From Saccharothrix syringae (GTDB lineage: Bacteria; Actinomycetota; Actinomycetes; Mycobacteriales; Pseudonocardiaceae): a stretch of DNA of 64,000 nt. Made by a program: the position numbers and the translations under genes. The first letter of the stretch is position 1. Each line of letters begins with the position of its first letter. The stretch is from contig NZ_CP034550.1 in NCBI RefSeq assembly GCF_009498035.1, positions 3,782,001 to 3,846,000 on the forward strand, written 5' to 3'. Positions 1 through 64,000 of this stretch are shown one piece after another. The notes below the pieces were generated by a model, which did no database searches, was not told the origin of the DNA, and worked only from the letters and a program-made list of their open reading frames with translations.

Positions 1-1035
<1,035 letters not shown>

Positions 1036-1047
1036 GCGTGTTCCCGG

Positions 1048-1638
1048 TCAGCGGGCGATCGAGACGGCGAACGGCGCGAACCCGCCGGCCCGGATCACGT
1101 GCGGCACGAACAGGACCGCGGCCTCGGTGGCCCGCGCCGTCTCGATGCCGCCGAGGTCGGTGATCCACTCCGCGCGCCAGCCGAGATCGGTGAGGAGTTC
1201 GCGGACCACCTGCTTGGCCCGGTCGTCGCGGCCGGAGAGGAACGCGGTGGGCGGCTGGGCGAGCGAGGCGGGCGCGGTCATCACCGGGTAGAGCATGGTG
1301 TTGAGGGACTTGACGACGTGCGTGTCGGGCAGCGCGTCCTGAAGTCGCTCCGCGAGGCTCGACCCGGGGTGGAGCAGGTCGGCGGGCAGCCCGTCCGGTC
1401 CGTCGGTGGTGGCGTTGGAGACGTCGAGGAGGACCTTGCCGCGCAGTTGTTCGCGCAGCGCGGTGAGCCGTTCGAGCGAGCCCTCGCCCGGGGTGGCGTT
1501 GATGACGACCCGAGCCTTGCCCGCGGCTGCTGCGGCGGCGCCCGGCGAGCGGTCCGCCACGGTCACCTCGTGCCCGGCCGCGGTGAGCGCGCGGGCGAGG
1601 TTGCCGCCTACGCGGCCGTTCCCGAGTACGGCGATCAC
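1048..1638 (-). CDS. NAD(P)-binding oxidoreductase, F420-dependent NADP reductase-like
   Basis: A 196-residue protein opening with a Rossmann dinucleotide motif (IAVLGNGRVGG) at residues 2-12, then ADRSPG as the second-strand end and VINATPGEG as a later strand loop. Length and pattern fit the COG2085 family, which includes F420H2:NADP oxidoreductases and related NAD(P)-binding proteins. The GTG start at 1638 is chosen because GAGGAG lies 9 nt upstream; the frame continues much further upstream but only as a shadow of the next gene. It sits 32 bp downstream of the phosphatase-like gene, so the two are probably one operon, divergent from the LysR gene. The real substrate is not known. Confidence 0.8.
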   Translation of the reverse strand: MIAVLGNGRVGGNLARALTAAGHEVTVADRSPGAAAAAAGKARVVINATPGEGSLERLTALREQLRGKVLLDVSNATTDGPDGLPADLLHPGSSLAERLQDALPDTHVVKSLNTMLYPVMTAPASLAQPPTAFLSGRDDRAKQVVRELLTDLGWRAEWITDLGGIETARATEAAVLFVPHVIRAGGFAPFAVSIAR

Positions 1639-1670
1639 GGTGTTGTGCTCCTCGTTCGGTTCGTCGGTGG

Positions 1671-2462
1671 TCAGCGGGAGAGGGTGGTGACGGCCTCGGC
1701 GTGCACGCCGGGCGCGGCGGCGAGGAAGCTGTCGCTCGCCGGGGTCCAGGGGCGGCCCTCGGCGTCGGACACCCGCCCGCCGGCCTCGGTGACGAGCAGC
1801 GCCCCGGGCAGCAGGTCGGCGCGGGCACCGGCGAACTGCCAGAAGGCGTCGACCCGGCCGGCGGCCACGTCGAGCAGGTGCAGGGTCGCGGGCACGGAGG
1901 TGCGCACCACGAGCGCGTCGCGGAGCATCGCGGTGATCGAGGAGCCGACGCGCCGCACGACCGCCTCGTCCTCGTCCGGCCTGGCCTGGCTCGTGGCCAC
2001 GAGGCCCAGCCCCAGGCTCGCGGTGCCGGACACGCGCAGCGGCCGGCCGTCGACGTGCGCGCCGCCGCCCGCGAGCGCGGTGTGGGTCTCGCCGGTCAGC
2101 GGCAGGTGGACCGCGGTGAACACCGGCCGGTTGTCGCGCACGAGGGTGGCGGTGACCGCCCAGTCGGGCAGGCCGTGCAGGTGGTTGACGTTGCCCTCGG
2201 CCGGGTCCACGACCCACCACTCCCCGTCGGGCAGGGCACCGCCCGCGAGTTCGTCCTCCACCCAGCGGGCGCCCGGGCGCAGGTCGGTGAGGTGGGGGCG
2301 CAGGACCGCGAGGGCCGCCTCGTCGTTGGCGGCGAGCGCGGCCATCAGCTCGTCGCGGGTCCGGTGGCGGACCACCCCGCCGAAGCGCTCGCGCAGCGCC
2401 GAACCGGCCTCGCGCACGGCGACAACGGTCTGGGCGAGCAGGTCGGCAGTCGTCCCGGGCAT
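1671..2462 (-). CDS. Inositol monophosphatase-family protein with altered metal motif
   Basis: 263 residues, the usual length for inositol monophosphatase/CysQ phosphatases. The first acidic site (VEDE, residues 68-71) is present. The canonical DPxDGTxNF loop reads DPAEGNVNH at residues 86-94: Asp86 is kept but the next Asp is Glu and the Thr is Asn. The late WDxAAG site reads RADLLPGALLVTEAGG, keeping Asp216 and the EAGG tail but not the Trp. The fold is therefore clear, but metal-dependent catalysis may be altered. ATG at 2462 has CAGGAG 7 nt upstream. It is the first gene of the operon that includes the reductase gene and is divergent from a LysR regulator, its probable controller. Confidence 0.8.
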   Translation of the reverse strand: MPGTTADLLAQTVVAVREAGSALRERFGGVVRHRTRDELMAALAANDEAALAVLRPHLTDLRPGARWVEDELAGGALPDGEWWVVDPAEGNVNHLHGLPDWAVTATLVRDNRPVFTAVHLPLTGETHTALAGGGAHVDGRPLRVSGTASLGLGLVATSQARPDEDEAVVRRVGSSITAMLRDALVVRTSVPATLHLLDVAAGRVDAFWQFAGARADLLPGALLVTEAGGRVSDAEGRPWTPASDSFLAAAPGVHAEAVTTLSR

Positions 2463-2550
2463 GGTGGTGCTCCTGTCTGAGGGGGATCGTCGGGCGCTTT
2501 TCCCGCGCACCGACACCACAGAAGTTATGCGGGCCAACCATTAACTTCAA

Positions 2551-2565
2551 GTGCATGTAAAGCAC
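2551..2565. promoter_or_regulatory. Candidate LysR operator, T-N11-A type
   Basis: Inverted repeat GTGC-N7-GCAC (GTGCATGTAAAGCAC) inside the 119-bp divergent region between the phosphatase-like gene and the LysR gene. It contains the T-N11-A arrangement typical of LysR-type regulators. The site lies 16 bp upstream of the LysR start, where autoregulators often bind. The assignment is inferred from position and pattern. Confidence 0.4.
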
Positions 2566-2581
2566 GGCTAGGATTACTCAA

Positions 2582-3487
2582 ATGCAATTGGACTTGAACC
2601 TGCTCGCCGCGCTCGACGCCCTGCTGGAGGAGGGCAGCGTGACCGCGGCGGCCGAGCGCCTGCACGTCACCGCCCCCGCGATGAGCCGGAGCCTCGGCCG
2701 GATCCGGCGCACCACCGGTGACCAGATCCTGGTGCGCACCGGGCGCACGATGACGCCGACGCCGTACGCGATCGCCGTCCGGGAACAGGTGCACGAACTG
2801 CTCCAGCAGGTCCGGGCCGTGCTGGCGCCGAGCCGTGAGCTGGACCTGGCCACGCTCGACCGCACGTTCACGCTCCGCTGGCACGACTCGCTCGTGGCCC
2901 TGGCGGGCCCCGCGCTGCTGGCGGCCGTGCGCGAGCGGGCACCGGGCGTGCGGTTGCGGTTCCTGGCGGAGTCGCACACCGACACCCCCGAGCTGCGCCG
3001 CGGCGAGGTGGACCTGGAGGCGAACGCGGGCCGGCCGGGCGCGCCCGACGTCCGCGCCGAGGAGGTGGCCCGGACCCGCCACGTCGTCGTCGTGCGGCGG
3101 GGCCACCCGCTCACCCGGGGCCGGACCCTCACCGCCGCGCGGTACGCGGCGGCCGAGCACATCACCGTCTCGCGGCGCGGAAAGCTGGACAACGCCGTCG
3201 ACGAAGCCCTTGCACGGCTCGGCCTCACCCGGCACGTGGTGGCGGCCGCGCCCACCGAGGCGGCCGCGTTCGCGTTCGTGCGCGCCTCGGACCTGCTCGT
3301 CACGGCGCCGGAGGCGATCACGCGGGCGGCTGACCTCGCCTCGCTCCCGCTGCCGTTGGAGCTGCCGCCGGCGAGGGTGTACCTGTCCTGGCACCAGCGC
3401 TATGACACCGACCTGGCGCACGCCTGGTTGCGGGACCTCGCGCGGGATGCGCTGGCGGCGGCGGGCAACGGCGGGGCGGAGCGCTGA
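2582..3487 (+). CDS. LysR-family transcriptional regulator
   Basis: 301 residues, typical LysR length. The N-terminal winged helix-turn-helix (residues 3-60) has the family pattern LNLLAALDALLEEGSVTAAA followed by LHVTAPAMSRSLGRIR. The remainder is a periplasmic-binding-like effector domain. It is transcribed away from the phosphatase/reductase pair, and LysR regulators commonly control the divergent neighbour. The ATG at 2582 is preceded by AGGA about 10 nt upstream. The effector molecule is unknown. Confidence 0.93.
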   Translation: MQLDLNLLAALDALLEEGSVTAAAERLHVTAPAMSRSLGRIRRTTGDQILVRTGRTMTPTPYAIAVREQVHELLQQVRAVLAPSRELDLATLDRTFTLRWHDSLVALAGPALLAAVRERAPGVRLRFLAESHTDTPELRRGEVDLEANAGRPGAPDVRAEEVARTRHVVVVRRGHPLTRGRTLTAARYAAAEHITVSRRGKLDNAVDEALARLGLTRHVVAAAPTEAAAFAFVRASDLLVTAPEAITRAADLASLPLPLELPPARVYLSWHQRYDTDLAHAWLRDLARDALAAAGNGGAER

Positions 3488-3501
3488 AGCCGACGGCGGG
3501 A

Positions 3502-3527
3502 GGGGCGGCCGGCGCACCGGCCGCCCC
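3502..3527. terminator. Bidirectional hairpin terminator
   Basis: GGGGCGGCCGG and its exact reverse complement are separated by CGCA, giving an 11-bp stem with a 4-nt loop. It lies between the converging LysR gene and the four-repeat protein gene. There is no U-tract, as is common for actinobacterial terminators. Confidence 0.7.
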
Positions 3528-3544
3528 ACCGCGGCTGCCCGCGA

Positions 3545-4603
3545 TCAGGGCGTGCACATGGCGTAAGCCTGGGCGTTGTCCCGATAAGCCTTGGCCATCC
3601 AGGTGTTGGGCTCGTCCGGGCTGGGCGCGCTGGTCTCGACCGCGTCGGTCACCACGTCGAAACCGTTCTTGTGCAGGAGCGTGTCGAAGCCGCCGCCGAT
3701 CAGGGCGGTGCCCGCCGGGCACGTGGCCTTCACGAGCTGGCGCGCCGCACCCATCGGGGACACGGCCACGGTGGGCACGGGGGCACCCGCGACGCACAGG
3801 GCGAACGCCCGCGCCTGCCCCTTGGCCAGGTTCACCTTCCAGGTGTTGGGGATGTACTGGTCCGGCGCGTTCTCCTCGACCGCGTCGGTCATGTTCCCCG
3901 CGAGGGACGTGACGAGCCGGGCGTCCTGACCGCCACCGACGAGGCCGGTGCCGTCCGGGCAGCGGGCGTAGGCGGTCTCCGCCTGGTTCGACCACGCGGA
4001 GGCCACGATGGTCGGCACGGGGGCGTCGGCGAGGCACAGGGCGAACGCGCGGGCCTGCCCCTTCTTCAGCTGCACGGTCCACTGCTGGGCGTTGTCCACG
4101 TTGGGCGCGTTGGCCTCGACGTCGTCGTTGACGGTGCCGACGAGGGTCGAGACCAGGCGGGCGTCCTGGCCGCCGCCGACGAGCGCGGTGCCCGGCGGGC
4201 AGTTCGCCCTGGCGACCTCGGCCGGTGCCGACCAGTCGGAGGCGACGACCAGCGGGACGGGGGCGTCGGGCGCGCACAGCGCGACGGCTCTGCTCCTGCC
4301 CTTCTTCTCCTGCGTCTTCCAGGTGTTCGGGATCGTCTCGTCCGGTGCGTTGGCCTCCAGGCCGTCGGTGACCTGGTCCACGGTGTTGGCCACCAACTCG
4401 CCCTGCACGCCGCCGCCGACGAGGCCGGTGCCGGACGGGCAGGTGGCCCTGGCTACCCCGCCCATGCCGGACCAGTCCGAGATGACGACCCGGGGCACGG
4501 GTGTCGCCTGCGCCGCGGCGGGCTGGACCGCGGCGAATGCACTTGTGCTGACCAGGGCCGTCGTCGTGGCGATCGCACCCAGCAGTTTCGCGTTGAAACG
4601 CAT
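3545..4603 (-). CDS. Secreted protein of four tandem 80-residue repeats
   Basis: 352 residues. The first ~31 residues form a Sec signal peptide (basic start, hydrophobic core, AAA-like cleavage site). The mature protein is four copies of an 80-residue unit with no spacer: Cys pairs fall at 55/110, 135/190, 215/270 and 295/350. Each unit carries CPxGTxLVGGG, then a TDxxExNAP-like segment, then NTWxxxxxKGQARAFALC, and units are joined by an APVP hinge. The exact period and the invariant Cys pair suggest four identically folded disulfide-closed modules. No enzyme motif is visible, so a surface-binding or structural role is possible. I do not recognise a named family. The ATG at 4603 follows GGGAGA. 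Confidence 0.85.
   Translation of the reverse strand: MRFNAKLLGAIATTTALVSTSAFAAVQPAAAQATPVPRVVISDWSGMGGVARATCPSGTGLVGGGVQGELVANTVDQVTDGLEANAPDETIPNTWKTQEKKGRSRAVALCAPDAPVPLVVASDWSAPAEVARANCPPGTALVGGGQDARLVSTLVGTVNDDVEANAPNVDNAQQWTVQLKKGQARAFALCLADAPVPTIVASAWSNQAETAYARCPDGTGLVGGGQDARLVTSLAGNMTDAVEENAPDQYIPNTWKVNLAKGQARAFALCVAGAPVPTVAVSPMGAARQLVKATCPAGTALIGGGFDTLLHKNGFDVVTDAVETSAPSPDEPNTWMAKAYRDNAQAYAMCTP
3554..4513 (-). repeat. Four tandem protein repeats of exactly 80 codons
   Basis: Coding repeat covering residues 31-350 of the secreted protein. The period is exactly 240 bp, with no insertions or deletions between Cys landmarks in any unit. Units 2 and 3 are most alike (LVGGGQDARLV and KGQARAFALC in both), and the last is the most diverged. 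Confidence 0.9.
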
Positions 4604-4621
4604 GATTGTCTCCCGTTAATA

Positions 4622-4646
4622 GGTGCCCTGTGTTCGTACGGGCACC
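4622..4646 (-). promoter_or_regulatory. Leader hairpin before the four-repeat protein gene
   Basis: GGTGCCC and GGGCACC form a 7-bp stem around an 11-nt loop, beginning 18 bp upstream of the ATG at 4603. It would lie in the 5' untranslated leader just ahead of the ribosome-binding site. Its function is unknown. Confidence 0.35.
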
Positions 4647-4653
4647 CATCAGT

Positions 4654-4665
4654 GATAGCGCTATC
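4654..4665. promoter_or_regulatory. Palindrome GATAGCGCTATC in AT-rich divergent region
   Basis: A perfect 12-bp palindrome in the 292-bp region between the four-repeat gene (leftward) and the membrane receptor-like gene (rightward). The flanking 60 bp are much more AT-rich than the rest of the window, which fits a promoter zone. It is a candidate operator; the regulator is unknown. Confidence 0.4.
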
Positions 4666-4853
4666 CGAACATCATTTATCTATTGCCCAAGAATGTTCAC
4701 CCAATCGAGTGGAAAAGAATTCCATGATCGTGCCGAAACACGTTTATTGCGGATTCTCGAAGTCGGCGCCGGGTCATCCGACCCCGTCGACGGCACTCCC
4801 ATGACTTGGGCAAATGCCCCGCATCCGGGCGGGCCGCGTGATACAACGGTCGA

Positions 4854-4872
4854 ACCCCGCATTGTGCGGGGT
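4854..4872 (+). promoter_or_regulatory. Leader hairpin just upstream of the receptor-like gene
   Basis: ACCCCGCA-TTG-TGCGGGGT forms an 8-bp stem with a 3-nt loop. It ends 23 nt before the preferred GTG start at 4896 and 11 nt before the AGAGGGGAA ribosome-binding site. It could limit ribosome access or mark a processing site. Confidence 0.35.
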
Positions 4873-4895
4873 CACCGCCAATGAGAGGGGAACTC

Positions 4896-7634
4896 GTGTC
4901 CAATCCCGTGTTCCCCGGCATCGACGACCTGCTGACGCTGGTGCGCAACCTGGTGCGCCGCCCGCGGTTGTTCGAGCGCGACCCCGACCTCGACGTGCGC
5001 GGCGACCTGCCGCTCCCGCTCGTCTGCCTGGTCCGCGAGCCCGGCGCCGACGGCTTCCTGGCCCGGCTCGACCGGGCGCTGGACGCCAAGCTGCCCAAAG
5101 TGCCGCACGTGCTGGTCGACGTGGACCGGGTCGGCGAGCACCCCGACGCCGTGCTGCCGCTGCTGCACGAACTCCACGTCGCGTTGCGCCACCAGCAGCT
5201 GGGCCGCAACCCGCTCCGGCGGTTCGACCACTACGAGCTGGCCCACCACCTGACCGGCGTGCGGCTGCCGCCCCGGCAGGTCAAGCGGGAGGAACCCGTC
5301 GAGACCGTGCTGCGCGCGTGGAGCGGCGGCTCCCCGCTGTCCGGCCCGGCGGCCGAGGTCGTGGACAAGGCCGGTGAACGCGCGCAGCTGCTGATCGCCC
5401 TGGCCAAGTTCGCCGGGCGCCTGGTCGGCCTGTACTGGGGGCGCGACCGCATCCCCGGCCTCGGGCGCGAGCGGCGGTGGTTCATGGGGCAGCCGTACAT
5501 GGTGCCCAGGCACTCCCAGGACTTCCTCGGCTTCGCCGCGCGCCTGACCCGGGACCGCCGGGACTTCGAGAACCCCGAGCAGGTCCGCAAGCTGCTGGTG
5601 CACGCCTTCCTGGAGGACCTGCGCATCGCCTACCGGCGCACCAGGCTGCGGTTCCTGCCGCGCCGCCGGGGGCTGCGGCGCACCGCGCACGTCACCGCGC
5701 TGCTGGACAACGTGGACGGACCGGGCGGCTGGGAGCTGCTGCGGCTGGTCAACGAGGTCCGCAACGAGACCGGGCAGCTCGACCCGCTGCTGATCATCAC
5801 CACGAGCCGCGGGCAGCCGGCCCTGCTGGGCGAACCGCCCGGGCCGAACAAGCCGAACGTGGCCAAGCTGGCGCTCACCGCCTGGAAGGGGCGGCTGCCC
5901 CGGCGGCGCCAACTGCTCGCCGAGGACGCGCGCTACCTGTTCGTCACCCTGCCGGCGACCGTGCCGCCCGACGACGCCGGCCCGGACGAGCAGGACCGGC
6001 GCGCCTGGGAGACCGAGGCGCGCGAGCAGCCCCGGCCGGAACCGCGGCTGGCCCGCCGGGGCGTCGCCGAGGTGGTCGCGGTCTGCGCGCTGCTGGCCGC
6101 GCTGGTGGTGCCCACCCTGGCGGTGCGGGACCACTGGCGCGCCGGGTGCGCCTTCTTCGGCGCGGTCTCCGGCGGCGTCGCCACCGGGCTCGCCCGCATC
6201 GACGGCCACGACCAGTGCGTCGGCTACAGCGACAGCGACCGCCAGGTGTTCGGCGACAACCCGCGGCTGCGCCTGGCGCAGGAGCACGTCTTCGCGCAGA
6301 ACGAGGTCGCCGAGCGGCTGCACCGGGAGGTCCGCGACCGGCCCTACGTCAGCCTGGTCTACTTCGCCGGCCTGACCGCGAACGACAGCGCCCCGGCCAC
6401 CGAGCACTCCGTGGCCGAGGAGCTGGAGGGCCTGGTGATCCGGCAGCGGGAGCAGAACACCACCACGTCGACGGCGGAACCGCTGCTGCGCGTCGTCGTG
6501 GCCAACGGCGGCGCCGGGATGGACGCGGCCGCCGTCGTGGCCCGCGACATGATCGTCCCGCTGACCCGGTCCGACCCGAGCATCCTCGGGGTGGTCGGCC
6601 TGGACCGCAGCGTGGCCCAGACCGAGGAGGCGATCAGGGAGCTGGGCAGGCACGGCGTCCCCACCCTGGGCACCACGCTGACCAAGGTGGGGCTGGACCG
6701 GCTGTCACCGCTGTACTTCCAGCTCGTGCCCGACAACGGCAGGCAGGCGGCGCTGCTCGGCGAGTACGCGCGCCGGGTCCGGGCGACCGCGGTGACGATC
6801 TACCACCCGCCCGTCGACGGGCCCAACACCTACGTCACCTCGCTCGTGGAGGCCGTCCGCGACCGGCTCGGCGGCGGCGGCGTCGCGGTGTCGACCACCG
6901 GGTGGGTCGGCTCGCCCACCGAGCTGCCCGCGCTGTGCGCCGACCAGCGCGACCGGAGCGGCGAGGTGGTGTTCTACGCGGGCCGGGAGAACGACTTCGG
7001 CGACTTCCTGCGCACCGTGCGGCGCAACTGCCCCGACCTGGCCAGGCTGCCGCGCATCGTCGCCGACGACGCGACGTCCCGGTTCGTCGCCCACGCACCC
7101 GGCCGGGACCAGAACGAGTTCAACGGCGTGTCCGTCTCCTACGTCGGCATGGGCGGGCTCGTGGTGCTCGCGGGCCGGCGCTGCGTCGAGGGCGGCTCCG
7201 GGGCGCTGGCCGGCGGCGCCTCGGCCCTCGACGCGTTCTGCGCGGGCTACCGGGACCTCCGCGAGGACCTGGGGTCGCTGCCCGCCGAGGACCGGCCGGT
7301 GATGCCCTGGCCCGGCGAGCGGGTCGGCGGCCTCTACGACACGGCCGGCCTGTTCGTGGACGCCGTGCGCCGGCTGCGGTCGGCCGACCCGGCGCCACCG
7401 CACCCGGCGGCCATCGCCCAGGAGTTCCGCGAGATGACCTTCCTCGGCGCCACCGGCGTGATCGACTTCCGCGCGTCGCGGATCGCCAACGGCCGCAACC
7501 TCGCCGTGCTGACCATCGACAACGTCCGGGACCTCGAAGGCGACGACGGGGTGCCGCGGTGCGTGCTGATGGTGGGCGCGCTCTACCGGGAGGACCAGCC
7601 CCGGCAGGACAACGGCTGCCCCGGGGCGCCCTGA
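4896..7634 (+). CDS. One-pass membrane protein: cytoplasmic domain, TM, outward type I solute-binding domain
   Basis: 912 residues from GTG 4896, which has AGAGGGGAA 3 nt upstream; an in-frame ATG at 4881 would add five residues. Residues 1-385 form a soluble Arg-rich domain with no signal peptide and no Walker A. One hydrophobic segment (about 389-409, EVVAVCALLAALVVPTLAV) follows. Residues ~475-890 look like a branched-chain-amino-acid-type ligand-binding fold (YVSLVYFAGLT, ILGVVGLDRS, VPTLGTTLTK, SPLYFQLVPDNGRQAALLG). The expected topology is N-terminus inside and binding domain outside, a receptor layout rather than a transporter component. No ABC permease is adjacent. The binding-fold assignment is from sequence pattern. 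I do not recognise the N-terminal domain. Confidence 0.75.
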   Translation: MSNPVFPGIDDLLTLVRNLVRRPRLFERDPDLDVRGDLPLPLVCLVREPGADGFLARLDRALDAKLPKVPHVLVDVDRVGEHPDAVLPLLHELHVALRHQQLGRNPLRRFDHYELAHHLTGVRLPPRQVKREEPVETVLRAWSGGSPLSGPAAEVVDKAGERAQLLIALAKFAGRLVGLYWGRDRIPGLGRERRWFMGQPYMVPRHSQDFLGFAARLTRDRRDFENPEQVRKLLVHAFLEDLRIAYRRTRLRFLPRRRGLRRTAHVTALLDNVDGPGGWELLRLVNEVRNETGQLDPLLIITTSRGQPALLGEPPGPNKPNVAKLALTAWKGRLPRRRQLLAEDARYLFVTLPATVPPDDAGPDEQDRRAWETEAREQPRPEPRLARRGVAEVVAVCALLAALVVPTLAVRDHWRAGCAFFGAVSGGVATGLARIDGHDQCVGYSDSDRQVFGDNPRLRLAQEHVFAQNEVAERLHREVRDRPYVSLVYFAGLTANDSAPATEHSVAEELEGLVIRQREQNTTTSTAEPLLRVVVANGGAGMDAAAVVARDMIVPLTRSDPSILGVVGLDRSVAQTEEAIRELGRHGVPTLGTTLTKVGLDRLSPLYFQLVPDNGRQAALLGEYARRVRATAVTIYHPPVDGPNTYVTSLVEAVRDRLGGGGVAVSTTGWVGSPTELPALCADQRDRSGEVVFYAGRENDFGDFLRTVRRNCPDLARLPRIVADDATSRFVAHAPGRDQNEFNGVSVSYVGMGGLVVLAGRRCVEGGSGALAGGASALDAFCAGYRDLREDLGSLPAEDRPVMPWPGERVGGLYDTAGLFVDAVRRLRSADPAPPHPAAIAQEFREMTFLGATGVIDFRASRIANGRNLAVLTIDNVRDLEGDDGVPRCVLMVGALYREDQPRQDNGCPGAP

Positions 7635-7698
7635 AGCCCCGCCGCTCCACGGCTCCCGCCCCCGGTCGTTACGGTGAGTGGTCGGCGAGGGGATGCTC

Positions 7699-9234
7699 AT
7701 GATCAGGTTGGACCGCCTGGTGAACGTGCTGGGTGGCTACGGCGTGCGGCTGGCGTGCTGCCCGGTGCCGCGGTCGACCGAGCTGCGCAGCGTGGTGATG
7801 CGCGAGTCCACGCGGGCCCGGGCCGTCGACGGGGACGTGTTCCTGGCCGTGGGCGCCGGTTCGGTGGCGCGGGCGGTGGAGTGGGCCGCGCGGGCCCGGG
7901 CGAGCGCGGTGCTGGTGCACGGCGGTGCCGAGGTGGCCGAGGAGGCCGCCGCGCTGGGCGAGGCCGGTGGCGTGGCGGTGCTGGTGGTCGAGCCCGAGGT
8001 GTCGTGGAGCCAGTTGGCCGGCGTGGTCTACGGGCTGGTGCTGGAGGGCCGGGAGACCGAGTCCGGTCGCGGGCCGACCGACCTGTTCGCGCTGGCCGAC
8101 AGCCTGGCCGGCGCGGTCGGCGGCGCGGTGACCATCGAGGACCGCTCGTCCGGCGTGCTCGCGTACTCCGACTCGCGGCAGGGCGCCGACCAGGCCCGGT
8201 TGGAGACGATCCTGGCGCGGCGGGTGCCGGACCGGCTGCGGGGGCTGTTCGAGGCGCGCGGGGTGTTCGCCCACCTGGCGACCCGCGACGAGCCGCTGTT
8301 CGTCGAGGGTGACCCGGAGCACGGGCTGACCGGGCGCGTGGTGGTGGCGGTGCGCGCGGGCCGGGAGCTGCTGGGGTCGGTGTGGGTGACCAGCGGGACC
8401 CCGCTGACCGGCGCGCGGTGCGCCGCGCTGGCCGACGGCGCGCGCACGGTGGCGCTGCACCTGCTGCGCCACCGGGCCAGCGCGGACCTGGAGCGCCAGG
8501 TCGAGTCCGACCTGGCCGCGCGGCTGATCGAGGGGACCGCGGACGCCGCCACGGTGGTCAGCAGGCTCGGACTGCCACCGGTCGACCTGCGGGTCGTCGC
8601 GGTCCGGGCGCGCATCGCCGCCGAGCGCCACGAGGCCCTGCTCCTCGCCTTCGAGCGCGCCACCACCGGGTTCGGCTGGTCGCGGCCCGGGCGCAGCGCG
8701 CTGGCGGGCAACACCCTCTACACGGTGCTGCCGGGCGAGCGGGTGGGCGCGGCCCGGGAGTGGGTGGCCCAGCTGCGCGCCGCGCTGCCGGACCGGGTGG
8801 TGGTGACCGCGGGCATCGGCGGCCCGGCCCCGGCCGCCGACCTGCCCGCGAGCAGGCAGGAGGCCGACGAGTGCCTGGCGCTGCACGAGGCGCGCCCGCC
8901 GGACGCGCCGCCGCCCGCCTACGACGAGTCGTGGGACGACATCCTGCTCCAGCGGTTGCGGGCCGCCGCGCGGGCGGGCCGCACCCCGGCGCGGGGACCG
9001 GTGGCCGAGCTGCGCCGGCACGACCAGGAGCACGCCACGCACTACGTGGCGACGCTGCGGGCGTGGCTGGAGGCCCAGGGCGACCTCGCGCGGGCGGGTG
9101 ACCGGCTCGGCGTGCACCCGAACACCATCCGCTACCGGCTGCGCAAGATGACCGAGGTGACCGCGCTCGACCTGGACGACGCCCGCAAGCGCCTCGCCAT
9201 GATCATCCACCTCGCCGCGGCCGACGACGACTGA
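7699..9234 (+). CDS. PucR-family transcriptional regulator
   Basis: 511 residues. The C-terminal ~60 residues are the PucR helix-turn-helix (YVATLRAWLEAQGDLARAGDRLGVHPNTIRYRLRKM, split across two helices), and the N-terminal half matches a PucR-type sensory domain. ATG 7699 is preferred because GAGGGG lies 6 nt upstream; GTG 7678 is an alternative. Family members control purine, amino-acid or proline catabolism, often acting on the next gene. The D-amino-acid dehydrogenase gene lies 126 bp downstream and is the likely target. Confidence 0.88.
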   Translation: MIRLDRLVNVLGGYGVRLACCPVPRSTELRSVVMRESTRARAVDGDVFLAVGAGSVARAVEWAARARASAVLVHGGAEVAEEAAALGEAGGVAVLVVEPEVSWSQLAGVVYGLVLEGRETESGRGPTDLFALADSLAGAVGGAVTIEDRSSGVLAYSDSRQGADQARLETILARRVPDRLRGLFEARGVFAHLATRDEPLFVEGDPEHGLTGRVVVAVRAGRELLGSVWVTSGTPLTGARCAALADGARTVALHLLRHRASADLERQVESDLAARLIEGTADAATVVSRLGLPPVDLRVVAVRARIAAERHEALLLAFERATTGFGWSRPGRSALAGNTLYTVLPGERVGAAREWVAQLRAALPDRVVVTAGIGGPAPAADLPASRQEADECLALHEARPPDAPPPAYDESWDDILLQRLRAAARAGRTPARGPVAELRRHDQEHATHYVATLRAWLEAQGDLARAGDRLGVHPNTIRYRLRKMTEVTALDLDDARKRLAMIIHLAAADDD

Positions 9235-9243
9235 CCGGGCGGT

Positions 9244-9294
9244 TTGTCGGACAGCGTCAAAAAGGCACCTCCGAATTGTCGGCCGCGGACAGCG
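9244..9294 (+). promoter_or_regulatory. Direct repeats upstream of the dehydrogenase gene
   Basis: TTGTCGG occurs at 9244-9250 and 9276-9282 (32 bp apart), and CGGACAGCG at 9248-9256 and 9286-9294, all in the 126-bp gap between the PucR gene and the dehydrogenase gene. Repeated words in this position are plausible PucR binding sites; the motif itself is not confirmed. Confidence 0.3.
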
Positions 9295-9360
9295 GGGTCG
9301 AGGGCGTCCCGGGTGATGCTGGCGTCGTCAGCAAGCACTCGTCCCGGTGTGGAGGTGGTC

Positions 9361-10614
9361 ATGGTCGAGCGCATCGACGGCGGGCCGCGGTCGGCGGTCG
9401 TGGTCGGCGCGGGCGTCGTGGGCCTGTCGACCGCCTGGTTCCTCCAGGAGCGCGGCGTCGAGGTGACCGTGGTCGACCGCGCGTCGGTGGCCGCCGGTGC
9501 CTCGTGGGGCAACGCCGGCTGGATCGCGCCCGGCCTGGCCATCCCGCTCAACGAGCCCTCCTCGCTGCGCCACGTGCCGCGGTCGCTGCTCAGCCGCACC
9601 GCGCCGCTGCACGTCCCGCCGACCGCGGACCCGCAGCTGTGGGCGTTCCTCGCGCGGTTCGCGGCGAACTGCCGCCGGTCGTCGTGGACGCGGGCGGTGG
9701 AGGCGAACCTGCCGCTCAACGAGGAGTGCGTCGAGACCTTCGACGTGCTCACCGCCAACGGCGTGGACGCCGTCACCGCCGACGCGCCGATCACCGCCGC
9801 CTTCCGCACGCCGCGGCGGGCGCAGGGGCTGCTGCGGGAGCTGCGCGCCCTGGCCGACGCCGGCCAGCCGGTCGACCACGTCGAGCTCGACGGCGACCGG
9901 CTGCGCGAGCACGTGCCCCTGGCCTCGCCCGCGCTCACCGCGGGCGTCCGCGTCGACCGGCAGCGCCACGTCGACCCCGGCGCCTTCGTCGAAGCCCTCG
10001 CCCGGTCGGTGGTCGCGCGCGGCGCCACCATCCGCCTGCTGGAGGTCGTCGACGTCCGGGCCGGGGCCAGGGGCGTCACCGTCCACCCGCGCACCGGCAG
10101 GGCCGTCACCGCCGACGTCGCGGTCGTGGCCACCGGCGCGTGGCTGACGCCGTTGGCGCGGCGGTGGGGCGTGCGCGTGCCGGTGCGCGCGGGGCGCGGG
10201 TACTCCTTCACCGTGCCCGTCGACCGACCGGTACCCGGGCCGATCTACCTGCCCGACGTGCGGGTGGCGTGCACGCCCTACCGCGACGGGCTGCGCGTGG
10301 CGGGCACCATGGAGTTCCGCGACCCCGACGCGCCCGGTTCCCACGCCCGGCTGGAGGCCGTCGTCGCCTCCGCCCGCCCCCTGCTCGACGGCGTGCGCTG
10401 GGACGAGCGCCGCGACGTGTGGGTGGGTCCGCGCCCGGTCACCCCGGACGGGCGGGCGCTGATCGGCGCGGTGCGCCTGCCGGGCGTCTACGTCGCGGGC
10501 GGGCACGGCATGTGGGGCCTCGCGCACGGCCCGGTCACCGGGCGGCTGCTGGCGGAGCAGATCACCACCGGCAAGCAGCCCGGGGCATTGCGGCCCTTCG
10601 ACCCGCTGCGCTGA
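9361..10614 (+). CDS. FAD-dependent D-amino-acid dehydrogenase / glycine oxidase family
   Basis: 417 residues. Opens with an FAD Rossmann fingerprint (VVVGAGVVGLSTAWFL, residues ~11-26) ending at VTVVDR, and has the DAO-family C-terminus GVYVAGGHGMWGLAHGPVTG. Family members oxidatively deaminate D-amino acids or related amines and pass electrons to quinone or oxygen. The ATG at 9361 is chosen because GGAGGTGG precedes it; the frame extends upstream to 9244 without a better start. It is monocistronic, following the PucR gene and ending before a strong hairpin. The exact substrate is unknown. Confidence 0.87.
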   Translation: MVERIDGGPRSAVVVGAGVVGLSTAWFLQERGVEVTVVDRASVAAGASWGNAGWIAPGLAIPLNEPSSLRHVPRSLLSRTAPLHVPPTADPQLWAFLARFAANCRRSSWTRAVEANLPLNEECVETFDVLTANGVDAVTADAPITAAFRTPRRAQGLLRELRALADAGQPVDHVELDGDRLREHVPLASPALTAGVRVDRQRHVDPGAFVEALARSVVARGATIRLLEVVDVRAGARGVTVHPRTGRAVTADVAVVATGAWLTPLARRWGVRVPVRAGRGYSFTVPVDRPVPGPIYLPDVRVACTPYRDGLRVAGTMEFRDPDAPGSHARLEAVVASARPLLDGVRWDERRDVWVGPRPVTPDGRALIGAVRLPGVYVAGGHGMWGLAHGPVTGRLLAEQITTGKQPGALRPFDPLR

Positions 10615-10725
10615 CCGGGCACGCGGGCAGCGCGCCCACCGACGTGGGTGCCGCGGCCCACCCCTGGACCACCATCCGGTCCGCGACGCCGGCGCCGAGT
10701 CAACCCCGGCACCGCGGACACCTCC

Positions 10726-10765
10726 GCCGTCAGGGCGGCCCTTCCTCCCCGGCCGCCCTGACGGC
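10726..10765 (+). terminator. Strong hairpin terminator after the dehydrogenase gene
   Basis: GCCGTCAGGGCGGCC and its exact reverse complement form a 15-bp stem around a 10-nt loop (CTTCCTCCCC). It lies 111 bp after the dehydrogenase stop and 32 bp before the GreA-like start. No T-run follows. Confidence 0.75.
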
Positions 10766-10797
10766 CTCCCCGTTCCGGACACGACCGCGAGGCCACC

Positions 10798-11274
10798 ATG
10801 ACCAGCACCCGACGCTTCTGGCTGACCCCCGACGCCCACCGACGGCTCCAGGCCGAGCTGGCCGGTCTGTGCGCGACCGACCCCGCCCGGGCCGTCGACG
10901 AGACCGGTGACGCCGACGGGCGCGGCGCGGTGCTGCGCAGGCAGCGCGAGGAGCGCATCCGCGAGATCCGGGAACTGCTCGGCAACTCCGTCGTCGGCCA
11001 GGACCCGCCCGACGACGGGGTCGTCGAGCCCGGCATGGTGCTCACCGTCCGCTACGACGACGTCGAGGGCACCGAGACCTTCCTGCTGGGCATGCGCGCG
11101 GTCGAGCACGGTGACGTCGAGGTCTACTCCCCGGACTCGCCGCTGGGCGCCGCCCTGTCCGGCGCCCGCCCGGGCGACCGGCGCACCTACCGCGCGCCCG
11201 GCGGCAACACCATCGGGGTCACCCTGCTCAAGGCCGTGCCCTACGGCCACCACCGGGCGAGCAGTACGTCCTGA
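10798..11274 (+). CDS. GreA/GreB-family transcript cleavage factor-like protein
   Basis: 158 residues, the normal Gre length. An N-terminal coiled-coil (residues ~10-65) with an acidic tip (D34, E35, D38, D40) is followed by a C-terminal FKBP-like domain containing SPLGAALSGARPGD and APGG, the Gre pattern SPLGxALLGxxxGD. Gre factors enter the RNA polymerase secondary channel and rescue backtracked complexes. The acidic tip supports some activity, but the N-terminal half is diverged and this is probably a paralogue rather than the housekeeping GreA. It stands alone between a terminator and an intergenic repeat array. Confidence 0.85.
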   Translation: MTSTRRFWLTPDAHRRLQAELAGLCATDPARAVDETGDADGRGAVLRRQREERIREIRELLGNSVVGQDPPDDGVVEPGMVLTVRYDDVEGTETFLLGMRAVEHGDVEVYSPDSPLGAALSGARPGDRRTYRAPGGNTIGVTLLKAVPYGHHRASSTS

Positions 11275-11282
11275 AACCGCAC

Positions 11283-11331
11283 AATGCGCCTTTCCTCACT
11301 GTCAATGCGCTGTTCGGCACAGTGAATGCGC
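11283..11331 (+). repeat. Three AATGCGC iterons with a 21-bp period
   Basis: AATGCGC occurs at 11283-11289, 11304-11310 and 11325-11331, exactly 21 bp apart (two helical turns). Between copies 1 and 3, CACTG and CAGTG flank copy 2, so the array can also fold. It lies just after the GreA-like stop and 170 bp before the dimethylformamidase-like gene. It may be a regulator array or an example of the short intergenic repeats seen in this bacterial family. Confidence 0.6.
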
Positions 11332-11502
11332 CCGGTCGATATCCGGTGATTGCAACACGGGCACCTGTTCGTCGGGGTGCGTGCGGCAAACGGGTGTTGT
11401 CGTCGAGGGCCCTGTAACCCCAGTCGCCCCGACGTCGACTTCCGTAATGGCGAATGCCCGCCAATGCGCGCACCGTCGGTGGTATCGGAGAGGTGGCCCG
11501 TG

Positions 11503-13908
11503 ATGACGAGGTTACGCGCGCGGTCCCGTACAGGGCCCCTCGCGAAGGTCCTGCACCTGTCGGCCGCGTTGCTGACGGCTTCGGGGCTGGTCGTGGCGGT
11601 CAACGCCGTCCTGCCGGCGACGGCGGTGGCCGCGCCCTGCGACACGCCCGTGGTGAACAAGGTGGCGTGCGAGAACACGAAGCCCGGGACGGACGACTGG
11701 CAGGTGCCCTACCGGGACGACTCGATCGTGGGCTACACGACCGACATCAGCGCGTCACCGGGTGATCGGGTCGATTTCAAGGTGCGCACCACCGCTTCCG
11801 CCTACCGCCTGGACATCTACCGGTTGGGTTACTACGCGGGCAAGGGCGCGCGGTTGGTGGGGACGGCGTCGCGGAATTCGGTGCAGACCCAGCCGTCCTG
11901 CCTGCGCGACGCGCCGACGGCCCTGATCGACTGCGGGAACTGGGCCGTTTCGGCCAGCTGGGACGTGCCGGTGGACGCCGTGTCGGGGATCTACTACGCG
12001 CGGCTGCACCGCAACGACACCGGCGCCGAGAACGAGATCGTGTTCATCGTCCGCGACGACACCGGCACCTCCAAGATCCTGTTCCAGACCTCCGATGCGA
12101 CGTGGGCGGCGTACAACCGGTACGGCGGCAACAGCCTGTACTTCGGTGACGGCCCGGGGCAGGGCGGTCAGGCGTACAAGGTGAGCTACAACCGGCCGTA
12201 CACCGGCGGTGACGGTGACGACAACTTCATCTTCAACGCCGAGTACCCGATGTTGAGGTTCCTGGAGCGCAACGGTTACGACCTGAGCTACACCACCGAC
12301 GTGGACTCGGCCCGCCGCGGCCAGTTGATCAAGAACCACAAGGTGTTCATGGCCGTCGGTCACGACGAGTACTGGTCGAACGAGCAGCGGGCCAACGTGG
12401 AGGCCGCCCGGGACGCGGGTGTGCACCTGGCGTTCCTGACCGGCAACGAGATCTTCTGGAAGACCCGGTGGGAGAAGTCCATCGACTCCTCCCACACCGA
12501 CTGGCGCACGGTGGCCTGCTTCAAGGAGACCAAGCCGAACCAGGACGACGGCCTGCCCGACTGGACCGGCACCTGGCGCGACCCGCGCTACAGCCCGCCG
12601 CAGGACGGCGGCCGTCCGGAGAACTCCTTGCTGGGCAACCTCTTCCTGATCAACGGCCGGCGCGAGGACAGCCTCCAGGTGCCCGCCGCCTACGGGAAGA
12701 TGCGGCTGTGGCGGCACACCGACCTGCAGAACATGGCCGCCAACACCACCTACACCTTCCGGCCGGGCACCCTGGGCTACGAGTGGAACACGGTGCCGGA
12801 CAACGGGTCCCAGCCCGCGGGCGTGGCGCGGATGTCGCGGACCACGGTCCAGCTCAACGGCTCCTACGTGCTGAAGAACTGGGGCAGCGTGTACGGCCCC
12901 GGCACCGAGACCCACTCGGTCACCTACTACCGCCACCCCAGCGGGTCGCTGGTGTTCGGCGCGGGCACCGTCCAGTGGTCCTGGGGCCTGGACGACGAGC
13001 ACGCGTACCGGACCACCACGCCCACCTCCGACCCGCGGATGCAGCAGGCCACCGTCAACTTCCTGGCCGACATGGGCGTGCAGGCCGCCACGCTCCAGGC
13101 CAACCTGGTGCAGGCCGCCCCGAGCGCCGACGTCCTCGCGCCGGTGGTGGTGCTGACCACCGCGCCGACCACCGCCGTGGTGGGCGCGCCGTACACCCTG
13201 TCCGGCACGGTCCTCGACGTGGCCGGCCAGGTCGGCGGCGTCGAGGTGTCCACCGACGACGGCGCGCGCTGGCACCCGGCCAACTGGCAGGCCGGCCAGG
13301 GCACGTGGAGCTACACCTACACGCCGACCCGGTCGGGCCAGGCGCAGCTGCGGGTGCGCGCGGTCGACGACTCGCTGAACCTGTCCGACCCGGTGGGCAC
13401 CCCGGTCGTGGTGACGCCGCGGACGTGCCCGTGCGGCATGTGGACGACGGCCGACACCCCGGTGGCCCCCGACAGCGCGGACGGCACCCCGCTGGAACTG
13501 GGCGTGAAGTGGCGCGCCGACGGCGACGGCCGGGTGCGCGGCGTGCGGTTCTACAAGGGCGCGGCCAACACCGGCACGCACACCGGCACGCTGTGGTCGG
13601 CGAGCGGGCAGCGGTTGGCCACCGGCACGTTCCAGAACGAGACGGCGAGCGGCTGGCAGACGCTGACCTTCGCGACGCCGGTGGCGGTCACCGCGAACAC
13701 CACCTACGTCGTGTCGTACTACTCGCCCCTCGGCCGCTACTCCGGGGACGCGGAGTACTTCAGCCGCGGCCCCCGGTACCTGGAACCGGTCACCGGCATC
13801 CAGAGCGGGACGGACGGGCCCAACGGGGTGTACCGCCTGGGCGCCGGGTTCCCCGACCGGAGCTACCAGGACACCAACTACTGGGTCGACGTGGTGTGGG
13901 CGCCCTGA
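11503..13908 (+). CDS. Secreted N,N-dimethylformamidase beta-subunit-like protein with DUF4082 tail
   Basis: 801 residues with a signal peptide (residues 1-45, ending ATAVAA). The large first domain carries the dimethylformamidase beta-subunit signature around YRLGYYAGKGAR, VGHDEYWS and FLTGNEIFWK. An immunoglobulin-like segment follows (~540-640), then a C-terminal DUF4082 domain (CPCGMWTT, RGVRFYKGAANTGTHTGTLW, TANTTYVVSYYSP). Dimethylformamidase is a cytosolic iron enzyme; secreted actinobacterial versions are common but uncharacterised, so amide hydrolysis outside the cell is only inferred. Starts at 11500 (GTG) and 11503 (ATG) are adjacent, both behind GAGAGG. Confidence 0.85.
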   Translation: MTRLRARSRTGPLAKVLHLSAALLTASGLVVAVNAVLPATAVAAPCDTPVVNKVACENTKPGTDDWQVPYRDDSIVGYTTDISASPGDRVDFKVRTTASAYRLDIYRLGYYAGKGARLVGTASRNSVQTQPSCLRDAPTALIDCGNWAVSASWDVPVDAVSGIYYARLHRNDTGAENEIVFIVRDDTGTSKILFQTSDATWAAYNRYGGNSLYFGDGPGQGGQAYKVSYNRPYTGGDGDDNFIFNAEYPMLRFLERNGYDLSYTTDVDSARRGQLIKNHKVFMAVGHDEYWSNEQRANVEAARDAGVHLAFLTGNEIFWKTRWEKSIDSSHTDWRTVACFKETKPNQDDGLPDWTGTWRDPRYSPPQDGGRPENSLLGNLFLINGRREDSLQVPAAYGKMRLWRHTDLQNMAANTTYTFRPGTLGYEWNTVPDNGSQPAGVARMSRTTVQLNGSYVLKNWGSVYGPGTETHSVTYYRHPSGSLVFGAGTVQWSWGLDDEHAYRTTTPTSDPRMQQATVNFLADMGVQAATLQANLVQAAPSADVLAPVVVLTTAPTTAVVGAPYTLSGTVLDVAGQVGGVEVSTDDGARWHPANWQAGQGTWSYTYTPTRSGQAQLRVRAVDDSLNLSDPVGTPVVVTPRTCPCGMWTTADTPVAPDSADGTPLELGVKWRADGDGRVRGVRFYKGAANTGTHTGTLWSASGQRLATGTFQNETASGWQTLTFATPVAVTANTTYVVSYYSPLGRYSGDAEYFSRGPRYLEPVTGIQSGTDGPNGVYRLGAGFPDRSYQDTNYWVDVVWAP

Positions 13909-14232
13909 CCGGGACGGCCTGACGGGCGGGTGGTCGCGCTGAGGGGTGGGCGGTCGCGTCGGCGAGGTGGTCGCGCTGATCCGCCGGCACCGCGACCACC
14001 CCCGTTCACCCACGGCTCGTCCGCCGGCCACGGGGGCGGGTCGGACAGTGCGCCGTGACGACCTCCCCCGGCAGGCGGCGGTTCCCCGCCGCGCTCTCCA
14101 CCGTGGCCGGCCCGGCCGCACTGGCCCAGGTGCCCGCCGACCGCGCCGCGCCCCGGTCGTTGTTCGGGGCCGGGGAGTGGACGCTGAACAACCCCGGCTG
14201 AACAATCGCCCCTGCCGGCAGAGGGGGTGGCG
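13909..14232. other. Intergenic region, 324 bp, hairpins only
   Basis: No convincing gene. GGTGGTCGCG appears twice directly (13929-13938 and 13966-13975) and once inverted (13991-14000). The rest shows no clear promoter. The AGAGGGGG ribosome-binding site of the next gene is at the right end. Confidence 0.6.
13966..14000 (+). terminator. Hairpin terminator after the dimethylformamidase-like gene
   Basis: GGTGGTCGCG pairs perfectly with CGCGACCACC across a 15-nt loop. A second copy of the left arm at 13929 could form an alternative, longer stem. It lies 58 bp after the stop codon. Confidence 0.55.
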
Positions 14233-17200
14233 ATGCCTCGGCGCGAGGTTCCACTGGACGAGGACGCGGGGGAGTTCGTCGGGTTCGCGGCGGGCCTGCG
14301 CGGGTTGCGGGTGGCGGCGGGGAGCCCGACCTACCGGGAGCTGGCCAAGCGGGCGCACTACTCGGCGGCGGCGCTGTCCGAGGCGGCCAACGGGCGCAGG
14401 CTGCCCAGCCTGGGCGTGACGCTGGCCTACGTGCGGGCGTGCGGCGGGGACGTGGCCGAGTGGGAGGCGCGCTGGCGGGCGCTGGCCGTGGCGCCGCCGA
14501 CGACACCCGAAGGCGACCTCCCGGCGCCCTACGTGGGGTTGCGGGCGTTCCAGCCGGAGGACGCGGACCGGTTCTTCGGGCGGGAGCGGCTGGTCGGGAC
14601 CGTCGTCGAACTGGTGGGGGAGCGCCGGTTCACCGGGGTGTTCGGCCCCTCGGGGTCGGGCAAGTCCTCGGTGCTGCGGGCCGGGCTGGTGGCCGGGTGG
14701 CGGGGACCGGCGGTGGTGTTCGCGCCGGGGGGCTCCCCGGTGCGGGAGCTGGCGATCCACGTGGGGGCGTGGTGCGGCAGGCCCGCGTCGTCGTTGGCGG
14801 CGGAGTTCGCGGCCTGGCGGGAGAACCTGCACCTGCGGGTGCGGCAGGCGCTGGTGGGCCGCGCCGGGGACCTGCTGCTGGTGGTGGACCAGTTCGAGGA
14901 GCTGTTCGCGCTGTGCCGCGACCCGGACGAGCGGGTGGCGTTCGTGGCCGCGTTGACCACCGCCGCGGCGGCACCGGACAGCCGGACCCGGGTGGTGCTG
15001 GGGGTGCGGGCGGACTTCCTCGGCGACTGCGCGCGGTACCCCGACCTGGTGGAGGCGTTGCACGGCGGCCAGGTGCTGGTGGGGCCGATGAGCCCCGACG
15101 AGCTGCACCGGGCGGTCGTGCACCCCGCGGTGGCGGTGGGCGCCAAGGTGCAGACCGCCCTGGTGACGCGGCTGGTGGCCGAGGCGGCGGGGCAGCCTGC
15201 CGCCCTGCCGCTGCTCTCGCACGCCCTGCTGGAGACCTGGAAGCGGCGGCGCGGTGTCGCGCTGACCGTGGACGGCTACGAGGAGACCGGCGGGATGGCG
15301 CACGCGATCGCCCGCAGCGCCGAGCACGCCTACCAGGAGCTGCCCGAGGCCGACCGGGAGGTGGCGCGCTGGCTGTTCCTGCGGCTGGTCGCGGTGGGCG
15401 AGGGCGACGAGGACACCAAGCGCCGGGTCGCCCGCGCCGAGCTGGACGCCCTGGGCGACGGGGTCGGGCCGGTGCTCGGGGCACTGGCCTCGGCCAGGCT
15501 GGTCGTGGTCGGCGACGACACCGTCGACCTGGCCCACGAGGCGCTGCTGCGCGCCTGGCCCCGGTTGCGCGGCTGGCTGGCCGAGGACCGCGACGGCCTG
15601 CGGCTCCAGCGCCGGCTGACCGAGGCCGCCGACATCTGGGCGGAACTCGACCACGACCCGGCCGTCCTCTACCGGACCACGCGCCTGGCGCGGACCGCGG
15701 CCTGGGTGCGGCGCACCGGCCCGGCGCTCACCGACCGCGAACGGGACTTCCTGGAGCGCAGCCGGGCGGCCGAGGCGCGGACCCGGAGGGCTTCCCTGCG
15801 GCGGCGCTACGGGGTGACCGCCGCGGTGGTCACCGCGCTGGTCGCGGCCACCGCGGTGACCGTGCCGATGGTGCTGGAGCGCCGGGAGGCCGAGCGCGCC
15901 GCGCTGTCCCGGCAGCTCGCCGCGCAGGTCGGCCCGAACGCGGTCGAAGCGGGTCGACACGCCCTGGAGGCGTGGCGCACCTACCCGACCGCGGAAGCGC
16001 GCAGCAGCCTGTTCAACGCCGCCGCCACGCGGCAGGGCGAGCAGCACCGGATACGAATGGGCACGTTGTCGAGTTTCAGCCCCATGGCCCTGCGGCCCGA
16101 CGGCGAGCTGGTCGCCCGGGTCGACCACGACCGCATCGCGCTGGTGAGCACCTCGACGCTCGACCTCGTCGCGGAACTGCCCCTGCACGACCCGAGCCGC
16201 ACGCAGTACGAACTCGCCTTCAGCCCGGACGGGCGGTTGCTGGCCGCGGGCGACTCGGAGGGGCGCGTCACCCTCTGGGCGGTGCCCGGCGGCGAGCAGG
16301 TGGGTGTCATCGAGACCGGTGCCCCGGTGGAGGGCCTCGTCTTCAGCGCGGACGGGTCGACCCTGGTCGCCCGGGACGCGCTGTGGGACGTGCGGACCCG
16401 GGCGGCGGCGGGCAGGTTGATCCGGCCCGAGGGGGCGCACCACGTCGTGGCCGCCCACGACCGGACCGTCGCCACCGTGGCACTGGACGGCGTGGTGGAG
16501 CTGTGGGACCTGCCGAGCCGCTCGCGCGTCGCCGTGCTCCGAACCGGTTCGAAGGGGACCAGCGGCGTGGCCTTCGCCCCCGACGGCCGCTCGCTCGCCG
16601 TGGCGGACAAGAACGGGAGCATCACGCTGTGGGACCCGGCGACGGCGACCCGCATCACGACGACCGCGCCCTACGGCGGCGGTGCGAACGGCGTCGCCTT
16701 CAGCGCCGACGGCACGGTACTGGCCTCGCCCGGGTACGACGGCAAGGTGGTGCTCCGGGACGCCGCCAACCCCTCCGCGACCACCGTCGTGACCGTGGAG
16801 GAGAGCAGGACGCCCGGTGTCCCGACCTACCTGGTGCAGCTCGCCTTCGGGAGCAACGGCACGGCGGTGGTGGCGGGTGGCCGGGACATCCACGTGTGGA
16901 ACGCCGACCTGCCCCTGGTCCGCGCCCCCGTCCAGGCGATGCAGTTCGCGCCCGACGGTGCCGGTCTGTCCACCTTGGACGAGAAGGGCGTGCTCACGAT
17001 CTGGGGCACCGAGCCGGCGCTCCGGCCCGGAACACGGCTCGACCTCGCCGACGCGGCCTGGGCGACCGGGGCGTTCAGCGCCGACCGCACGAAACTGGCC
17101 GTCCTGCGACCGGGCGCGCCGATCGACTGGTGGAGCCTCGGCGGGCACCCGACCCGGACCACCGCGCAGGGCTGGCGGGCACCCGCGGAGCAGCCCCGCG

Positions 17201-17859
17201 TCACGGCCTTCGGCCCGGACCTGCGGTCGCTGGTGGAGGTGGGCCCGGTCGCGTCGGACGTGGTGCGGCACTCCGGGGCGGACGGCCTGCGGACGTCGGG
17301 CGAGGTCCTGGCCTCCGGTGACAACATCACCGGCGCGGTCGTCCTGCCGGGCGGTCGGCACATGGCGCTGGGGCAGACGCGGGGCCAGGTGATGGTCAGG
17401 GACGTGGCCACGACCCGCGCGGTTGCCACGTTCCGGGGTCATGACGGCGCGGTGACCGCGATGGCGGTCACCGCGGACGGGCACCTGCTGGCCACCGCCG
17501 GCGCCGACGGCGCGGTGGTGCTGTGGGACACCGCGACGTGGCGGCAGGTCGCCCGGATGACCGGGCACTCCGCCGGGGTGTCGTTCGCCGCGTTCAGCCC
17601 GGACGGGCACCTGCTCGCCACCTCCGCCGCCGACGGGACCACGCTGCTGTGGGACGTGGCCGCGCACGGCGAGTGGGCGAGGCTGACCGACCCGGGTGGG
17701 CAGGCGGTCAGGCCCGCCTGGCACCCCGACGGCACGGCCCTGGCCACCGCCGACGCCCGCGGCGCGATCACGCTGTGGCAGCTCGACGAGCGGCGCGCCG
17801 TGGCCGAGGTGTGCGCGGACCTGGCGCGGTCCGGCGCGCCCGGGGTCGAACCGTGCTGA
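14233..17859 (+). CDS. HTH-nSTAND1 NTPase-TM-WD40 protein
   Basis: 1208 residues. Residues ~10-85 are an XRE-like helix-turn-helix (YRELAKRAHYSAAALSEAAN). Residues ~100-500 are a STAND NTPase of the nSTAND1 type: entry motif PYVGLRAFQPEDADRFFGRE, Walker A GPSGSGKSS with Lys144, Walker B LLLVVDQFEELF. One hydrophobic span (~527-549) follows, then about a dozen WD40 blades to the end (DGHLLATAGADGAVVLWD and similar). STAND proteins are NTP-driven switches that assemble on a signal; the propeller is the likely sensor. A DNA-binding domain plus a TM span in one chain is odd, so it may be membrane-tethered. ATG 14233 follows GAGGGGG. Confidence 0.88.
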   Translation: MPRREVPLDEDAGEFVGFAAGLRGLRVAAGSPTYRELAKRAHYSAAALSEAANGRRLPSLGVTLAYVRACGGDVAEWEARWRALAVAPPTTPEGDLPAPYVGLRAFQPEDADRFFGRERLVGTVVELVGERRFTGVFGPSGSGKSSVLRAGLVAGWRGPAVVFAPGGSPVRELAIHVGAWCGRPASSLAAEFAAWRENLHLRVRQALVGRAGDLLLVVDQFEELFALCRDPDERVAFVAALTTAAAAPDSRTRVVLGVRADFLGDCARYPDLVEALHGGQVLVGPMSPDELHRAVVHPAVAVGAKVQTALVTRLVAEAAGQPAALPLLSHALLETWKRRRGVALTVDGYEETGGMAHAIARSAEHAYQELPEADREVARWLFLRLVAVGEGDEDTKRRVARAELDALGDGVGPVLGALASARLVVVGDDTVDLAHEALLRAWPRLRGWLAEDRDGLRLQRRLTEAADIWAELDHDPAVLYRTTRLARTAAWVRRTGPALTDRERDFLERSRAAEARTRRASLRRRYGVTAAVVTALVAATAVTVPMVLERREAERAALSRQLAAQVGPNAVEAGRHALEAWRTYPTAEARSSLFNAAATRQGEQHRIRMGTLSSFSPMALRPDGELVARVDHDRIALVSTSTLDLVAELPLHDPSRTQYELAFSPDGRLLAAGDSEGRVTLWAVPGGEQVGVIETGAPVEGLVFSADGSTLVARDALWDVRTRAAAGRLIRPEGAHHVVAAHDRTVATVALDGVVELWDLPSRSRVAVLRTGSKGTSGVAFAPDGRSLAVADKNGSITLWDPATATRITTTAPYGGGANGVAFSADGTVLASPGYDGKVVLRDAANPSATTVVTVEESRTPGVPTYLVQLAFGSNGTAVVAGGRDIHVWNADLPLVRAPVQAMQFAPDGAGLSTLDEKGVLTIWGTEPALRPGTRLDLADAAWATGAFSADRTKLAVLRPGAPIDWWSLGGHPTRTTAQGWRAPAEQPRVTAFGPDLRSLVEVGPVASDVVRHSGADGLRTSGEVLASGDNITGAVVLPGGRHMALGQTRGQVMVRDVATTRAVATFRGHDGAVTAMAVTADGHLLATAGADGAVVLWDTATWRQVARMTGHSAGVSFAAFSPDGHLLATSAADGTTLLWDVAAHGEWARLTDPGGQAVRPAWHPDGTALATADARGAITLWQLDERRAVAEVCADLARSGAPGVEPC

Positions 17860-18003
17860 CGGCAGTTCGGCCGCGATCGGCCCGGGTTCGCGGACAGGCG
17901 GTCGTGGGCACCGCATTTTTGCGTAGGGGACGCGGCGGGTCGGAGATCGAATAGGCGCTCGGCCGTCCCCGGCCTTCCCGGCACCGAGCGAACGAGGGTC
18001 CTG

Positions 18004-20907
18004 GTGGATGGCATGAGCGAGGCCGGTGTGCGGCAGGTCGGCGTGGCGACGGACTTCAGCACGGTGCTCCAGTCCGCCGGGGACATGACGGTCCAGTTCG
18101 TCGAGGCCGCTCGGGTGCCGACCATGGAGGAGGTGCCGGCGAGGGCCGACCTGGGGCGCCTGCCCGTCGTGACGCGCGCCTTCGTCGGCAGGTCCGCCGA
18201 GCTGGAACTCCTGCGCGCGGCGGTGTCCGGGCCCGACCGGCCGGTGGTCGGCGTGCGCGGGCTGGGCGGGGTGGGCAAGAGCACCCTGGTCGCCCGGTTC
18301 GCCGCGGCGGACGCCGACCGGTTCTCGCTGGTGTGGTGGGTCACCGCGGACTCGCCGGCCGCGATCGAGGCCGGGATGGCGGAACTGGCTCGCGCGTTGG
18401 CGCCCGAAGCGCACCGGCTGCCGCTGGAGGAGCAGGTGCGGTTGGGGGTGCGGTGGCTGGCGACGCACTCCGGCTGGCTCCTCGTGCTCGACGACCTCCC
18501 GGGGCCCGACGACCTGGTGAGCCTGCTGGAGCGGGTGCGGACCGGGACGGTGGTCGTCACCACCAGGCGGGGTGACGCGTGGCCCGCGCTGACGGCGGCG
18601 GTCGACGTGGACGTGCTGGGCCCGGAGGCCGCCTCCGACCTGCTGACCGGGGTCGTCCGGGCCGGTGCGCCGGGCGCCGACCTCACCGGTGCCGAGCGGG
18701 TGTGCGAGGAGGTGGGGTGGTTGCCGCTGGCGATCGAGCAGGCCGGCGCCTACATCGCCCGGACCCGCGGCACGCCCGCCGACTACCTGGACCTGCTCGC
18801 CCGGTTCCCGGCGCGCATGTTCACCAGGACCGGCGAGGGCGGCGATTCGCAGCGCACGGTGGCGCGGGTCTGGCGCATCACGCTCGACCTGCTGGCCGAC
18901 ACGCCACTGGCCGGCGCGCTGCTGCGGCAGCTGGCCTGGTACGCGCCGGACGCCATCCCGCGCGACCTGTGCGCCGTCGCGGGCGACGAGCTGGACGTAC
19001 CGGAGGCGCTGGCCAGGTTGGCCGACCACAACATGATCACCCTCGACGGGCGCGCCATCGGGGTCCACCGCCTGGTCCAGGCCGTCACCCGCACCCCCGA
19101 CCCGACCGATCCGCACCGCAGGCCCGACGACATCGCCGCCGCCCGCGACACGGCCGCCGCCGGGCTCGCCAGGGCCGTCCTCGGGCACCCGCCCGAGGCG
19201 CCGGCGAGCCGTGCCGCGTTCGAGTCGGTGCGAGCCCACGCCCGGACCCTGCTCGACCTCACCGCGCCCGACACCGACACCGAGGACACCGTCCTGCTGC
19301 TCAACCAGCTGGGGCTGTACCTCCGCGACCAGGGCGGCACCGCCACCGCCGTCGCCTACCTCGCGCGTGCCGCCCACAGCGGTGAACGCCTCTACGGCGC
19401 CGACGCGCGGACCACCCTGATCGCCCGCAACAACCTCGCCACCGCCCACGCCGCCGCGGGGGACTTCGGCCGCGCGGCCTCCCTGCACGAGCGGAACGCC
19501 GAGGAGCGGGCGCGGGCGCTGGGGCCCGACCACCCCGACACGCTGGCCTCGCGCGGCAACTCCGCCCTCGCCCACCAGCTCGCCGGCCACGCCGCGAGCG
19601 CGATCCCGCTGCACGAGCAGGTGCTCGCCGACCACGAGCGCGTGCTGGGTCCCGACCACCCCGAGACGCTGCTGGTGCGCGGCAACCTGGCCGGTGCCCA
19701 CCGGGAGGTCGGCGACCTCCGCCGGGCGGTCGAGCTGTTGGAGGCGGTCCTGGCCGACCGCGAACGCGTGTCGGGACCGGAGCACCGGGACACCCTGAAC
19801 GCCCGCAACAACCTGGCCATCACCTACGACGACATGGGCGACCTCGGGCGGGCGATCCCGCTCTACGAGGCGACCCTCGCCGACCTGGAGCGGCTGCTGG
19901 GCGCCGATCACCCGAACTCGTTGCTGCTGCGCAACAACCTCGCGTCCGCGTACGAGAGCGCGGGGGACCTCGGCCGGGCGATCCCGCTGTTCGAGAGCAC
20001 CCTGGAGGATCGGGAGCGCGTGTTGGGCGCCGATCACCCGGACACGTTGATGTCGCGCAACAACCTGGCCAAGGCGCACCGGAACGCGGGCGACCTCGAC
20101 CGTGCGATCCGGCTCTACGAAGCCGCTCTCCGCGACTTCGAGCGGGTGCTCGGGCCGGACGACCAGGACACGTTGATAGTGCGCAACAACCTCGCCAACG
20201 CCTACCGGTGCGTGGGGGACCTCGACCGCGCGATCCCGCTCTTCGAGAGCACCCTGGAGGACCGGGAGCGCGTGCTGGGCGCCGATCACCCGGACACGCT
20301 GTTGTCGCGCAACGACCTCGCCAACGCCTACCAGAACGCGGGCGACCTCGACCGTGCGATCCGGCTCTACGAGAGCGCGCTGGAGGACTTCGTGCGCGTG
20401 CTGAGCCCCGACCACCCCTACACGCTCACCCTGCGGAACAACCTCGCCGCCGCCTACTGGTTCACCGGCGGGCTGGACCAGGCGCGTCGCGAGTTCGACG
20501 CCGTCCTCACCACCCGGGAGCGCCTGCTGGGACCCGACCACCCGGACTCGCTCCTGTCCAAGCACAACCTCGCCAGGGCCCACGAGTCCCTGGGCGACCT
20601 CGACCGGGCCGTCGCGCTCTTCGCGGCGACGGTCGCCGCGCAGGAGCGGGTCCTCGGGGCGGACCACCACGACACGCTGAGGTCGCGGTACCGCCTCGCC
20701 GGGGCGCTCCGGGCCGCCGGGGACGTCGAGCGGGCGACGCCGCTGCACGAGGCCGTGCTGGGCGGCTGCCTGCGGGTGCTCGGGCCGGCCCACGCGCTCA
20801 CCGCGATGGTCCGGGCGGACCTGGAGGAGGCGCGCGGGCTCGACCCGGTCCGGGCCGGCGGCGGGATCAGCCCTCTTCCGAGGTCAGCCCGGCCGCCGTC
20901 AGGGTGA
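18004..20907 (+). CDS. NB-ARC NTPase with TPR array
   Basis: 967 residues from GTG 18004 (ATG 18013 is an alternative). Residues ~57-400 are an NB-ARC/STAND NTPase: FVGRSAEL entry, Walker A GLGGVGKST (Lys92), Walker B LLVLDD, and GWLPLAIEQAG matching the NB-ARC GLPLA motif. From ~440 there are about eleven kinesin-light-chain-like TPRs of 42 residues (RNNLAxAYxxxGDLxRAIxLxE, RVLGxDHPDTL). The first ~45 residues hold a short segment, STVLQSAGDMTVQF, of the strand-like kind often seen ahead of actinobacterial STAND proteins. No effector domain is visible. It is separated by 144 bp from the nSTAND-WD40 gene and overlaps the GntR gene tail-to-tail by 41 bp. Confidence 0.9.
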   Translation: MDGMSEAGVRQVGVATDFSTVLQSAGDMTVQFVEAARVPTMEEVPARADLGRLPVVTRAFVGRSAELELLRAAVSGPDRPVVGVRGLGGVGKSTLVARFAAADADRFSLVWWVTADSPAAIEAGMAELARALAPEAHRLPLEEQVRLGVRWLATHSGWLLVLDDLPGPDDLVSLLERVRTGTVVVTTRRGDAWPALTAAVDVDVLGPEAASDLLTGVVRAGAPGADLTGAERVCEEVGWLPLAIEQAGAYIARTRGTPADYLDLLARFPARMFTRTGEGGDSQRTVARVWRITLDLLADTPLAGALLRQLAWYAPDAIPRDLCAVAGDELDVPEALARLADHNMITLDGRAIGVHRLVQAVTRTPDPTDPHRRPDDIAAARDTAAAGLARAVLGHPPEAPASRAAFESVRAHARTLLDLTAPDTDTEDTVLLLNQLGLYLRDQGGTATAVAYLARAAHSGERLYGADARTTLIARNNLATAHAAAGDFGRAASLHERNAEERARALGPDHPDTLASRGNSALAHQLAGHAASAIPLHEQVLADHERVLGPDHPETLLVRGNLAGAHREVGDLRRAVELLEAVLADRERVSGPEHRDTLNARNNLAITYDDMGDLGRAIPLYEATLADLERLLGADHPNSLLLRNNLASAYESAGDLGRAIPLFESTLEDRERVLGADHPDTLMSRNNLAKAHRNAGDLDRAIRLYEAALRDFERVLGPDDQDTLIVRNNLANAYRCVGDLDRAIPLFESTLEDRERVLGADHPDTLLSRNDLANAYQNAGDLDRAIRLYESALEDFVRVLSPDHPYTLTLRNNLAAAYWFTGGLDQARREFDAVLTTRERLLGPDHPDSLLSKHNLARAHESLGDLDRAVALFAATVAAQERVLGADHHDTLRSRYRLAGALRAAGDVERATPLHEAVLGGCLRVLGPAHALTAMVRADLEEARGLDPVRAGGGISPLPRSARPPSG
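19981..20484 (+). repeat. Tandem duplication of a two-TPR block (252 bp)
   Basis: Bases 19981-20232 and 20233-20484 encode near-identical pairs of TPRs. PLFESTLEDRERVLGADHP recurs exactly 84 residues apart, followed by NAGDLDRAIRLYE in both. DNA identity is much higher than between other TPRs in the array, indicating a recent in-frame duplication. Confidence 0.8.
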
Positions 20908-21541
20908 GGTGCCGGGTCAGGGCCTCGGCCGCCGCGTCGGGGTCGCGGGCCAGGGCCGCCTCCTCCAGGCGGCGGTGCTCGCCGGCGTGGTCGCGGTCGG
21001 GGGTGCGGCGCGCCGACCAGCGGCGGGCCAGTTCGCTCGCCGACCACAGCCGGTCGAAGGTCTCCAGCAGGACGGGGTTGCCGCAGCCCTCCAGCAGGGT
21101 GCGGTGGAAGACCCGGTGCGCCTCGGACCACGCGCTGCTGTAGTGCTCGCCCTCCTCCGGCGCGAACGGCGGGGTGCGGGCCAGGCGGTGGTGGGCGGCT
21201 CGCACGCGGGCCTCCCAGTCGACGTCGCCGCGTTCGACGGACATGCGCAGCACGGCCGGTTCGATGGTCCGGCGGGCCTCCGCGACCTCCTGCCAGCGGC
21301 GGTCGGAGAAGGCGGGGACGGCGAAGCCGCGGTTGGGCAGCCGGTCGGCCAGGCCCTCGCCGACCACCCGCACGAGCGCTTCGCGCACGACGGCCAGGCT
21401 CACGCCCTGCTCCCTGGCGATGTCCTGCGGTTTGAGGGCGTCGCCGGGGGCGTGGTCGCCGCGCATGATCGCGTCCCGCAGGTGGGCGTAGACCTGCTCG
21501 GAGAGCATCTGCTTCCCCGAGGAGGGGGCGGTCCGGGTCAT
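20867..21541 (-). CDS. GntR-family (FCD subfamily) transcriptional regulator
   Basis: 224 residues. The N-terminal winged helix-turn-helix is typical (LSEQVYAHLRDAIMRGDHAPGDALKPQDIAREQGVSL, residues ~13-49, in two parts), and the C-terminal all-helical FCD effector domain has the metal-ligand pattern HRVFHRTLLEGCGN and H...HRRLEEA. FCD regulators sense small organic acids. It is divergent from the PEBP gene, with a perfect palindrome in the 86-bp gap, so it probably represses itself and that gene. Its last 41 bp overlap the end of the NB-ARC-TPR gene on the other strand. Confidence 0.92.
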   Translation of the reverse strand: MTRTAPSSGKQMLSEQVYAHLRDAIMRGDHAPGDALKPQDIAREQGVSLAVVREALVRVVGEGLADRLPNRGFAVPAFSDRRWQEVAEARRTIEPAVLRMSVERGDVDWEARVRAAHHRLARTPPFAPEEGEHYSSAWSEAHRVFHRTLLEGCGNPVLLETFDRLWSASELARRWSARRTPDRDHAGEHRRLEEAALARDPDAAAEALTRHLTLTAAGLTSEEG

Positions 21542-21566
21542 GGGGTCAGCATAGACGATGTGGTGG

Positions 21567-21578
21567 ATAATCGATTAT
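21567..21578. promoter_or_regulatory. Palindromic operator ATAATCGATTAT
   Basis: A perfect 12-bp palindrome in the 86-bp gap between the divergent GntR and PEBP genes. It lies just upstream of a candidate -10 box, so a bound GntR dimer would occlude the promoter. No other strong symmetry exists in the gap. Confidence 0.6.
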
Positions 21579-21584
21579 TGGTGC

Positions 21585-21590
21585 TATAGT
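21585..21590 (+). promoter_or_regulatory. Candidate -10 box TATAGT for the PEBP gene
   Basis: TATAGT lies 37 bp upstream of the PEBP ATG and 6 bp downstream of the palindromic operator. No clear -35 is visible, consistent with a regulated promoter. Confidence 0.45.
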
Positions 21591-21627
21591 CGATCCTGTC
21601 GGTCACAACCCGAGAGGAAGGACGCCG

Positions 21628-22161
21628 ATGAGCGCCAACGACCCCTTCGCCCGCCTCCCCGAGGCGGCCACCTTCACCGTCACGAGCACCACCGTCGCCG
21701 ACGGCGCCCCCTGGTCGCCCGAGCAGTTCTCCGCCGGCGTCCCCGGTGGGCGGGACGTCTCGCCGCAGCTGTCCTGGAGCGGCGCCCCGGAAGGCACCAA
21801 GAGCTACGCCGTCACCGTCTACGACCCCGACGCCCCCACCGGGTCCGGGTTCTGGCACTGGGCGGTGGCCGACATCCCGGCCACCGTCACCGAGCTGCCC
21901 GAGGGCGCCGGTGACGAGGAGGGCTCGGGGCTGCCCGAGGGCGCCTTCCAACTGCCCAACGACATCCGGTCGGCCCGCTTCACCGGCGCCGCCCCGCCGG
22001 CCGGGCACGGCCCGCACCGCTACTTCGTCGTGGTGCACGCGCTCGACGTGGAGACCACCGGCGTGCCGGCCGACGCCACCCCGGCCCTCCTCGGGTTCAC
22101 CATGGCCGGCCACACCCTCGGCCGGGCGGTCCTGACCGCCACCGCCGAGATCCCCGGCTGA
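21628..22161 (+). CDS. YbhB/YbcL-type phosphatidylethanolamine-binding protein (Raf kinase inhibitor-like)
   Basis: 177 residues, the usual bacterial PEBP length. Signature elements are SPQLSWSGAPEGTKSYAVTV, YDPDAPTGSGFWHW and GPHRYFVVVHAL, which form the anion-binding pocket. There is no signal peptide, so it is cytosolic. Bacterial members have no settled function; some modulate proteases or bind small anions. GAGGAAGGA precedes the ATG. It is expected to be controlled by the divergent GntR regulator. Confidence 0.92.
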   Translation: MSANDPFARLPEAATFTVTSTTVADGAPWSPEQFSAGVPGGRDVSPQLSWSGAPEGTKSYAVTVYDPDAPTGSGFWHWAVADIPATVTELPEGAGDEEGSGLPEGAFQLPNDIRSARFTGAAPPAGHGPHRYFVVVHALDVETTGVPADATPALLGFTMAGHTLGRAVLTATAEIPG

Positions 22162-22219
22162 CGGTGGCGGCGTCGGGGGTGCTGACCGGCGCAGGTGGTG
22201 ACCAGGTGCCCGGCCGGGA

Positions 22220-22771
22220 TCAGGACGCGTCGACGTGGAGCCGGTGCGCGCCGCAGGTCAGGCAGCGGAACAGGTAGCCGGACAGGTCGCCCTCCCGGCT
22301 GAGGTGCGCGCGCAGCACCTCGCCGGGGAAGCCGGTGCCGCCGTCGACGTCATCGGCCAGTACGGGGTCGGGCAGCAGGAGGGGGAGGTCGTCCGCGCCG
22401 GCGAAACCGATGAACGCGCAGGGCAGGCCGCAGTGCACGCGCCACTGCTCCTGCTGCCACGACGGGTAGGACGGGGTGCGGGTCGCCACCTCCTCGGCGG
22501 CGTCGGGGTCCACCGCCGGGGTGCCGCCCGGCTCGACCCGGAAGCCGTCGATGCCCGACCGGTCGGAGAACTCGCCGTCGAACCGGGTGGCCGCGCTGCC
22601 GTCCGCGATGCACCACGGGCAGAGCCGCACGTCCGGTGTGGCCGTGTAGAAGCTGCCCCGGTATCGCCAGTCGCGGTCGCGGTCGCAGCACGAGCAGTGC
22701 ACCGGTTCGGCGACGATGAAGCCGAGCGCGTAGGCGTTCGGGCTGAACCGGAAGGTGGGTGGCGAGTCCAT
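22220..22771 (-). CDS. CbrC-family (UPF0167) protein
   Basis: 183 residues. The family pattern is clear: FRFSPNAYALGFIV at the start, then a CSCC pair, LCPWCIADGSAA and FDGEFSD, and a C-terminal CLTCGAHRLH. The paired Cys residues (CxCC, CPWC, CLTC) suggest a bound metal. CbrC in Escherichia coli is linked to colicin E2 tolerance, but the biochemical role is unknown. Monocistronic; converges on the PEBP gene with 58 bp between stops. Confidence 0.88.
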   Translation of the reverse strand: MDSPPTFRFSPNAYALGFIVAEPVHCSCCDRDRDWRYRGSFYTATPDVRLCPWCIADGSAATRFDGEFSDRSGIDGFRVEPGGTPAVDPDAAEEVATRTPSYPSWQQEQWRVHCGLPCAFIGFAGADDLPLLLPDPVLADDVDGGTGFPGEVLRAHLSREGDLSGYLFRCLTCGAHRLHVDAS

Positions 22772-23304
22772 TCGGCCAGCCTAGGGTTGGCCGGGAACGC
22801 GGAGTGGCCGCGGACACCCCTCGACGACGTCTGCCGGCGCAGGGTTGTTCCACTGCTTCCCGGTTGGCAGCAGCGATGGGTCCGGGTGGGGATCCTGGGG
22901 ATGCGGGACAAGGGGCAGATCGTCGTCGATGTCGACCCGGTGCGCACGGCCGGTGCGCTGGTCGCCGCGGTCCGGGGCGGGGTCGCGATCCCGGGGCCAC
23001 GGGGTCGGCGGAGCACCTGGAGGTGGTGCTGGGCCTCTGCCCGGACCGCCTGCGCGCCGTGGGGTCGGAGTGGCGGTGCTCACCGGTGAGGAAGCCGCTT
23101 GCCGGCGGGCTCCACGCCTCGGTCCTGCTGTCCGGCGGGGTGGTGCGGCCGACCGGAGTGCACCCGGGTCCACCTCGACACCTCGCGCGCCGCCCGCCGG
23201 GAGTGGTGCGCGATGGCCACCCGCGGCAACGAGACGAAGGCCCTCGCGCACCGGGCACGGCAACCGGCCGGTGGGCCCGTCGCGCCTCGGCGGCCGAGGT
23301 GCCG
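22772..23304 (+). pseudogene. 533-bp gap holding fragments of a decayed gene
   Basis: No intact frame. On the plus strand, short stretches read like protein in different frames: RVGILGMRDKGQIVVDVD near 22890-22945, then EHLEVVLGLCPDRLRAVGSE near 23010-23070, then DTSRAARREWCAMATRGNE near 23178-23235. Successive frame changes with protein-like composition suggest one gene broken by indels. I do not recognise the family, and chance in GC-rich DNA cannot be excluded. Confidence 0.3.
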
Positions 23305-23742
23305 TCACTCGAAGGGGCAGCCGGGGTTGGGTGCGTCGACGGCCAGCGGCTGACCGACCGGGTTCTGGTAGAACGCCTCGATCACGAGCGGCTTGTCGCT
23401 CAGGTTCCGTCCGATGTGGACGTAGCCGGGCCCGCTCGCCTCGGAGATCACCTGCCCGGCGCGGTAGACCCCGTCGCTGGCGCAACTGGAGTCGTAGTGG
23501 TTGAGCAGACCTTCCTTGACGTAGCCGTACACCGGGCCCGGGTGGTAGTGCCAGCCCGTGGTGCCACCGGGCGCGATCGTCACCTCCCTGAGCACGTAGT
23601 CGGTGTCACCCACCACGTGCTCGAAGATCGTGACACCCGTGACGCCCCTGCTGGGCGTGGCGCTCGCGGCGTTCGGCAGGACCGCGAGGAGCAGGCCCAC
23701 CACAGCGGCCGAGGACAGCGTGGAGCGGAGTTTCCTGCGCAT
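23305..23742 (-). CDS. Secreted cupin-domain protein
   Basis: 145 residues with a signal peptide (MRRKLRSTLSSAAVVGLLLAV, cut after ASA near residue 28). The mature part is one cupin barrel: GGTTGWHYHPGPVYGYVKEG gives cupin motif 1 with GxHxHP-like ligands, and VHIGRNLSDKPLVIEAFYQNP fits motif 2. The metal-binding His pair is present. Two Cys (about 99 and 142) could form a disulfide. Small secreted cupins of this type have no agreed function. It reads away from the BGC and is probably monocistronic. Confidence 0.82.
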   Translation of the reverse strand: MRRKLRSTLSSAAVVGLLLAVLPNAASATPSRGVTGVTIFEHVVGDTDYVLREVTIAPGGTTGWHYHPGPVYGYVKEGLLNHYDSSCASDGVYRAGQVISEASGPGYVHIGRNLSDKPLVIEAFYQNPVGQPLAVDAPNPGCPFE

Positions 23743-23880
23743 GGACGGATGCTAGGACCCCGGGCCGACGGGCGCCATGCGTGCGGTCGGGTGGTTTCGG
23801 GAGGCTCGACGACGCGGGGGGCGAGCCGAGGGAGCCGGCCGCGCGGGTGGCCGACCTGCCGGGACACGAGGCAGCTCACC

Positions 23881-24033
23881 ACCGCCCCGCCGATCACCGC
23901 GCCCGCAGTCACGAGCGGCAGCGACTTCGACGGCGCGGCGGCGGGCGGTGCCACCTGCCGCGCCAGGTGCACCGGCAAGTACGCGCCCCGGGTGTTCGCG
24001 GAGGTCGGGCACGACGTCCCGCAGGAGGCGCCG
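23881..24033 (+). pseudogene. C-terminal remnant of an alpha/beta hydrolase
   Basis: The plus-strand frame reads GKYAPRVFAEVGHDVPQEAP at 23974-24033, which matches the C-terminal region of alpha/beta hydrolases around the catalytic His (xVGHxVPQEAP). The upstream SGSDFDGAA fits the preceding acid-bearing loop. There is no N-terminal half, nucleophile elbow or start codon, and the frame runs on into unrelated sequence. A truncated relic at the cluster border is the best explanation. Confidence 0.45.
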
Positions 24034-24042
24034 CCGCGACGC

Positions 24043-24072
24043 GCGTGGGGCACCGGCGCCGGTGCCCCACGC
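24043..24072 (-). terminator. 30-bp perfect palindrome, terminator of the leftward operon
   Basis: GCGTGGGGCACCGGC is followed directly by its exact reverse complement, a 15-bp arm palindrome without spacer. It begins 5 bp after the stop codon of the condensation-like gene, the last gene of the seven-gene leftward operon. Confidence 0.75.
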
Positions 24073-24077
24073 CCGCG

Positions 24078-25358
24078 TCACGCCAGGGCGGCCCGCACCA
24101 GCTTCTCCTCCACCGCGCCCAGCAACGCCTCGGCGTCGGCGAGCGGTATCCGGGTCGTGTCGAACATGGTCCACAGGCCGGTGCCCGCCGGGTCGTCGTA
24201 CGCGTACACGAACACCGTCGAGTCCCCGTGCGGGGTCCGCCGCACCCAGGCCGCCTCGCCGGCCGGCAGCGGGGCGGCGGGGTCGAGCACCGGGGCGGCC
24301 TCCCGGGCGCCGCGGGTGTCGTTGAACCACAGCGTGAGGTCGAGTGGCGTACCCCGGGCCAGCTCGACCTCGCGGGTGACGGCGAAGCGGGTGCGCGGGT
24401 CGTAGGCGCCGTGGCGCATGGACTGGAGGTTGGCCTTCGCCGCGGCCTGGAACAGCTCGTCCCACGAGCCCGCCGCCACGTCCAGGGTGATCGGCACGAG
24501 CTGCGCGAACGACCCCAGCGCCCCGCGGGTGCCCGGCCGGTTGCGGTTGCGCGCGACGACGCCCAGCGGGCACCGGTCGGTGCCCGCCCGCTCCGCCAGC
24601 ACCGCGCCGAACGCCGCGTAGAGGACCACCGCGGACGTGGTGCGGTGGCGGCTCGCCAGGACCGGGAGGGCCGCCGTCACGCGCTGGGAGGTGAAGGCCG
24701 CGTACCAGAACCGGTCGCCGTCCTGCGCCGGGTGCGGCGGGCCCGGGAACAGGGTCGGCGGCATCGCGGTCAGCTGGCGGTGCCAGTACTCGCGGGCCCG
24801 CGCGTCGACGGCCAGGCCGCGCGGTGAGGACTCGTACGCGGCCTGGTCGAGCGGTTGGACGCCGGGGTCGAGGTCGGCGCCCGGGTCGCCCAGCACGGCG
24901 GCGAAGGTCTCCAGGCCGTACGCGTCGGAGACGATGTGCGAGCACGCGAACGCGATCGCGGTCACCTCGTCGTCCGCCACGACCAGGGCGAAGCGGACGG
25001 GCCACTCGTCGGCCAGGGCGAAGTCCGTGGCCCCCATGGCCTGCAACGCCTCGTCCGCGTCCGCCTGGTCGACCACCCGCACCTCGACCGAACCCGACGG
25101 GTCGACGACCTGGTACCACTCGCCGCCGCGTTCCTCGTACCGGGTCCGCAGCACGTCGTAGGTGCCGAGGAGCCGGCCGATGAAGGCCCGCGCGGACGGG
25201 ACGTCCAGGCGCGCCTTCAGGTCGCACCGGACGGACAGGTTCTCGGCGCTGGCGCCGGGACCGAGCATGGTGAGGATGCGAAGTATGCTGGCCTGACCCC
25301 AGGTCAGCCGGGCGGTGCCGGCCCGGCAACCGCTCACCGAGACCGCGACAGCGGACAT
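24078..25358 (-). CDS. Stand-alone NRPS condensation-like protein
   Basis: 426 residues, one condensation domain without adenylation or carrier partners. The core motif reads SHIVSDAYG at 140-148: the canonical HHxxxDG keeps the second His (His141) and Asp145 but the first His is Ser. Other landmarks are LTWGQASILR near the start and VLRTRYEERGGEWYQVV. Free condensation proteins often move an acyl or aminoacyl group from a carrier protein to an acceptor. It is next to a discrete carrier protein gene, 29 bp upstream, and is last in the operon. The start at 25358 follows GAGGAG with 5-nt spacing. It could also be a docking or COM-like accessory. Confidence 0.82.
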   Translation of the reverse strand: MSAVAVSVSGCRAGTARLTWGQASILRILTMLGPGASAENLSVRCDLKARLDVPSARAFIGRLLGTYDVLRTRYEERGGEWYQVVDPSGSVEVRVVDQADADEALQAMGATDFALADEWPVRFALVVADDEVTAIAFACSHIVSDAYGLETFAAVLGDPGADLDPGVQPLDQAAYESSPRGLAVDARAREYWHRQLTAMPPTLFPGPPHPAQDGDRFWYAAFTSQRVTAALPVLASRHRTTSAVVLYAAFGAVLAERAGTDRCPLGVVARNRNRPGTRGALGSFAQLVPITLDVAAGSWDELFQAAAKANLQSMRHGAYDPRTRFAVTREVELARGTPLDLTLWFNDTRGAREAAPVLDPAAPLPAGEAAWVRRTPHGDSTVFVYAYDDPAGTGLWTMFDTTRIPLADAEALLGAVEEKLVRAALA

Positions 25359-25387
25359 CCGGACTCCTCGTCGACGGGTGGCGGGTT

Positions 25388-25633
25388 TCACCGGGCCACG
25401 AGCGGGGACACCGTGGCGACGATGCGCTCCAGGCTGGCGAAGTTCTGCGGGTCCAGCAGGTCGTCGGGGATGGCGATGCCCAGCTCGTCCTCCAACGCCA
25501 TGAGCAGGCTCACCATCTCGACCGAGGTCATGCCCTGCTCGCGCAGGTCCGCCGCGTCGTCGTCGACCGGCTCCTCCGCCAGCACGTCGGTGACGGCCGC
25601 GACCACGACCGACCGCAGGTCTTGGCGCTCCAC
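25388..25633 (-). CDS. Discrete acyl carrier protein
   Basis: 81 residues, acidic, with the four-helix carrier pattern. The phosphopantetheine site is GMTSVEM with Ser37; the residue before Ser is Thr rather than the usual Asp. ALEDELGIAIPDDLLDP matches helix III of carrier proteins. GTG 25633 is chosen because GGGAGGAAACC lies directly upstream; a GTG 18 nt earlier lacks such a site. It probably carries the side-chain acyl group between the adenylation fusion, the KAS III-like enzyme and the condensation-like protein of the same operon. Confidence 0.88.
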   Translation of the reverse strand: MERQDLRSVVVAAVTDVLAEEPVDDDAADLREQGMTSVEMVSLLMALEDELGIAIPDDLLDPQNFASLERIVATVSPLVAR

Positions 25634-25651
25634 GGTTTCCTCCCTCTCCAC

Positions 25652-25678
25652 GAACTCGAAGAACTCGAAGAACTCGAA
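25652..25678. repeat. Three tandem copies of GAACTCGAA
   Basis: A 9-bp unit repeated three times without spacing in the 56-bp gap between the kinase stop (25690) and the carrier protein start (25633). It sits just upstream of the carrier protein ribosome-binding site. It may be slipped-strand expansion or an mRNA element. Confidence 0.7.
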
Positions 25679-25689
25679 GCTGTCGGCGG

Positions 25690-26595
25690 TCAGGGGCCGG
25701 TCATCATCGACCTGGCGATGTCCCAGGCGATCTCGGCGCGGTCCGGGTAGCCGTGCTCCTGGAACCACATGGCGTCGTCCACGGTGCGCACGAGGCACCA
25801 CTTGTAGGTGGTGTCCGGGTCGAGCGAGGCCAGTTCGGCGAACCGCAGCACGCGCCGCCGGACGGCCGCCCCGGTCGGGTCGTCGCCGCGGATCTCCGCC
25901 CAGCGGTTGCGCAGCAGCGGCACCACCTCGTAGGCGGGGTCGCCGGCCAGCGGCTTCGGGTCGATGGCTGCCCACGCCCGCTCGCCGCGGCCCAGGATGT
26001 TGGCGTAGTGGAAGTCGCCGTGCAGGGTCGACGGCTCGACCGCGCAGGTGGCCAGCTCCTCGCACAGCTCCACGGCGCGGGACAGCATCTCCTCGCTGCA
26101 CGGCCGGTCCAGCCGCTTCCAGTCGTCGAGGAACTCCTTGCCCCAGCGGGCCGCGGTGTCGCCGGCGTTGTTCAGGCCCTCGACCGCGGGCACCCGCAGC
26201 TCCGCGAGGATGACGGCCGCGATGTCCAGTGCCTCGTCGATCGGCACGTCGAGGAGGGTCCGCCGCTCGTCCAGGCGCTCCAGCAGCATCGCGCCGACCC
26301 GCTCCTCGGACCGCAGCAGGGCGACCGCGCCGCGGCCCGCCCAGGCGCGCAGGCCCAGCGGTTCCGCGCGGGTCTCGTCGTCGACCCAGCCCACCTTCAG
26401 CGCGCCGCGCCCCTCCTCGGTGCGCACCCGGAGCACGACGGCGCACATGCCGTAGAGCGGTGCCCCGTCCAACCGGAGCCGCCACGCTTCCAGCAGCTCG
26501 GCGACGGTCGACGGGAGCTGTGCCACCCAGCGGCGGGCCGGTTCCCCCTCTCGCGCGATCATCATGGCGGCGAATTCCTCGGAGACCTCGAACAA
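25690..26595 (-). CDS. APH(6)/streptomycin 6-kinase-family phosphotransferase
   Basis: 301 residues. The kinase catalytic loop is LHGDFHYANIL and the metal-binding segment is AIDPKPLAGDPAYEV, both typical of the APH(6)/hydroxyurea phosphotransferase family rather than generic APH. The family inactivates aminoglycosides by ATP-dependent phosphorylation. The TTG start at 26595 is supported by GGAGAA 6 nt upstream and by the N-terminus LFEVSEEFAAMMIAREGE, which aligns with family starts; Met-11 would remove conserved residues. TTG lies 1 bp after the exporter stop, so translation is coupled. Role inferred: self-protection or phosphorylation of an intermediate. Confidence 0.88.
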   Translation of the reverse strand: MFEVSEEFAAMMIAREGEPARRWVAQLPSTVAELLEAWRLRLDGAPLYGMCAVVLRVRTEEGRGALKVGWVDDETRAEPLGLRAWAGRGAVALLRSEERVGAMLLERLDERRTLLDVPIDEALDIAAVILAELRVPAVEGLNNAGDTAARWGKEFLDDWKRLDRPCSEEMLSRAVELCEELATCAVEPSTLHGDFHYANILGRGERAWAAIDPKPLAGDPAYEVVPLLRNRWAEIRGDDPTGAAVRRRVLRFAELASLDPDTTYKWCLVRTVDDAMWFQEHGYPDRAEIAWDIARSMMTGP

Positions 26596-26596
26596 C

Positions 26597-28441
26597 TCAC
26601 TTCTCCAGACTGGGCAAGGCTTTTTCCGGCAACGGTCGGGGGATGCTAGCGGCTCGGGCGTACGTCGCGGCCTGCATCGCGTAGAGCTGCGCGTACAGGC
26701 CGCCCGAGCGGATCAGGTCGTCGTGGCCGCCCGCCTCGGTGATCCGCCCGTCGGCCACGACCAGGATCAGGTCGGCCATCCGCACGGTGGAGAACCGGTG
26801 GGACACCAGCAGGGTGATGCCACCGGTCGCCGCGGCCACCCGCCTGGCGTTCGCGGCGTACCGCTCGAACAGCCGCTGCTCCGCCTGGGCGTCCAGGGCC
26901 GAGGTGGGCTCGTCCAGGACGAGCAGCAGGGGCTGTTCGCGCATCATCGCCCGGCCGAGGGCGACCTTCTGCCACTGGCCACCCGACAGCTCGGTGCCCT
27001 CGGTCCAGGTCTTGCCCAGCTGGGTGGCCAGGCCGTCGTCGAGCCGGTCCAGCAGGTCGTCCGCGCGGGCCCGGCCGAGCGCGGCCAGCACCGCGGGATC
27101 GTCGTCGACCCTCGGCAGGTCGCCGACGCCGACCGCGTGCCGCGCGGTCAGCTCGAACCGGACGAAGTCCTGGAAGGCCGCGGTGACGCGCCGCCGCCAG
27201 GCCCGCGGCGCGATCCGGGCCAGGTCGACGCCGTCCACCGCGATGGTGCCCTCGGTCGCGTCGTAGAACCGGCAGAGCAGCTTGGCCAGCGTGGTCTTGC
27301 CCGCGCCGTTCTCGCCGACGACCGCGACGACCGACCCGGCGGGCAGTTCGAGGTCGACGCCGGTCAGGACCGGCTCGCGGGTACCGGGGTAGGTGAAGGA
27401 GACCCCGCTCAGCGTGATGCCGCGGCGGATGCGCTCGGGCGGGGCGGCGTCCGCGCCGACCGGCTCCTGCGCGCGGATCAGCTCGCGCAGCCACCGCAGC
27501 CCGGTCATGGTGGCGGACGTGCGCCCGAAGCGCTGCAGCAGCTCCACCCCGGCGCTGACCTGCTGGTGGACCTGGGCGGCCAGGGTGAGGACGAGGACCA
27601 CGTCACCGACGCCGCTGTCCCCGGCCACCGCCTGCCGCAGCACGAGCAGCACCGCCACCACGTACGCCGCGGCGAAGGCGACCTGGCTCGCGGCGATCAG
27701 CGCCGCCGCGGACGCCTCGCCCTTGAGCAGCACCCGCCCGGCCCCGGCCCAGTGCCGCACGTGCCGGCGGCGGATCTCCCCCTGCAGGTTGTGGAGCTGG
27801 AGTTCCTTGACCGGGCCGGCCTGCGTGGAGAGCCGGAACAGGTGCTCGCACAGCCGGGTGTCCTCGGCCGCGGCCCGCTTGGCCCGGTCGACCCGGCGCT
27901 GGGCGAACTGGCCGGCCACCACCGGCGGCACCGCGGCGACCGGGAGCAGCAGCAGCCACGGGCTCAGCGCGGCCAGCAGCACGCTGGTGATCGCCATCGT
28001 GACGACCAGCGACAGCGCGGTCATCAGGCCGATCACGCCCTCGCCGAACTGCGGCAGCTCCCGCCGCAGCAGGGCGATCCGGTCGGCGTGCTCCGCGCGT
28101 TCGTGGTGGGCCAGCCCGGCCGACCCGTTGGTCAGCTCCACCAGCTCGGCTTCGAGCGAGAGGGTCGCCAGCTCGGCCACCTCGGCGTAGGGCACGTAGG
28201 CGAAGTGCTGCAGCACCAGCGCGCCGATGACGCTGACGGCGACCAGCACCCCGGCCGTGAGGGCCGCCGACCCGTCCCGGGCGACGAACGCGTCGACCGC
28301 GCCCCGCAGGGCCAGCGCGACCAGCGGCCACGAGACGCCGGCCAGGACGGTCAGGCCGAGCGCCAGCGCGATCCTGCCCCGGCTGGTGCGCCAGGCCAGC
28401 GCGACCATGGCCACGGCGTTGGTGAACAGCCCGCCCGTCAC
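26597..28441 (-). CDS. ABC exporter half-transporter B
   Basis: 614 residues: six membrane helices (first ~310 residues), then an ATPase domain with Walker A GENGAGKTT, signature LSGGQWQK, Walker B LLLVLDEPTSALD and H-loop LVSHRFS. The GTG start at 28441 overlaps the stop of the previous exporter gene as GTGA, so the two half-transporters are made together and probably form a heterodimer. It is paralogous to the exporter fragment at the left window edge. Likely role: export of the cluster product. Confidence 0.93.
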   Translation of the reverse strand: MTGGLFTNAVAMVALAWRTSRGRIALALGLTVLAGVSWPLVALALRGAVDAFVARDGSAALTAGVLVAVSVIGALVLQHFAYVPYAEVAELATLSLEAELVELTNGSAGLAHHERAEHADRIALLRRELPQFGEGVIGLMTALSLVVTMAITSVLLAALSPWLLLLPVAAVPPVVAGQFAQRRVDRAKRAAAEDTRLCEHLFRLSTQAGPVKELQLHNLQGEIRRRHVRHWAGAGRVLLKGEASAAALIAASQVAFAAAYVVAVLLVLRQAVAGDSGVGDVVLVLTLAAQVHQQVSAGVELLQRFGRTSATMTGLRWLRELIRAQEPVGADAAPPERIRRGITLSGVSFTYPGTREPVLTGVDLELPAGSVVAVVGENGAGKTTLAKLLCRFYDATEGTIAVDGVDLARIAPRAWRRRVTAAFQDFVRFELTARHAVGVGDLPRVDDDPAVLAALGRARADDLLDRLDDGLATQLGKTWTEGTELSGGQWQKVALGRAMMREQPLLLVLDEPTSALDAQAEQRLFERYAANARRVAAATGGITLLVSHRFSTVRMADLILVVADGRITEAGGHDDLIRSGGLYAQLYAMQAATYARAASIPRPLPEKALPSLEK

Positions 28442-30312
28442 CGGGTCCTCCCCGCGTCCTGGGCGAACTGCTCCGCCTGGAGGTGGTACAGCTCGGCGTA
28501 CCGGCCACCGCGGGCCAGCAGCGCCTCGTGGGTGCCGTCCTCGACGACCCGCCCGCCGGCCAGCACGACGATGCGGTCGGCGTGGCGGACGCTGGAGAAC
28601 CGGTGGGAGATCAGCAGGGTGGTGACCCCGCGGGTGCGCTCGGCGAACTCGTCGAAGAACGCCGCCTCGGCGCGCACGTCGAGCGCCGACGTCGGCTCGT
28701 CGAGCAGCAGGACCCTGGCGCCCGCGGCGACCGCGTACAGGGCCCGCGCGATCGCCACCCGCTGCCACTGGCCGCCCGACAGGTCCGCGCCGCCCCGGTA
28801 CTGCCGCGACAGCACCGTGCCGTAACCGCCGGGCAGGCCCGCCACGACCCCGTCGACGTCCGCCCGGCGGGCCGCGGCGACCACGCGGCGGTCCGCGTCG
28901 TCCGCGTCGAGCGCGCCGAAGGCGATGTTGTCGCGGACCGGCAGCTCGTACCGGTTGAAGTCCTGGAAGACCACGGCGAGCTGCCGGCGCCAGGACGCCA
29001 CGTCGAGCTCCCGCACGTCCACCCCGTCCACGAGCACCGCGCCGGACGTGGGTTCGTAGAGCCGGCCCAGCAGCTTGACCAGCGTGGTCTTCCCGGCGCC
29101 GTTGAGGCCCACGAGCGCGGTGCACTCGCCGGCCCGCAGCGTCAGGTCCAGGCCGTCGAGCACGAGCCGGTCGCTCCCGGCGTACCCGAACGACACGTCC
29201 CGGAACCGGATCTCGCGGCGGGGCAGCCCCCGCGCGTCCGCGCCGCCGGGGCTCTCGGTCGCCACCTGCTCGTCGACGTGCCGCTCGAAGTCGGCCAGGG
29301 CCCGCGCGGCCAGCATGCCGAACTGGGTCGCCACGTCCGCCTCCTGGTAGAACTCCCCGAGCAGGGCGGCGCCGACGGTCGCCTGCAACCCCAGCAGCAG
29401 CGCGGTCAGCGACAGGGAGTCGGTCACCGCCGAGCGCAGCATGAGCGCCACGGTCGCGCTCAGCAGCACCAGGCCGATCGCGGTGAACCACACGAACCGG
29501 TGGACGTTGTAGACGCGCCGCGCCCGCCACAGCGGCAGCAGCGCCGCCACCGAGCTGGACCGGTAGCGCTCGACCACCCACCCGGTCAGGCCGAAGACGC
29601 GCAGCTCCTTGGCCGTGGACAGCTCCATGCCCACGTCCCGGAAGTAGTCGCTCTCCCGGCGCAGCGGGCCGATCTCCGGCCACAGCCGGGTCCACATCCG
29701 CAGGCCGCCGCGGTGGCCGTAGCGGAAGACCATGGTGCCCGCGCACACCGCGACCGCCGACCACCACGACACGGCCACGCCGATCACCACGCCGAAGCCG
29801 ACCAGCCGCACGTACCGGGCCACCAGCGCGAGCGTCCCGGCCACCGCGTCACCGGGCGTGTGCTCGCCGCGGAGCAGGGTCTCCGTGGCCAGGTGGAGGT
29901 GCTCCCGGCTGCGCTCGTCCTCCACCGGGCGCAGGGACGCGCTCCGCGACACCACGGCGATGACCTCGGCGTAGAAGTGCCCGTCCACCCGGTGCTTGAC
30001 GACCTGCGCCAGCGCCGTCTGCACCGGGGCCAGCACCTGCTGGGCGACGAAGCAGCCGGAGGCCACCAGGAAGGCGGTGACCAGGGCGTCCCACGCGGCG
30101 CCGCCCGTGCCGGCGGCGACCGCCTCGGGCACGTGGCCGACCAGCCGGGCGGCGGCCACCACGAAGGCGACCGGCAGCACGCCGAGGGCGGTGTTGGTGA
30201 GCAGGCCCAGGGCGAGCACGCCGGCGCCGGCCACGCCCAGCCTGCGCACCAGGAAGAACCGGGGCTCGACCGCTTCCGCCCAGTACCGCCGGGCACGGGA
30301 GTTCTCAGGCAT
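28438..30312 (-). CDS. ABC exporter half-transporter A
   Basis: 624 residues. Membrane region to about 350, then Walker A LVGLNGAGKTT, signature LSGGQWQR, Walker B VLLLDEPTSALD and H-loop LISHRFS. Both nucleotide sites look competent. The ATG at 30312 overlaps the preceding KAS III-like gene by 8 bp, and its own stop overlaps the next exporter gene by 4 bp. The pair resembles drug or lipid exporters; the substrate is inferred to be the cluster product. Confidence 0.93.
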   Translation of the reverse strand: MPENSRARRYWAEAVEPRFFLVRRLGVAGAGVLALGLLTNTALGVLPVAFVVAAARLVGHVPEAVAAGTGGAAWDALVTAFLVASGCFVAQQVLAPVQTALAQVVKHRVDGHFYAEVIAVVSRSASLRPVEDERSREHLHLATETLLRGEHTPGDAVAGTLALVARYVRLVGFGVVIGVAVSWWSAVAVCAGTMVFRYGHRGGLRMWTRLWPEIGPLRRESDYFRDVGMELSTAKELRVFGLTGWVVERYRSSSVAALLPLWRARRVYNVHRFVWFTAIGLVLLSATVALMLRSAVTDSLSLTALLLGLQATVGAALLGEFYQEADVATQFGMLAARALADFERHVDEQVATESPGGADARGLPRREIRFRDVSFGYAGSDRLVLDGLDLTLRAGECTALVGLNGAGKTTLVKLLGRLYEPTSGAVLVDGVDVRELDVASWRRQLAVVFQDFNRYELPVRDNIAFGALDADDADRRVVAAARRADVDGVVAGLPGGYGTVLSRQYRGGADLSGGQWQRVAIARALYAVAAGARVLLLDEPTSALDVRAEAAFFDEFAERTRGVTTLLISHRFSSVRHADRIVVLAGGRVVEDGTHEALLARGGRYAELYHLQAEQFAQDAGRTR

Positions 30313-31225
30313 CGACCTCGACCTCGCCGGGGGTGAGCGCTTCGAGCAGCATGAGCGAGCAGGAGTGCGGGCTGGTGGCGACGACGAGCACGACGTCACC
30401 GGCGGCCCGGCCCGGTTCCCCGAGCCACAGGCCCAGGGTGTGCAGGCCGTCGGCGGCGAAGCAGTGCCCGACGTCGGTGGCGCGCGGTCGGTACAGCGCG
30501 GTGTCCCGGCCGCCCACCGCGGACCGGAACATCTGGGCCACGTTCAGGCCCACGTTGCTCGTGATCACCGAGGTGCAGCCCTCGCGCGCCAGGCCGGCTT
30601 CGGCGAAGAGCCGGTCGCTGAGCGCCCGCAGCGCGGTGACGTGGTGGCGGGCCCGCAGCAGCGGTGGCGCGCCGGGCGGTGGCGAGACGGGCAGCGCCGC
30701 ACCGGCGCGCAGCCGCACCGCGGGGCCGCGGCTGTCCAGGGACACCAGGCAGGACGCGGCGCCGTCGCTCATCACGGTCCGGGCGTCCTGGTTGAGCCGG
30801 GTGCCGCGGTCGACCCGGTCGGCGGTCACCACCAGCACGCCGGCCCGCCCGGTCAGCCGGGACCGCGCCGCGTCCAGCGCCGGCCAGAGGTTGTCGCACC
30901 CCCGCCCGCCGACCACCGTGCCGTCGGCGTCGCCCAGGCCGGTGCCGTCGAGCACCTGCCGGAGCGCCTTCGTCGGGGTCCCGGCGAACGTGTCCGAGGT
31001 GTAGACGGCGGCGGCCGGCGGGGTCGCCGCCGCGGCCAGGGTGCGGGTCGCGCTGCGCGTGGCCAGCTCGACGACGTCCCGGTCGGTGCGCCGGTAGTGG
31101 CGCAGGTCGGCCGCGTGCAGGGCGGTGGCCTCGGCGAGGAGGTCGGGGTCCGCGGCGTCGCGGATCGCCTCCCGGGCGCCGAGGCAGGCGGCGAACCCGG
31201 ACAGGTGCGGCAGTGGCTCGGTCAT
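30305..31225 (-). CDS. KAS III-like acyltransferase with changed active site
   Basis: 306 residues, thiolase fold of the ketoacyl synthase III kind. Cys110 in GGRGCDNLWPALDAA fits the nucleophile position. Where FabH has His (HQANxRI) this protein reads TSNVGLNVAQM (222-232), and the Asn of the GNxSAAS segment is replaced by GHCFAADG (253-260). The Claisen triad Cys-His-Asn is therefore not intact. Such KAS III-like proteins in secondary metabolism often transfer acyl groups to oxygen or nitrogen. It lies 10 bp after the HAD-adenylation-carrier gene and overlaps the exporter gene by 8 bp. Acyl transfer from the operon's carrier protein is the likely role. Confidence 0.8.
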   Translation of the reverse strand: MTEPLPHLSGFAACLGAREAIRDAADPDLLAEATALHAADLRHYRRTDRDVVELATRSATRTLAAAATPPAAAVYTSDTFAGTPTKALRQVLDGTGLGDADGTVVGGRGCDNLWPALDAARSRLTGRAGVLVVTADRVDRGTRLNQDARTVMSDGAASCLVSLDSRGPAVRLRAGAALPVSPPPGAPPLLRARHHVTALRALSDRLFAEAGLAREGCTSVITSNVGLNVAQMFRSAVGGRDTALYRPRATDVGHCFAADGLHTLGLWLGEPGRAAGDVVLVVATSPHSCSLMLLEALTPGEVEVDA

Positions 31226-31235
31226 GAGACCCCGT

Positions 31236-33566
31236 TCAAGGTCGGGCGAAGGCGTCGTGCTGCCGTTCGCGCGTGACGGCGATGAGGTCCGCGAAACTGG
31301 GGGCGGACAGGACGTCGAAGACGTCCAGCAGCACGCCGAAGCTCCACTCCAGGTCGACGCACAGCAGGACCAGGCCCAGCGACGACGCGCCCGAGTCGAC
31401 CACCGAGTCGGTCACCGAGAGCCCGTCGCCCAGCGCGGCGCGGACGACGGCCATGAAGGCGTCCTCGGTCACCGGGGCGACCTGCTGCGGTGCTTCCGCG
31501 ACCAGCCGGGCGACCTCGGCGCGCGAGACCTTGCCGTTGTCGTTGAGCGGTATCCGGTCGACGAAGCCGATCCGGCCGGGGCGGTCGGCGCCGCGGAACC
31601 GGCGGGCGACCGCCCCGCGCACCAGGGCGGTGTCGGCGCCGTCCGCCGGGACGACCAGGGCGGCGACCGCGGAACCGAGCACCGGGTGCGCCACCGCGGC
31701 GGTCGCCACCTCGGCGATCCCGGGCACGAGCAGCAGCGCGGCCTCGACGTCGGGCAGGGAGACCTTCTCGCCGCCGACGTTGACGACCTCCGAGGTGCGG
31801 CAGCGGAACCACAGCCGGCCGCGGTCGTCGTACTCGCCGACGTCGCCCATCGGCACCCAGCCGTCCGCCGCGCGGCGGGGCGCCTGGCCGGGCAGGGTGA
31901 TCACCCGGCGCGGGACGCCGTCGGGCGGCCGCAGCTGGATCTCGCCGGGCACGCCGGGTGCCCCGATCACGGCACCGTCCTCGTCGACGAGCCGCACGCC
32001 GCCACCGAAGCGGGGCGCGCCCAGCTCACCCGCCCAGCCGGTGGTCTCGTAGTCGTCCACCCGGCACACCAGCGAGGCGCGCCCGGACTCGGTGCTGGAG
32101 TAGTCCGCCTCGATCCGGGCGCGCGGGAACAGCGCGCGCAGCGCGGCCACGTCCGGCACGCCGATGGCCGCCGACCCGAGCGCGATCCTGGTGACCGACG
32201 TCGTCGGCGGGGTGCCGGACGCCGCGAGCAGCCTGATCATGGAGGGCACGAGCTTGAGGTAGGTGGGCCGGTGCTCCTCGACGGCCTGCCGGAAGCCCTC
32301 GCCGGTGACGCCGTTCAGGGTCACCACCAGCCGCCCGTCCAGCAGCGGCGCGGTCAGGTTCCCCAGCGCGTCCACCGTGGACAGCGGGGAGAGGTTGACC
32401 ATGACCTCCGGGCTCCACGGCTCGGGCACGTCCCGGACCAGGTCGCACCGGGGGACCGCGACCGCCTTCGGCATCCCCTCGGTGCCCGAGGTCAGCACCA
32501 CCGCGGCGTCACGCCGCTCCTCCGGACCGGTGTAGGGGTCGGGCACGTCGTCCACCGGGCGCCGCCACGCCCAGCCGGAGCCGTCCAGGACGCCGACCAG
32601 GCCCAGCCCGTCGGTCACCGCCGAGCGGACCGCGCGGTCGGCGGGCAGCAGCACCGGCACGGCCTCGACCAGCCAGGCGGCGAGCAGCGCCACCGCCGCC
32701 TCGGCCGCCTCGGTCCGGGCGAAGGCCAGGCCGACCCGCGAACCCGGCGCGCACGAGGCGGAGATCCGCGCCGCCAGGGCCTCGGCGCGGCGCCGCCACT
32801 CGCCGAAGGTCAGCGCGTCCCCGCCGACCACGCGGTGGGCGACGCGGGAGGGTTGCTCCCGGGCACGCCACCGCAGGGCGTCGGTCAGGTGCGCCTGCCC
32901 GCCTCTCAACGGCTCCGGGTCCGCCGGGGCGCCGCCCGCCCGGGCGAGGACCGCGGCCCAGGGGTCCGGCTCGGCGAGCACGTCGACGGTGGCCCAGCCG
33001 AGGTCGGCGGCGGTCGCCAGGTCGACCTCGGGGCTGTCCCCGACCATGACGACCCGGTCCCACGAGCCGTGCGCGGCCCGCTGGAAGAAGGCCCGGCCCG
33101 GCTTCTTGCCCACGCCCTCGCTGGACAGGTGCAGCTCGTCGAACGGCGCCAGCAGGTCCAAGTCGCGCAGGAGCCGGGTCATGTGGTCGCGGGTGAGCAC
33201 GCAGTTGGACAGCAGGCGCAGGGTGTGCCCCTCCGCGCGCAGCCGGGCCAGCAGCGCGTGCACGCCGGGCGCGGCGGCGTACCGGCCGTCCGCGTTGCCG
33301 GCCGCCACCCACAGCGCGTCGAGCGCGTCGGCCAGGGGCGGCGCGCCTGGGCCGCGGCACAGGGTCCGGCGCAGGACGTCCTCGGTGGCCAGGTTCATCG
33401 GGCCGTCGCCGAGGCAGCTCGTGATCATCGGGTAGACCGCCCGCCGGGCCCGCGCCTGCGGAATGCGCAGGTGCGCGGCGAACAGGTCGGCCCACTGCTC
33501 CAGTCGCGGGGCGTTCGGCGTCGGCACGACAATGGTGTCGAAACAGTCGAATACCACCAGCGCCAT
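31236..33566 (-). CDS. HAD-adenylation-carrier (HAD-A-PCP) fusion protein
   Basis: 776 residues in three parts. Residues 1-220: HAD hydrolase with VFDCFDT (Asp7), SNC, GKKPGRAFF and VGDSPEVD; the +2 acid/base Asp of phosphatases is Phe9. Residues ~230-690: ANL adenylation domain with VLTSGTEGMPKAVA (A3), DYSSTESG and NDNGKVSR (A10 Lys). Residues ~695-776: carrier domain with DSGASSLGLVLL as the phosphopantetheine site. The enzyme should activate an acid as AMP ester and load it on its own carrier domain. The HAD part may trim or dephosphorylate the substrate. ATG 33566 follows GGGGGAA; first gene of the leftward operon. The acid is not predictable by eye. Confidence 0.85.
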   Translation of the reverse strand: MALVVFDCFDTIVVPTPNAPRLEQWADLFAAHLRIPQARARRAVYPMITSCLGDGPMNLATEDVLRRTLCRGPGAPPLADALDALWVAAGNADGRYAAAPGVHALLARLRAEGHTLRLLSNCVLTRDHMTRLLRDLDLLAPFDELHLSSEGVGKKPGRAFFQRAAHGSWDRVVMVGDSPEVDLATAADLGWATVDVLAEPDPWAAVLARAGGAPADPEPLRGGQAHLTDALRWRAREQPSRVAHRVVGGDALTFGEWRRRAEALAARISASCAPGSRVGLAFARTEAAEAAVALLAAWLVEAVPVLLPADRAVRSAVTDGLGLVGVLDGSGWAWRRPVDDVPDPYTGPEERRDAAVVLTSGTEGMPKAVAVPRCDLVRDVPEPWSPEVMVNLSPLSTVDALGNLTAPLLDGRLVVTLNGVTGEGFRQAVEEHRPTYLKLVPSMIRLLAASGTPPTTSVTRIALGSAAIGVPDVAALRALFPRARIEADYSSTESGRASLVCRVDDYETTGWAGELGAPRFGGGVRLVDEDGAVIGAPGVPGEIQLRPPDGVPRRVITLPGQAPRRAADGWVPMGDVGEYDDRGRLWFRCRTSEVVNVGGEKVSLPDVEAALLLVPGIAEVATAAVAHPVLGSAVAALVVPADGADTALVRGAVARRFRGADRPGRIGFVDRIPLNDNGKVSRAEVARLVAEAPQQVAPVTEDAFMAVVRAALGDGLSVTDSVVDSGASSLGLVLLCVDLEWSFGVLLDVFDVLSAPSFADLIAVTRERQHDAFARP

Positions 33567-33890
33567 CAGGTTCCCCCGAGCGTTGTCGATAAAAGGCGTC
33601 GAGCGCGGACGGTGTGCGCGGCGAATTGCCCGCGCTTTCGGGCGGGCACCTGGGAATGCCCGGGAAGCGGGCACCCCAAAGGCCGACCGCCCGTCGGTGG
33701 TCACAGATCGTTATTTGCGCACGTCAAGGTCGGTGCGGCGCACCCGGCACCCTCACGTCGAAGCTTCCCCCGGCACAGTTCCCCCAGTGCGGATTCGGTT
33801 TTCCGGAGTGGCGGACGGCCGCTCCACCCGTCTGCGGACGGGATTTTCCCCGGCCGGACGCTACCGCCCGCCCCGACCTCCGTCAACGAC

Positions 33891-33912
33891 TAAAAAGTTT
33901 CGAAACTTTTTA
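33891..33912. promoter_or_regulatory. 22-bp perfect palindrome, candidate cluster operator
   Basis: TAAAAAGTTTC followed by its exact reverse complement GAAACTTTTTA, centred in the divergent control region and strikingly AT-rich for this genome. It contains CGAAACTTT, also present in the palindrome before the SGNH-CBM2 gene. It lies 46 bp upstream of a sigma70-like promoter. A dimeric LacI- or TetR-like repressor is a plausible ligand; none is encoded in the cluster. Confidence 0.65.
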
Positions 33913-33957
33913 TGCCGCAGGTCCCGGGCCCGCAGTCAGGCCATCAGAGGACGAATA

Positions 33958-33986
33958 TTGCCTCGGCGTGCGGTCGTGGGTAACGT
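33958..33986 (+). promoter_or_regulatory. Candidate sigma70 promoter for the rightward operon
   Basis: TTGCCT (-35) and TAACGT (-10) separated by exactly 17 bp. If used, the transcript would carry a leader of about 350 nt before the GH3 gene. Confidence 0.4.
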
Positions 33987-34345
33987 GCTGGACATGTCAC
34001 GGCATGGGGGGCCGAACTCGACCGCCGGGATGGCGGTCCGGGGATTGGCAGCATCGGTTCCAAGGTTTTCGGCGAATATCCCGCCCGTTTTTTCCCGATG
34101 AGGGACCGGATCGGCTGACGCCGCTGTCCCGCCCCGCGGTACGCCTTGTCGCACCGGGGCGGAGCGGTCGTCGTCCGGTCTTCCGGACCTCCGATTTCCC
34201 GCGACGACGGGCATTTCCACGCCGTCCGGGTTCCTTCGCGGGACCGATCTTGGTCCCGACCCTTCCACCGCAGGTGCGGTAATGGCGCGCGGGTCGTCCC
34301 GCCGCGCCCACCGCGCCGCGCCCACGACCCGAGGAGGCCCAAGCC

Positions 34346-36787
34346 ATGTCAGTGGTCGGGAATTCGCCCGGCGCCGCGCCGCCGTCACCCGGCGACGGCG
34401 CGGCCACCGGGACCGCGGCCACCGGGATCGCGGACCGGCCCTGGCGGGACCCCGCGCTGGCCGCCGAGGACCGGGTCCGCGCGCTCGTCGCCGCGATGAC
34501 CCTGGACGAGAAGCTGGCCCAGCTCGGCAGCGCCTGGCTGAGCCTCCAGCCGACCGACGGCGGCCTGGCCATGGCACCGCACCACCAGGAGCTCAGCGGC
34601 GCCGAGCTGAACTACCTGGACGAGCCGGCCACCACGGTGGAGGAGGCGACCGGGCACGGCATCGGGCAGCTCACCAGGGTCTACGGCACGCTGCCGCTCG
34701 ACCCGCTGGTCAGCGCCGCCGGCCTGGCCGACGTGCAGCGCCGGCTGCGGGACCGGACGCGGCTGGGCATCCCGGCCGTGGTGCACGAGGAGTGCCTGTC
34801 CGGGCTGACCGCGTTCCGGGCCGCCGCCTTCCCCACGCCGCTCGCCTGGGCCGCCGCGTTCGACGTCGACTCGGTGCGGCGGATGGCCGGGCTGATCGGC
34901 GCGGACATGCGCGCCCTCGGTGTCCACCAGGGGCTCTCGCCGGTGCTCGACGTGGTGCGGGACTACCGGTGGGGCCGGGTCGAGGAGACGCTGGGCGAGG
35001 ACCCGCACCTGGTCGGCGTGCTCGGCGCGGCCTTCGTCGCCGGCCTCCAGGGCGCGGGCGTGGTGGCCACGCCGAAGCACTTCGCCGGGTACTCGGCGTC
35101 GACCGGCGGCCGCAACCTGGCACCGGTGAGCATGGGGCCGCGCGAGTTCCGGGACGTCGTGCTGCCCCCGTTCGAGACGGCTTTCCGGCACGGCGGCGCC
35201 CGCGCGGTGATGCTGGCCTACACCAGCGTCGACGGCGTGCCGCCCGCGGCCGACCGCCCCCTGGTGGAGGGGCTGCTCAGGCGGGAGTGGGGCTTCGACG
35301 GCCTCGTGGTCTCGGACTACTACGGCGTCTCCTTCCTCCAGACCCAGCAGATGCTCGCCGACTCCCCGGCGGCCGCCGCCGAGATCGCGCTGACCGCGGG
35401 CGTGGACGTCGAGCTGCCCGTGCTGCGCTGCTACGGGGTGCCGCTGGCCGAGCTGGTCCGCTCCGGCCGGGTGCCCGAGGACCTCGTCGACCGGTCGCTG
35501 ACCAGGGTGCTGCGGCAGAAGGTCGACCTGGGCCTGCTCGACCCGGACTGGGACCCGGAGCCGGACGCGCTGGCCGACGGGCGGGCACCGGACCTCGACT
35601 CGGCGGCGCACCGCGACGTGGCCAGGGTGCTCGCGGAGCGGTCCGTCGTGCTGCTGCGCAACGACGGCCTGCTGCCGCTGCGGGACCCCGCCCGGATCGC
35701 GCTCGTCGGGCCGGTCGCGGACGACCCGTACGCCTTCCTCGGCTGCTACGCCTTCCCCAACCACGTCCGCGCCCTGCACCCGGACGTCGGGACGGGCGTG
35801 GACATCCCGACCCTGCTGACCGCGGTGCGGGCCGAGTTCCCCGGTGCCGAGGTGCGGTACGCCCCCGGCTGCGACTTCGCCGGCCCCGACCGCGACGGGT
35901 TCGCGGCCGCGGTCGAGGCGGCGCGCGGCGCGGACGTGTGCGTCGCGGTCCTCGGTGACCGGTCGGGCCTGTTCGGCGACGGCACCTCGGGCGAGGGCTG
36001 CGACGTCACCACCCTGGCCCTGCCCGGCAGGCAGGGCGAGCTGCTGGCGGAACTGCTCGCCACCGGGACCCGCACCGTGCTGGTGACCGTGTCCGGCCGG
36101 CCGTACGCGATCGCGGAGCAGGACGACCTGCTCGGCGCGCGCGTCCAGGCGTTCTTCCCGGGCGAGGAGGCCGCGTCCGCGCTGGCCGGCGTGCTGTCCG
36201 GGCGGGTCGGCCCGACCGGCAGGCTGCCCGTGCAGGTGCCGCGGCACCCGGACGCGCCGCCCGGCACCTACCTGCACGCGGCGCTCGCCGGGCGCAGCGA
36301 CACCAGCGTGGTCGACCCGACGCCCGCCTACCCCTTCGGCCACGGCCTCGGCTACACCGAGGTCGACTACGCGGACCTGGAGCTGTCCGGCCCGACCTGC
36401 CCCACCGACGGCAGCTTCACGGTCGGCTGCACCGTGGCGAACCGGGGGGACCGCGCCACCGCCGAGGTCGTCCAGCTCTACCTCGCCGACCCCGTCGCGC
36501 CCGTGGTCCGCCCGGTGCGCGAGCTGATCGGCTTCGCCCGGGTGGAGCTGGCGGCCGGGGCGCGCGCCCGGGTCACCTTCACCGTCCACGCCGACCGCAC
36601 CTCGTTCACCGGCCTCGACCTGCACCGGGTCGTGGAACCGGGCCGCCTCGTCCTGTCCGTCGGCCGCTCCGCGGGCGACCTGCCGCTGCGCGCGGAGGTC
36701 GAGCTGGTGGGCCCGGCGCGCCGGACCGGGGCGGACCGCGTCCTGCTGACCCCGGTCGAGGTGACCCACCTGCCGGCCGCGGGATGA
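34346..36787 (+). CDS. Glycoside hydrolase family 3 (beta-glucosidase/xylosidase-like)
   Basis: 813 residues without a signal peptide, so intracellular. GH3 N-terminal barrel (~45-390) with the nucleophile Asp324 in GLVVSDYYG and TPKHFAGYS as the substrate-binding His loop; GH3 C-terminal domain (~430-650); fibronectin III-like tail (~690-790, REL(I)GFARVELAAGA). It removes beta-linked glucose or xylose from non-reducing ends. Inside an antibiotic-type cluster it may unmask a glycosylated inactive intermediate, or simply be a scavenging enzyme. First gene of the rightward operon; its stop overlaps the aminotransferase start as ATGA. Confidence 0.9.
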   Translation: MSVVGNSPGAAPPSPGDGAATGTAATGIADRPWRDPALAAEDRVRALVAAMTLDEKLAQLGSAWLSLQPTDGGLAMAPHHQELSGAELNYLDEPATTVEEATGHGIGQLTRVYGTLPLDPLVSAAGLADVQRRLRDRTRLGIPAVVHEECLSGLTAFRAAAFPTPLAWAAAFDVDSVRRMAGLIGADMRALGVHQGLSPVLDVVRDYRWGRVEETLGEDPHLVGVLGAAFVAGLQGAGVVATPKHFAGYSASTGGRNLAPVSMGPREFRDVVLPPFETAFRHGGARAVMLAYTSVDGVPPAADRPLVEGLLRREWGFDGLVVSDYYGVSFLQTQQMLADSPAAAAEIALTAGVDVELPVLRCYGVPLAELVRSGRVPEDLVDRSLTRVLRQKVDLGLLDPDWDPEPDALADGRAPDLDSAAHRDVARVLAERSVVLLRNDGLLPLRDPARIALVGPVADDPYAFLGCYAFPNHVRALHPDVGTGVDIPTLLTAVRAEFPGAEVRYAPGCDFAGPDRDGFAAAVEAARGADVCVAVLGDRSGLFGDGTSGEGCDVTTLALPGRQGELLAELLATGTRTVLVTVSGRPYAIAEQDDLLGARVQAFFPGEEAASALAGVLSGRVGPTGRLPVQVPRHPDAPPGTYLHAALAGRSDTSVVDPTPAYPFGHGLGYTEVDYADLELSGPTCPTDGSFTVGCTVANRGDRATAEVVQLYLADPVAPVVRPVRELIGFARVELAAGARARVTFTVHADRTSFTGLDLHRVVEPGRLVLSVGRSAGDLPLRAEVELVGPARRTGADRVLLTPVEVTHLPAAG

Positions 36788-38766
36788 GCGAGCCCCGCAC
36801 CACCGACCGCCGGCGTTCCGCTACCAGGATGGGGCAACGAGCCTTGCACACCTCCTCCGACCAACTCGACCGGGCCGCCCGGCCCGTCTTCCGCGGCACC
36901 GTCTCGCGGGCCCTCGAACCCGCCACGATCGGGCGGCTCCGGGAACTCCTCCGGGACTTCCACGACCGCTACGCCCGGCTGGAGGGCGACGAGACCGCGC
37001 GGTTCCCGTTCCTGTGCCGCTGGGCCTTCCAGGTCCTCACCAGCCGCAACCAGGAGGTCGACCCGCGCACCGGCGCGCTGGTGGACTGCGTGCCGGGCCA
37101 GGGCAACCTCGACACCGGCGACGCGTCCGCACCGCCGTACCCGCCGTTCGTCGACCGGCTCCGCGAGCAGGTCGACGGCGCCACCGACTTCGCCCGGTAC
37201 TTCGGCCCGGAGTGCGTCGACGGGCTCGACGAGGCGGTCCGCGGCTACGTCACCGCGATGGGCTTCCCGCTCGCCGACCACCTGGACGGCCTGAGCACCG
37301 TCGTGGGCAGCGGGACCATCAGCCTCTACAACGCGCTCTGCCAGCACCTGGTCGCCGTCGCCGGGGACGTCGTCCTGCACCCGGAGGTCTCCTACGGCTT
37401 CTTCCTGACCCAGCCGTACCGGGCGGGCGGGGCGGTCGCCGCGGTGCCCATGGCGGCGGACGGCACGGTCGACGTGGCCGCCCTGGACCGCGTCGTCCGG
37501 GAGCGGAACGCGGCGCTGCACCGGGCGTGGCTGCCCGCGCGGGTGGTCCTGGTGCGCCGCACCCTCGACGAGCTGCACGCCCGCGGCGTCATCGGCACGG
37601 CGGCGACCCCCGCCGACGTCGAAGCCCTCACCGAGGGGCTCGACGGGCTGGACAACCTCGCGGCGGGCGACGAGCTGTTCGCGCGCGCCGTCGCCCGCTG
37701 GCCGGAGATCCTGGGCGCCGAGCAGCTGCACCGGCGGGCCGCCCAGGTGCTGCGGCCACCGCGCGTGGTCGGCCACCTGCACATCACCCCGGCCGTCACC
37801 GGCGCGCTGCCCTCGGACGCGCACCTGGCGGAGCTGGGCCGGGTGCTGGGCGAGCACCGGATCACCGCCATCGAGGACATGTCCTACCACTCGATCCGCA
37901 GCTCGCCCCGGGCCCAGGGCACCCTGCTCGAACACCACCGCGACACCTGCGTCCTGTTCGGCGTCTCCAAGCCGTTCGCCCTGGCCAACCCGCGCATCGG
38001 CGTGCTGCTGGTGGCCACCGCGGACGCGGAGGCCGTCACCCGGGCCGTCGAGAGCACCATCGGCTTCGTCTACACGGGTTTCCAGCACGCCCTGGCCGGC
38101 GCGCTGGCCGACGACGCCGACCGCGCCCGGGCCTACCTCGCGGACGAGTCCTGGGACCCGGCGACGGGCTACGACTTCCGGCGGGCGCTGCTGATCGCGA
38201 TGGTCGAGGGCGTCGGGTCCGCGCGGCTCTCGCCCGCCGAGCGCGACGCCGCCCGGACCGCGCTGCGGTCCGAGGTGGACCGGTTCTTCCGGTGGAAGTT
38301 CGACCAGGGCGTCGTGGTGTGCCCGCCGGACCACGACGGGGTCGACGCGCCGGGGGAGGCCGTCGGGGACTACGACGACCTGCCGCCGGCCGTCCTGGAC
38401 TACCACCGGCGGGTCGCCCACGCGTTCACCACCACCGGCCTGCGGCACTGGTTCGCGGTCGAGTTCGAGCCCGAGGCCGGGTTCTTCCTCGTGGTCCACT
38501 GCGACGCCGTGCTGGCCCGCGGCCGGATCGGCCCCATCCCGGTGAGCCGCACCTTCGACGTGTTCGGCGTGCTGGCCCACCTGTTCGGCGTCCGGGTGGT
38601 CCCCGAGGAGATGATGACCGCACCGCGGCCGGTCAACCGCCGCCTCCGGCTGTCCTTCTCACCGCCGGTCGAGAACCTGGTCCGCTGCCTGCTGACCACC
38701 TACCTGGGGCTGACCTGGCTGGAAGCCGGCGCGTCGCCCGGTCCCGAGGACCCCGCCGACCGCTGA
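36784..38766 (+). CDS. Large class I/II PLP-dependent aminotransferase-like enzyme
   Basis: 660 residues, far longer than the ~400 of ordinary class I aminotransferases. The PLP fold is evident: GSGTISLYNAL near 172, VVLHPEVSYGFF, ITAIEDMSYHSI as the PLP-ring Asp strand, and LFGVSKPFALANPRIG with Schiff-base Lys396. There are ~100 extra residues at each end and a helical insert near 225-300. Candidate roles are transamination of a keto intermediate or amino-acid side-chain chemistry. It overlaps the GH3 stop by 4 bp. A second ATG (codon 16) is possible. Confidence 0.78.
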   Translation: MSEPRTTDRRRSATRMGQRALHTSSDQLDRAARPVFRGTVSRALEPATIGRLRELLRDFHDRYARLEGDETARFPFLCRWAFQVLTSRNQEVDPRTGALVDCVPGQGNLDTGDASAPPYPPFVDRLREQVDGATDFARYFGPECVDGLDEAVRGYVTAMGFPLADHLDGLSTVVGSGTISLYNALCQHLVAVAGDVVLHPEVSYGFFLTQPYRAGGAVAAVPMAADGTVDVAALDRVVRERNAALHRAWLPARVVLVRRTLDELHARGVIGTAATPADVEALTEGLDGLDNLAAGDELFARAVARWPEILGAEQLHRRAAQVLRPPRVVGHLHITPAVTGALPSDAHLAELGRVLGEHRITAIEDMSYHSIRSSPRAQGTLLEHHRDTCVLFGVSKPFALANPRIGVLLVATADAEAVTRAVESTIGFVYTGFQHALAGALADDADRARAYLADESWDPATGYDFRRALLIAMVEGVGSARLSPAERDAARTALRSEVDRFFRWKFDQGVVVCPPDHDGVDAPGEAVGDYDDLPPAVLDYHRRVAHAFTTTGLRHWFAVEFEPEAGFFLVVHCDAVLARGRIGPIPVSRTFDVFGVLAHLFGVRVVPEEMMTAPRPVNRRLRLSFSPPVENLVRCLLTTYLGLTWLEAGASPGPEDPADR

Positions 38767-38820
38767 AGCCCGCGCCGCTGCCCACCCGAGCACACCGCGA
38801 AGCAGAACGGAGCGCACGAC

Positions 38821-40800
38821 TTGTACACCCTGGGGTTGAACTGCTGCTTTTCGCCGCCCACCGAGGACATCGTGCCGGGGCTGCCCCAATGGTTCTTCCA
38901 CGACGCCTCCGCCGTCCTGGTGCACGACGGGCACGTCGTCGCGGCCGTCGAGCAGGAACGGCTCAACCGGATCAAGCACACCAACAGGTTCGCCGGCGAC
39001 GCCGCCCGGGCCTGCCTCGCGCAGGCCGGCATCAAGCTCGGGGACGTCGACTCGGTCGCGTTCTTCTTCGACGAGGCGTGGACGGACAAGGAGCTGTTCC
39101 ACCAGTACACCGAGCACCCCGGCGTCGGCATCCGGTGGGCCCGCGACCTCATCACCGCCCGGTTCGCCGAGGCCCTGGAGGAGGACCTGCCCGAGGAGCG
39201 GCTGACCTTCGTCGCCCACCACGACTCGCACGCCTACTCGGCGTACCCGCAGTCCGGCTACGACGACGCCCTGGTCGTCGTCATGGACGGCCGGGGCGAG
39301 GAGGAGTCCAGCTCGGTCTACACCGCGAACGGCGACAAGGTCGAGCTGCTCGCCACCAACACCCCCGAGAACTCCATCGGCCACTGGTACACCGCCGGCA
39401 CCGAGCTGATCGGCTACGGGCTGTTCGACGAGTACAAGGTGATGGGCCTCGCCCCCTACGGCGACCCGGACACCTACGCCGCCGCCCTCGCGCCCCTGTA
39501 CGACCTGCTCCCGGACGGGGACTTCCGCCTGGACTTCACCAAGCTGCGCACCACGATGTTCCGCACCGGGTTCACGCCCCGGCGCAAGGGCGAGCCCTTC
39601 GAGCAGCAGCACAAGGACTTCGCCGCCGCCCTCCAGCAGGTCACCGAGCGGGTCGCCACGCACCTGATCAGCCACTGGCAGCGGGTCACCGGGCACCGGC
39701 GCCTGGCCATCGCCGGCGGCGTCGGCCAGAACTGCACCCTCAACGGCAAGCTCCTGGCGGGCGGCACCTTCGACGACGTGTTCGTGCACCCCGCCGCGCA
39801 CGACGCGGGCGCGGCCCTCGGCGCGGCGCTGAAGGTCCAGGCCGACACCTCCGGCAGGCTCACCCGGCGCCGGGTCCGCGACGTCTACTGGGGCAAGCCG
39901 CTGCCCGCGCCGGACCGGACCGCGGAAACCCTGGCGCGGTGGCGCGGCTTCGTCGAGGTCGAGCGCCTGACCCGGACCGAGCAGCGGGTCGCGGAGCTGC
40001 TGGCCGACGGCAAGGTCGTCGCCTGGGTCCAGGGGCGCTCCGAGTTCGGCCCGCGCGCGCTGGGCAACCGCAGCATCCTGGCCGACCCGCGCCCGGAGGA
40101 GAACCGGCAGCGGGTCAACCTGCTGGTCAAGAAGCGGGAGACCTACCGCCCGTTCGCCCCGTCCGTGCAGGCGGAGAACGTCCGGGAGTACTTCGACATC
40201 CCCGAGGGCGCGACCGTCTCCGACTTCATGGTCTTCACCGTGCCGGTCCGCGAGCACCACCGGGCCGGGCTGGGCGCGGTGACCCACGTCGACGGCACCG
40301 CCCGCGTCCACGCGGTGGACCGCGCGGTCAACGAGCGGTTCTGGCTGCTGCTGGAGGAGTTCGAGGCGCGCACCGGCGTGCCCGTCCTGCTCAACACCTC
40401 GTTCAACAACCACGCCGAACCCATCGTCGACTCCGTCGAGGACGCGGTGCGCACCTTCCTCACCACGGGCCTGGACCACCTCGTGGTCGACGACTTCCTC
40501 GTCTCCAAGCCCACCACCGGCCGGCCGCTGACCGACCTGGTCCCCGTGCTGGAGCCCTACGCGCGGATCGAGCGGCGCGTGGACGCGGCGAAGAACGAGT
40601 CGGCGTGGGTGACCGGCAACTACACCAAGGCCAAGCGCATCCCCGTGGGCGCGCGGACCGCCCTGCTGCTGGAGCGGTTCGACGGCGTGCGGACGCTCGG
40701 CGAGCTGGGCCTGGACGCGGCGGACCCGGCCGACGCGGACGTGCTCGACGAGGTCGAGGCGCTCTGGGGCGACCGGTTCCTGGACCTCCGACCGCGGTGA
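38821..40800 (+). CDS. NodU/CmcH/TobZ-family carbamoyltransferase
   Basis: 659 residues. A Kae1-like N-terminal domain carries the metal-binding AHHDSHAYSAY (His133/His134/His137) and VVMDGRG; AGGVGQNCTLNGKL is another conserved segment. The C-terminal YrdC-like part has EFGPRALGNRSILADPR, KKRETYRPFAPSV and VLLNTSFNNHAEPIV. The family uses carbamoyl phosphate and ATP to carbamoylate hydroxyl groups of antibiotics and sugars. The start is TTG 38821, with GGAGC about 10 nt upstream and the normal family N-terminus YTLGLNCC. Probably a tailoring step on the cluster product. Confidence 0.93.
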   Translation: MYTLGLNCCFSPPTEDIVPGLPQWFFHDASAVLVHDGHVVAAVEQERLNRIKHTNRFAGDAARACLAQAGIKLGDVDSVAFFFDEAWTDKELFHQYTEHPGVGIRWARDLITARFAEALEEDLPEERLTFVAHHDSHAYSAYPQSGYDDALVVVMDGRGEEESSSVYTANGDKVELLATNTPENSIGHWYTAGTELIGYGLFDEYKVMGLAPYGDPDTYAAALAPLYDLLPDGDFRLDFTKLRTTMFRTGFTPRRKGEPFEQQHKDFAAALQQVTERVATHLISHWQRVTGHRRLAIAGGVGQNCTLNGKLLAGGTFDDVFVHPAAHDAGAALGAALKVQADTSGRLTRRRVRDVYWGKPLPAPDRTAETLARWRGFVEVERLTRTEQRVAELLADGKVVAWVQGRSEFGPRALGNRSILADPRPEENRQRVNLLVKKRETYRPFAPSVQAENVREYFDIPEGATVSDFMVFTVPVREHHRAGLGAVTHVDGTARVHAVDRAVNERFWLLLEEFEARTGVPVLLNTSFNNHAEPIVDSVEDAVRTFLTTGLDHLVVDDFLVSKPTTGRPLTDLVPVLEPYARIERRVDAAKNESAWVTGNYTKAKRIPVGARTALLLERFDGVRTLGELGLDAADPADADVLDEVEALWGDRFLDLRPR

Positions 40801-40875
40801 CCCGCCGGGGCACCGCACCAACGACCGCCGTTCCGTTCGGCGACGCAAGTCCGGCGACGCGAGTGAGGACACGAC

Positions 40876-42189
40876 ATGAGTGAACTGGCAGTGCTGGGCG
40901 GCGACCCCTCGATCCGGGTGCCGCGCGACGACCTCTTCGAGTGGCCGATCCTGGGCCGGGAAGAGGAGGAGGCCGTGCTGCGCACGATGCGCAAGCCGAG
41001 CTACCTCGACTTCGAGACGGTACCGGCGTTCGAGAAGGAGCTGACCGACTGGCTCGGCGTCGAGCACGTCATCACCGAGAGCTCCGGGACGCACGCCGTG
41101 CTCGGCGCCATGTTCGCCTGCGGCGTCGGCGCCGGCGACGAGGTCATCGTGCCCACGTCGACGTACTGGGCCACCTGCGTGCAGGCGTTCACCCTGCGCG
41201 CGAGCGTGGTCTTCGCCGACATCGACCCGCTGACCATGAACATCGACCCGGCCGACGTCAAGCGCAAGATCACCGACCGCACCAAGGCCATCGTGGTGGT
41301 GCACCTGCTCGGCTACCCGGTCGACATGGACGCCATCTGCGCGATCGCCCGCCGCCACGGCGTCAAGGTCATCGAGGACGCGTCGCACGCCCACGGCAGC
41401 CTCTACAAGGGGCGCAAGGTCGGCACCCTGGGCGACATCGCCGCGTTCTCGATGTGCGGCAAGCCGCTGTCGATCGGCGAGGGCGGCATGATCGCCACCA
41501 ACGACACCGCGCTGCACGACCGGGCCCTGGCCTGGGGGCACAACTTCCGGTTCCACCCGGGCGAGGTGCGCGACCCGGACCTGCTGCGCTTCGCCGGCCT
41601 GCCGCTGGGCGGCGTCACCTCCCGGATGCACAACCTCAGCGCGGCGATCGGGCGCGAGCAGCTGCGCCGGTTCGACGAGCGCGTCGAGGAGATCGACGCC
41701 GCCATGAACCTGTTCTGGGACCTGCTGGAGGACGTGCCCGGCCTGGTGGCGCACCGCCCGCCGCGCGGCAGCGGCTCGACCATGGGCGGCTGGTACAACC
41801 CGCACGGGGTCTACCAGCCCGAGAAGTTCAACGGCCTGTCGGTCTCCCGGTTCGTCGAGGCGGTGCGCGCCGAGGGCTTCTACGCGGCCACCCGCATCTG
41901 CATCCGCGAGCCGCTGCACACCCACGAGCTGTTCCACAGCGCGGACGTGTACCGCGAGGGCAGGCCGACGAACCGGCACGCCTCGGGCAACCCGCCGCAG
42001 CGGCGGGGCGACCTGCCGGTGGCCGAGTCGGTGAAGGCGTTCACCGTGCCGCCGTTCCGCCGCTACGACAAGGCCGTGATCGAGGAGTACGCGGCGATGT
42101 TCCGCAAGGTCGCCGAGCACCACAAGGAGCTGATCGAGGGCGACCGCGGCGACGGCAGCGTGGTGCTCGACGAGCGGGGCAACGGGTGA
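40876..42189 (+). CDS. DegT/DnrJ/EryC1/StrS-family aminotransferase
   Basis: 437 residues. Fold type I PLP enzyme with GTHAVLGAMFACGVGAGDEV, EDASHAHG and the Lys196 site in FSMCGKPLSIGEGGM. The family transaminates keto-sugars, keto-cyclitols or aminoshikimate intermediates from glutamine or glutamate. It is followed by two dehydrogenases, one a Gfo/Idh/MocA enzyme, the classical partner that makes the ketone. The HAHG segment also occurs in AHBA synthases, but the rest does not argue for that function. Good ribosome-binding site GTGAGGA; stop overlaps the next start as GTGA. Confidence 0.92.
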   Translation: MSELAVLGGDPSIRVPRDDLFEWPILGREEEEAVLRTMRKPSYLDFETVPAFEKELTDWLGVEHVITESSGTHAVLGAMFACGVGAGDEVIVPTSTYWATCVQAFTLRASVVFADIDPLTMNIDPADVKRKITDRTKAIVVVHLLGYPVDMDAICAIARRHGVKVIEDASHAHGSLYKGRKVGTLGDIAAFSMCGKPLSIGEGGMIATNDTALHDRALAWGHNFRFHPGEVRDPDLLRFAGLPLGGVTSRMHNLSAAIGREQLRRFDERVEEIDAAMNLFWDLLEDVPGLVAHRPPRGSGSTMGGWYNPHGVYQPEKFNGLSVSRFVEAVRAEGFYAATRICIREPLHTHELFHSADVYREGRPTNRHASGNPPQRRGDLPVAESVKAFTVPPFRRYDKAVIEEYAAMFRKVAEHHKELIEGDRGDGSVVLDERGNG

Positions 42190-43250
42190 CGCAGGCGTTC
42201 GGGGGTCCGGTGGTCGAGCGGGTGCGGTGGCCCGCCACCACCGCCCTCGACTGGGCCGCCGGGGTCTTCCGCGCGCTGGGCGCGGACGAGGAGACCGCGT
42301 CGGCCGTCGCGCTGGCCCTGGTGGCCGCCGACCTGGCCGGCCACGCCAGCCACGGCGTGCGCCTGGTCGCCACCTACGCCCACCAGGTCTCGGTGGGGGA
42401 GCTGGTCGCGTCCGCCCGCCCCCGGGTGATCGGCCGGGACGGTGGCCACACCTCGCTGAGCGGGGGCTTCGGCCTGGGCGCCGGGACCATGCGGCACGCC
42501 GTGGCGTGCGCCGCCGAGGACGCGCGGCGGCACGGGTTCGCGACCGTGGGCCTCAGCGACCTCGGGCACGTCGGCCGCCTGGGCCTCTACGTCTCCCAGC
42601 TGTCGGCGCAGGGCCTGATCGGCATCCTGACCTGCGGGTCCGCCTTCGTGCCGAGCGAACGGGTGGTGGCGCCCCTGGGCGGTGTCGAGCGCGTGTTCGA
42701 CACCAACCCGTGGGCGTTCGGCTTCCCGGCCGAGGGCGGAGACGTGGTGATCGACATGTCCACGTCGGCCAGGTCGTACAACGCGGTGGCGGCGCTGGCC
42801 GCCTCGGGCGGGAGGCTCCCCGAGGGCGTGGGCCAGGACCGGCACGGCCGGCCGTGCCCGGACCCGGCGGAGGTCCTGCGCTCCGGCAGCCTGCTGCCGG
42901 CGGGCGGCGCGGTCGGCTACGGGCTCGCGCTGGCCACCGCCTGCCTCGCCGCCCTGGGCGACGGCCCGCGGGCCGGGGGCGTCGCCGGCGGGTTCCTGGT
43001 GGCGATCGACGTGGCGCGCCGCCGGCCCGTCGAGCCCTACCGGCGCCACGTGGGCGAGGTCGCGGACGCGCTCCGGGCCTCGGCACCCCGCTCACCCGAC
43101 CTGCCGGTCCGGGTCCCCGGCGGGCGCGGGGCGCTGGTCCGGTCCCCGGCCGAGGTCTCCGGCCTGATCCCCGTGGACGAGTACGTCGTCGAACAACTGG
43201 AGGAAACATGTCAGCGGTTGGGCCTGCCACCGGTGCCGGAGCCCTGTTGA
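42186..43250 (+). CDS. Ldh2-family (malate/lactate dehydrogenase-like) oxidoreductase
   Basis: 354 residues. Characteristic Ldh2 segments: ADLAGHASHGVRLVATY, FGLGAGTMRHAV, VGLSDLGHVGRLGLYVSQ and VFDTNPWAFGFPAEG, with a C-terminal RVPGGRG. The family uses NAD(P)H to interconvert 2-keto and 2-hydroxy (or imino) acids and sugar acids. The GTG start at 42186 overlaps the aminotransferase stop. Some conserved segments are shortened (354 residues is normal length), but the active-site SHG is present. Role within the cluster: oxidation or reduction of a precursor, not specified by sequence. Confidence 0.88.
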   Translation: MTQAFGGPVVERVRWPATTALDWAAGVFRALGADEETASAVALALVAADLAGHASHGVRLVATYAHQVSVGELVASARPRVIGRDGGHTSLSGGFGLGAGTMRHAVACAAEDARRHGFATVGLSDLGHVGRLGLYVSQLSAQGLIGILTCGSAFVPSERVVAPLGGVERVFDTNPWAFGFPAEGGDVVIDMSTSARSYNAVAALAASGGRLPEGVGQDRHGRPCPDPAEVLRSGSLLPAGGAVGYGLALATACLAALGDGPRAGGVAGGFLVAIDVARRRPVEPYRRHVGEVADALRASAPRSPDLPVRVPGGRGALVRSPAEVSGLIPVDEYVVEQLEETCQRLGLPPVPEPC

Positions 43251-44443
43251 GCGGAGTCGACCGGGTCGGCATCGCCTTCCTGGGGTGCGGGTACGCGTCG
43301 GACTTCTACGGGGCCACCCTGCCGAACTACCCGCACCTGCTGGTCAAGGGCGCCTTCGACCCGCGGCGCGAACGCGCCGAGACCTTCGTCGACGAGTACG
43401 GGGGCCGGGTGTACGAGGACTTCGCCGCGGTCCTGGCCGACCCGGGCGTCTCGGTCGTGGTGAACCTGACCCCCGTGACCGACCACTACCGCACGACCAA
43501 GGCGGCGCTCCTCGCGGGCAAGCACGTCTACTCGGAGAAGCCGCTGGCCTCCGACCTGGACGAGGCCCGCGAGCTGGTGGAGCTGGCCGAGGAGCGCGGC
43601 CTGCTGCTGTCCAGCGCGCCGTCGACGGTGTTCAGCCAGTCCGCGCAGACGCTGCTCAAGGCGGTGGAGGACGGCCTGGTGGGCCGCCCCCTGCTGGTGC
43701 ACGCGGCGCTCGACATGGGCGCGCTGGCGTTCATGTCCTACGACCACTGGCGGAGCAAGCGCGGTGTGCCGTGGCCGTACGAGGACGAGGTGCGCAACGG
43801 CTGCGTGATGGAGCACGCCGGCTACCAGCTGAGCTGGCTCGTGGCGATGTTCGGGCCGGTCAAGCGCATGACCGGGCACACCGCGACGCTGCTGTCGCAG
43901 GAGTGGGCCGGGCTGGACCGGGGCGAGGTCGCCCCGGACGTGTCGCTGGGGTTCCTGGAGTTCGCGAGCGGGGCGGTGTGCCGCATCAGCATCGGCTGGG
44001 TGGCGCCCCGGGACCAGTCGCTGGTGGTCATCGGGGACCGGGGCACCCTCTCGGTGGCGGACGTGTGGCAGGCGTCCTGCCCCGTCGTCCTGCGGCGCCG
44101 GGTGCCCACCTCGGGCAAGGACCACGAGTACCTGGGTGAGCCGGTGGAGCTGCCCTTCGTGGTCCCGCCCACGCCGCACCACTACGACGACACGCACGAC
44201 CTGACCGTGGGCGCGGGCGTGTCCGACCTGGCGCTGGCCCTGCTGGAGGGGCGGGAGCCGTTCCTGAGCGCCGCGTACTCCCTGCACGTCCTGGACGTCA
44301 GCCTGCGGCTCGCGTCCGGGCGGGGGGTGTCCGAGGAGGTGCCGATCCGGCACGGGGGCGACGTGAAGCTGTCCCGGGGCCTGCTGGAGCCGGCGGGTGC
44401 GCCGCGGGGGCTGGTGCCCGTGGCCCGGGAGGGCGGGCGTTGA
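43208..44443 (+). CDS. Gfo/Idh/MocA-family dehydrogenase
   Basis: 411 residues. N-terminal Rossmann motif AFLGCGYASDFYG, catalytic-lysine motif YSEKPLA, then VMEHAGYQLSW in the substrate domain, close to the typical inositol/sugar dehydrogenase histidine helix. The family oxidises sugar or cyclitol hydroxyls, providing ketones for DegT aminotransferases. ATG 43208 is preceded by a very strong GGAGGAAAC and overlaps the Ldh2 gene by 43 bp; TTG 43247 is a weaker alternative. Last gene of the rightward operon, ending just before a terminator. Confidence 0.92.
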   Translation: MSAVGPATGAGALLSGVDRVGIAFLGCGYASDFYGATLPNYPHLLVKGAFDPRRERAETFVDEYGGRVYEDFAAVLADPGVSVVVNLTPVTDHYRTTKAALLAGKHVYSEKPLASDLDEARELVELAEERGLLLSSAPSTVFSQSAQTLLKAVEDGLVGRPLLVHAALDMGALAFMSYDHWRSKRGVPWPYEDEVRNGCVMEHAGYQLSWLVAMFGPVKRMTGHTATLLSQEWAGLDRGEVAPDVSLGFLEFASGAVCRISIGWVAPRDQSLVVIGDRGTLSVADVWQASCPVVLRRRVPTSGKDHEYLGEPVELPFVVPPTPHHYDDTHDLTVGAGVSDLALALLEGREPFLSAAYSLHVLDVSLRLASGRGVSEEVPIRHGGDVKLSRGLLEPAGAPRGLVPVAREGGR

Positions 44444-44456
44444 CCGGTGGCCCGCG

Positions 44457-44486
44457 GAAGGGTGTTCAGGTCGGTGGACACCCTTC
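44457..44486. terminator. Bidirectional terminator between cluster and corA
   Basis: GAAGGGTGT and ACACCCTTC form a 9-bp stem with a 12-nt loop in the 55-bp gap between the converging Gfo/Idh and corA genes. It marks the right border of the biosynthetic operon. Confidence 0.7.
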
Positions 44487-44498
44487 GGGCCCGGTCCC

Positions 44499-45647
44499 TC
44501 AGGTGCCGCGCGGAATCCGCGTGGCGATCAGGACCAGCCAGGCCAGGAGGAGCAGCAGCACCCAGAACATGGGGCGGGCGGGCATGCCGGAGCGGCCCGG
44601 CCTGCTCAGCCACCGGTTGCGCTTGAACAGCTGGTAGAGCACCAGGCAGACGCCCAGGGTGCCGGCCAGGACCAGCGGGTAGCCGTACCGCCAGTGCAGC
44701 TCGGGCACGGTGTCGAAGTTCATGCCGTAGGTGCCGAAGACCATGGTGGGCACGGCGATGACGGCGGCCCACGCGGAGATCTTGCGCATGTCGTTGTTCT
44801 GCTGCAACGACACCTTGGCCGTCGTGGCGTCGATCAGGGTGGAGAGCAGTTCGTCGGCGCCGGCCACGCGCTCGGTGACCCTGGTGAGGTGGTCGTCGAC
44901 GTCGCGGAAGTAGGAGCGCACCGCGTCGGGCACCAGCGGCCCGCAGTGGCCGTCGCCGAGCCTGCGCAGCGGGCCGGCCAGCGGCACCGCCGCCCGGCGC
45001 AGCTCCATCAGCTCCCGCTTGAGCAGGTACACCTGCTCGATGCCGACCCGGCTGCGCGGCGCGAACACGGCGGTCTCGACCAGGTCGATGTCGCCCTGGA
45101 ACGCCTCGGTGACCTCCAGGTAGCCGTCGACCACGCGGTCGGCGATGGCGTGCAGCACCACGGCGGGGCCGCCGGCCAGCCGCTCGGGCTGCCGCTCCAG
45201 GTCGGCGCGCAGGGTGGCCAGCCCGGAGTGGTCGCCGTGGCGGACGGTGATGACGTGGTCGTGGCCGAGGAAGACCATGATCTCGCCGGACTCGACGATC
45301 TCGTTGGTGGTGGTGGGTGACTCGTGCTCGACGTAGCGCACGGTCTTGAACACCGCGAACAGGTTGCTGTCGTAGCGCTCCAGCTTGGGCCGCTGGTGGG
45401 CGTGCACCGCGTCCTCGACGGCCAGTTCGTGCAGGCCGAACACCTCGGCCACGTCGCGGATGCGGTCGTCGTCGGGCTCGAACAGGCCGATCCAGACGAA
45501 CCCGGCCCCGCGCGCCCGCACCTCGGCGGCCGCCTCCGCCGGTGACCAGGAGCCGGGGAGGCGGGCGCCGTCGACGTAGACGCCGCACGCCAGCACGGCG
45601 TCCCGGGTGGCCGGGGCGCCCGGGGGGTTGTCCGGGGGAACCGCCAT
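44499..45647 (-). CDS. corA: CorA-type Mg2+/Co2+ channel with extra C-terminal hydrophobic segment
   Basis: 382 residues. Large N-terminal cytosolic domain, long stalk helix, then TM1 ending with the selectivity motif YGMNF and TM2 (PLVLAGTLGVCLVLYQLF). Unlike standard CorA, which ends shortly after TM2, a third hydrophobic stretch FWVLLLLLAWLVLIATRI (about residues 359-376) follows a basic linker. CorA pentamers pass Mg2+ and Co2+ down the membrane potential. It is monocistronic and unrelated to the neighbouring cluster. Confidence 0.93.
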   Translation of the reverse strand: MAVPPDNPPGAPATRDAVLACGVYVDGARLPGSWSPAEAAAEVRARGAGFVWIGLFEPDDDRIRDVAEVFGLHELAVEDAVHAHQRPKLERYDSNLFAVFKTVRYVEHESPTTTNEIVESGEIMVFLGHDHVITVRHGDHSGLATLRADLERQPERLAGGPAVVLHAIADRVVDGYLEVTEAFQGDIDLVETAVFAPRSRVGIEQVYLLKRELMELRRAAVPLAGPLRRLGDGHCGPLVPDAVRSYFRDVDDHLTRVTERVAGADELLSTLIDATTAKVSLQQNNDMRKISAWAAVIAVPTMVFGTYGMNFDTVPELHWRYGYPLVLAGTLGVCLVLYQLFKRNRWLSRPGRSGMPARPMFWVLLLLLAWLVLIATRIPRGT

Positions 45648-46193
45648 GGCACTCGATCATGCCCCAAGGCGGGGAGGCGCGGTGGTCGGGTCGCCCTGAC
45701 CGGGTCCGGCGCGACCACCGCGCGCTCGCGCCGCGGAAGTCGCGCGGCGACGTCGCCGGGCGCCCGGCCACCGCCCCGATGGTGCCGAACACGTCTGCCG
45801 GCTCGACCGGCGAACCGTCCCGCGTGCGCTCGGAGACGTTGCGCACGCACGACATGGAGACGGGTCGGCACCGGCGGCGACCGCGGTGTCGTGGAACCGC
45901 CGCGGGTCGGCGTGCTCGTGGTGCCACGGCGTGCCGGTCGCCTCGGAGGGCAGCCCCGCGATCTCCTCGACGCCGCGCTCCCGCCACCGCGTCGCGACCG
46001 GGTGGAGCAGGGCCTGCCGGTGCCGGGGCGCAACGCCAACGGCTACCGCGAGTACGCCGGGGGCGCCGCGGACGTCGTCGAGTGCACCCAACTGCCGTAC
46101 GCGGGCGGGCCTGCCCACCGGGAGGGTCGCCGAAGTGCTGCCCGCCGCGTGCCGCGACACCGCCGGCCGGCTCCGGCGGCCGGTGCCGTGCCG
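45648..46193. other. 546-bp gap, no convincing gene
   Basis: Frames on both strands are open but show no ribosome-binding site, no normal codon-position bias and no recognisable domain. Short protein-like fragments (for example GNANGYREYAGGAADVVE-like on the plus strand near 46025-46085) change frame, as in a decayed gene. Left end is the upstream region of corA, right end the 3' side of the lipoprotein gene. Confidence 0.45.
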
Positions 46194-46853
46194 TCAGCCG
46201 GCGAGCAGCGGCGCGGTCGCGCGGGCGGCCTTCTCCAGGGTGCCGACGGCGTCGGCCTCCTGCGGGCCGTAGAAGGAGAACTTGGTGAGCAGGTCATTCT
46301 TGCTCATCACGAGTTCGCAGACCCGCATGACGTCCGAGGTGTGGCAGGCGGCGAACTGCGCGTCCACGCCCAGCGGCGCCAGGGTCACCTCGCGCTCGGG
46401 CGTGAAGGGACCCTCACCGCCGAACTTGAACGGTTGGCACTCCAGCGCCTCGCGGGCGTGCCGCACGGTCTCGGCCGCGGCGCTGACGCGGCGGTAGGAG
46501 ACGCTGAACTGGTCGACGTAGGAGAAGGCCGGCTTGTTGAGCCAGCTCTTGGACAGGCGGGTCATCGACATCGCGCCGTCGGTGGGGAACTCGGCCAGGC
46601 ACTCCATGATCCGGGAGTTCTTCTGCTCGGCGGATTCCAGGCGGGTGAAGCCGAAGGGGGTCAGGACGTCGTCGGGCAGCTGGGCCTTGACCAACCGCGA
46701 CTCGATCAACGCGGGATCGGGTGCGGCGGGCGTGCTGCTGGTGGTCGTGGTGGTGGTGCTGTTCGGTGTGGTGCCGGCCCGAGGTGCGGCGGCGGGTGCG
46801 GTCGAGCACCCGGCCAGCACGAGGGCCGCGAGGATGATCCCCCCAATTCGCAT
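46194..46853 (-). CDS. Putative lipoprotein
   Basis: 219 residues. The signal peptide ends in a lipobox LVLAGC with Cys16, followed by a Thr/Ser/Pro linker (about residues 30-45), as in surface-anchored actinobacterial lipoproteins. The mature domain has Cys residues near 87, 139, 171 and 180 that could pair. I recognise no family with confidence; size and Cys pattern recall DUF3558-like cell-envelope lipoproteins. The ATG at 46853 is the only start that gives a proper lipobox; an upstream in-frame Met would hide it. Monocistronic. Confidence 0.78.
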   Translation of the reverse strand: MRIGGIILAALVLAGCSTAPAAAPRAGTTPNSTTTTTTSSTPAAPDPALIESRLVKAQLPDDVLTPFGFTRLESAEQKNSRIMECLAEFPTDGAMSMTRLSKSWLNKPAFSYVDQFSVSYRRVSAAAETVRHAREALECQPFKFGGEGPFTPEREVTLAPLGVDAQFAACHTSDVMRVCELVMSKNDLLTKFSFYGPQEADAVGTLEKAARATAPLLAG

Positions 46854-46943
46854 GGGCCGGACCGTAACAAGCGGGTGGTTGCCAGACAAATTCCACAGTG
46901 GTCCGGTGGCCCGCGACAACGTGGTGGCGACAGGCCGTGCGAT

Positions 46944-46976
46944 CCGGGGCGCGCCAACGCCGTCGACGCGCCCCGG
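46944..46976 (-). terminator. Terminator of the conservon operon
   Basis: CCGGGGCGCG and CGCGCCCCGG form a 10-bp stem around 13 nt, beginning 7 bp after the stop of the second P450 gene. Confidence 0.65.
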
Positions 46977-46983
46977 GCCGTGG

Positions 46984-48267
46984 TCACTTCAGCCGCACCG
47001 GCAGCGACTCGTGGCCGTTGGAGATGAAGGACTGGCTCGGCCGCAGCTCGTGCGGCGCCACGGCCAGCTCCATCCCCGGGAACCGGGCGAACAGGGCCGG
47101 CAGGGCGACCTCGGCCTCCAGCCGGGCCAGGGGCGAGCCCAGGCAGTAGTGGACGCCGTGGCCGAAGGCCAGGTGGGTCTTGTCGGCCCTGGTGGCGTCG
47201 AACTCGTCGGCGGACTCACCGTGCACCGACCGGTCCCGGCCCGCCGCCGCGTAGGCCGCCAGGATCGCCTCGCCCTTGCGGATGACCACGCCGCCGACCT
47301 CGACGTCCTCCACCGCGTACCGCAGGGGCAGGTTCGCCACGGGCGCCTGCCAGCGCAGGGTCTCCTCGATCACGTCCGCCCAGCCGACGGTCCCCGCGCG
47401 GACCGCGGCCAGCTGCTCCGGGTGGGTCAGCAGGGCGGTGATCGCCTGGTCGAGCAGGTTCACCGTGGTCTCGTAGCCCGCCGAGATCACCAGGATGAGC
47501 GTGTCGACCAGCTCGGCTTCCTCCAGCCTGGACCCGTCGTCCTCGCGCACCGCGATCAGGCCGCTGGTCAGGTCGTCACCGGGGTTCTCCCGCTTCGCCG
47601 CGACCAGCTCGTGCATGATCCCGTAGAGCCGCACGGCGTTCGCCTGGGCCGCTTCTGCGGTGATCGTGGTGTCGAAGACGCCGTCGACGACCTCACGCAG
47701 GTCCTCGCGCGCCCCGTCCGCCACGCCGAACAGCTGGCAGATGACCTCGATCGGGATCGGGTAGGCGAACCGCTCCCGCAGGTCCACCGGCTGCTCCGCC
47801 GCGTCCAGCTCGTCCAGCAGCCGCTCGGTGATCCGCTCGATCCACGGCCGCATCGCCGCCACGCGCCGCGCCGTGAACGCCTTGGCCACCAGCGAGCGCA
47901 GGCGCCGGTGGTCGCCGCCGTACGCGGTGAACATGTTCTGCACCGACACCCACAGGTGCAGCGGCCAGTCCTCGGAGATCGCGCCGCTGGTGTAGGCGGG
48001 CCAGTGCTGCCGCGGGTCCTTGGAGACCCGCGGGTCGCCGAGCAGCGCGCGCAGGTCGTCCTGGCGGGTCACCGACCACGCAAGAACCCGGCCAGGGAGT
48101 TCCACCAGCGTCGCCGGTCCCCGCGCGGCGATGGCCGCGGACTCGGCGTGGATGTCCCGACCGGTCGGGTCGAGGACGACGGGGTCGAGGGCGACGGGGT
48201 CGAGGGCGACGGGGTCGACGGGTGTGGGTCGGTCGAGGGAGCCGGGGTGGTCGGCTGTGCGTTCCAT
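46984..48267 (-). CDS. Cytochrome P450, conservon-associated (second P450)
   Basis: 427 residues. Full P450 set: I-helix AGYETT, ExxR in EETLR, and the heme loop FGHGVHYCLG with canonical Cys ligand. ATG 48267 has GGAGAA with 6-nt spacing. Its first ~66 codons lie inside the end of the upstream P450 gene in another frame; residues 16-34 come from a 15-bp DNA repeat and read as PVALDPVALDP. Paired P450s at the end of conservons are known in Streptomyces and are thought to work with the G-protein-like switch. The substrate is unknown. Confidence 0.93.
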   Translation of the reverse strand: MERTADHPGSLDRPTPVDPVALDPVALDPVVLDPTGRDIHAESAAIAARGPATLVELPGRVLAWSVTRQDDLRALLGDPRVSKDPRQHWPAYTSGAISEDWPLHLWVSVQNMFTAYGGDHRRLRSLVAKAFTARRVAAMRPWIERITERLLDELDAAEQPVDLRERFAYPIPIEVICQLFGVADGAREDLREVVDGVFDTTITAEAAQANAVRLYGIMHELVAAKRENPGDDLTSGLIAVREDDGSRLEEAELVDTLILVISAGYETTVNLLDQAITALLTHPEQLAAVRAGTVGWADVIEETLRWQAPVANLPLRYAVEDVEVGGVVIRKGEAILAAYAAAGRDRSVHGESADEFDATRADKTHLAFGHGVHYCLGSPLARLEAEVALPALFARFPGMELAVAPHELRPSQSFISNGHESLPVRLK

Positions 48268-49511
48268 CGGTCTTCTCCAGGGAACTCGTCGGGCTGGACG
48301 GGCACGGATACCGGGGTGAAACGCACGGGGAGCGCGGTGAGCGCGCGGTGGAACGGGCCGGGTCGCCAGACCAGCTCGTCGACGGGCACGGCCAGCCGCA
48401 TGTCGGGCAGGGCGTCGAGGATCTTCTCCATCGCCACCGACGCGATCAGCCGGGCGGGCTGCTGGGCCGGGCAGGAGTGCACGCCCGCGCTCCAGGCCAG
48501 GTGGGCCCGGTTGCCCGAGCGCTGCTGGCCGGCCAGCACGGGGTCGTTGTTCGCGGCGGCGAAGCTGATCACCACCGGTTCGGCGGCGGGCAGCCGGACA
48601 CCGGCGAAGTCGGTGTCCTCGACCGGGTAGCTCGCCGAGTAGTTCGCCATCGGCGGGTCGGTCCACAGCACCTCGTCCAGCGCCTCCTCGACCGGCAGGC
48701 TGCCGCCGGAGAGGTCGCCCGCGAACCGGTCGTCGGCCAGCAGCAGCCGGATGGCGTTGGCGATCAGGTTCTGCTCGGGTTCGGTGCCCGCGCCCATGAG
48801 CAGCACGAGCTGGTGGATCAGCTCCTCGTCGGTCAGCCGCGCCGGGTGGGCCATCATCCACGAGGGCATGTCCTGGCCGGGCCGCTGCCGCTTGAGCGCG
48901 ACCAGCTCCAGCATGCACTGCGTCAGCTCGGCGTTGGCCTGCTCCGGCTCGACCATGTCGAAGATGTTGCGCATGGCCACCACCAGCCGGTCGCCCAGCT
49001 CCCGCGGGCAGCCGTAGAGGTGGTTGAACATCATCAGCGGCAGCAGCTTCGCGTACTCGCCGAGCAGGTCGGCCTCGCCGTTGCCGGCGAACCGCGCGAT
49101 CAGCAGGTCCGCGGTCGCCTCGACCTGGCCGCGCAGCGCGTTCGGGTCGACCCGCGCGAGGCTGTCGGTGACCACGGCGCGCAGCCGCGCGTGGGCCGCG
49201 CCGTCGGCGAACAGGCAGTTGGGCCGGTACATCATCATCGGCAGCACCGGGCAGTCCGGCGGCATCTTCGCCTGCCACCGCCGCGGGTCGCGCGGGAACG
49301 CGTTGGGGTTGCGCAGCACGTCCAGCGCGGCGGAGTAGCCCACCACGAGGGTGGCGGGCACGCCGGGCGCCAGCTCGACCGGCGCGACCGGCCCGTGCTC
49401 GCGCAGGGCCCGGTAGGTCGCGGCCGGGTCGGCGGCGAACCCGGGGCCGTGCAGGGGCATCCGGTCGCGGTGCGCGGGACAGGACTGCCCCGGGGCGGCT
49501 TGCGAGGTCAC
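48069..49511 (-). CDS. cvnE: Cytochrome P450 CvnE with degenerate heme loop and disordered tail
   Basis: 480 residues. P450 fold with AGTEPEQN as I-helix region and WSAGVHSCPAQ as heme loop: the Cys ligand remains but the Gly before and after are changed, as is usual in CvnE-type P450s. Residues ~415-480 form a Pro/Ser/Thr-rich tail (PSTPSPSTPS) encoded by DNA shared with the next P450 gene. Starts GTG 49511, overlapping the GTPase stop as GTGA. In Streptomyces cvn9 the homologue (RarE) takes part in the aerial-mycelium switch. Confidence 0.9.
   Translation of the reverse strand: MTSQAAPGQSCPAHRDRMPLHGPGFAADPAATYRALREHGPVAPVELAPGVPATLVVGYSAALDVLRNPNAFPRDPRRWQAKMPPDCPVLPMMMYRPNCLFADGAAHARLRAVVTDSLARVDPNALRGQVEATADLLIARFAGNGEADLLGEYAKLLPLMMFNHLYGCPRELGDRLVVAMRNIFDMVEPEQANAELTQCMLELVALKRQRPGQDMPSWMMAHPARLTDEELIHQLVLLMGAGTEPEQNLIANAIRLLLADDRFAGDLSGGSLPVEEALDEVLWTDPPMANYSASYPVEDTDFAGVRLPAAEPVVISFAAANNDPVLAGQQRSGNRAHLAWSAGVHSCPAQQPARLIASVAMEKILDALPDMRLAVPVDELVWRPGPFHRALTALPVRFTPVSVPVQPDEFPGEDRWNAQPTTPAPSTDPHPSTPSPSTPSPSTPSSSTRPVGTSTPSPRPSPRGDRRRWWNSLAGFLRGR
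48178..48219 (-). repeat. 15-bp tandem repeat in two coding frames
   Basis: Almost three copies of GACGGGGTCGAGGGC in the overlap of the two P450 genes. The leftward strand encodes a PSTPS-type repeat in CvnE and a DPVAL repeat in the second P450. Confidence 0.8.
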
Positions 49512-50104
49512 GCGTTCTCCTGGTTGCGGGTCAGCAGGTACTCGACGAGGGTGACGAGCGCCCGCGTGGACGAGGTCGCGTCGCGGGCGTCGCAGGACAC
49601 CAGCGGGGTCTCGGGCAGCAGGTCCAGCGCGTCCCGCAGCTCCTCGCCGGGGAAGGCGGGCGCTCCGTCGAAGGTGTTGACCGCCACCGAGTAGGGGATG
49701 CCCAGCTCCTCCAGCAGGCCCATCACCTCGAAGGACTGCTCCAGGCGGCGGGTGTCGGTGAGCACCAGCGCGCCGAGCGCGCCGTGGGCGATGTCCTTCC
49801 AGATCGGGATGAACCGCTGCTGGCCGGGCGCGCCGAACAGGTAGAGCACCAGCTCGTCGCTCAGCGTCAGCCGGCCGAAGTCCAGCGCCACCGTGGTGGT
49901 GGACTTGCCGTCGACCCCGGCGAGGTCGTCGACGAGGGCGCCGGCCTGCGTCATCGTCTCCTCGGTGCGCAGCGGGCGGATCTCCGACAGGGTGCCGACG
50001 AAGGTGGTCTTGCCGACCGCGAAGGGACCCACGACCAGCAGTTTCACCGCCGTCCGCACGGTGTCGCGCAGGTAGACGCCGTCAGAGGCGGGCGCGGAGG
50101 CCAT
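49508..50104 (-). CDS. cvnD: Small Ras-like GTPase CvnD
   Basis: 198 residues. P-loop GPFAVGKTT, switch/G3 region LYLFGAPGQQRF and a G4-like NTFD. This is the ATP/GTP-binding protein of actinobacterial conservons, related to the Ras/Arf family. It acts with the kinase, roadblock and DUF742 proteins as a membrane-proximal signalling switch. Start ATG 50104 overlaps the DUF742 gene by 23 bp; stop overlaps cvnE. Confidence 0.95.
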   Translation of the reverse strand: MASAPASDGVYLRDTVRTAVKLLVVGPFAVGKTTFVGTLSEIRPLRTEETMTQAGALVDDLAGVDGKSTTTVALDFGRLTLSDELVLYLFGAPGQQRFIPIWKDIAHGALGALVLTDTRRLEQSFEVMGLLEELGIPYSVAVNTFDGAPAFPGEELRDALDLLPETPLVSCDARDATSSTRALVTLVEYLLTRNQENA

Positions 50105-50435
50105 CGAGCACGTCCTTCAGCAGCTTCACGTCGGGGCGGGCGGTGTGCGAGACCGCGGCGTGCGTGGCGATGTGACCGCTGTCGACCAGGTCGGACAGCA
50201 GCACCTTGGTCACGCTGATCGGCAGCGAGAGGTGCGCGGCGATCTCGGCCACCGACAGCGCGCCGCCGCGGCACAGCTCCATCAGCCGCTTCTTCTCCGG
50301 CGACAGCCCGGAGACCTGCTCGCGGGTGGCGATCACGACCGTGACCGCGTCGAGGGTGTTGCGGCTGGCGTGGGCCCGGCCGCCGGTCACCACGTACGGC
50401 CGGACCAGGCCGCGTAACCGCCTCTCGCCGCTCAC
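50082..50435 (-). CDS. cvnC: DUF742 protein CvnC
   Basis: 117 residues. LRGLVRPYVVTGGRA at the start is the DUF742 hallmark, and ALSVAEIAAHLSLPISVTKV forms a winged-helix-like core, ending in LLKDVLDGLRARL. It is the third conservon component. Its GTG start overlaps the roadblock stop (GTGA), and its end overlaps cvnD by 23 bp. It probably links the GTPase to the roadblock protein. Confidence 0.95.
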   Translation of the reverse strand: MSGERRLRGLVRPYVVTGGRAHASRNTLDAVTVVIATREQVSGLSPEKKRLMELCRGGALSVAEIAAHLSLPISVTKVLLSDLVDSGHIATHAAVSHTARPDVKLLKDVLDGLRARL

Positions 50436-50830
50436 GCCGGGCTGCCGGCGTCCTGTCGGGGCGGGCTGGTCAGCTCCTTGCCCAGCCGCTGCACCAGCTC
50501 CTGGATACGGAAGGAGACCGCCTCCATGTCCACCCGGTCGGTCGCCGACACGGCCAGGTACGCGCCCGGCCCGGCGGCGGCGAGGAAGACGAAGCCGCCG
50601 GCGAACTCGCTGACCGTCTGCCGCCAGTCCGCGCCCGCCTGGCCGCAGAACTCGGCCGTGGCGCGGGCCAGCGACTGCAGCGCCGACATCGCGGCGGCGT
50701 GGCGTTCCGCGTCGTCCCGGTCGATGCCCGCCGAGTGCGCCATCAGCAGGCCGTCGGCCGACAGCAGGACCGCGTGGCGCGTCTCCGGCATCTTCAGGGC
50801 GTCGTCGAGCATCCAGCCCAAGGTGTTCAT
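50432..50830 (-). CDS. cvnB: Roadblock/LC7-domain protein CvnB
   Basis: 132 residues. Roadblock/LC7 fold: HAVLLSADGLLMAHSAGI and FVFLAAAGPGAYLAVSA. These proteins act as activators or scaffolds of small GTPases, as in the MglA/MglB system. Its ATG overlaps the kinase stop as ATGA and its stop overlaps cvnC. Confidence 0.95.
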   Translation of the reverse strand: MNTLGWMLDDALKMPETRHAVLLSADGLLMAHSAGIDRDDAERHAAAMSALQSLARATAEFCGQAGADWRQTVSEFAGGFVFLAAAGPGAYLAVSATDRVDMEAVSFRIQELVQRLGKELTSPPRQDAGSPA

Positions 50831-52077
50831 GCCTGGGGATTCCCTTCAGCGACGGTCGGCGGGACAACGGCGCGGCCGGAGTCGGTCCCGCGCTTCCAGG
50901 CGGCCAGCCCGGTCGCGACCCGCTGGTCCGGCGCCGCCTGGGCGACCGGGGCGGCTTGGTCGGCGGTGCGCACCCGCCGGCGCCGGGGCAGGCCGTTGGG
51001 GGTGCGCGCCGGCTCCGCGTCGTCCTCGGTCGTGCGCCCGGTCGGCTGCCCGGGCGGCAGCGCGACGGCGTTGTCGGGCATGGTGGGCCTGCTGACGCGG
51101 GTGAGCAGTTCGTTCGGCAGGAACACCACCGCGCGCACACCGCCGTACGGCGAGCGCGTGTCCACCGAGACGCGGAAGCCGTAGCGCTTGGCCAGCACGC
51201 CGATGACCGCGAACCCGACCTGCGGCGGGTCGCCGAGCCGGTTGATGTCGCTGGAGCCGTCCCCGGCCAGCAGCCGGGCCGCGCGCTGCAGCTCCTCGAC
51301 GGTCATGCCGACGCCGCCGTCGTCGACCATCACGACCATGCCGTTGTGCGCCTGCTGGAAGTTGACCTCGACGCTGGTGTTGGGCGGCGAGTGCCGGGCG
51401 CCGTTGTCGAGCAGCTCGGCCACGGCCAGCACGACCGGCTCGACCGCCCGGCTGACCACCGCCACGTCCGACTCGGCCGGGACGTTGATCCGCAGGTAGT
51501 CCCGGATCCGCGAGGTGGCGCCGCGCACCACGTCGGTCAGCGACGACGCCGACCGCTGCTGCCCCGGCCACGACCCGCAGAGCACCGCGGTGGCCTGGGC
51601 CCGGCGGTTGAGCTGGGAGTTCATGTGGTCGATCCGCATCAGGCCCGCGAGCACGTCCGGGTCGTCGTGCCGCTCCTGCATGGCCGAGATCGCGACCTGC
51701 TGCTCGTTGGCCAGGCTCTGCACCGCGCGCATCATCGACTTGAGCGTGGCGCGGGCCGACTGCTCGCCCCGCTCGGTGGCCTGCCGGACCGAGTCGGTGA
51801 ACAGCGCGAGCACCGGCTCGTGGCCCCCGCCCACCTCCGGGTGCCGCGGTCCGGGCACCTCGACGGGCCGGTGGTTCAGCGACTCCGCCAGGGCGGGCAG
51901 CCGGGCGTCGACGAGGTGCTGCTCCTCCTCGGCGCGGAGCCGCACCAGGGCCTCGGCCCGTTCGGCCCGGACCAGCAGCGCGCGGGTCGTGCGGTGCCGG
52001 CGTACCAGCAGGAACAGTGAGATCAGCGCGACGGCGAGCGCGAACCAGAACGCCACCGCGAGTGTTTGTTGGTCCAT
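50827..52077 (-). CDS. cvnA: Membrane sensor kinase CvnA
   Basis: 416 residues. One N-terminal TM helix (residues ~5-24), a coiled segment, a dimerisation-like region with RIDHMNSQLNRR where the phosphorylatable His would be, and an HATPase domain with ELLDNGARHSPPN (N box) and VDDGGVGM (G box). The C-terminal 80 residues are disordered. Conservon kinases typically lack a long extracellular sensor and couple to CvnB-D. ATG 52077 follows AGAGGAA; a TTG immediately before is less likely. Confidence 0.93.
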   Translation of the reverse strand: MDQQTLAVAFWFALAVALISLFLLVRRHRTTRALLVRAERAEALVRLRAEEEQHLVDARLPALAESLNHRPVEVPGPRHPEVGGGHEPVLALFTDSVRQATERGEQSARATLKSMMRAVQSLANEQQVAISAMQERHDDPDVLAGLMRIDHMNSQLNRRAQATAVLCGSWPGQQRSASSLTDVVRGATSRIRDYLRINVPAESDVAVVSRAVEPVVLAVAELLDNGARHSPPNTSVEVNFQQAHNGMVVMVDDGGVGMTVEELQRAARLLAGDGSSDINRLGDPPQVGFAVIGVLAKRYGFRVSVDTRSPYGGVRAVVFLPNELLTRVSRPTMPDNAVALPPGQPTGRTTEDDAEPARTPNGLPRRRRVRTADQAAPVAQAAPDQRVATGLAAWKRGTDSGRAVVPPTVAEGNPQA

Positions 52078-52594
52078 CAATTCCTCTGGTGCGGAGCTGC
52101 CGGATACAGGGCGTCAGCAGGTTCAGATCTTTATCACGGGACTTCGCCGGACGCCAAGTGGTGGTGGCAGTCTCCCCCTGATGGAGCAATGGGTGTGAAA
52201 TGCAATACCATATGTCTACTTGGGACGGTCGGTACGGGGGGTCGCTATCGGGGGCCTTGATCGATCAACTGACCTTGTCGAGACCTGGGGGCGGGTGGTT
52301 GCGGGGTGGTTGGCGTGGTGAATTCCGATTAAGCGCAAGAACGGTTTTGACGTGGTAGTCGGGTCCTCTGTTGGCAGGGGTGGTAGTTCGGTGTGCGCTT
52401 TCGCGTGCGGGGGTGCTGTCGTGCGGTGATTCGGTCGGACGTGTATTGACGTCCGGGGTGGAAGTTTGCGCGGTTGGGCGTTTCGGCGGGTGGTGGTCGG
52501 GTCGAGTGGGGGAGGGGGCGCCCGATTCCAACCCGGTCCCGCCCCCCACGCCGGCCCGGCGCTCCCCCGAGCGGTTGGGCACGAGACGCCCCTC
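52078..52594. promoter_or_regulatory. 517-bp upstream region of the conservon
   Basis: Between the AIM24 gene stop and cvnA start, both genes reading leftward. It is more AT-rich than coding DNA, with AT-rich words CATATG near 52210 and TTGACG near 52346, and should hold the conservon promoter. A 105-codon Pro/Thr-rich leftward frame (52265-52582) is present but has no ribosome-binding site. No clear operator is seen. Confidence 0.45.
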
Positions 52595-53266
52595 CTACTG
52601 CGCCGCCGGCTTCGGGTGCCCCTCCGATGCCTGCACGACGACGATCCCCCGCCCGGTCAGCGCGAGCTGGTACGCCTCGCCCGACCCGCGCCCGATGGCC
52701 GCCGCGAGCTTCGCGGTCCGGCGGATCGAGGACTGCAACGACGTGGACCACAGGACGGCGGACTGCATGTCGACGTACGTCGGCACGTCCACGTTCAACA
52801 CCACCGGCGTGCCGTACGCCGTGATGGCCAGGGCCCCGGTGCCGGTGAACGTGGTGTTGAACAGGCCGCCGCTGAGCACGGAGGCGCCCTCGACGCGGTT
52901 GATGTCCCACTTGAGCGTGTTCTCGAACGCCAGCACGTTGCCGCCGTTGACGGTCACCCCCTCGTCCTCCAGGTGGACGATGAACACCTCGTCGGCGTCC
53001 TGGGCGAGGAAGACGTCACCGCTGCCCGACACCTTCATCAGTGACATGCCCTCGCCGGTGAAAGCCTTCTTGAACAGCTTCCCGATGCCGCCGCTGCCCT
53101 CGTAGGCGAAGTCGACGTCGCCCTGGTAGGCCACCATGGAACCCTGCTTGGCGAAGAAGAACCCGCCGGTGCCGGTGAGGTCCACCTTGAGCATGCGGTC
53201 GTTCTGGAGCTGGAAGCTGCCGGGTTCGACGGACCGCTCCGCGTGGTCGAGCAGTGAGCTGCGCAT
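52595..53266 (-). CDS. AIM24-family protein
   Basis: 223 residues. AIM24/TRAP-like beta-rich fold with GTGGFFFAKQGSMVAYQGDV, FFxFxGEGMSLMKVSGSG-like GDVFLAQ and VLAFENTLKWDI segments. No signal peptide, so cytosolic. Bacterial AIM24 proteins are abundant in actinobacteria, often beside TerD-like or redox genes, with no established function. It is the first gene upstream of the conservon but separated by over 500 bp, so separately transcribed. Divergent from the glycosyltransferase gene. Confidence 0.93.
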   Translation of the reverse strand: MRSSLLDHAERSVEPGSFQLQNDRMLKVDLTGTGGFFFAKQGSMVAYQGDVDFAYEGSGGIGKLFKKAFTGEGMSLMKVSGSGDVFLAQDADEVFIVHLEDEGVTVNGGNVLAFENTLKWDINRVEGASVLSGGLFNTTFTGTGALAITAYGTPVVLNVDVPTYVDMQSAVLWSTSLQSSIRRTAKLAAAIGRGSGEAYQLALTGRGIVVVQASEGHPKPAAQ

Positions 53267-53553
53267 GGCCCGATGGTGTCAGGTGATCACCGAAGCGCGC
53301 ATCCCGGACCGACCGCCCCCGCCCCCTGCCCGAAAGGGCCGCGGTTGCGCGGTGCCGAAGTGCCGTCGCCGACACCGCCGAACCGATCGAAACCCCCCTC
53401 GGCAACGCGCTGACCTGGCCGATCACCGTCCCGCACCGCCACGGGGCCGAAGTGACCGATACTCGCTTCCGGGCCGTCACGCAACGTACGCGATCGACTT
53501 CGTTCCGGGTAGCGTCGCAAGGGCTCGCGCAGCCGACGCTGGGGTCATTGCCG

Positions 53554-56154
53554 ATGACGGTGCTCTGGGGTGTCTCCTTCGACGCGACCCCGCTGTCCGG
53601 TGTGGTCGTCGAGTTCCTGAAGACCGCCCGCCGCCTGGCGGCGGGCACCGCCTACTCCGTGCACCTCGACCTCGGCTACGACATCAAGGCCGACAAGGAC
53701 GCCTTCTTCCGCCCCTACCGCGACGAGGCCGCGCTCTTCCCCGACTGGGTGCGGCTGGACCGCGTCGACGGCCTGGCGGACGTGCCCGGCTACGACCGGT
53801 CGTTCGTCGAGCGGGTGCTCGCCGAGGTGGTGCAGGGCGGGGACCCGGCGCTGCTGGGCGAGGTCGACCGGGTCGCCGCCGGGGTCGCCGACCGGATCGA
53901 GCGGACCTGGGAACGGCTCGGCGTGACCCTGGTCGTGGTCGAGAACGGCACCCTGCCGGAGAACATCACCTACACCAGGGCGCTCTACCGGGCGATCGAG
54001 CGCTACGGGGCCCGCCACCGGCTCGGCCGGTTCGTGCTGTGGCGCGACCACGACCTGATGTGGCAGAGCGAGCCCGGCGCGGCGAAGTACGGCCGGTTCC
54101 CGTACCCGGCCACGCCCGCGCCCCGGAACTCGCCGCACGTCCACTACTTCGCGCTGCACGAGCACGCCAGGAGGCGGACCCTCGACTGGGTGCCCGACCT
54201 GACCACCATCGACGTGCTGCCCAACGCGTTCACCTGCCGCACCGCCGAGGTGGACGAGCGCAACGCCGGGTTCCGCCGCGACCACGGCATCCCCGAGGGC
54301 GCCGCGCTGCTCGCCCGGATCACCCGGGTCATCCCGCAGAAGCGCGTCGACCGCGACATCCACCTGCTGGCGCTGCTGGCCGACCGGCTCGACGCCCACC
54401 TGTTCGTCGCGGGCGACGTGGACGAGGCGCCGGGTGAGCACGCCCGGCTGACCGCGCTGGCCACCCGGCTCGGCGTGCGCGACCGGGTCGTGTTCGGCGG
54501 CTGGCTGACCCCGTACGACACGCGGGTGGCGGGGCGGTACTCGGTGCGCGACCTGCTCGCGCACGCCGACCTGGTCACGTTCCTGACCTCCTACGACTAC
54601 GAGAGCTACGGCAACCCGGTCAGCGAGGCCGTCGCGTCCGGCACGCCGTACGCCACCAGCCGGTACGAGCTGTACGACGAGGTCTACGGCGACCGGGGCT
54701 TCCGGGCGCCGGTGCTGGACGTGCGGGTCCACGACCTGCCGACGCCGGGGTTCGCCGACGAGGTGGCGGAGCTGATCACCGACGAGGGGAAGCGAGCCGA
54801 AGTGGTCGAGCACAACCGGGAGCTGGGGGAGGCGCTGTTCGGCGAGTCGGTCGCGGGCGGCCTGCTCGACCGCCTCTACCCGCCGCCGATGGGGCCGCGC
54901 ACGCGGATGAGCGTCGTGCTGCCGGTCTACAACGAGGCCGCCACCCTGCGCGAGGTGCTGCGCACGCTGCACGACCAGCGCGACGGCGACGGCCCGCTGG
55001 ACCGGGACCTGTACGAGGTGGTGCTGGTGGACAACAACTCCACCGACGACACCGCCGCCATCGCCCGCGAGTTCGCCGCCGCGCACCCCGACCTGGCCGT
55101 GCACGTCATCCACGAACCGGAGCAGGGCGTGTCGTGCGCCCGCCGGGCGGGCATGGAGTTCGCCGCGGCGCGCAGCCGCAACCGGTCCGGCACCGACGTC
55201 GACGAGCGCTTCTACCTGGTCTCCGCGGACGCCGACTGCCGCGTGGACCCGCACTGGCTGGCCGAGCTGCTGGCCGCGATGGAGACCTCCAAGGCCGCCA
55301 TCGCCGTCTGCGACTACTACTACAACCCCGACCACTTCACCGGCCGCCCCCGGCTGTGGGACGCGATCCAGCGCACGCTGCGGTGCCGCGCGGTGACCTT
55401 CTCCCTGTTCGGCGGCTTCCCCGACGGCAAGGGCTTCGCGGTCGAGCGCGAGGCGTACGAGCGGGTCGGCGGCATCGAGGTGTTCTACCAGCTCCAGGGC
55501 GGCCGGTTCGTCAACCACCTGTCCGACGACTGGGACTTCGGCATCAAGGTCGCCAACGCGGGCGGGGGGATCACCTACGCGCCGCGGTCGCGGGTGGAGA
55601 TCAACCCCCGGCGCATCGACCACGCCCTGGACGAGGTCATCACCGGCCGGGCCTACGGCTCGGACGGCATCATCGTCATGCGCGACATCCGCCCCGAACC
55701 ACCGGCCGGCGCCGGCGGCGACCTGACCGCGGAGCAGGCCCGGCTGGCGTGGGACTTCTCCATCAAGGACTTCACGCCGAAGAACGTCGTCCTGCCGGTG
55801 CTGCTCACCCCGTCGCTGCTGGAGGACGAGGCGGTCGTGGCGTTCTTCGGCCCGGACCTGGCGGCCCGCCTGGGCCGGCGCATCGCCGAGATCCGGGACG
55901 AGATGCGGGTGCTGGACTTCGCGCCGATCCACTCCTACAAGACGCCCTCGTACCGGCTGTACTTCGAGTTCGCCGACGAGATCTTCGCCCGGCTGCGCCT
56001 GCACGTCGGCGAGGACATCGGCTACCCGCCGCCGCTGCCGCCGTGCCTGCGAGACGTGCCGCCCGAGCGGTTCACCGAGTTCGTCCGCTACTACTGCGAG
56101 GACCGGGAGTCGGGCGAGGCGCACAACCACTTCGGCAACGGGGGCGTGTTCTGA
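53554..56154 (+). CDS. GT4-GT2 bifunctional glycosyltransferase fusion
   Basis: 866 residues. Residues 1-440 are a GT4/GT-B enzyme: RITRVIPQKRVDRDI and the nucleotide-sugar motif DYESYGNPVSEAVASG. Residues ~452-710 are a GT2/GT-A enzyme: MSVVLPVYNEAATLR, LVDNNSTDDT and the DAD metal site in SADADCRVD. About 150 extra residues form a C-terminal domain. ATG 53554 is preferred because translation from there starts with the normal domain; a frame extension to 53452 lacks a ribosome-binding site. Cytosolic, no TM. It is directly coupled to a radical SAM gene (TGATG), implying a joint pathway. Acceptor and sugar are unknown. Confidence 0.88.
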   Translation: MTVLWGVSFDATPLSGVVVEFLKTARRLAAGTAYSVHLDLGYDIKADKDAFFRPYRDEAALFPDWVRLDRVDGLADVPGYDRSFVERVLAEVVQGGDPALLGEVDRVAAGVADRIERTWERLGVTLVVVENGTLPENITYTRALYRAIERYGARHRLGRFVLWRDHDLMWQSEPGAAKYGRFPYPATPAPRNSPHVHYFALHEHARRRTLDWVPDLTTIDVLPNAFTCRTAEVDERNAGFRRDHGIPEGAALLARITRVIPQKRVDRDIHLLALLADRLDAHLFVAGDVDEAPGEHARLTALATRLGVRDRVVFGGWLTPYDTRVAGRYSVRDLLAHADLVTFLTSYDYESYGNPVSEAVASGTPYATSRYELYDEVYGDRGFRAPVLDVRVHDLPTPGFADEVAELITDEGKRAEVVEHNRELGEALFGESVAGGLLDRLYPPPMGPRTRMSVVLPVYNEAATLREVLRTLHDQRDGDGPLDRDLYEVVLVDNNSTDDTAAIAREFAAAHPDLAVHVIHEPEQGVSCARRAGMEFAAARSRNRSGTDVDERFYLVSADADCRVDPHWLAELLAAMETSKAAIAVCDYYYNPDHFTGRPRLWDAIQRTLRCRAVTFSLFGGFPDGKGFAVEREAYERVGGIEVFYQLQGGRFVNHLSDDWDFGIKVANAGGGITYAPRSRVEINPRRIDHALDEVITGRAYGSDGIIVMRDIRPEPPAGAGGDLTAEQARLAWDFSIKDFTPKNVVLPVLLTPSLLEDEAVVAFFGPDLAARLGRRIAEIRDEMRVLDFAPIHSYKTPSYRLYFEFADEIFARLRLHVGEDIGYPPPLPPCLRDVPPERFTEFVRYYCEDRESGEAHNHFGNGGVF

Positions 56155-57605
56155 TGGCGCTGACCTACGAGCAGGCCGTGGACTCCCTGCACGTGCTGGA
56201 CCCCGCGTGGCCGCGCCCGGCGGTGCTCGACGCCCTGGGCGCGCCGGAGAACCGGCACCTGCTCGACTACGTCAAGGAGGACCCGTTCGGGGCGCACGTC
56301 TTCCCCGGCAACGTGCCCGGCTACGCGCCCGAGGCGTTCCTGGCCGACCTCGACGCGCAGCTACCCGCCGGCGGCCCCATCCACCTGTGGTCCTACATCC
56401 CCACCTGCGCCTACCGGTGCCGGTTCTGCCAGTACCCGGTGGTGGTGGTCAAGGGTCCGCCGGAGGTCACCCGGGAGCGGGCCGCGCACTGGGTGGACCT
56501 CAACATCGCGGAGGCCCGGCTGTGGCTGGCCGCCGTGCCGAACCTGGCCCGCGCCGAGGTCGGCGAGTTCAACGTCTTCGGCGGCACGCCGTCGCTGCTG
56601 CCCGAGCCGGAGATCCGCCGCCTGCTGGACTTCTACCGGGAGAACTTCCGCTTCACCGCGGCCTCGACGATCCGCTTCGAGGGCGACCCGAGCACGTTCA
56701 CCCCGGCCAAGCTGGAGCTGCTGCGCGGGCTGGGCTGCACCAAGCTGTCCAGCGGCGTGCAGTCCTTCGACGACCACGTGCTGCGGGAGAGCGGCCGGGA
56801 GCACACGTCGGCCATGTGCGTCGACTTCGTGCGCAACGCCAAGGCCGCCGGGTTCGAGTGGGTGAGCATCGACCTGATGTACGGCCTGCTGGACCAGACC
56901 GCGGACAGCGTCCGCCGCGACCTCGACGTGGTGCTGGAGCACGAGGTGCCCGCGGTGGTGTGCACCAAGCTCCACCTGGCGTCCTACGCGGACTCGCGCA
57001 CCGGCGTGACGGGGGAGAAGCCCGCCGCCTGGCAGCTGCCCGACTACCGGGACCGGCTGGTCCGCCGGGGGCACCGCTGGCCGACGCTGGGCGAGCAGTA
57101 CCAGATGCGGGAGCTGCTGACCGAGGGCCTGCGCGCCGACGGCTACGCCGAGCACCCCACCATGTACTTCGCCCGCGCCGGTTTGGGGCCGGAGAAGTGG
57201 AAGTCCATCATGGTCGACCAGGACCGGCAGGAGCCGGAGGTGGCGATCGGGCTGGGCGGCAGTTCGAGCTGCCGGGCCTCGGAGGCGATCACCGACGTGA
57301 ACTCCCGGCGGTACGCCGAGACCGTGCGCGCGGGCCGGGTGCCGCTGGGGTCGGCCACCCGCTTCACGCCCGAGGCCCAGGAGTCGCGCGCGGTGAAGAT
57401 GGCGCTGTCCACCCTCCGGCCGCTCGACGACGCCCTGCACCGGCGGCGCTTCCCGGGGCGGTCGCTGTTCGCCGAGCCGTGGCTGGGCCGGTTCCTGGCC
57501 CTGGAGGCGCGCGGCCTGGTCCGGCTGGACCGGACCGCGGGGACCGTCGCGCTCACCCGGGACGGCGAGGTGCTGGTCGAGGCGGTCATCAACACCGAGC
57601 TGTGA
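56154..57605 (+). CDS. HemN-like radical SAM protein
   Basis: 483 residues. The iron-sulfur motif CAYRCRFC gives Cys85, Cys89 and Cys92 (CX3CX2C). EFNVFGGTPSLLP, GVQSFDDHVL and WVSIDLMYGLLDQT follow the oxygen-independent coproporphyrinogen oxidase (HemN/HemW) pattern; the C-terminal part resembles the HemN tail. There are no other heme genes nearby, and the gene overlaps the glycosyltransferase stop as TGATG, so a pathway role other than heme synthesis is likely. It converges on the STAS gene with 13 bp between stops. Confidence 0.9.
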   Translation: MALTYEQAVDSLHVLDPAWPRPAVLDALGAPENRHLLDYVKEDPFGAHVFPGNVPGYAPEAFLADLDAQLPAGGPIHLWSYIPTCAYRCRFCQYPVVVVKGPPEVTRERAAHWVDLNIAEARLWLAAVPNLARAEVGEFNVFGGTPSLLPEPEIRRLLDFYRENFRFTAASTIRFEGDPSTFTPAKLELLRGLGCTKLSSGVQSFDDHVLRESGREHTSAMCVDFVRNAKAAGFEWVSIDLMYGLLDQTADSVRRDLDVVLEHEVPAVVCTKLHLASYADSRTGVTGEKPAAWQLPDYRDRLVRRGHRWPTLGEQYQMRELLTEGLRADGYAEHPTMYFARAGLGPEKWKSIMVDQDRQEPEVAIGLGGSSSCRASEAITDVNSRRYAETVRAGRVPLGSATRFTPEAQESRAVKMALSTLRPLDDALHRRRFPGRSLFAEPWLGRFLALEARGLVRLDRTAGTVALTRDGEVLVEAVINTEL

Positions 57606-57618
57606 ACCGCCGCGCCCC

Positions 57619-57942
57619 TCACCGGGTGAGCCGGCCCCGGTCGGCGTCGTGCACGGTGAAGATCTCCGTCAACCCGGTGACGTGCAGCATCCGGACCACC
57701 ATCGCGGGCGGGGCGACCAGCTCGACCGCGCCGCTGGACAGCTCGTGCGCGGCGATGAAGGCGCTGAGCCCGCTGGAGTCGCAGAAGGTCAGCCCGGTCA
57801 GGTCCAGGACGAGCCGGTCGCCCGCCGCCAGGCGCAGCCCGTCCAGGGCCGCGTGCAGCCGCGGGGCGGTCCGGTGGTCCAGCTCCCCGGTGAGCGCGAC
57901 GGTGTGGGCGGTGCCGTCGACGGCCGTGGTCAGTTCGAGCAC
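57619..57942 (-). CDS. STAS-domain anti-sigma-factor antagonist
   Basis: 107 residues, one STAS domain (VDGTAHTVALTGELDHRTA, VLDLTGLTFCDSSGLSAF). Ser56 in the DSSG loop is the expected phosphorylation site. It overlaps the phosphatase gene by 13 bp, so the pair forms a partner-switching unit: the phosphatase removes phosphate from this protein, which then binds the anti-sigma factor. GTG start at 57942. No anti-sigma kinase or sigma gene is in the window. Confidence 0.93.
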   Translation of the reverse strand: MLELTTAVDGTAHTVALTGELDHRTAPRLHAALDGLRLAAGDRLVLDLTGLTFCDSSGLSAFIAAHELSSGAVELVAPPAMVVRMLHVTGLTEIFTVHDADRGRLTR

Positions 57943-59204
57943 CGCGCCTCCTGCGCGACCCGGGCGGGGACACCGATCGCGAGCACCGCGGTGTCGTCGG
58001 AGGGCGACCGCGACCAGTCGGTCAGCAACCGCACCAGCAGGTCCACCACGGTGCGCGCGTCCCGGCCGGTCATCCCGGCGGCGGCCTCGACCAGCCCTTC
58101 CTCCTCCAGCATGGTGCCGTCGGCGCGGCGGGCCTCGGTGAGGCCGTCGGAGTGCAGGACCAGCACGTCACCCGGCTCCAGCCGGGTCGTGGCGGCGGTG
58201 AACCTGGCCCGGGGCAGGACGCCGACGAGCTGCCCGCCCGGCGTGGGCAGCGGCTCGACCCCGCCCGCGGCGCGCAGGACCAGCGGCGAGGGGTGCCCGC
58301 CGCCCGCCACGGTGACCGCGAGCCCGTCGCCGTCCGGTTCGAGCACGCCGAAGACCACCGTGCAGAACCGCGGCGCCCCGGTCCGGCGCTGCTGCAGCAG
58401 GACCGCGTTGAGGGTGGTCAGCACGGCCACGGGGTCGGTGTCGTGCACGGCGGCGGCGCGCAGGGCGTACCGGGTCAGCGACGTCAGCACGGCGGCCTCG
58501 GGCCCCTTGCCGCACACGTCGCCCAGGAAGAACCCCCACCGGTCGCCGCCCAGGGGGAACACGTCGTAGAAGTCGCCGCCCACCTGGTCGCTGGACGCGA
58601 CCTGGTAGTGGGCGGCGAGGTCGACGCCGTCGACCTCGGGCAGCGCGTCGGGCAGCAGGGTGCGCTGGAGGGTGCCGGTCAGCCGCTCCAGGCGTTCCCG
58701 CTCCTGCTCGGCGCGGCGCTTGGCGGCCAGCAGCTCCCGCTCGTACGCGCGCCGCTCGCGGGCGTCGAACACGGTCAGGCGCACCAGCAGCGGCCGGCCC
58801 TCCGCGCCGCTCTTGACCCGCGCGCTGACCAGGGTGGGCAGCCGGCGGCCGTCGGCGGCCACCAGCTCCAGGGCCAGCTCGCGGACCTCGCCGTGCATGC
58901 GCAGCATCGGCGCGTAGTGCGTCTCGTGGTAGAGCCTGCCGCCGCCGGTCAGCAGGTCGGTGAAGCGCCTGACGCCGACCAGCTCCTCGCGCCGGTACCC
59001 GAGCCAGCCCAGCAGCGTCTCGTTGACCTTGGCGATCTCGCCGTCCATGAGGGTCGACAGGTAGCCGCAGGGCGCCTTGTCGTACAGCTCCTCGGCGTCG
59101 TCCTCCAGCAGGGACGAGAACACCGCCCGCGGGTCGCGGATCGCCGGGTCGCCGTCCTCGCCGGGCTCGTCGGACCCGCCCAGGCCGGTCCCGGCGGCGC
59201 ACAT
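57930..59204 (-). CDS. rsbP: PAS-PP2C (SpoIIE-type) phosphatase, RsbP-like
   Basis: 424 residues. An N-terminal PAS domain (~35-150, LYDKAPCGYLSTLMDG), a coiled-coil (~155-185), then a PP2C phosphatase with QVGGDFYDVF and LGDVCGKGPEAAVL as the metal motifs. ATG 59204 overlaps the RsbQ-like hydrolase stop (TGATG). RsbP with RsbQ detects energy stress in Bacillus subtilis and dephosphorylates RsbV. The same three-gene order here supports an equivalent role acting on the downstream STAS protein. Confidence 0.92.
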   Translation of the reverse strand: MCAAGTGLGGSDEPGEDGDPAIRDPRAVFSSLLEDDAEELYDKAPCGYLSTLMDGEIAKVNETLLGWLGYRREELVGVRRFTDLLTGGGRLYHETHYAPMLRMHGEVRELALELVAADGRRLPTLVSARVKSGAEGRPLLVRLTVFDARERRAYERELLAAKRRAEQERERLERLTGTLQRTLLPDALPEVDGVDLAAHYQVASSDQVGGDFYDVFPLGGDRWGFFLGDVCGKGPEAAVLTSLTRYALRAAAVHDTDPVAVLTTLNAVLLQQRRTGAPRFCTVVFGVLEPDGDGLAVTVAGGGHPSPLVLRAAGGVEPLPTPGGQLVGVLPRARFTAATTRLEPGDVLVLHSDGLTEARRADGTMLEEEGLVEAAAGMTGRDARTVVDLLVRLLTDWSRSPSDDTAVLAIGVPARVAQEARCSN

Positions 59205-60019
59205 CACGACCCCGCACCCCCGGACCCGGCCAGGAAGCCGCGGATGGCGGCGGCGGTCTCCTCCGGCGCGCTCAGGTTCGGGCAGTGCCCCGTCGCGTTG
59301 AGCACCACCAGCTCGCTGCCGGGGATGGCGCGGTGCACGAACTCGCCCACCGCCCGGTCGGCGATGACGTCGTCGCGGCACTGGAGCACCAGGGTCGGCA
59401 GGCCCACCGCGGCCAGGTCGTCGCGGTTGTCCGACAGGAACGTCACGCGCGCGAAGTGCCGGGCGATCTCCGGGTCGGTGCGGCAGAAGCTCTCGGTCAG
59501 CTCCTGGCCCAGCTCGGGGCGGTCCGCATTGCCCATGATGGCCGGCGCCATCGCCGCCGACCAGCCCAGGTAGTTGCTGTCCAGCGAGTCCAGCAGCTCC
59601 TCGATGTCCGCGGTGCTGAACCCGCCCCGGTAGCCGTCGTCGTCCACGTAGCGCGGCGAGGGGCCGACCAGGACCAGCGCGCCGAACCGCGACGGGTCCC
59701 GGTTGGCGGCCAGCACGCCGATCATGGCGCTCACCGAGTGCCCGACGAACACCACGTCGCGCAGGTCCAGCTCGTCGAGCAGTTCGAGCACGTCGCCGGC
59801 GTAGCCGTCCAGGGAGGCGTAGCGCTCCGGCTGCCAGGCCGACAGGTCCGAGTGGCCGGCGCCCACGTGGTCGAACAGCACCACCCGGTGGTCGTCGGTG
59901 AACGCGGGGGTGACCAGCCGCCACATGTTCTGGTCGCAGCCGAAACCGTGCGAGAACACCACCGGTCGGCCGTCCGCCGGCCCCGACGCGGTGACGTTGT
60001 TCCTGGTCCGCACGTCCAT
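59204..60019 (-). CDS. rsbQ: RsbQ-like alpha/beta hydrolase
   Basis: 271 residues. Alpha/beta hydrolase with nucleophile elbow GHSVSAMIG (Ser95), acid in QCRDDVIA (~Asp217) and His245 in TGHCPNLS. The segments LVGPSPRYVDDDGYRGGF and SFCRTDPEIARHFARVTFLSD are the RsbQ hallmark, not general hydrolases. RsbQ makes a small hydrophobic signal for the RsbP PAS domain. The ATG has no clear Shine-Dalgarno, and GATACT lies 6 nt upstream on this strand, so the message may be leaderless. First gene of the partner-switching operon. Confidence 0.92.
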   Translation of the reverse strand: MDVRTRNNVTASGPADGRPVVFSHGFGCDQNMWRLVTPAFTDDHRVVLFDHVGAGHSDLSAWQPERYASLDGYAGDVLELLDELDLRDVVFVGHSVSAMIGVLAANRDPSRFGALVLVGPSPRYVDDDGYRGGFSTADIEELLDSLDSNYLGWSAAMAPAIMGNADRPELGQELTESFCRTDPEIARHFARVTFLSDNRDDLAAVGLPTLVLQCRDDVIADRAVGEFVHRAIPGSELVVLNATGHCPNLSAPEETAAAIRGFLAGSGGAGS

Positions 60020-60129
60020 GGCGGCAGTATCGCACCACGGCTGATCATCGCCGCCCGCGGTGTCGGTGTCGGCGTCGAACGGATTCGACGTCTTGAATGG
60101 GCGTTGATGTCGAAACACCCGTTGATCTA

Positions 60130-60144
60130 ACCGAAACTTTCGGT
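60130..60144. promoter_or_regulatory. Palindrome with CGAAACTTTCG core before the SGNH-CBM2 gene
   Basis: ACCGAAA-C-TTTCGGT, a perfect 15-bp palindrome around a central C, 83 bp upstream of the ATG at 60228. The core CGAAACTTTCG is the inverted repeat described upstream of xylanase and related genes in Streptomyces, so a LacI-type sugar regulator is expected. Confidence 0.6.
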
Positions 60145-60227
60145 AGCCTCCTGGGGAGAAGTTCTTCGACGCATCGCCACCCCGGGTGCGGCCGCCGGCA
60201 TCCCCGATCCGACCGAGAGGAAGACCC

Positions 60228-61319
60228 ATGGCCGGAAAACCGCGCCTGCTCGCCGCCGTCGCGGCCGTCGCCGCGCTCGGCGCGTTCGCCGCGACCGCGG
60301 TCACCGCGGCCCAGGCCGTCCCGGGCGTCGCGCCCGCGGCGGCGGTGAAGGTGATGCCGCTGGGCGACTCCATCACCGACGGCTTCAACGTGCCCGGCGG
60401 GTACCGCATCGACCTGTGGCAGAAGTTCGTGGCCGGCGGTTACGCCATCGACTTCGTCGGCTCGATGACCAACGGCCCGAGCAGCCTCGGGGACCGCAAC
60501 CACGAGGGCCACTCCGGCTGGACCATCGCCCAGGTCGACGCCAACATCACCAACTGGCTGCGCACCTACGCCCCGCGCACCATCCTGCTGCACATCGGCA
60601 CCAACGACATGTACGGCGGCGACCCGGGCGGCGCGCCGCAACGCCTGTCGGCGCTCATCGACAGGATCACCGCCCAGGCGCCCGACGCGCACCTGTTCGT
60701 CGCCACCATCACGCCGCTGTCCTCGTACGACGCGGCGGTGCGCACGTTCAACGCCACCATCCCCGGCATCGTGCAGAGCAGGGCCAACGCGGGCAAGAAG
60801 GTCCACCTGGTCGACATGTACCGGGCGCTGACCACCGCCGACCTCGCCGACGGCGTGCACCCCAACGCGGGCGGCTACAGCAAGATGGCCACCACCTGGT
60901 ACAACGCCCTGCTCTCGGTGCCGGGCAGCATCAGCGACGGCACCACCACCACGACCACGACCACCACCACGACAACGACGACGACCACCACGACGACGAC
61001 CACCACCACGGGTACTCCGCCGGTCGGCGCGTGCTCGGCCACCCACCGCACCGTGAACTCGTGGCAGGGCGGCTACCAGGGCGAGGTCAGGGTCACCGCG
61101 GGCGCGGCCGCGATCAGCGGGTGGACGGTCCGCTGGACCCTGCCCTCCGGCCAGGCGGTCAACCAGGTCTGGGGCGGGGTGTCCACGGGCAGCGGGACGT
61201 CGGCGGCGGTGCGCAACGCCGACTGGAACGGCTCGCTGGCGCCGTCCGCCTCGACGACGTTCGGCTACATCGCCACCGGCACCCCGGCGACCCCGACCCT
61301 CGCCTGCACCAGCCCCTGA
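60228..61319 (+). CDS. Secreted SGNH (GDSL) hydrolase with poly-Thr linker and CBM2
   Basis: 363 residues. Signal peptide to about residue 32 (VTAAQA). SGNH block I is VMPLGDSITDG with the catalytic Ser, block III LLHIGTNDM and block V DGVHPNAGGY (Asp/His). A run of 23 Thr joins it to a C-terminal cellulose-binding CBM2 (~residues 270-363: CSATHRTVNSWQGGYQGEVRV, WTVRWTLPSGQ, NADWNG). Likely an extracellular carbohydrate esterase working on plant polysaccharide. SD GAGAGGAAG precedes ATG 60228. Its promoter carries the CGAAACTTTCG palindrome. Confidence 0.93.
   Translation: MAGKPRLLAAVAAVAALGAFAATAVTAAQAVPGVAPAAAVKVMPLGDSITDGFNVPGGYRIDLWQKFVAGGYAIDFVGSMTNGPSSLGDRNHEGHSGWTIAQVDANITNWLRTYAPRTILLHIGTNDMYGGDPGGAPQRLSALIDRITAQAPDAHLFVATITPLSSYDAAVRTFNATIPGIVQSRANAGKKVHLVDMYRALTTADLADGVHPNAGGYSKMATTWYNALLSVPGSISDGTTTTTTTTTTTTTTTTTTTTTTTGTPPVGACSATHRTVNSWQGGYQGEVRVTAGAAAISGWTVRWTLPSGQAVNQVWGGVSTGSGTSAAVRNADWNGSLAPSASTTFGYIATGTPATPTLACTSP
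60942..61010 (+). repeat. Poly-Thr coding run, 23 codons
   Basis: ACC/ACG/ACA triplets encode 23 consecutive Thr residues linking the SGNH domain and CBM2. Such linkers are usually O-mannosylated in secreted actinobacterial proteins; low-complexity DNA is prone to slippage. Confidence 0.9.
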
Positions 61320-61334
61320 CCGGCGCACGGGCAC

Positions 61335-61365
61335 CCGCGTCGGCCCCGGTCCGGGGCCGACGCGG
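61335..61365 (+). terminator. 15-bp hairpin terminator after the SGNH-CBM2 gene
   Basis: CCGCGTCGGCCCCGG and its exact reverse complement flank a single T. It starts 15 bp after the stop codon. Confidence 0.75.
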
Positions 61366-61461
61366 TGTGAGGTACGCGTCGTCGTGACATACCTCATCGT
61401 TTGGCGAAAACCCCCGACCGGTAAACAGGAGGTGCACACGCTTTTCGCTTGGAGGGAAAAC

Positions 61462-61617
61462 ATGCACCAGACGGACACCGGACGGGCGGTCGCCAACCCG
61501 CGGCGGACCAGGCTGGGCCTGGACTGGACCGCGCGGCCCGTCGGCGGCGCCGACCGCCCGCAGCCGGCGCCCAACCCCGCTCCCGACGCGTGCGCCGAGG
61601 AGCGCCCGGTCGGTTGA
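61462..61617 (+). CDS. Small protein of 51 residues, unknown function
   Basis: ATG 61462 is preceded by a very strong GGAGGGAAAAC and the gene is followed by a 12-bp hairpin at 61631-61656, so it looks like an independent transcription unit. The peptide is hydrophilic, Arg/Pro-rich, with one Cys (about position 44), no signal peptide and no TM (ANPRRTRLGLDWTARPVGG in the middle). An in-frame start at 61384 is possible but lacks a ribosome-binding site. Candidates are a small regulator or an unmodified ribosomal-peptide precursor; no modifying enzyme is adjacent. I do not recognise it. Confidence 0.5.
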   Translation: MHQTDTGRAVANPRRTRLGLDWTARPVGGADRPQPAPNPAPDACAEERPVG

Positions 61618-61630
61618 GCCGCCGGTGAGG

Positions 61631-61656
61631 CCATCGGGGCCGCACGGCCCCGATGG
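61631..61656 (+). terminator. 12-bp hairpin terminator after the small gene
   Basis: CCATCGGGGCCG and its exact reverse complement CGGCCCCGATGG are separated by CA. It starts 13 bp after the small gene stop and 30 bp before the propeller protein start. Confidence 0.75.
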
Positions 61657-61685
61657 GTGTCGGTCCGGGCCAGTACGGTGCCCGG

Positions 61686-64000
<2,315 letters not shown>

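Follow-up and report, generated by a model that had tools for sequence, protein, structure and literature searches.

Gene content and layout of the locus

We analyzed a window of 64,000 nucleotides from the genome of Saccharothrix syringae, with protein families assigned using Pfam and NCBIfam at an E value of 1e-3. Open reading frame re-analysis of the window bore out 13 genes, with their strands, in two divergent blocks that span 24078-44443. The features are as follows.

24040..24075, no strand: hairpin-forming palindrome with 21-nt arms, lying beyond the leftward block (z -4.6, -47.2 kcal/mol; no T-tract)
24078..25391, minus: stand-alone condensation-type (C) protein (PF00668, 2.7e-23; alternative start 25358)
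25388..25633, minus: discrete acyl carrier protein (ACP; PF00550)
25690..26595, minus: APH(6)/hydroxyurea-type kinase (PF04655, 6.3e-34)
26597..28441, minus: ABC exporter, permease-ATPase (Pfam/NCBIfam)
28438..30312, minus: ABC exporter, permease-ATPase (Pfam/NCBIfam)
30305..31225, minus: KAS III-like acyltransferase, putative triad C110-H254-D259
31236..33566, minus: HAD-adenylation-PCP (HAD-A-PCP) fusion of 776 aa (PF00702, PF00501, PF13193; longest ORF from GTG 33704)
33567..34345, no strand: divergent control region, 779 bp
33891..33912, no strand: perfect 22-bp palindrome, AT-rich, operator-like
34346..36787, plus: GH3 glycosidase near the beta-xylosidase/alpha-L-arabinosidase family (PF00933/PF01915; NF052329, 1007.5 of 1050 bits)
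36784..38766, plus: long class I/II PLP aminotransferase-like protein (AT; PF00155)
38821..40800, plus: O-carbamoyltransferase, GdmN/NovN type (PF02543, PF16861)
40876..42189, plus: DegT/StrS PLP aminotransferase (PF01041, 2.1e-79)
42186..43250, plus: Ldh2-type dehydrogenase (PF02615, 3.9e-71)
43208..44443, plus: Gfo/Idh/MocA dehydrogenase (PF01408, 1.9e-22)
44457..44486, plus: hairpin (12-nt arms) that follows the rightward block, ahead of the convergent corA (z -3.5; no T-tract)

The 779-bp region shared by the two blocks stands, provided that ATG 33566 is the start codon of the HAD protein; the HAD protein of a Micromonospora relative opens with the same residues. The first-pass annotation described the genes as almost all translationally coupled. 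Overlaps are real at 6 of the 11 internal junctions (that between the C and ACP genes only with the GTG start at 25391) and 8 of the 11 lie within 10 nt, but "almost all" is too strong. Likewise, the hairpins at both ends are real, with none of 200 shuffles equally good in either case, but their proposed role as terminators is not supported, since a terminator scan found a T-tract at neither. The 16-bp core of the palindrome recurs as an exact copy at one further site in the genome, ahead of a gene for a WrbA-type quinone oxidoreductase. Because of that second copy, the idea that the GH3 gene is under a xylan operator was dropped.

Proteins of the leftward and rightward blocks

The family searches agreed with the first-pass assignments except for the KAS III-like protein and the PCP of the fusion. 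The PCP, which has no PF00550 match, was called from a DSGASSL stretch shared with the Micromonospora protein. Among solved structures, the best relative of the A domain is VinN (3wvn), though by a narrow margin of 77.4 bits to 71.3 bits for 4-coumarate CoA ligase. The loop after the TE motif is equally long in the two proteins and aligns without gaps, with ESGR against ECKR (numbering counted by hand). The Arg corresponding to VinN R331 is present, and it is retained in five of five A-PCP homologues. At the other VinN positions compared (D230, F231, S299 and K330), the HMMER alignment shifts the Asp by one column, with Ala rather than Phe after it, Gly stands at K330, and S299 could not be placed. 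A scan of genome contigs with the HAD-A-PCP protein returned only an archaeal A domain of 27% identity. The HAD domain was also considered as an FkbH-type glyceryl-ACP enzyme. The FkbH motif is DLDNTLW; the domain has VFDCFDT, and FkbH is absent from the 11 NCBIfam matches listed, so this assignment was dropped.

The kinase shares with streptomycin-type APH(6) kinases the PF04655 domain (117.9 bits, cut-off 27) and an HGDFHYAN stretch, but falls far below the cut-off of the NCBIfam APH(6)-I model NF012171 (123.1 bits, cut-off 325). In condensation-type enzymes the motif is HHxxxDG, and the SHIVSDA stretch of the C protein keeps its second His. As judged by known motifs, this His, the kinase stretch, the carrier serines and the presumed PLP Lys of DegT are all in place.

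In the rightward block, no signal peptide was seen by eye in the GH3 protein. The presumed PLP Lys of the AT lies within FGVSKPF and is invariant in all six aligned sequences. Foldseek matched the AT to general class I aminotransferases only, and the predicted model is too poor to call a function. The carbamoyltransferase had been called TobZ-type. It is closer to GdmN of geldanamycin (619 bits) and NovN of novobiocin (599 bits) than to TobZ (277 bits), and matches GdmN and NovN over 658 residues with full-length N and C domains. The geldanamycin and novobiocin clusters differ from this one in that no ansamycin or aminocoumarin genes were found among the flanking genes scanned for families.

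A KAS III-like protein with a conserved Cys-His-Asp triad

The KAS III-like protein matched no Pfam or NCBIfam model. Its assignment comes from a predicted structure with the thiolase/KAS III fold and from homologues named 3-oxoacyl-ACP synthase in their source records. C110, H254 and D259 are found in 14 of 14 alignment rows and, in a wider set, in 30 of 30 rows, which represent 26 of 26 distinct relatives.

Passages of two papers (PMC9573744, PMC12186527) describe a C113/H296/D301 triad in ChlB3 and, for AFC-BC11, amide bond formation by a VinN-type A enzyme together with a carrier protein and the KAS III-like AfcL, which has a Cys/His/Asp triad. As far as those passages go, the predicted KAS III fold, the triad and a nearby carrier protein are common to ChlB3, CerJ, AfcL and the S. 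syringae protein. The His-to-Asp spacing of +5 is the same as in ChlB3, and the A domain of the cluster is likewise nearest to VinN, the type that partners AfcL. The systems differ in that the S. syringae cluster adds a kinase, a HAD-A fusion, a C protein and the rightward enzymes, and identity to ChlB3 and CerJ is 20% or less. Since the triad of ChlB3, CerJ and AfcL is kept in all of these relatives, we consider that the KAS III-like protein most likely moves an aminoacyl group.

Occurrence of the genes in other genomes

Gene borders in the Micromonospora and Streptomyces genomes and in seven genomes with KAS III-like relatives were drawn with a simple GC-frame script; it cut the Streptomyces N termini, and identities there are from tblastn. 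In Micromonospora sp. R77, which belongs to another family, 10 of the 13 genes recur within about 27 kb, a recurrence that exceeds chance. The HAD, A-PCP, KAS III-like, kinase and ACP genes are contiguous at 68-77% identity (ACP 68%, kinase 72%), with HAD and A-PCP, fused in S. syringae, as two separate genes. The C protein (30%), AT (31%), Ldh2 (33%), Gfo/Idh (43%), DegT (57%) and carbamoyltransferase are found at 30-57% identity. The DegT-Ldh2-Gfo/Idh and A-PCP/KAS/kinase/ACP orders are kept in a different overall arrangement. This co-occurrence in another family supports the earlier proposal of a biosynthetic cluster with an amino-sugar or aminocyclitol-type part and an aminoacyl-transfer part. 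The 13 genes had been taken as one set; a ten-gene core is shared, but neither ABC exporter has a counterpart in the 80 kb around the Micromonospora locus, and the GH3 protein has none in the region. Micromonospora also has a multi-gene NRPS. A 1049-aa Micromonospora protein is A-like by BLAST alone.

On a Streptomyces contig (46,990 bases, searched whole), only five rightward enzymes recur, at 60-81% identity (DegT 81%, Gfo/Idh 73%, Ldh2 61%). The HAD-A-PCP, KAS III-like, kinase, ACP, C and ABC proteins had no match there at 1e-3. Beside the five enzymes lies a 2-deoxy-scyllo-inosose (DOI) synthase (215 bits versus 133 for the next enzyme type), and the contig also carries glycosyltransferase and nucleotide-sugar genes, an aminoglycoside-type setting. 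The AT of this relative is 96% identical to a named Streptomyces protein, and chaplin matches are found in its genus.

Since both sets are present in the Micromonospora region but only the five rightward enzymes on the Streptomyces contig, the cluster is, as judged from sequence, composed of two separable modules: module I (DegT, Ldh2, Gfo/Idh, the long AT and the carbamoyltransferase) and module II (HAD-A-PCP, KAS III-like, kinase, ACP and C). The Streptomyces arrangement would also fit two separate operons, a rightward one for an amino sugar and a leftward one for aminoacyl transfer and export, that merely have a promoter region in common. We regard this as quite unlikely, given that Micromonospora, from another family, has ten of the 13 genes clustered in a different arrangement, and that the AT gave no more than one partial 32% match in the 24 other genomes searched of the genus. 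Whether the blocks are independent in most relatives, which the first-pass annotation had named as a point against a single cluster, is answered both ways by two genomes: the blocks occur together in Micromonospora, but the rightward enzymes occur alone in Streptomyces.

Relatives were found in at least 5 protein clusters for the AT (the search missed the 31% Micromonospora AT), in 10 for the KAS III-like protein and in 6 at 60% or more for A-PCP, its own included. The A-PCP and KAS III-like homologues probably travel together again, since contigs of 17,649 and 5,796 bases are each listed for both (inferred from equal lengths). Around KAS III-like relatives of about 31-41% local identity in seven genomes we found other clusters, some with A, C, ACP or ABC genes of their own, and no module I match at 1e-8. 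In the long-query genome searches absence is not proof, because few candidates were scored per genome (5 of up to 119 among the rows listed in one search; 4 of up to 59 and 3 of up to 51 in two others). A plasmid search found no relative of the AT or the KAS III-like protein. With DegT (1e-50) it gave three records, two haloarchaeal and one from Streptomyces; in the stretches examined, none has a gene annotated as Ldh2, long AT or carbamoyltransferase. DegT is paired with a Gfo/Idh gene on the Streptomyces plasmid, and in one haloarchaeal stretch the Gfo/Idh genes are further off.

Comparison with known compounds

Clusters for 2-deoxystreptamine-type aminoglycosides have DegT, dehydrogenase and carbamoyltransferase genes in common with this one, and the Streptomyces relative, with its DOI synthase, appears to be such a cluster. 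They differ in that the window and Micromonospora genomes have no close DOI synthase, only cyclase matches of 32-35%; in the window genome, the best matches to the Streptomyces enzyme are at 35% and 32%. To our knowledge, module II is foreign to such clusters. Bluensomycin- and pactamycin-type aminocyclitols are likewise carbamoylated, or acylated by a KAS III-like enzyme. Compared with these by general description rather than by sequence, the 13 genes include no amidinotransferase or radical SAM gene.

Searches of the open literature found no published cluster with this gene set in the titles and abstracts listed or in passages of one genome paper. The cluster could make a known compound described beyond that literature, in MIBiG or a subscription paper, particularly as its relatives lie in well-studied genera. 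We consider this unlikely, because no title or abstract among those listed describes the set and because relatives of the AT, KAS III-like and A-PCP proteins are so few.

Proposed pathway

The gene set, its co-occurrence, the predicted fold and the catalytic residues are established; every substrate, the step order and the role of the kinase in what follows are what we infer. The probable product of the cluster is a small, carbamoylated amino compound that carries an attached amino acid. We give about an even chance to a two-module pathway in which an amino component from module I is joined to an acyl component from module II.

In module I, Gfo/Idh would oxidize a cyclitol or sugar at one of its alcohols, and DegT would aminate the resulting ketone. 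Ldh2 and the long AT may carry out a second oxidation and amination, perhaps from a 2-hydroxy acid to a 2-amino acid, and the GdmN/NovN-type enzyme would add an O-carbamoyl group to the product. In module II, A-PCP would load an amino acid, which the KAS III-like acyltransferase would take onto its Cys and pass to the discrete ACP. The aminoacyl group could then be joined to an amino group on the module I product, either by the stand-alone C protein or, in the manner of AfcL, by the KAS III-like enzyme. Export of the compound would be the task of the two ABC proteins.

We tentatively suggest that the products may be antibiotics of a new class, in which an aminocyclitol or sugar acid is both aminoacylated and O-carbamoylated. 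The class would be marked by amino acid loading through a VinN-like A enzyme fused to a HAD domain, a KAS III-like shuttle between two carriers and a kinase whose target is the acyl group, either on its carrier or in finished form. Its amino module would be common to a 2-deoxystreptamine-type pathway and combined with other assembly lines, including the multi-gene NRPS in Micromonospora. Some aminoglycoside-like compounds that bear aminoacyl and carbamoyl groups are useful antibiotics. If the suggestion is true, compounds still to be discovered would be indicated both by a five-enzyme module that recurs beside different assembly lines in three genera of actinomycetes and by a carrier-protein shuttle run by a KAS III-like acyltransferase, and the two together would provide a handle for finding more.

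The kinase would phosphorylate a hydroxyl group, most likely for protection inside the cell, and the phosphate would be removed again by the HAD domain or by an enzyme from outside. A kinase plus exporters is a common self-protection set, and the NCBIfam models that this kinase resembles are those of antibiotic-modifying kinases. Both points speak against a biosynthetic role, in which an ACP-bound hydroxy-amino acid would be phosphorylated and the phosphate lost by elimination or hydrolysis, thus tailoring the acyl group. Such a role is possible, if doubtful: in Micromonospora the kinase gene is flanked by those for the KAS III-like protein and the ACP, no kinase is found where module II is absent, and the HAD domain is fused to the A domain in S. 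syringae.

Organization of the cluster

The window was taken from a 10.93-Mb genome in a single contig (bases 3,782,001-3,846,000). The 13 genes claimed in the first-pass annotation are all open and lie on the strands reported there, and the coordinates bear out the 779-bp gap between the two blocks. The 13 genes are a genuine biosynthetic cluster.

Open reading frames of the cluster
24078-25391, minus, C protein (stand-alone condensation type)
25388-25633, minus, ACP
25690-26595, minus, APH(6)-like kinase
26597-28441, minus, first ABC exporter
28438-30312, minus, second ABC exporter
30305-31225, minus, KAS III-like protein (acyltransferase type)
31236-33566, minus, HAD-A-PCP
34346-36787, plus, GH3
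36784-38766, plus, AT (long aminotransferase-like protein)
38821-40800, plus, carbamoyltransferase
40876-42189, plus, DegT
42186-43250, plus, Ldh2
43208-44443, plus, Gfo/Idh

Translational coupling, proposed for almost all genes, would hold for fewer, with overlap at 6 of the 11 internal junctions and spacing of 10 nt or less at 8 of 11. The hairpins proposed as terminators at both ends each outfolded 200 of 200 of their own shuffles, but a T-tract was absent from the scan.

The scanned flanking genes do not look like cluster members. Those on the left encode cupin, CbrC-like and Raf-kinase-inhibitor-like proteins; those on the right encode CorA, two proteins that gave no Pfam hit, an ATP-binding protein and a roadblock protein. 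The right flank also carries an FAD enzyme at 63 kb and, at 53.4 kb (53452-56154), a glycosyltransferase in which group 1 and family 2 domains are fused. At 14227-20907, an nSTAND1-WD40 protein precedes an NB-ARC/TPR protein of an FxSxx-COOH system; the pair looks signalling- or defence-like.

Two modules, each with its own history

The cluster combines two modules whose histories are separate: module I (DegT, Ldh2, Gfo/Idh, AT and carbamoyltransferase) and module II (HAD-A-PCP, KAS III-like protein, kinase, ACP and C protein). A Streptomyces genome (G817, contig 150) encodes AT (60% identical to the window's), carbamoyltransferase (68%), DegT (81%), Ldh2 (61%) and Gfo/Idh (73%). Alongside these it encodes an MFS exporter, a nucleotidyltransferase-domain protein, 2-deoxy-scyllo-inosose synthase, a group-1 glycosyltransferase, a nucleotide-sugar dehydrogenase, an epimerase and another glycosyltransferase-like protein. 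At 1e-3, the whole 46,990-base contig gave no match to the C protein, ACP, kinase, KAS III-like protein, HAD-A-PCP or ABC exporters, and GH3 gave a single weak match of 63 residues.

In Micromonospora sp. R77 (G629), the counterpart region (approximately 6,731,108 to 6,759,528) begins with MFS, ACP, kinase, KAS III-like, A-PCP and HAD genes on the same strand, followed by a 1049-aa protein similar to A domains, P450, MbtH-A-PCP, C, PCP-C, A, a luciferase-like monooxygenase and C. AT, Gfo/Idh, Ldh2, DegT, a 107-aa protein, carbamoyltransferase and a glycosyltransferase-like gene follow. The identities to the window were 68% (ACP), 72% (kinase), 70% (KAS III-like), 75% (A-PCP), 77% (HAD) and 30% (C protein) for module II, and 57% (DegT), 50% (carbamoyltransferase), 43% (Gfo/Idh), 33% (Ldh2) and 31% (AT) for module I, so conservation is tight in module II and looser in module I. 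The order DegT-Ldh2-Gfo/Idh is identical in all three genomes. The ABC exporters and GH3 had no match within the 80 kb read at the Micromonospora locus.

A second carbamoyltransferase-like gene (L031:3763-5436; 34% to the window's) follows the glycosyltransferase-like gene, near the first, and adjoins the NRPS with P450, MbtH-A-PCP and luciferase-like monooxygenase. The window's own genome holds two more carbamoyltransferase genes in other loci, at 7.43 Mb (L002, 43%) and 2.54 Mb (L003, 40%).

Distribution of the genes

HAD-A-PCP at 1e-60 was found in the window's genome alone among the candidates scored in 200 genomes of the family. At 1e-30 it matched 25 of 160 genomes of the Micromonospora genus, G629 at 75-76% identity and the other 24 at 34-37%. 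The AT profile matched the own genome alone among the candidates scored in 296 genomes of the class at 1e-40, and at least 1 of 392 Streptomyces genomes at 1e-30; within the genus (25 genomes), AT gave the own genome and one partial 32% match. The KAS III-like profile matched 11 of 249 family genomes at 1e-25, own one counted, and 3 of 392 Streptomyces genomes at 1e-60. In seven matching family or Streptomyces genomes whose surroundings were read, the KAS III-like proteins were approximately 31-41% identical to the window's, and module I was absent beside the gene.

Protein searches, the window's own counted, returned 21 HAD-A-PCP, at least 5 AT and 10 KAS III-like proteins. A HAD domain was marked in 1 of the 21, the window's own; the five nearest relatives (P0002-P0006) are A-PCP proteins of 551-564 aa.

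A cluster in another genome of the family (G146, L057/L058) has a KAS III-like gene (38%) and, by BLAST, C-, A- and ACP-like genes and two ABC-like genes, with DUF6271, two PLP decarboxylase-type genes, PhyH and a weak radical SAM match.

Enzyme residues

The best solved relative of the A domain was 3wvn, which PMC11253843 lists as VinN; 4-coumarate CoA ligase scored nearly as well (71 versus 77 bits). Past the TE motif, the loop matches VinN in length and, by our count, has an Arg at the R331 position, which P0002-P0006 share. Because two VinN residues, F231 and K330, are not conserved and the Asp lies one alignment column off, a substrate such as aspartate is no more than a guess. We infer the substrates in the proposed mechanism.

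The carbamoyltransferase aligned over its full length with GdmN and NovN of geldanamycin and novobiocin biosynthesis. The kinase has HGDFHYAN, DegT a presumed PLP Lys, and the C protein retains the second His of the condensation motif. The HAD motif reads DCFDT; a phosphatase would be expected to have a second Asp, which is missing here.

Control region

The GC-rich control region contains a perfect palindrome of 22 bp at 33891-33912, which did not turn up in the other loci compared. Its 16-bp core has one other exact copy in the genome (G000:C1:4112992), before a WrbA-type quinone oxidoreductase gene. Two near-copies that overlap each other, with 1-2 mismatches, occur at one further place (4151245-4151269), where a phenylalanine-hydroxylase-like gene lies on one side and a gene for an amino acid exporter on the other; the reversed pattern, used as a control, returned no site. 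Since no regulator gene is among the 13, the cluster is probably regulated from elsewhere. The palindrome is rare, and these sites may mark a three-place regulon of the cluster control region, the WrbA-type gene and the amino acid exporter gene, with its regulator elsewhere.

Related reports and loci

None of the published titles and abstracts surfaced by literature searches describes this gene set. The Saccharothrix espanaensis genome paper mentions a putative aminocyclitol cluster in passages that give no detail. Two haloarchaeal megaplasmids (L080 and L081) encode DegT relatives 47-49% identical to the window's, each followed by an epimerase gene.
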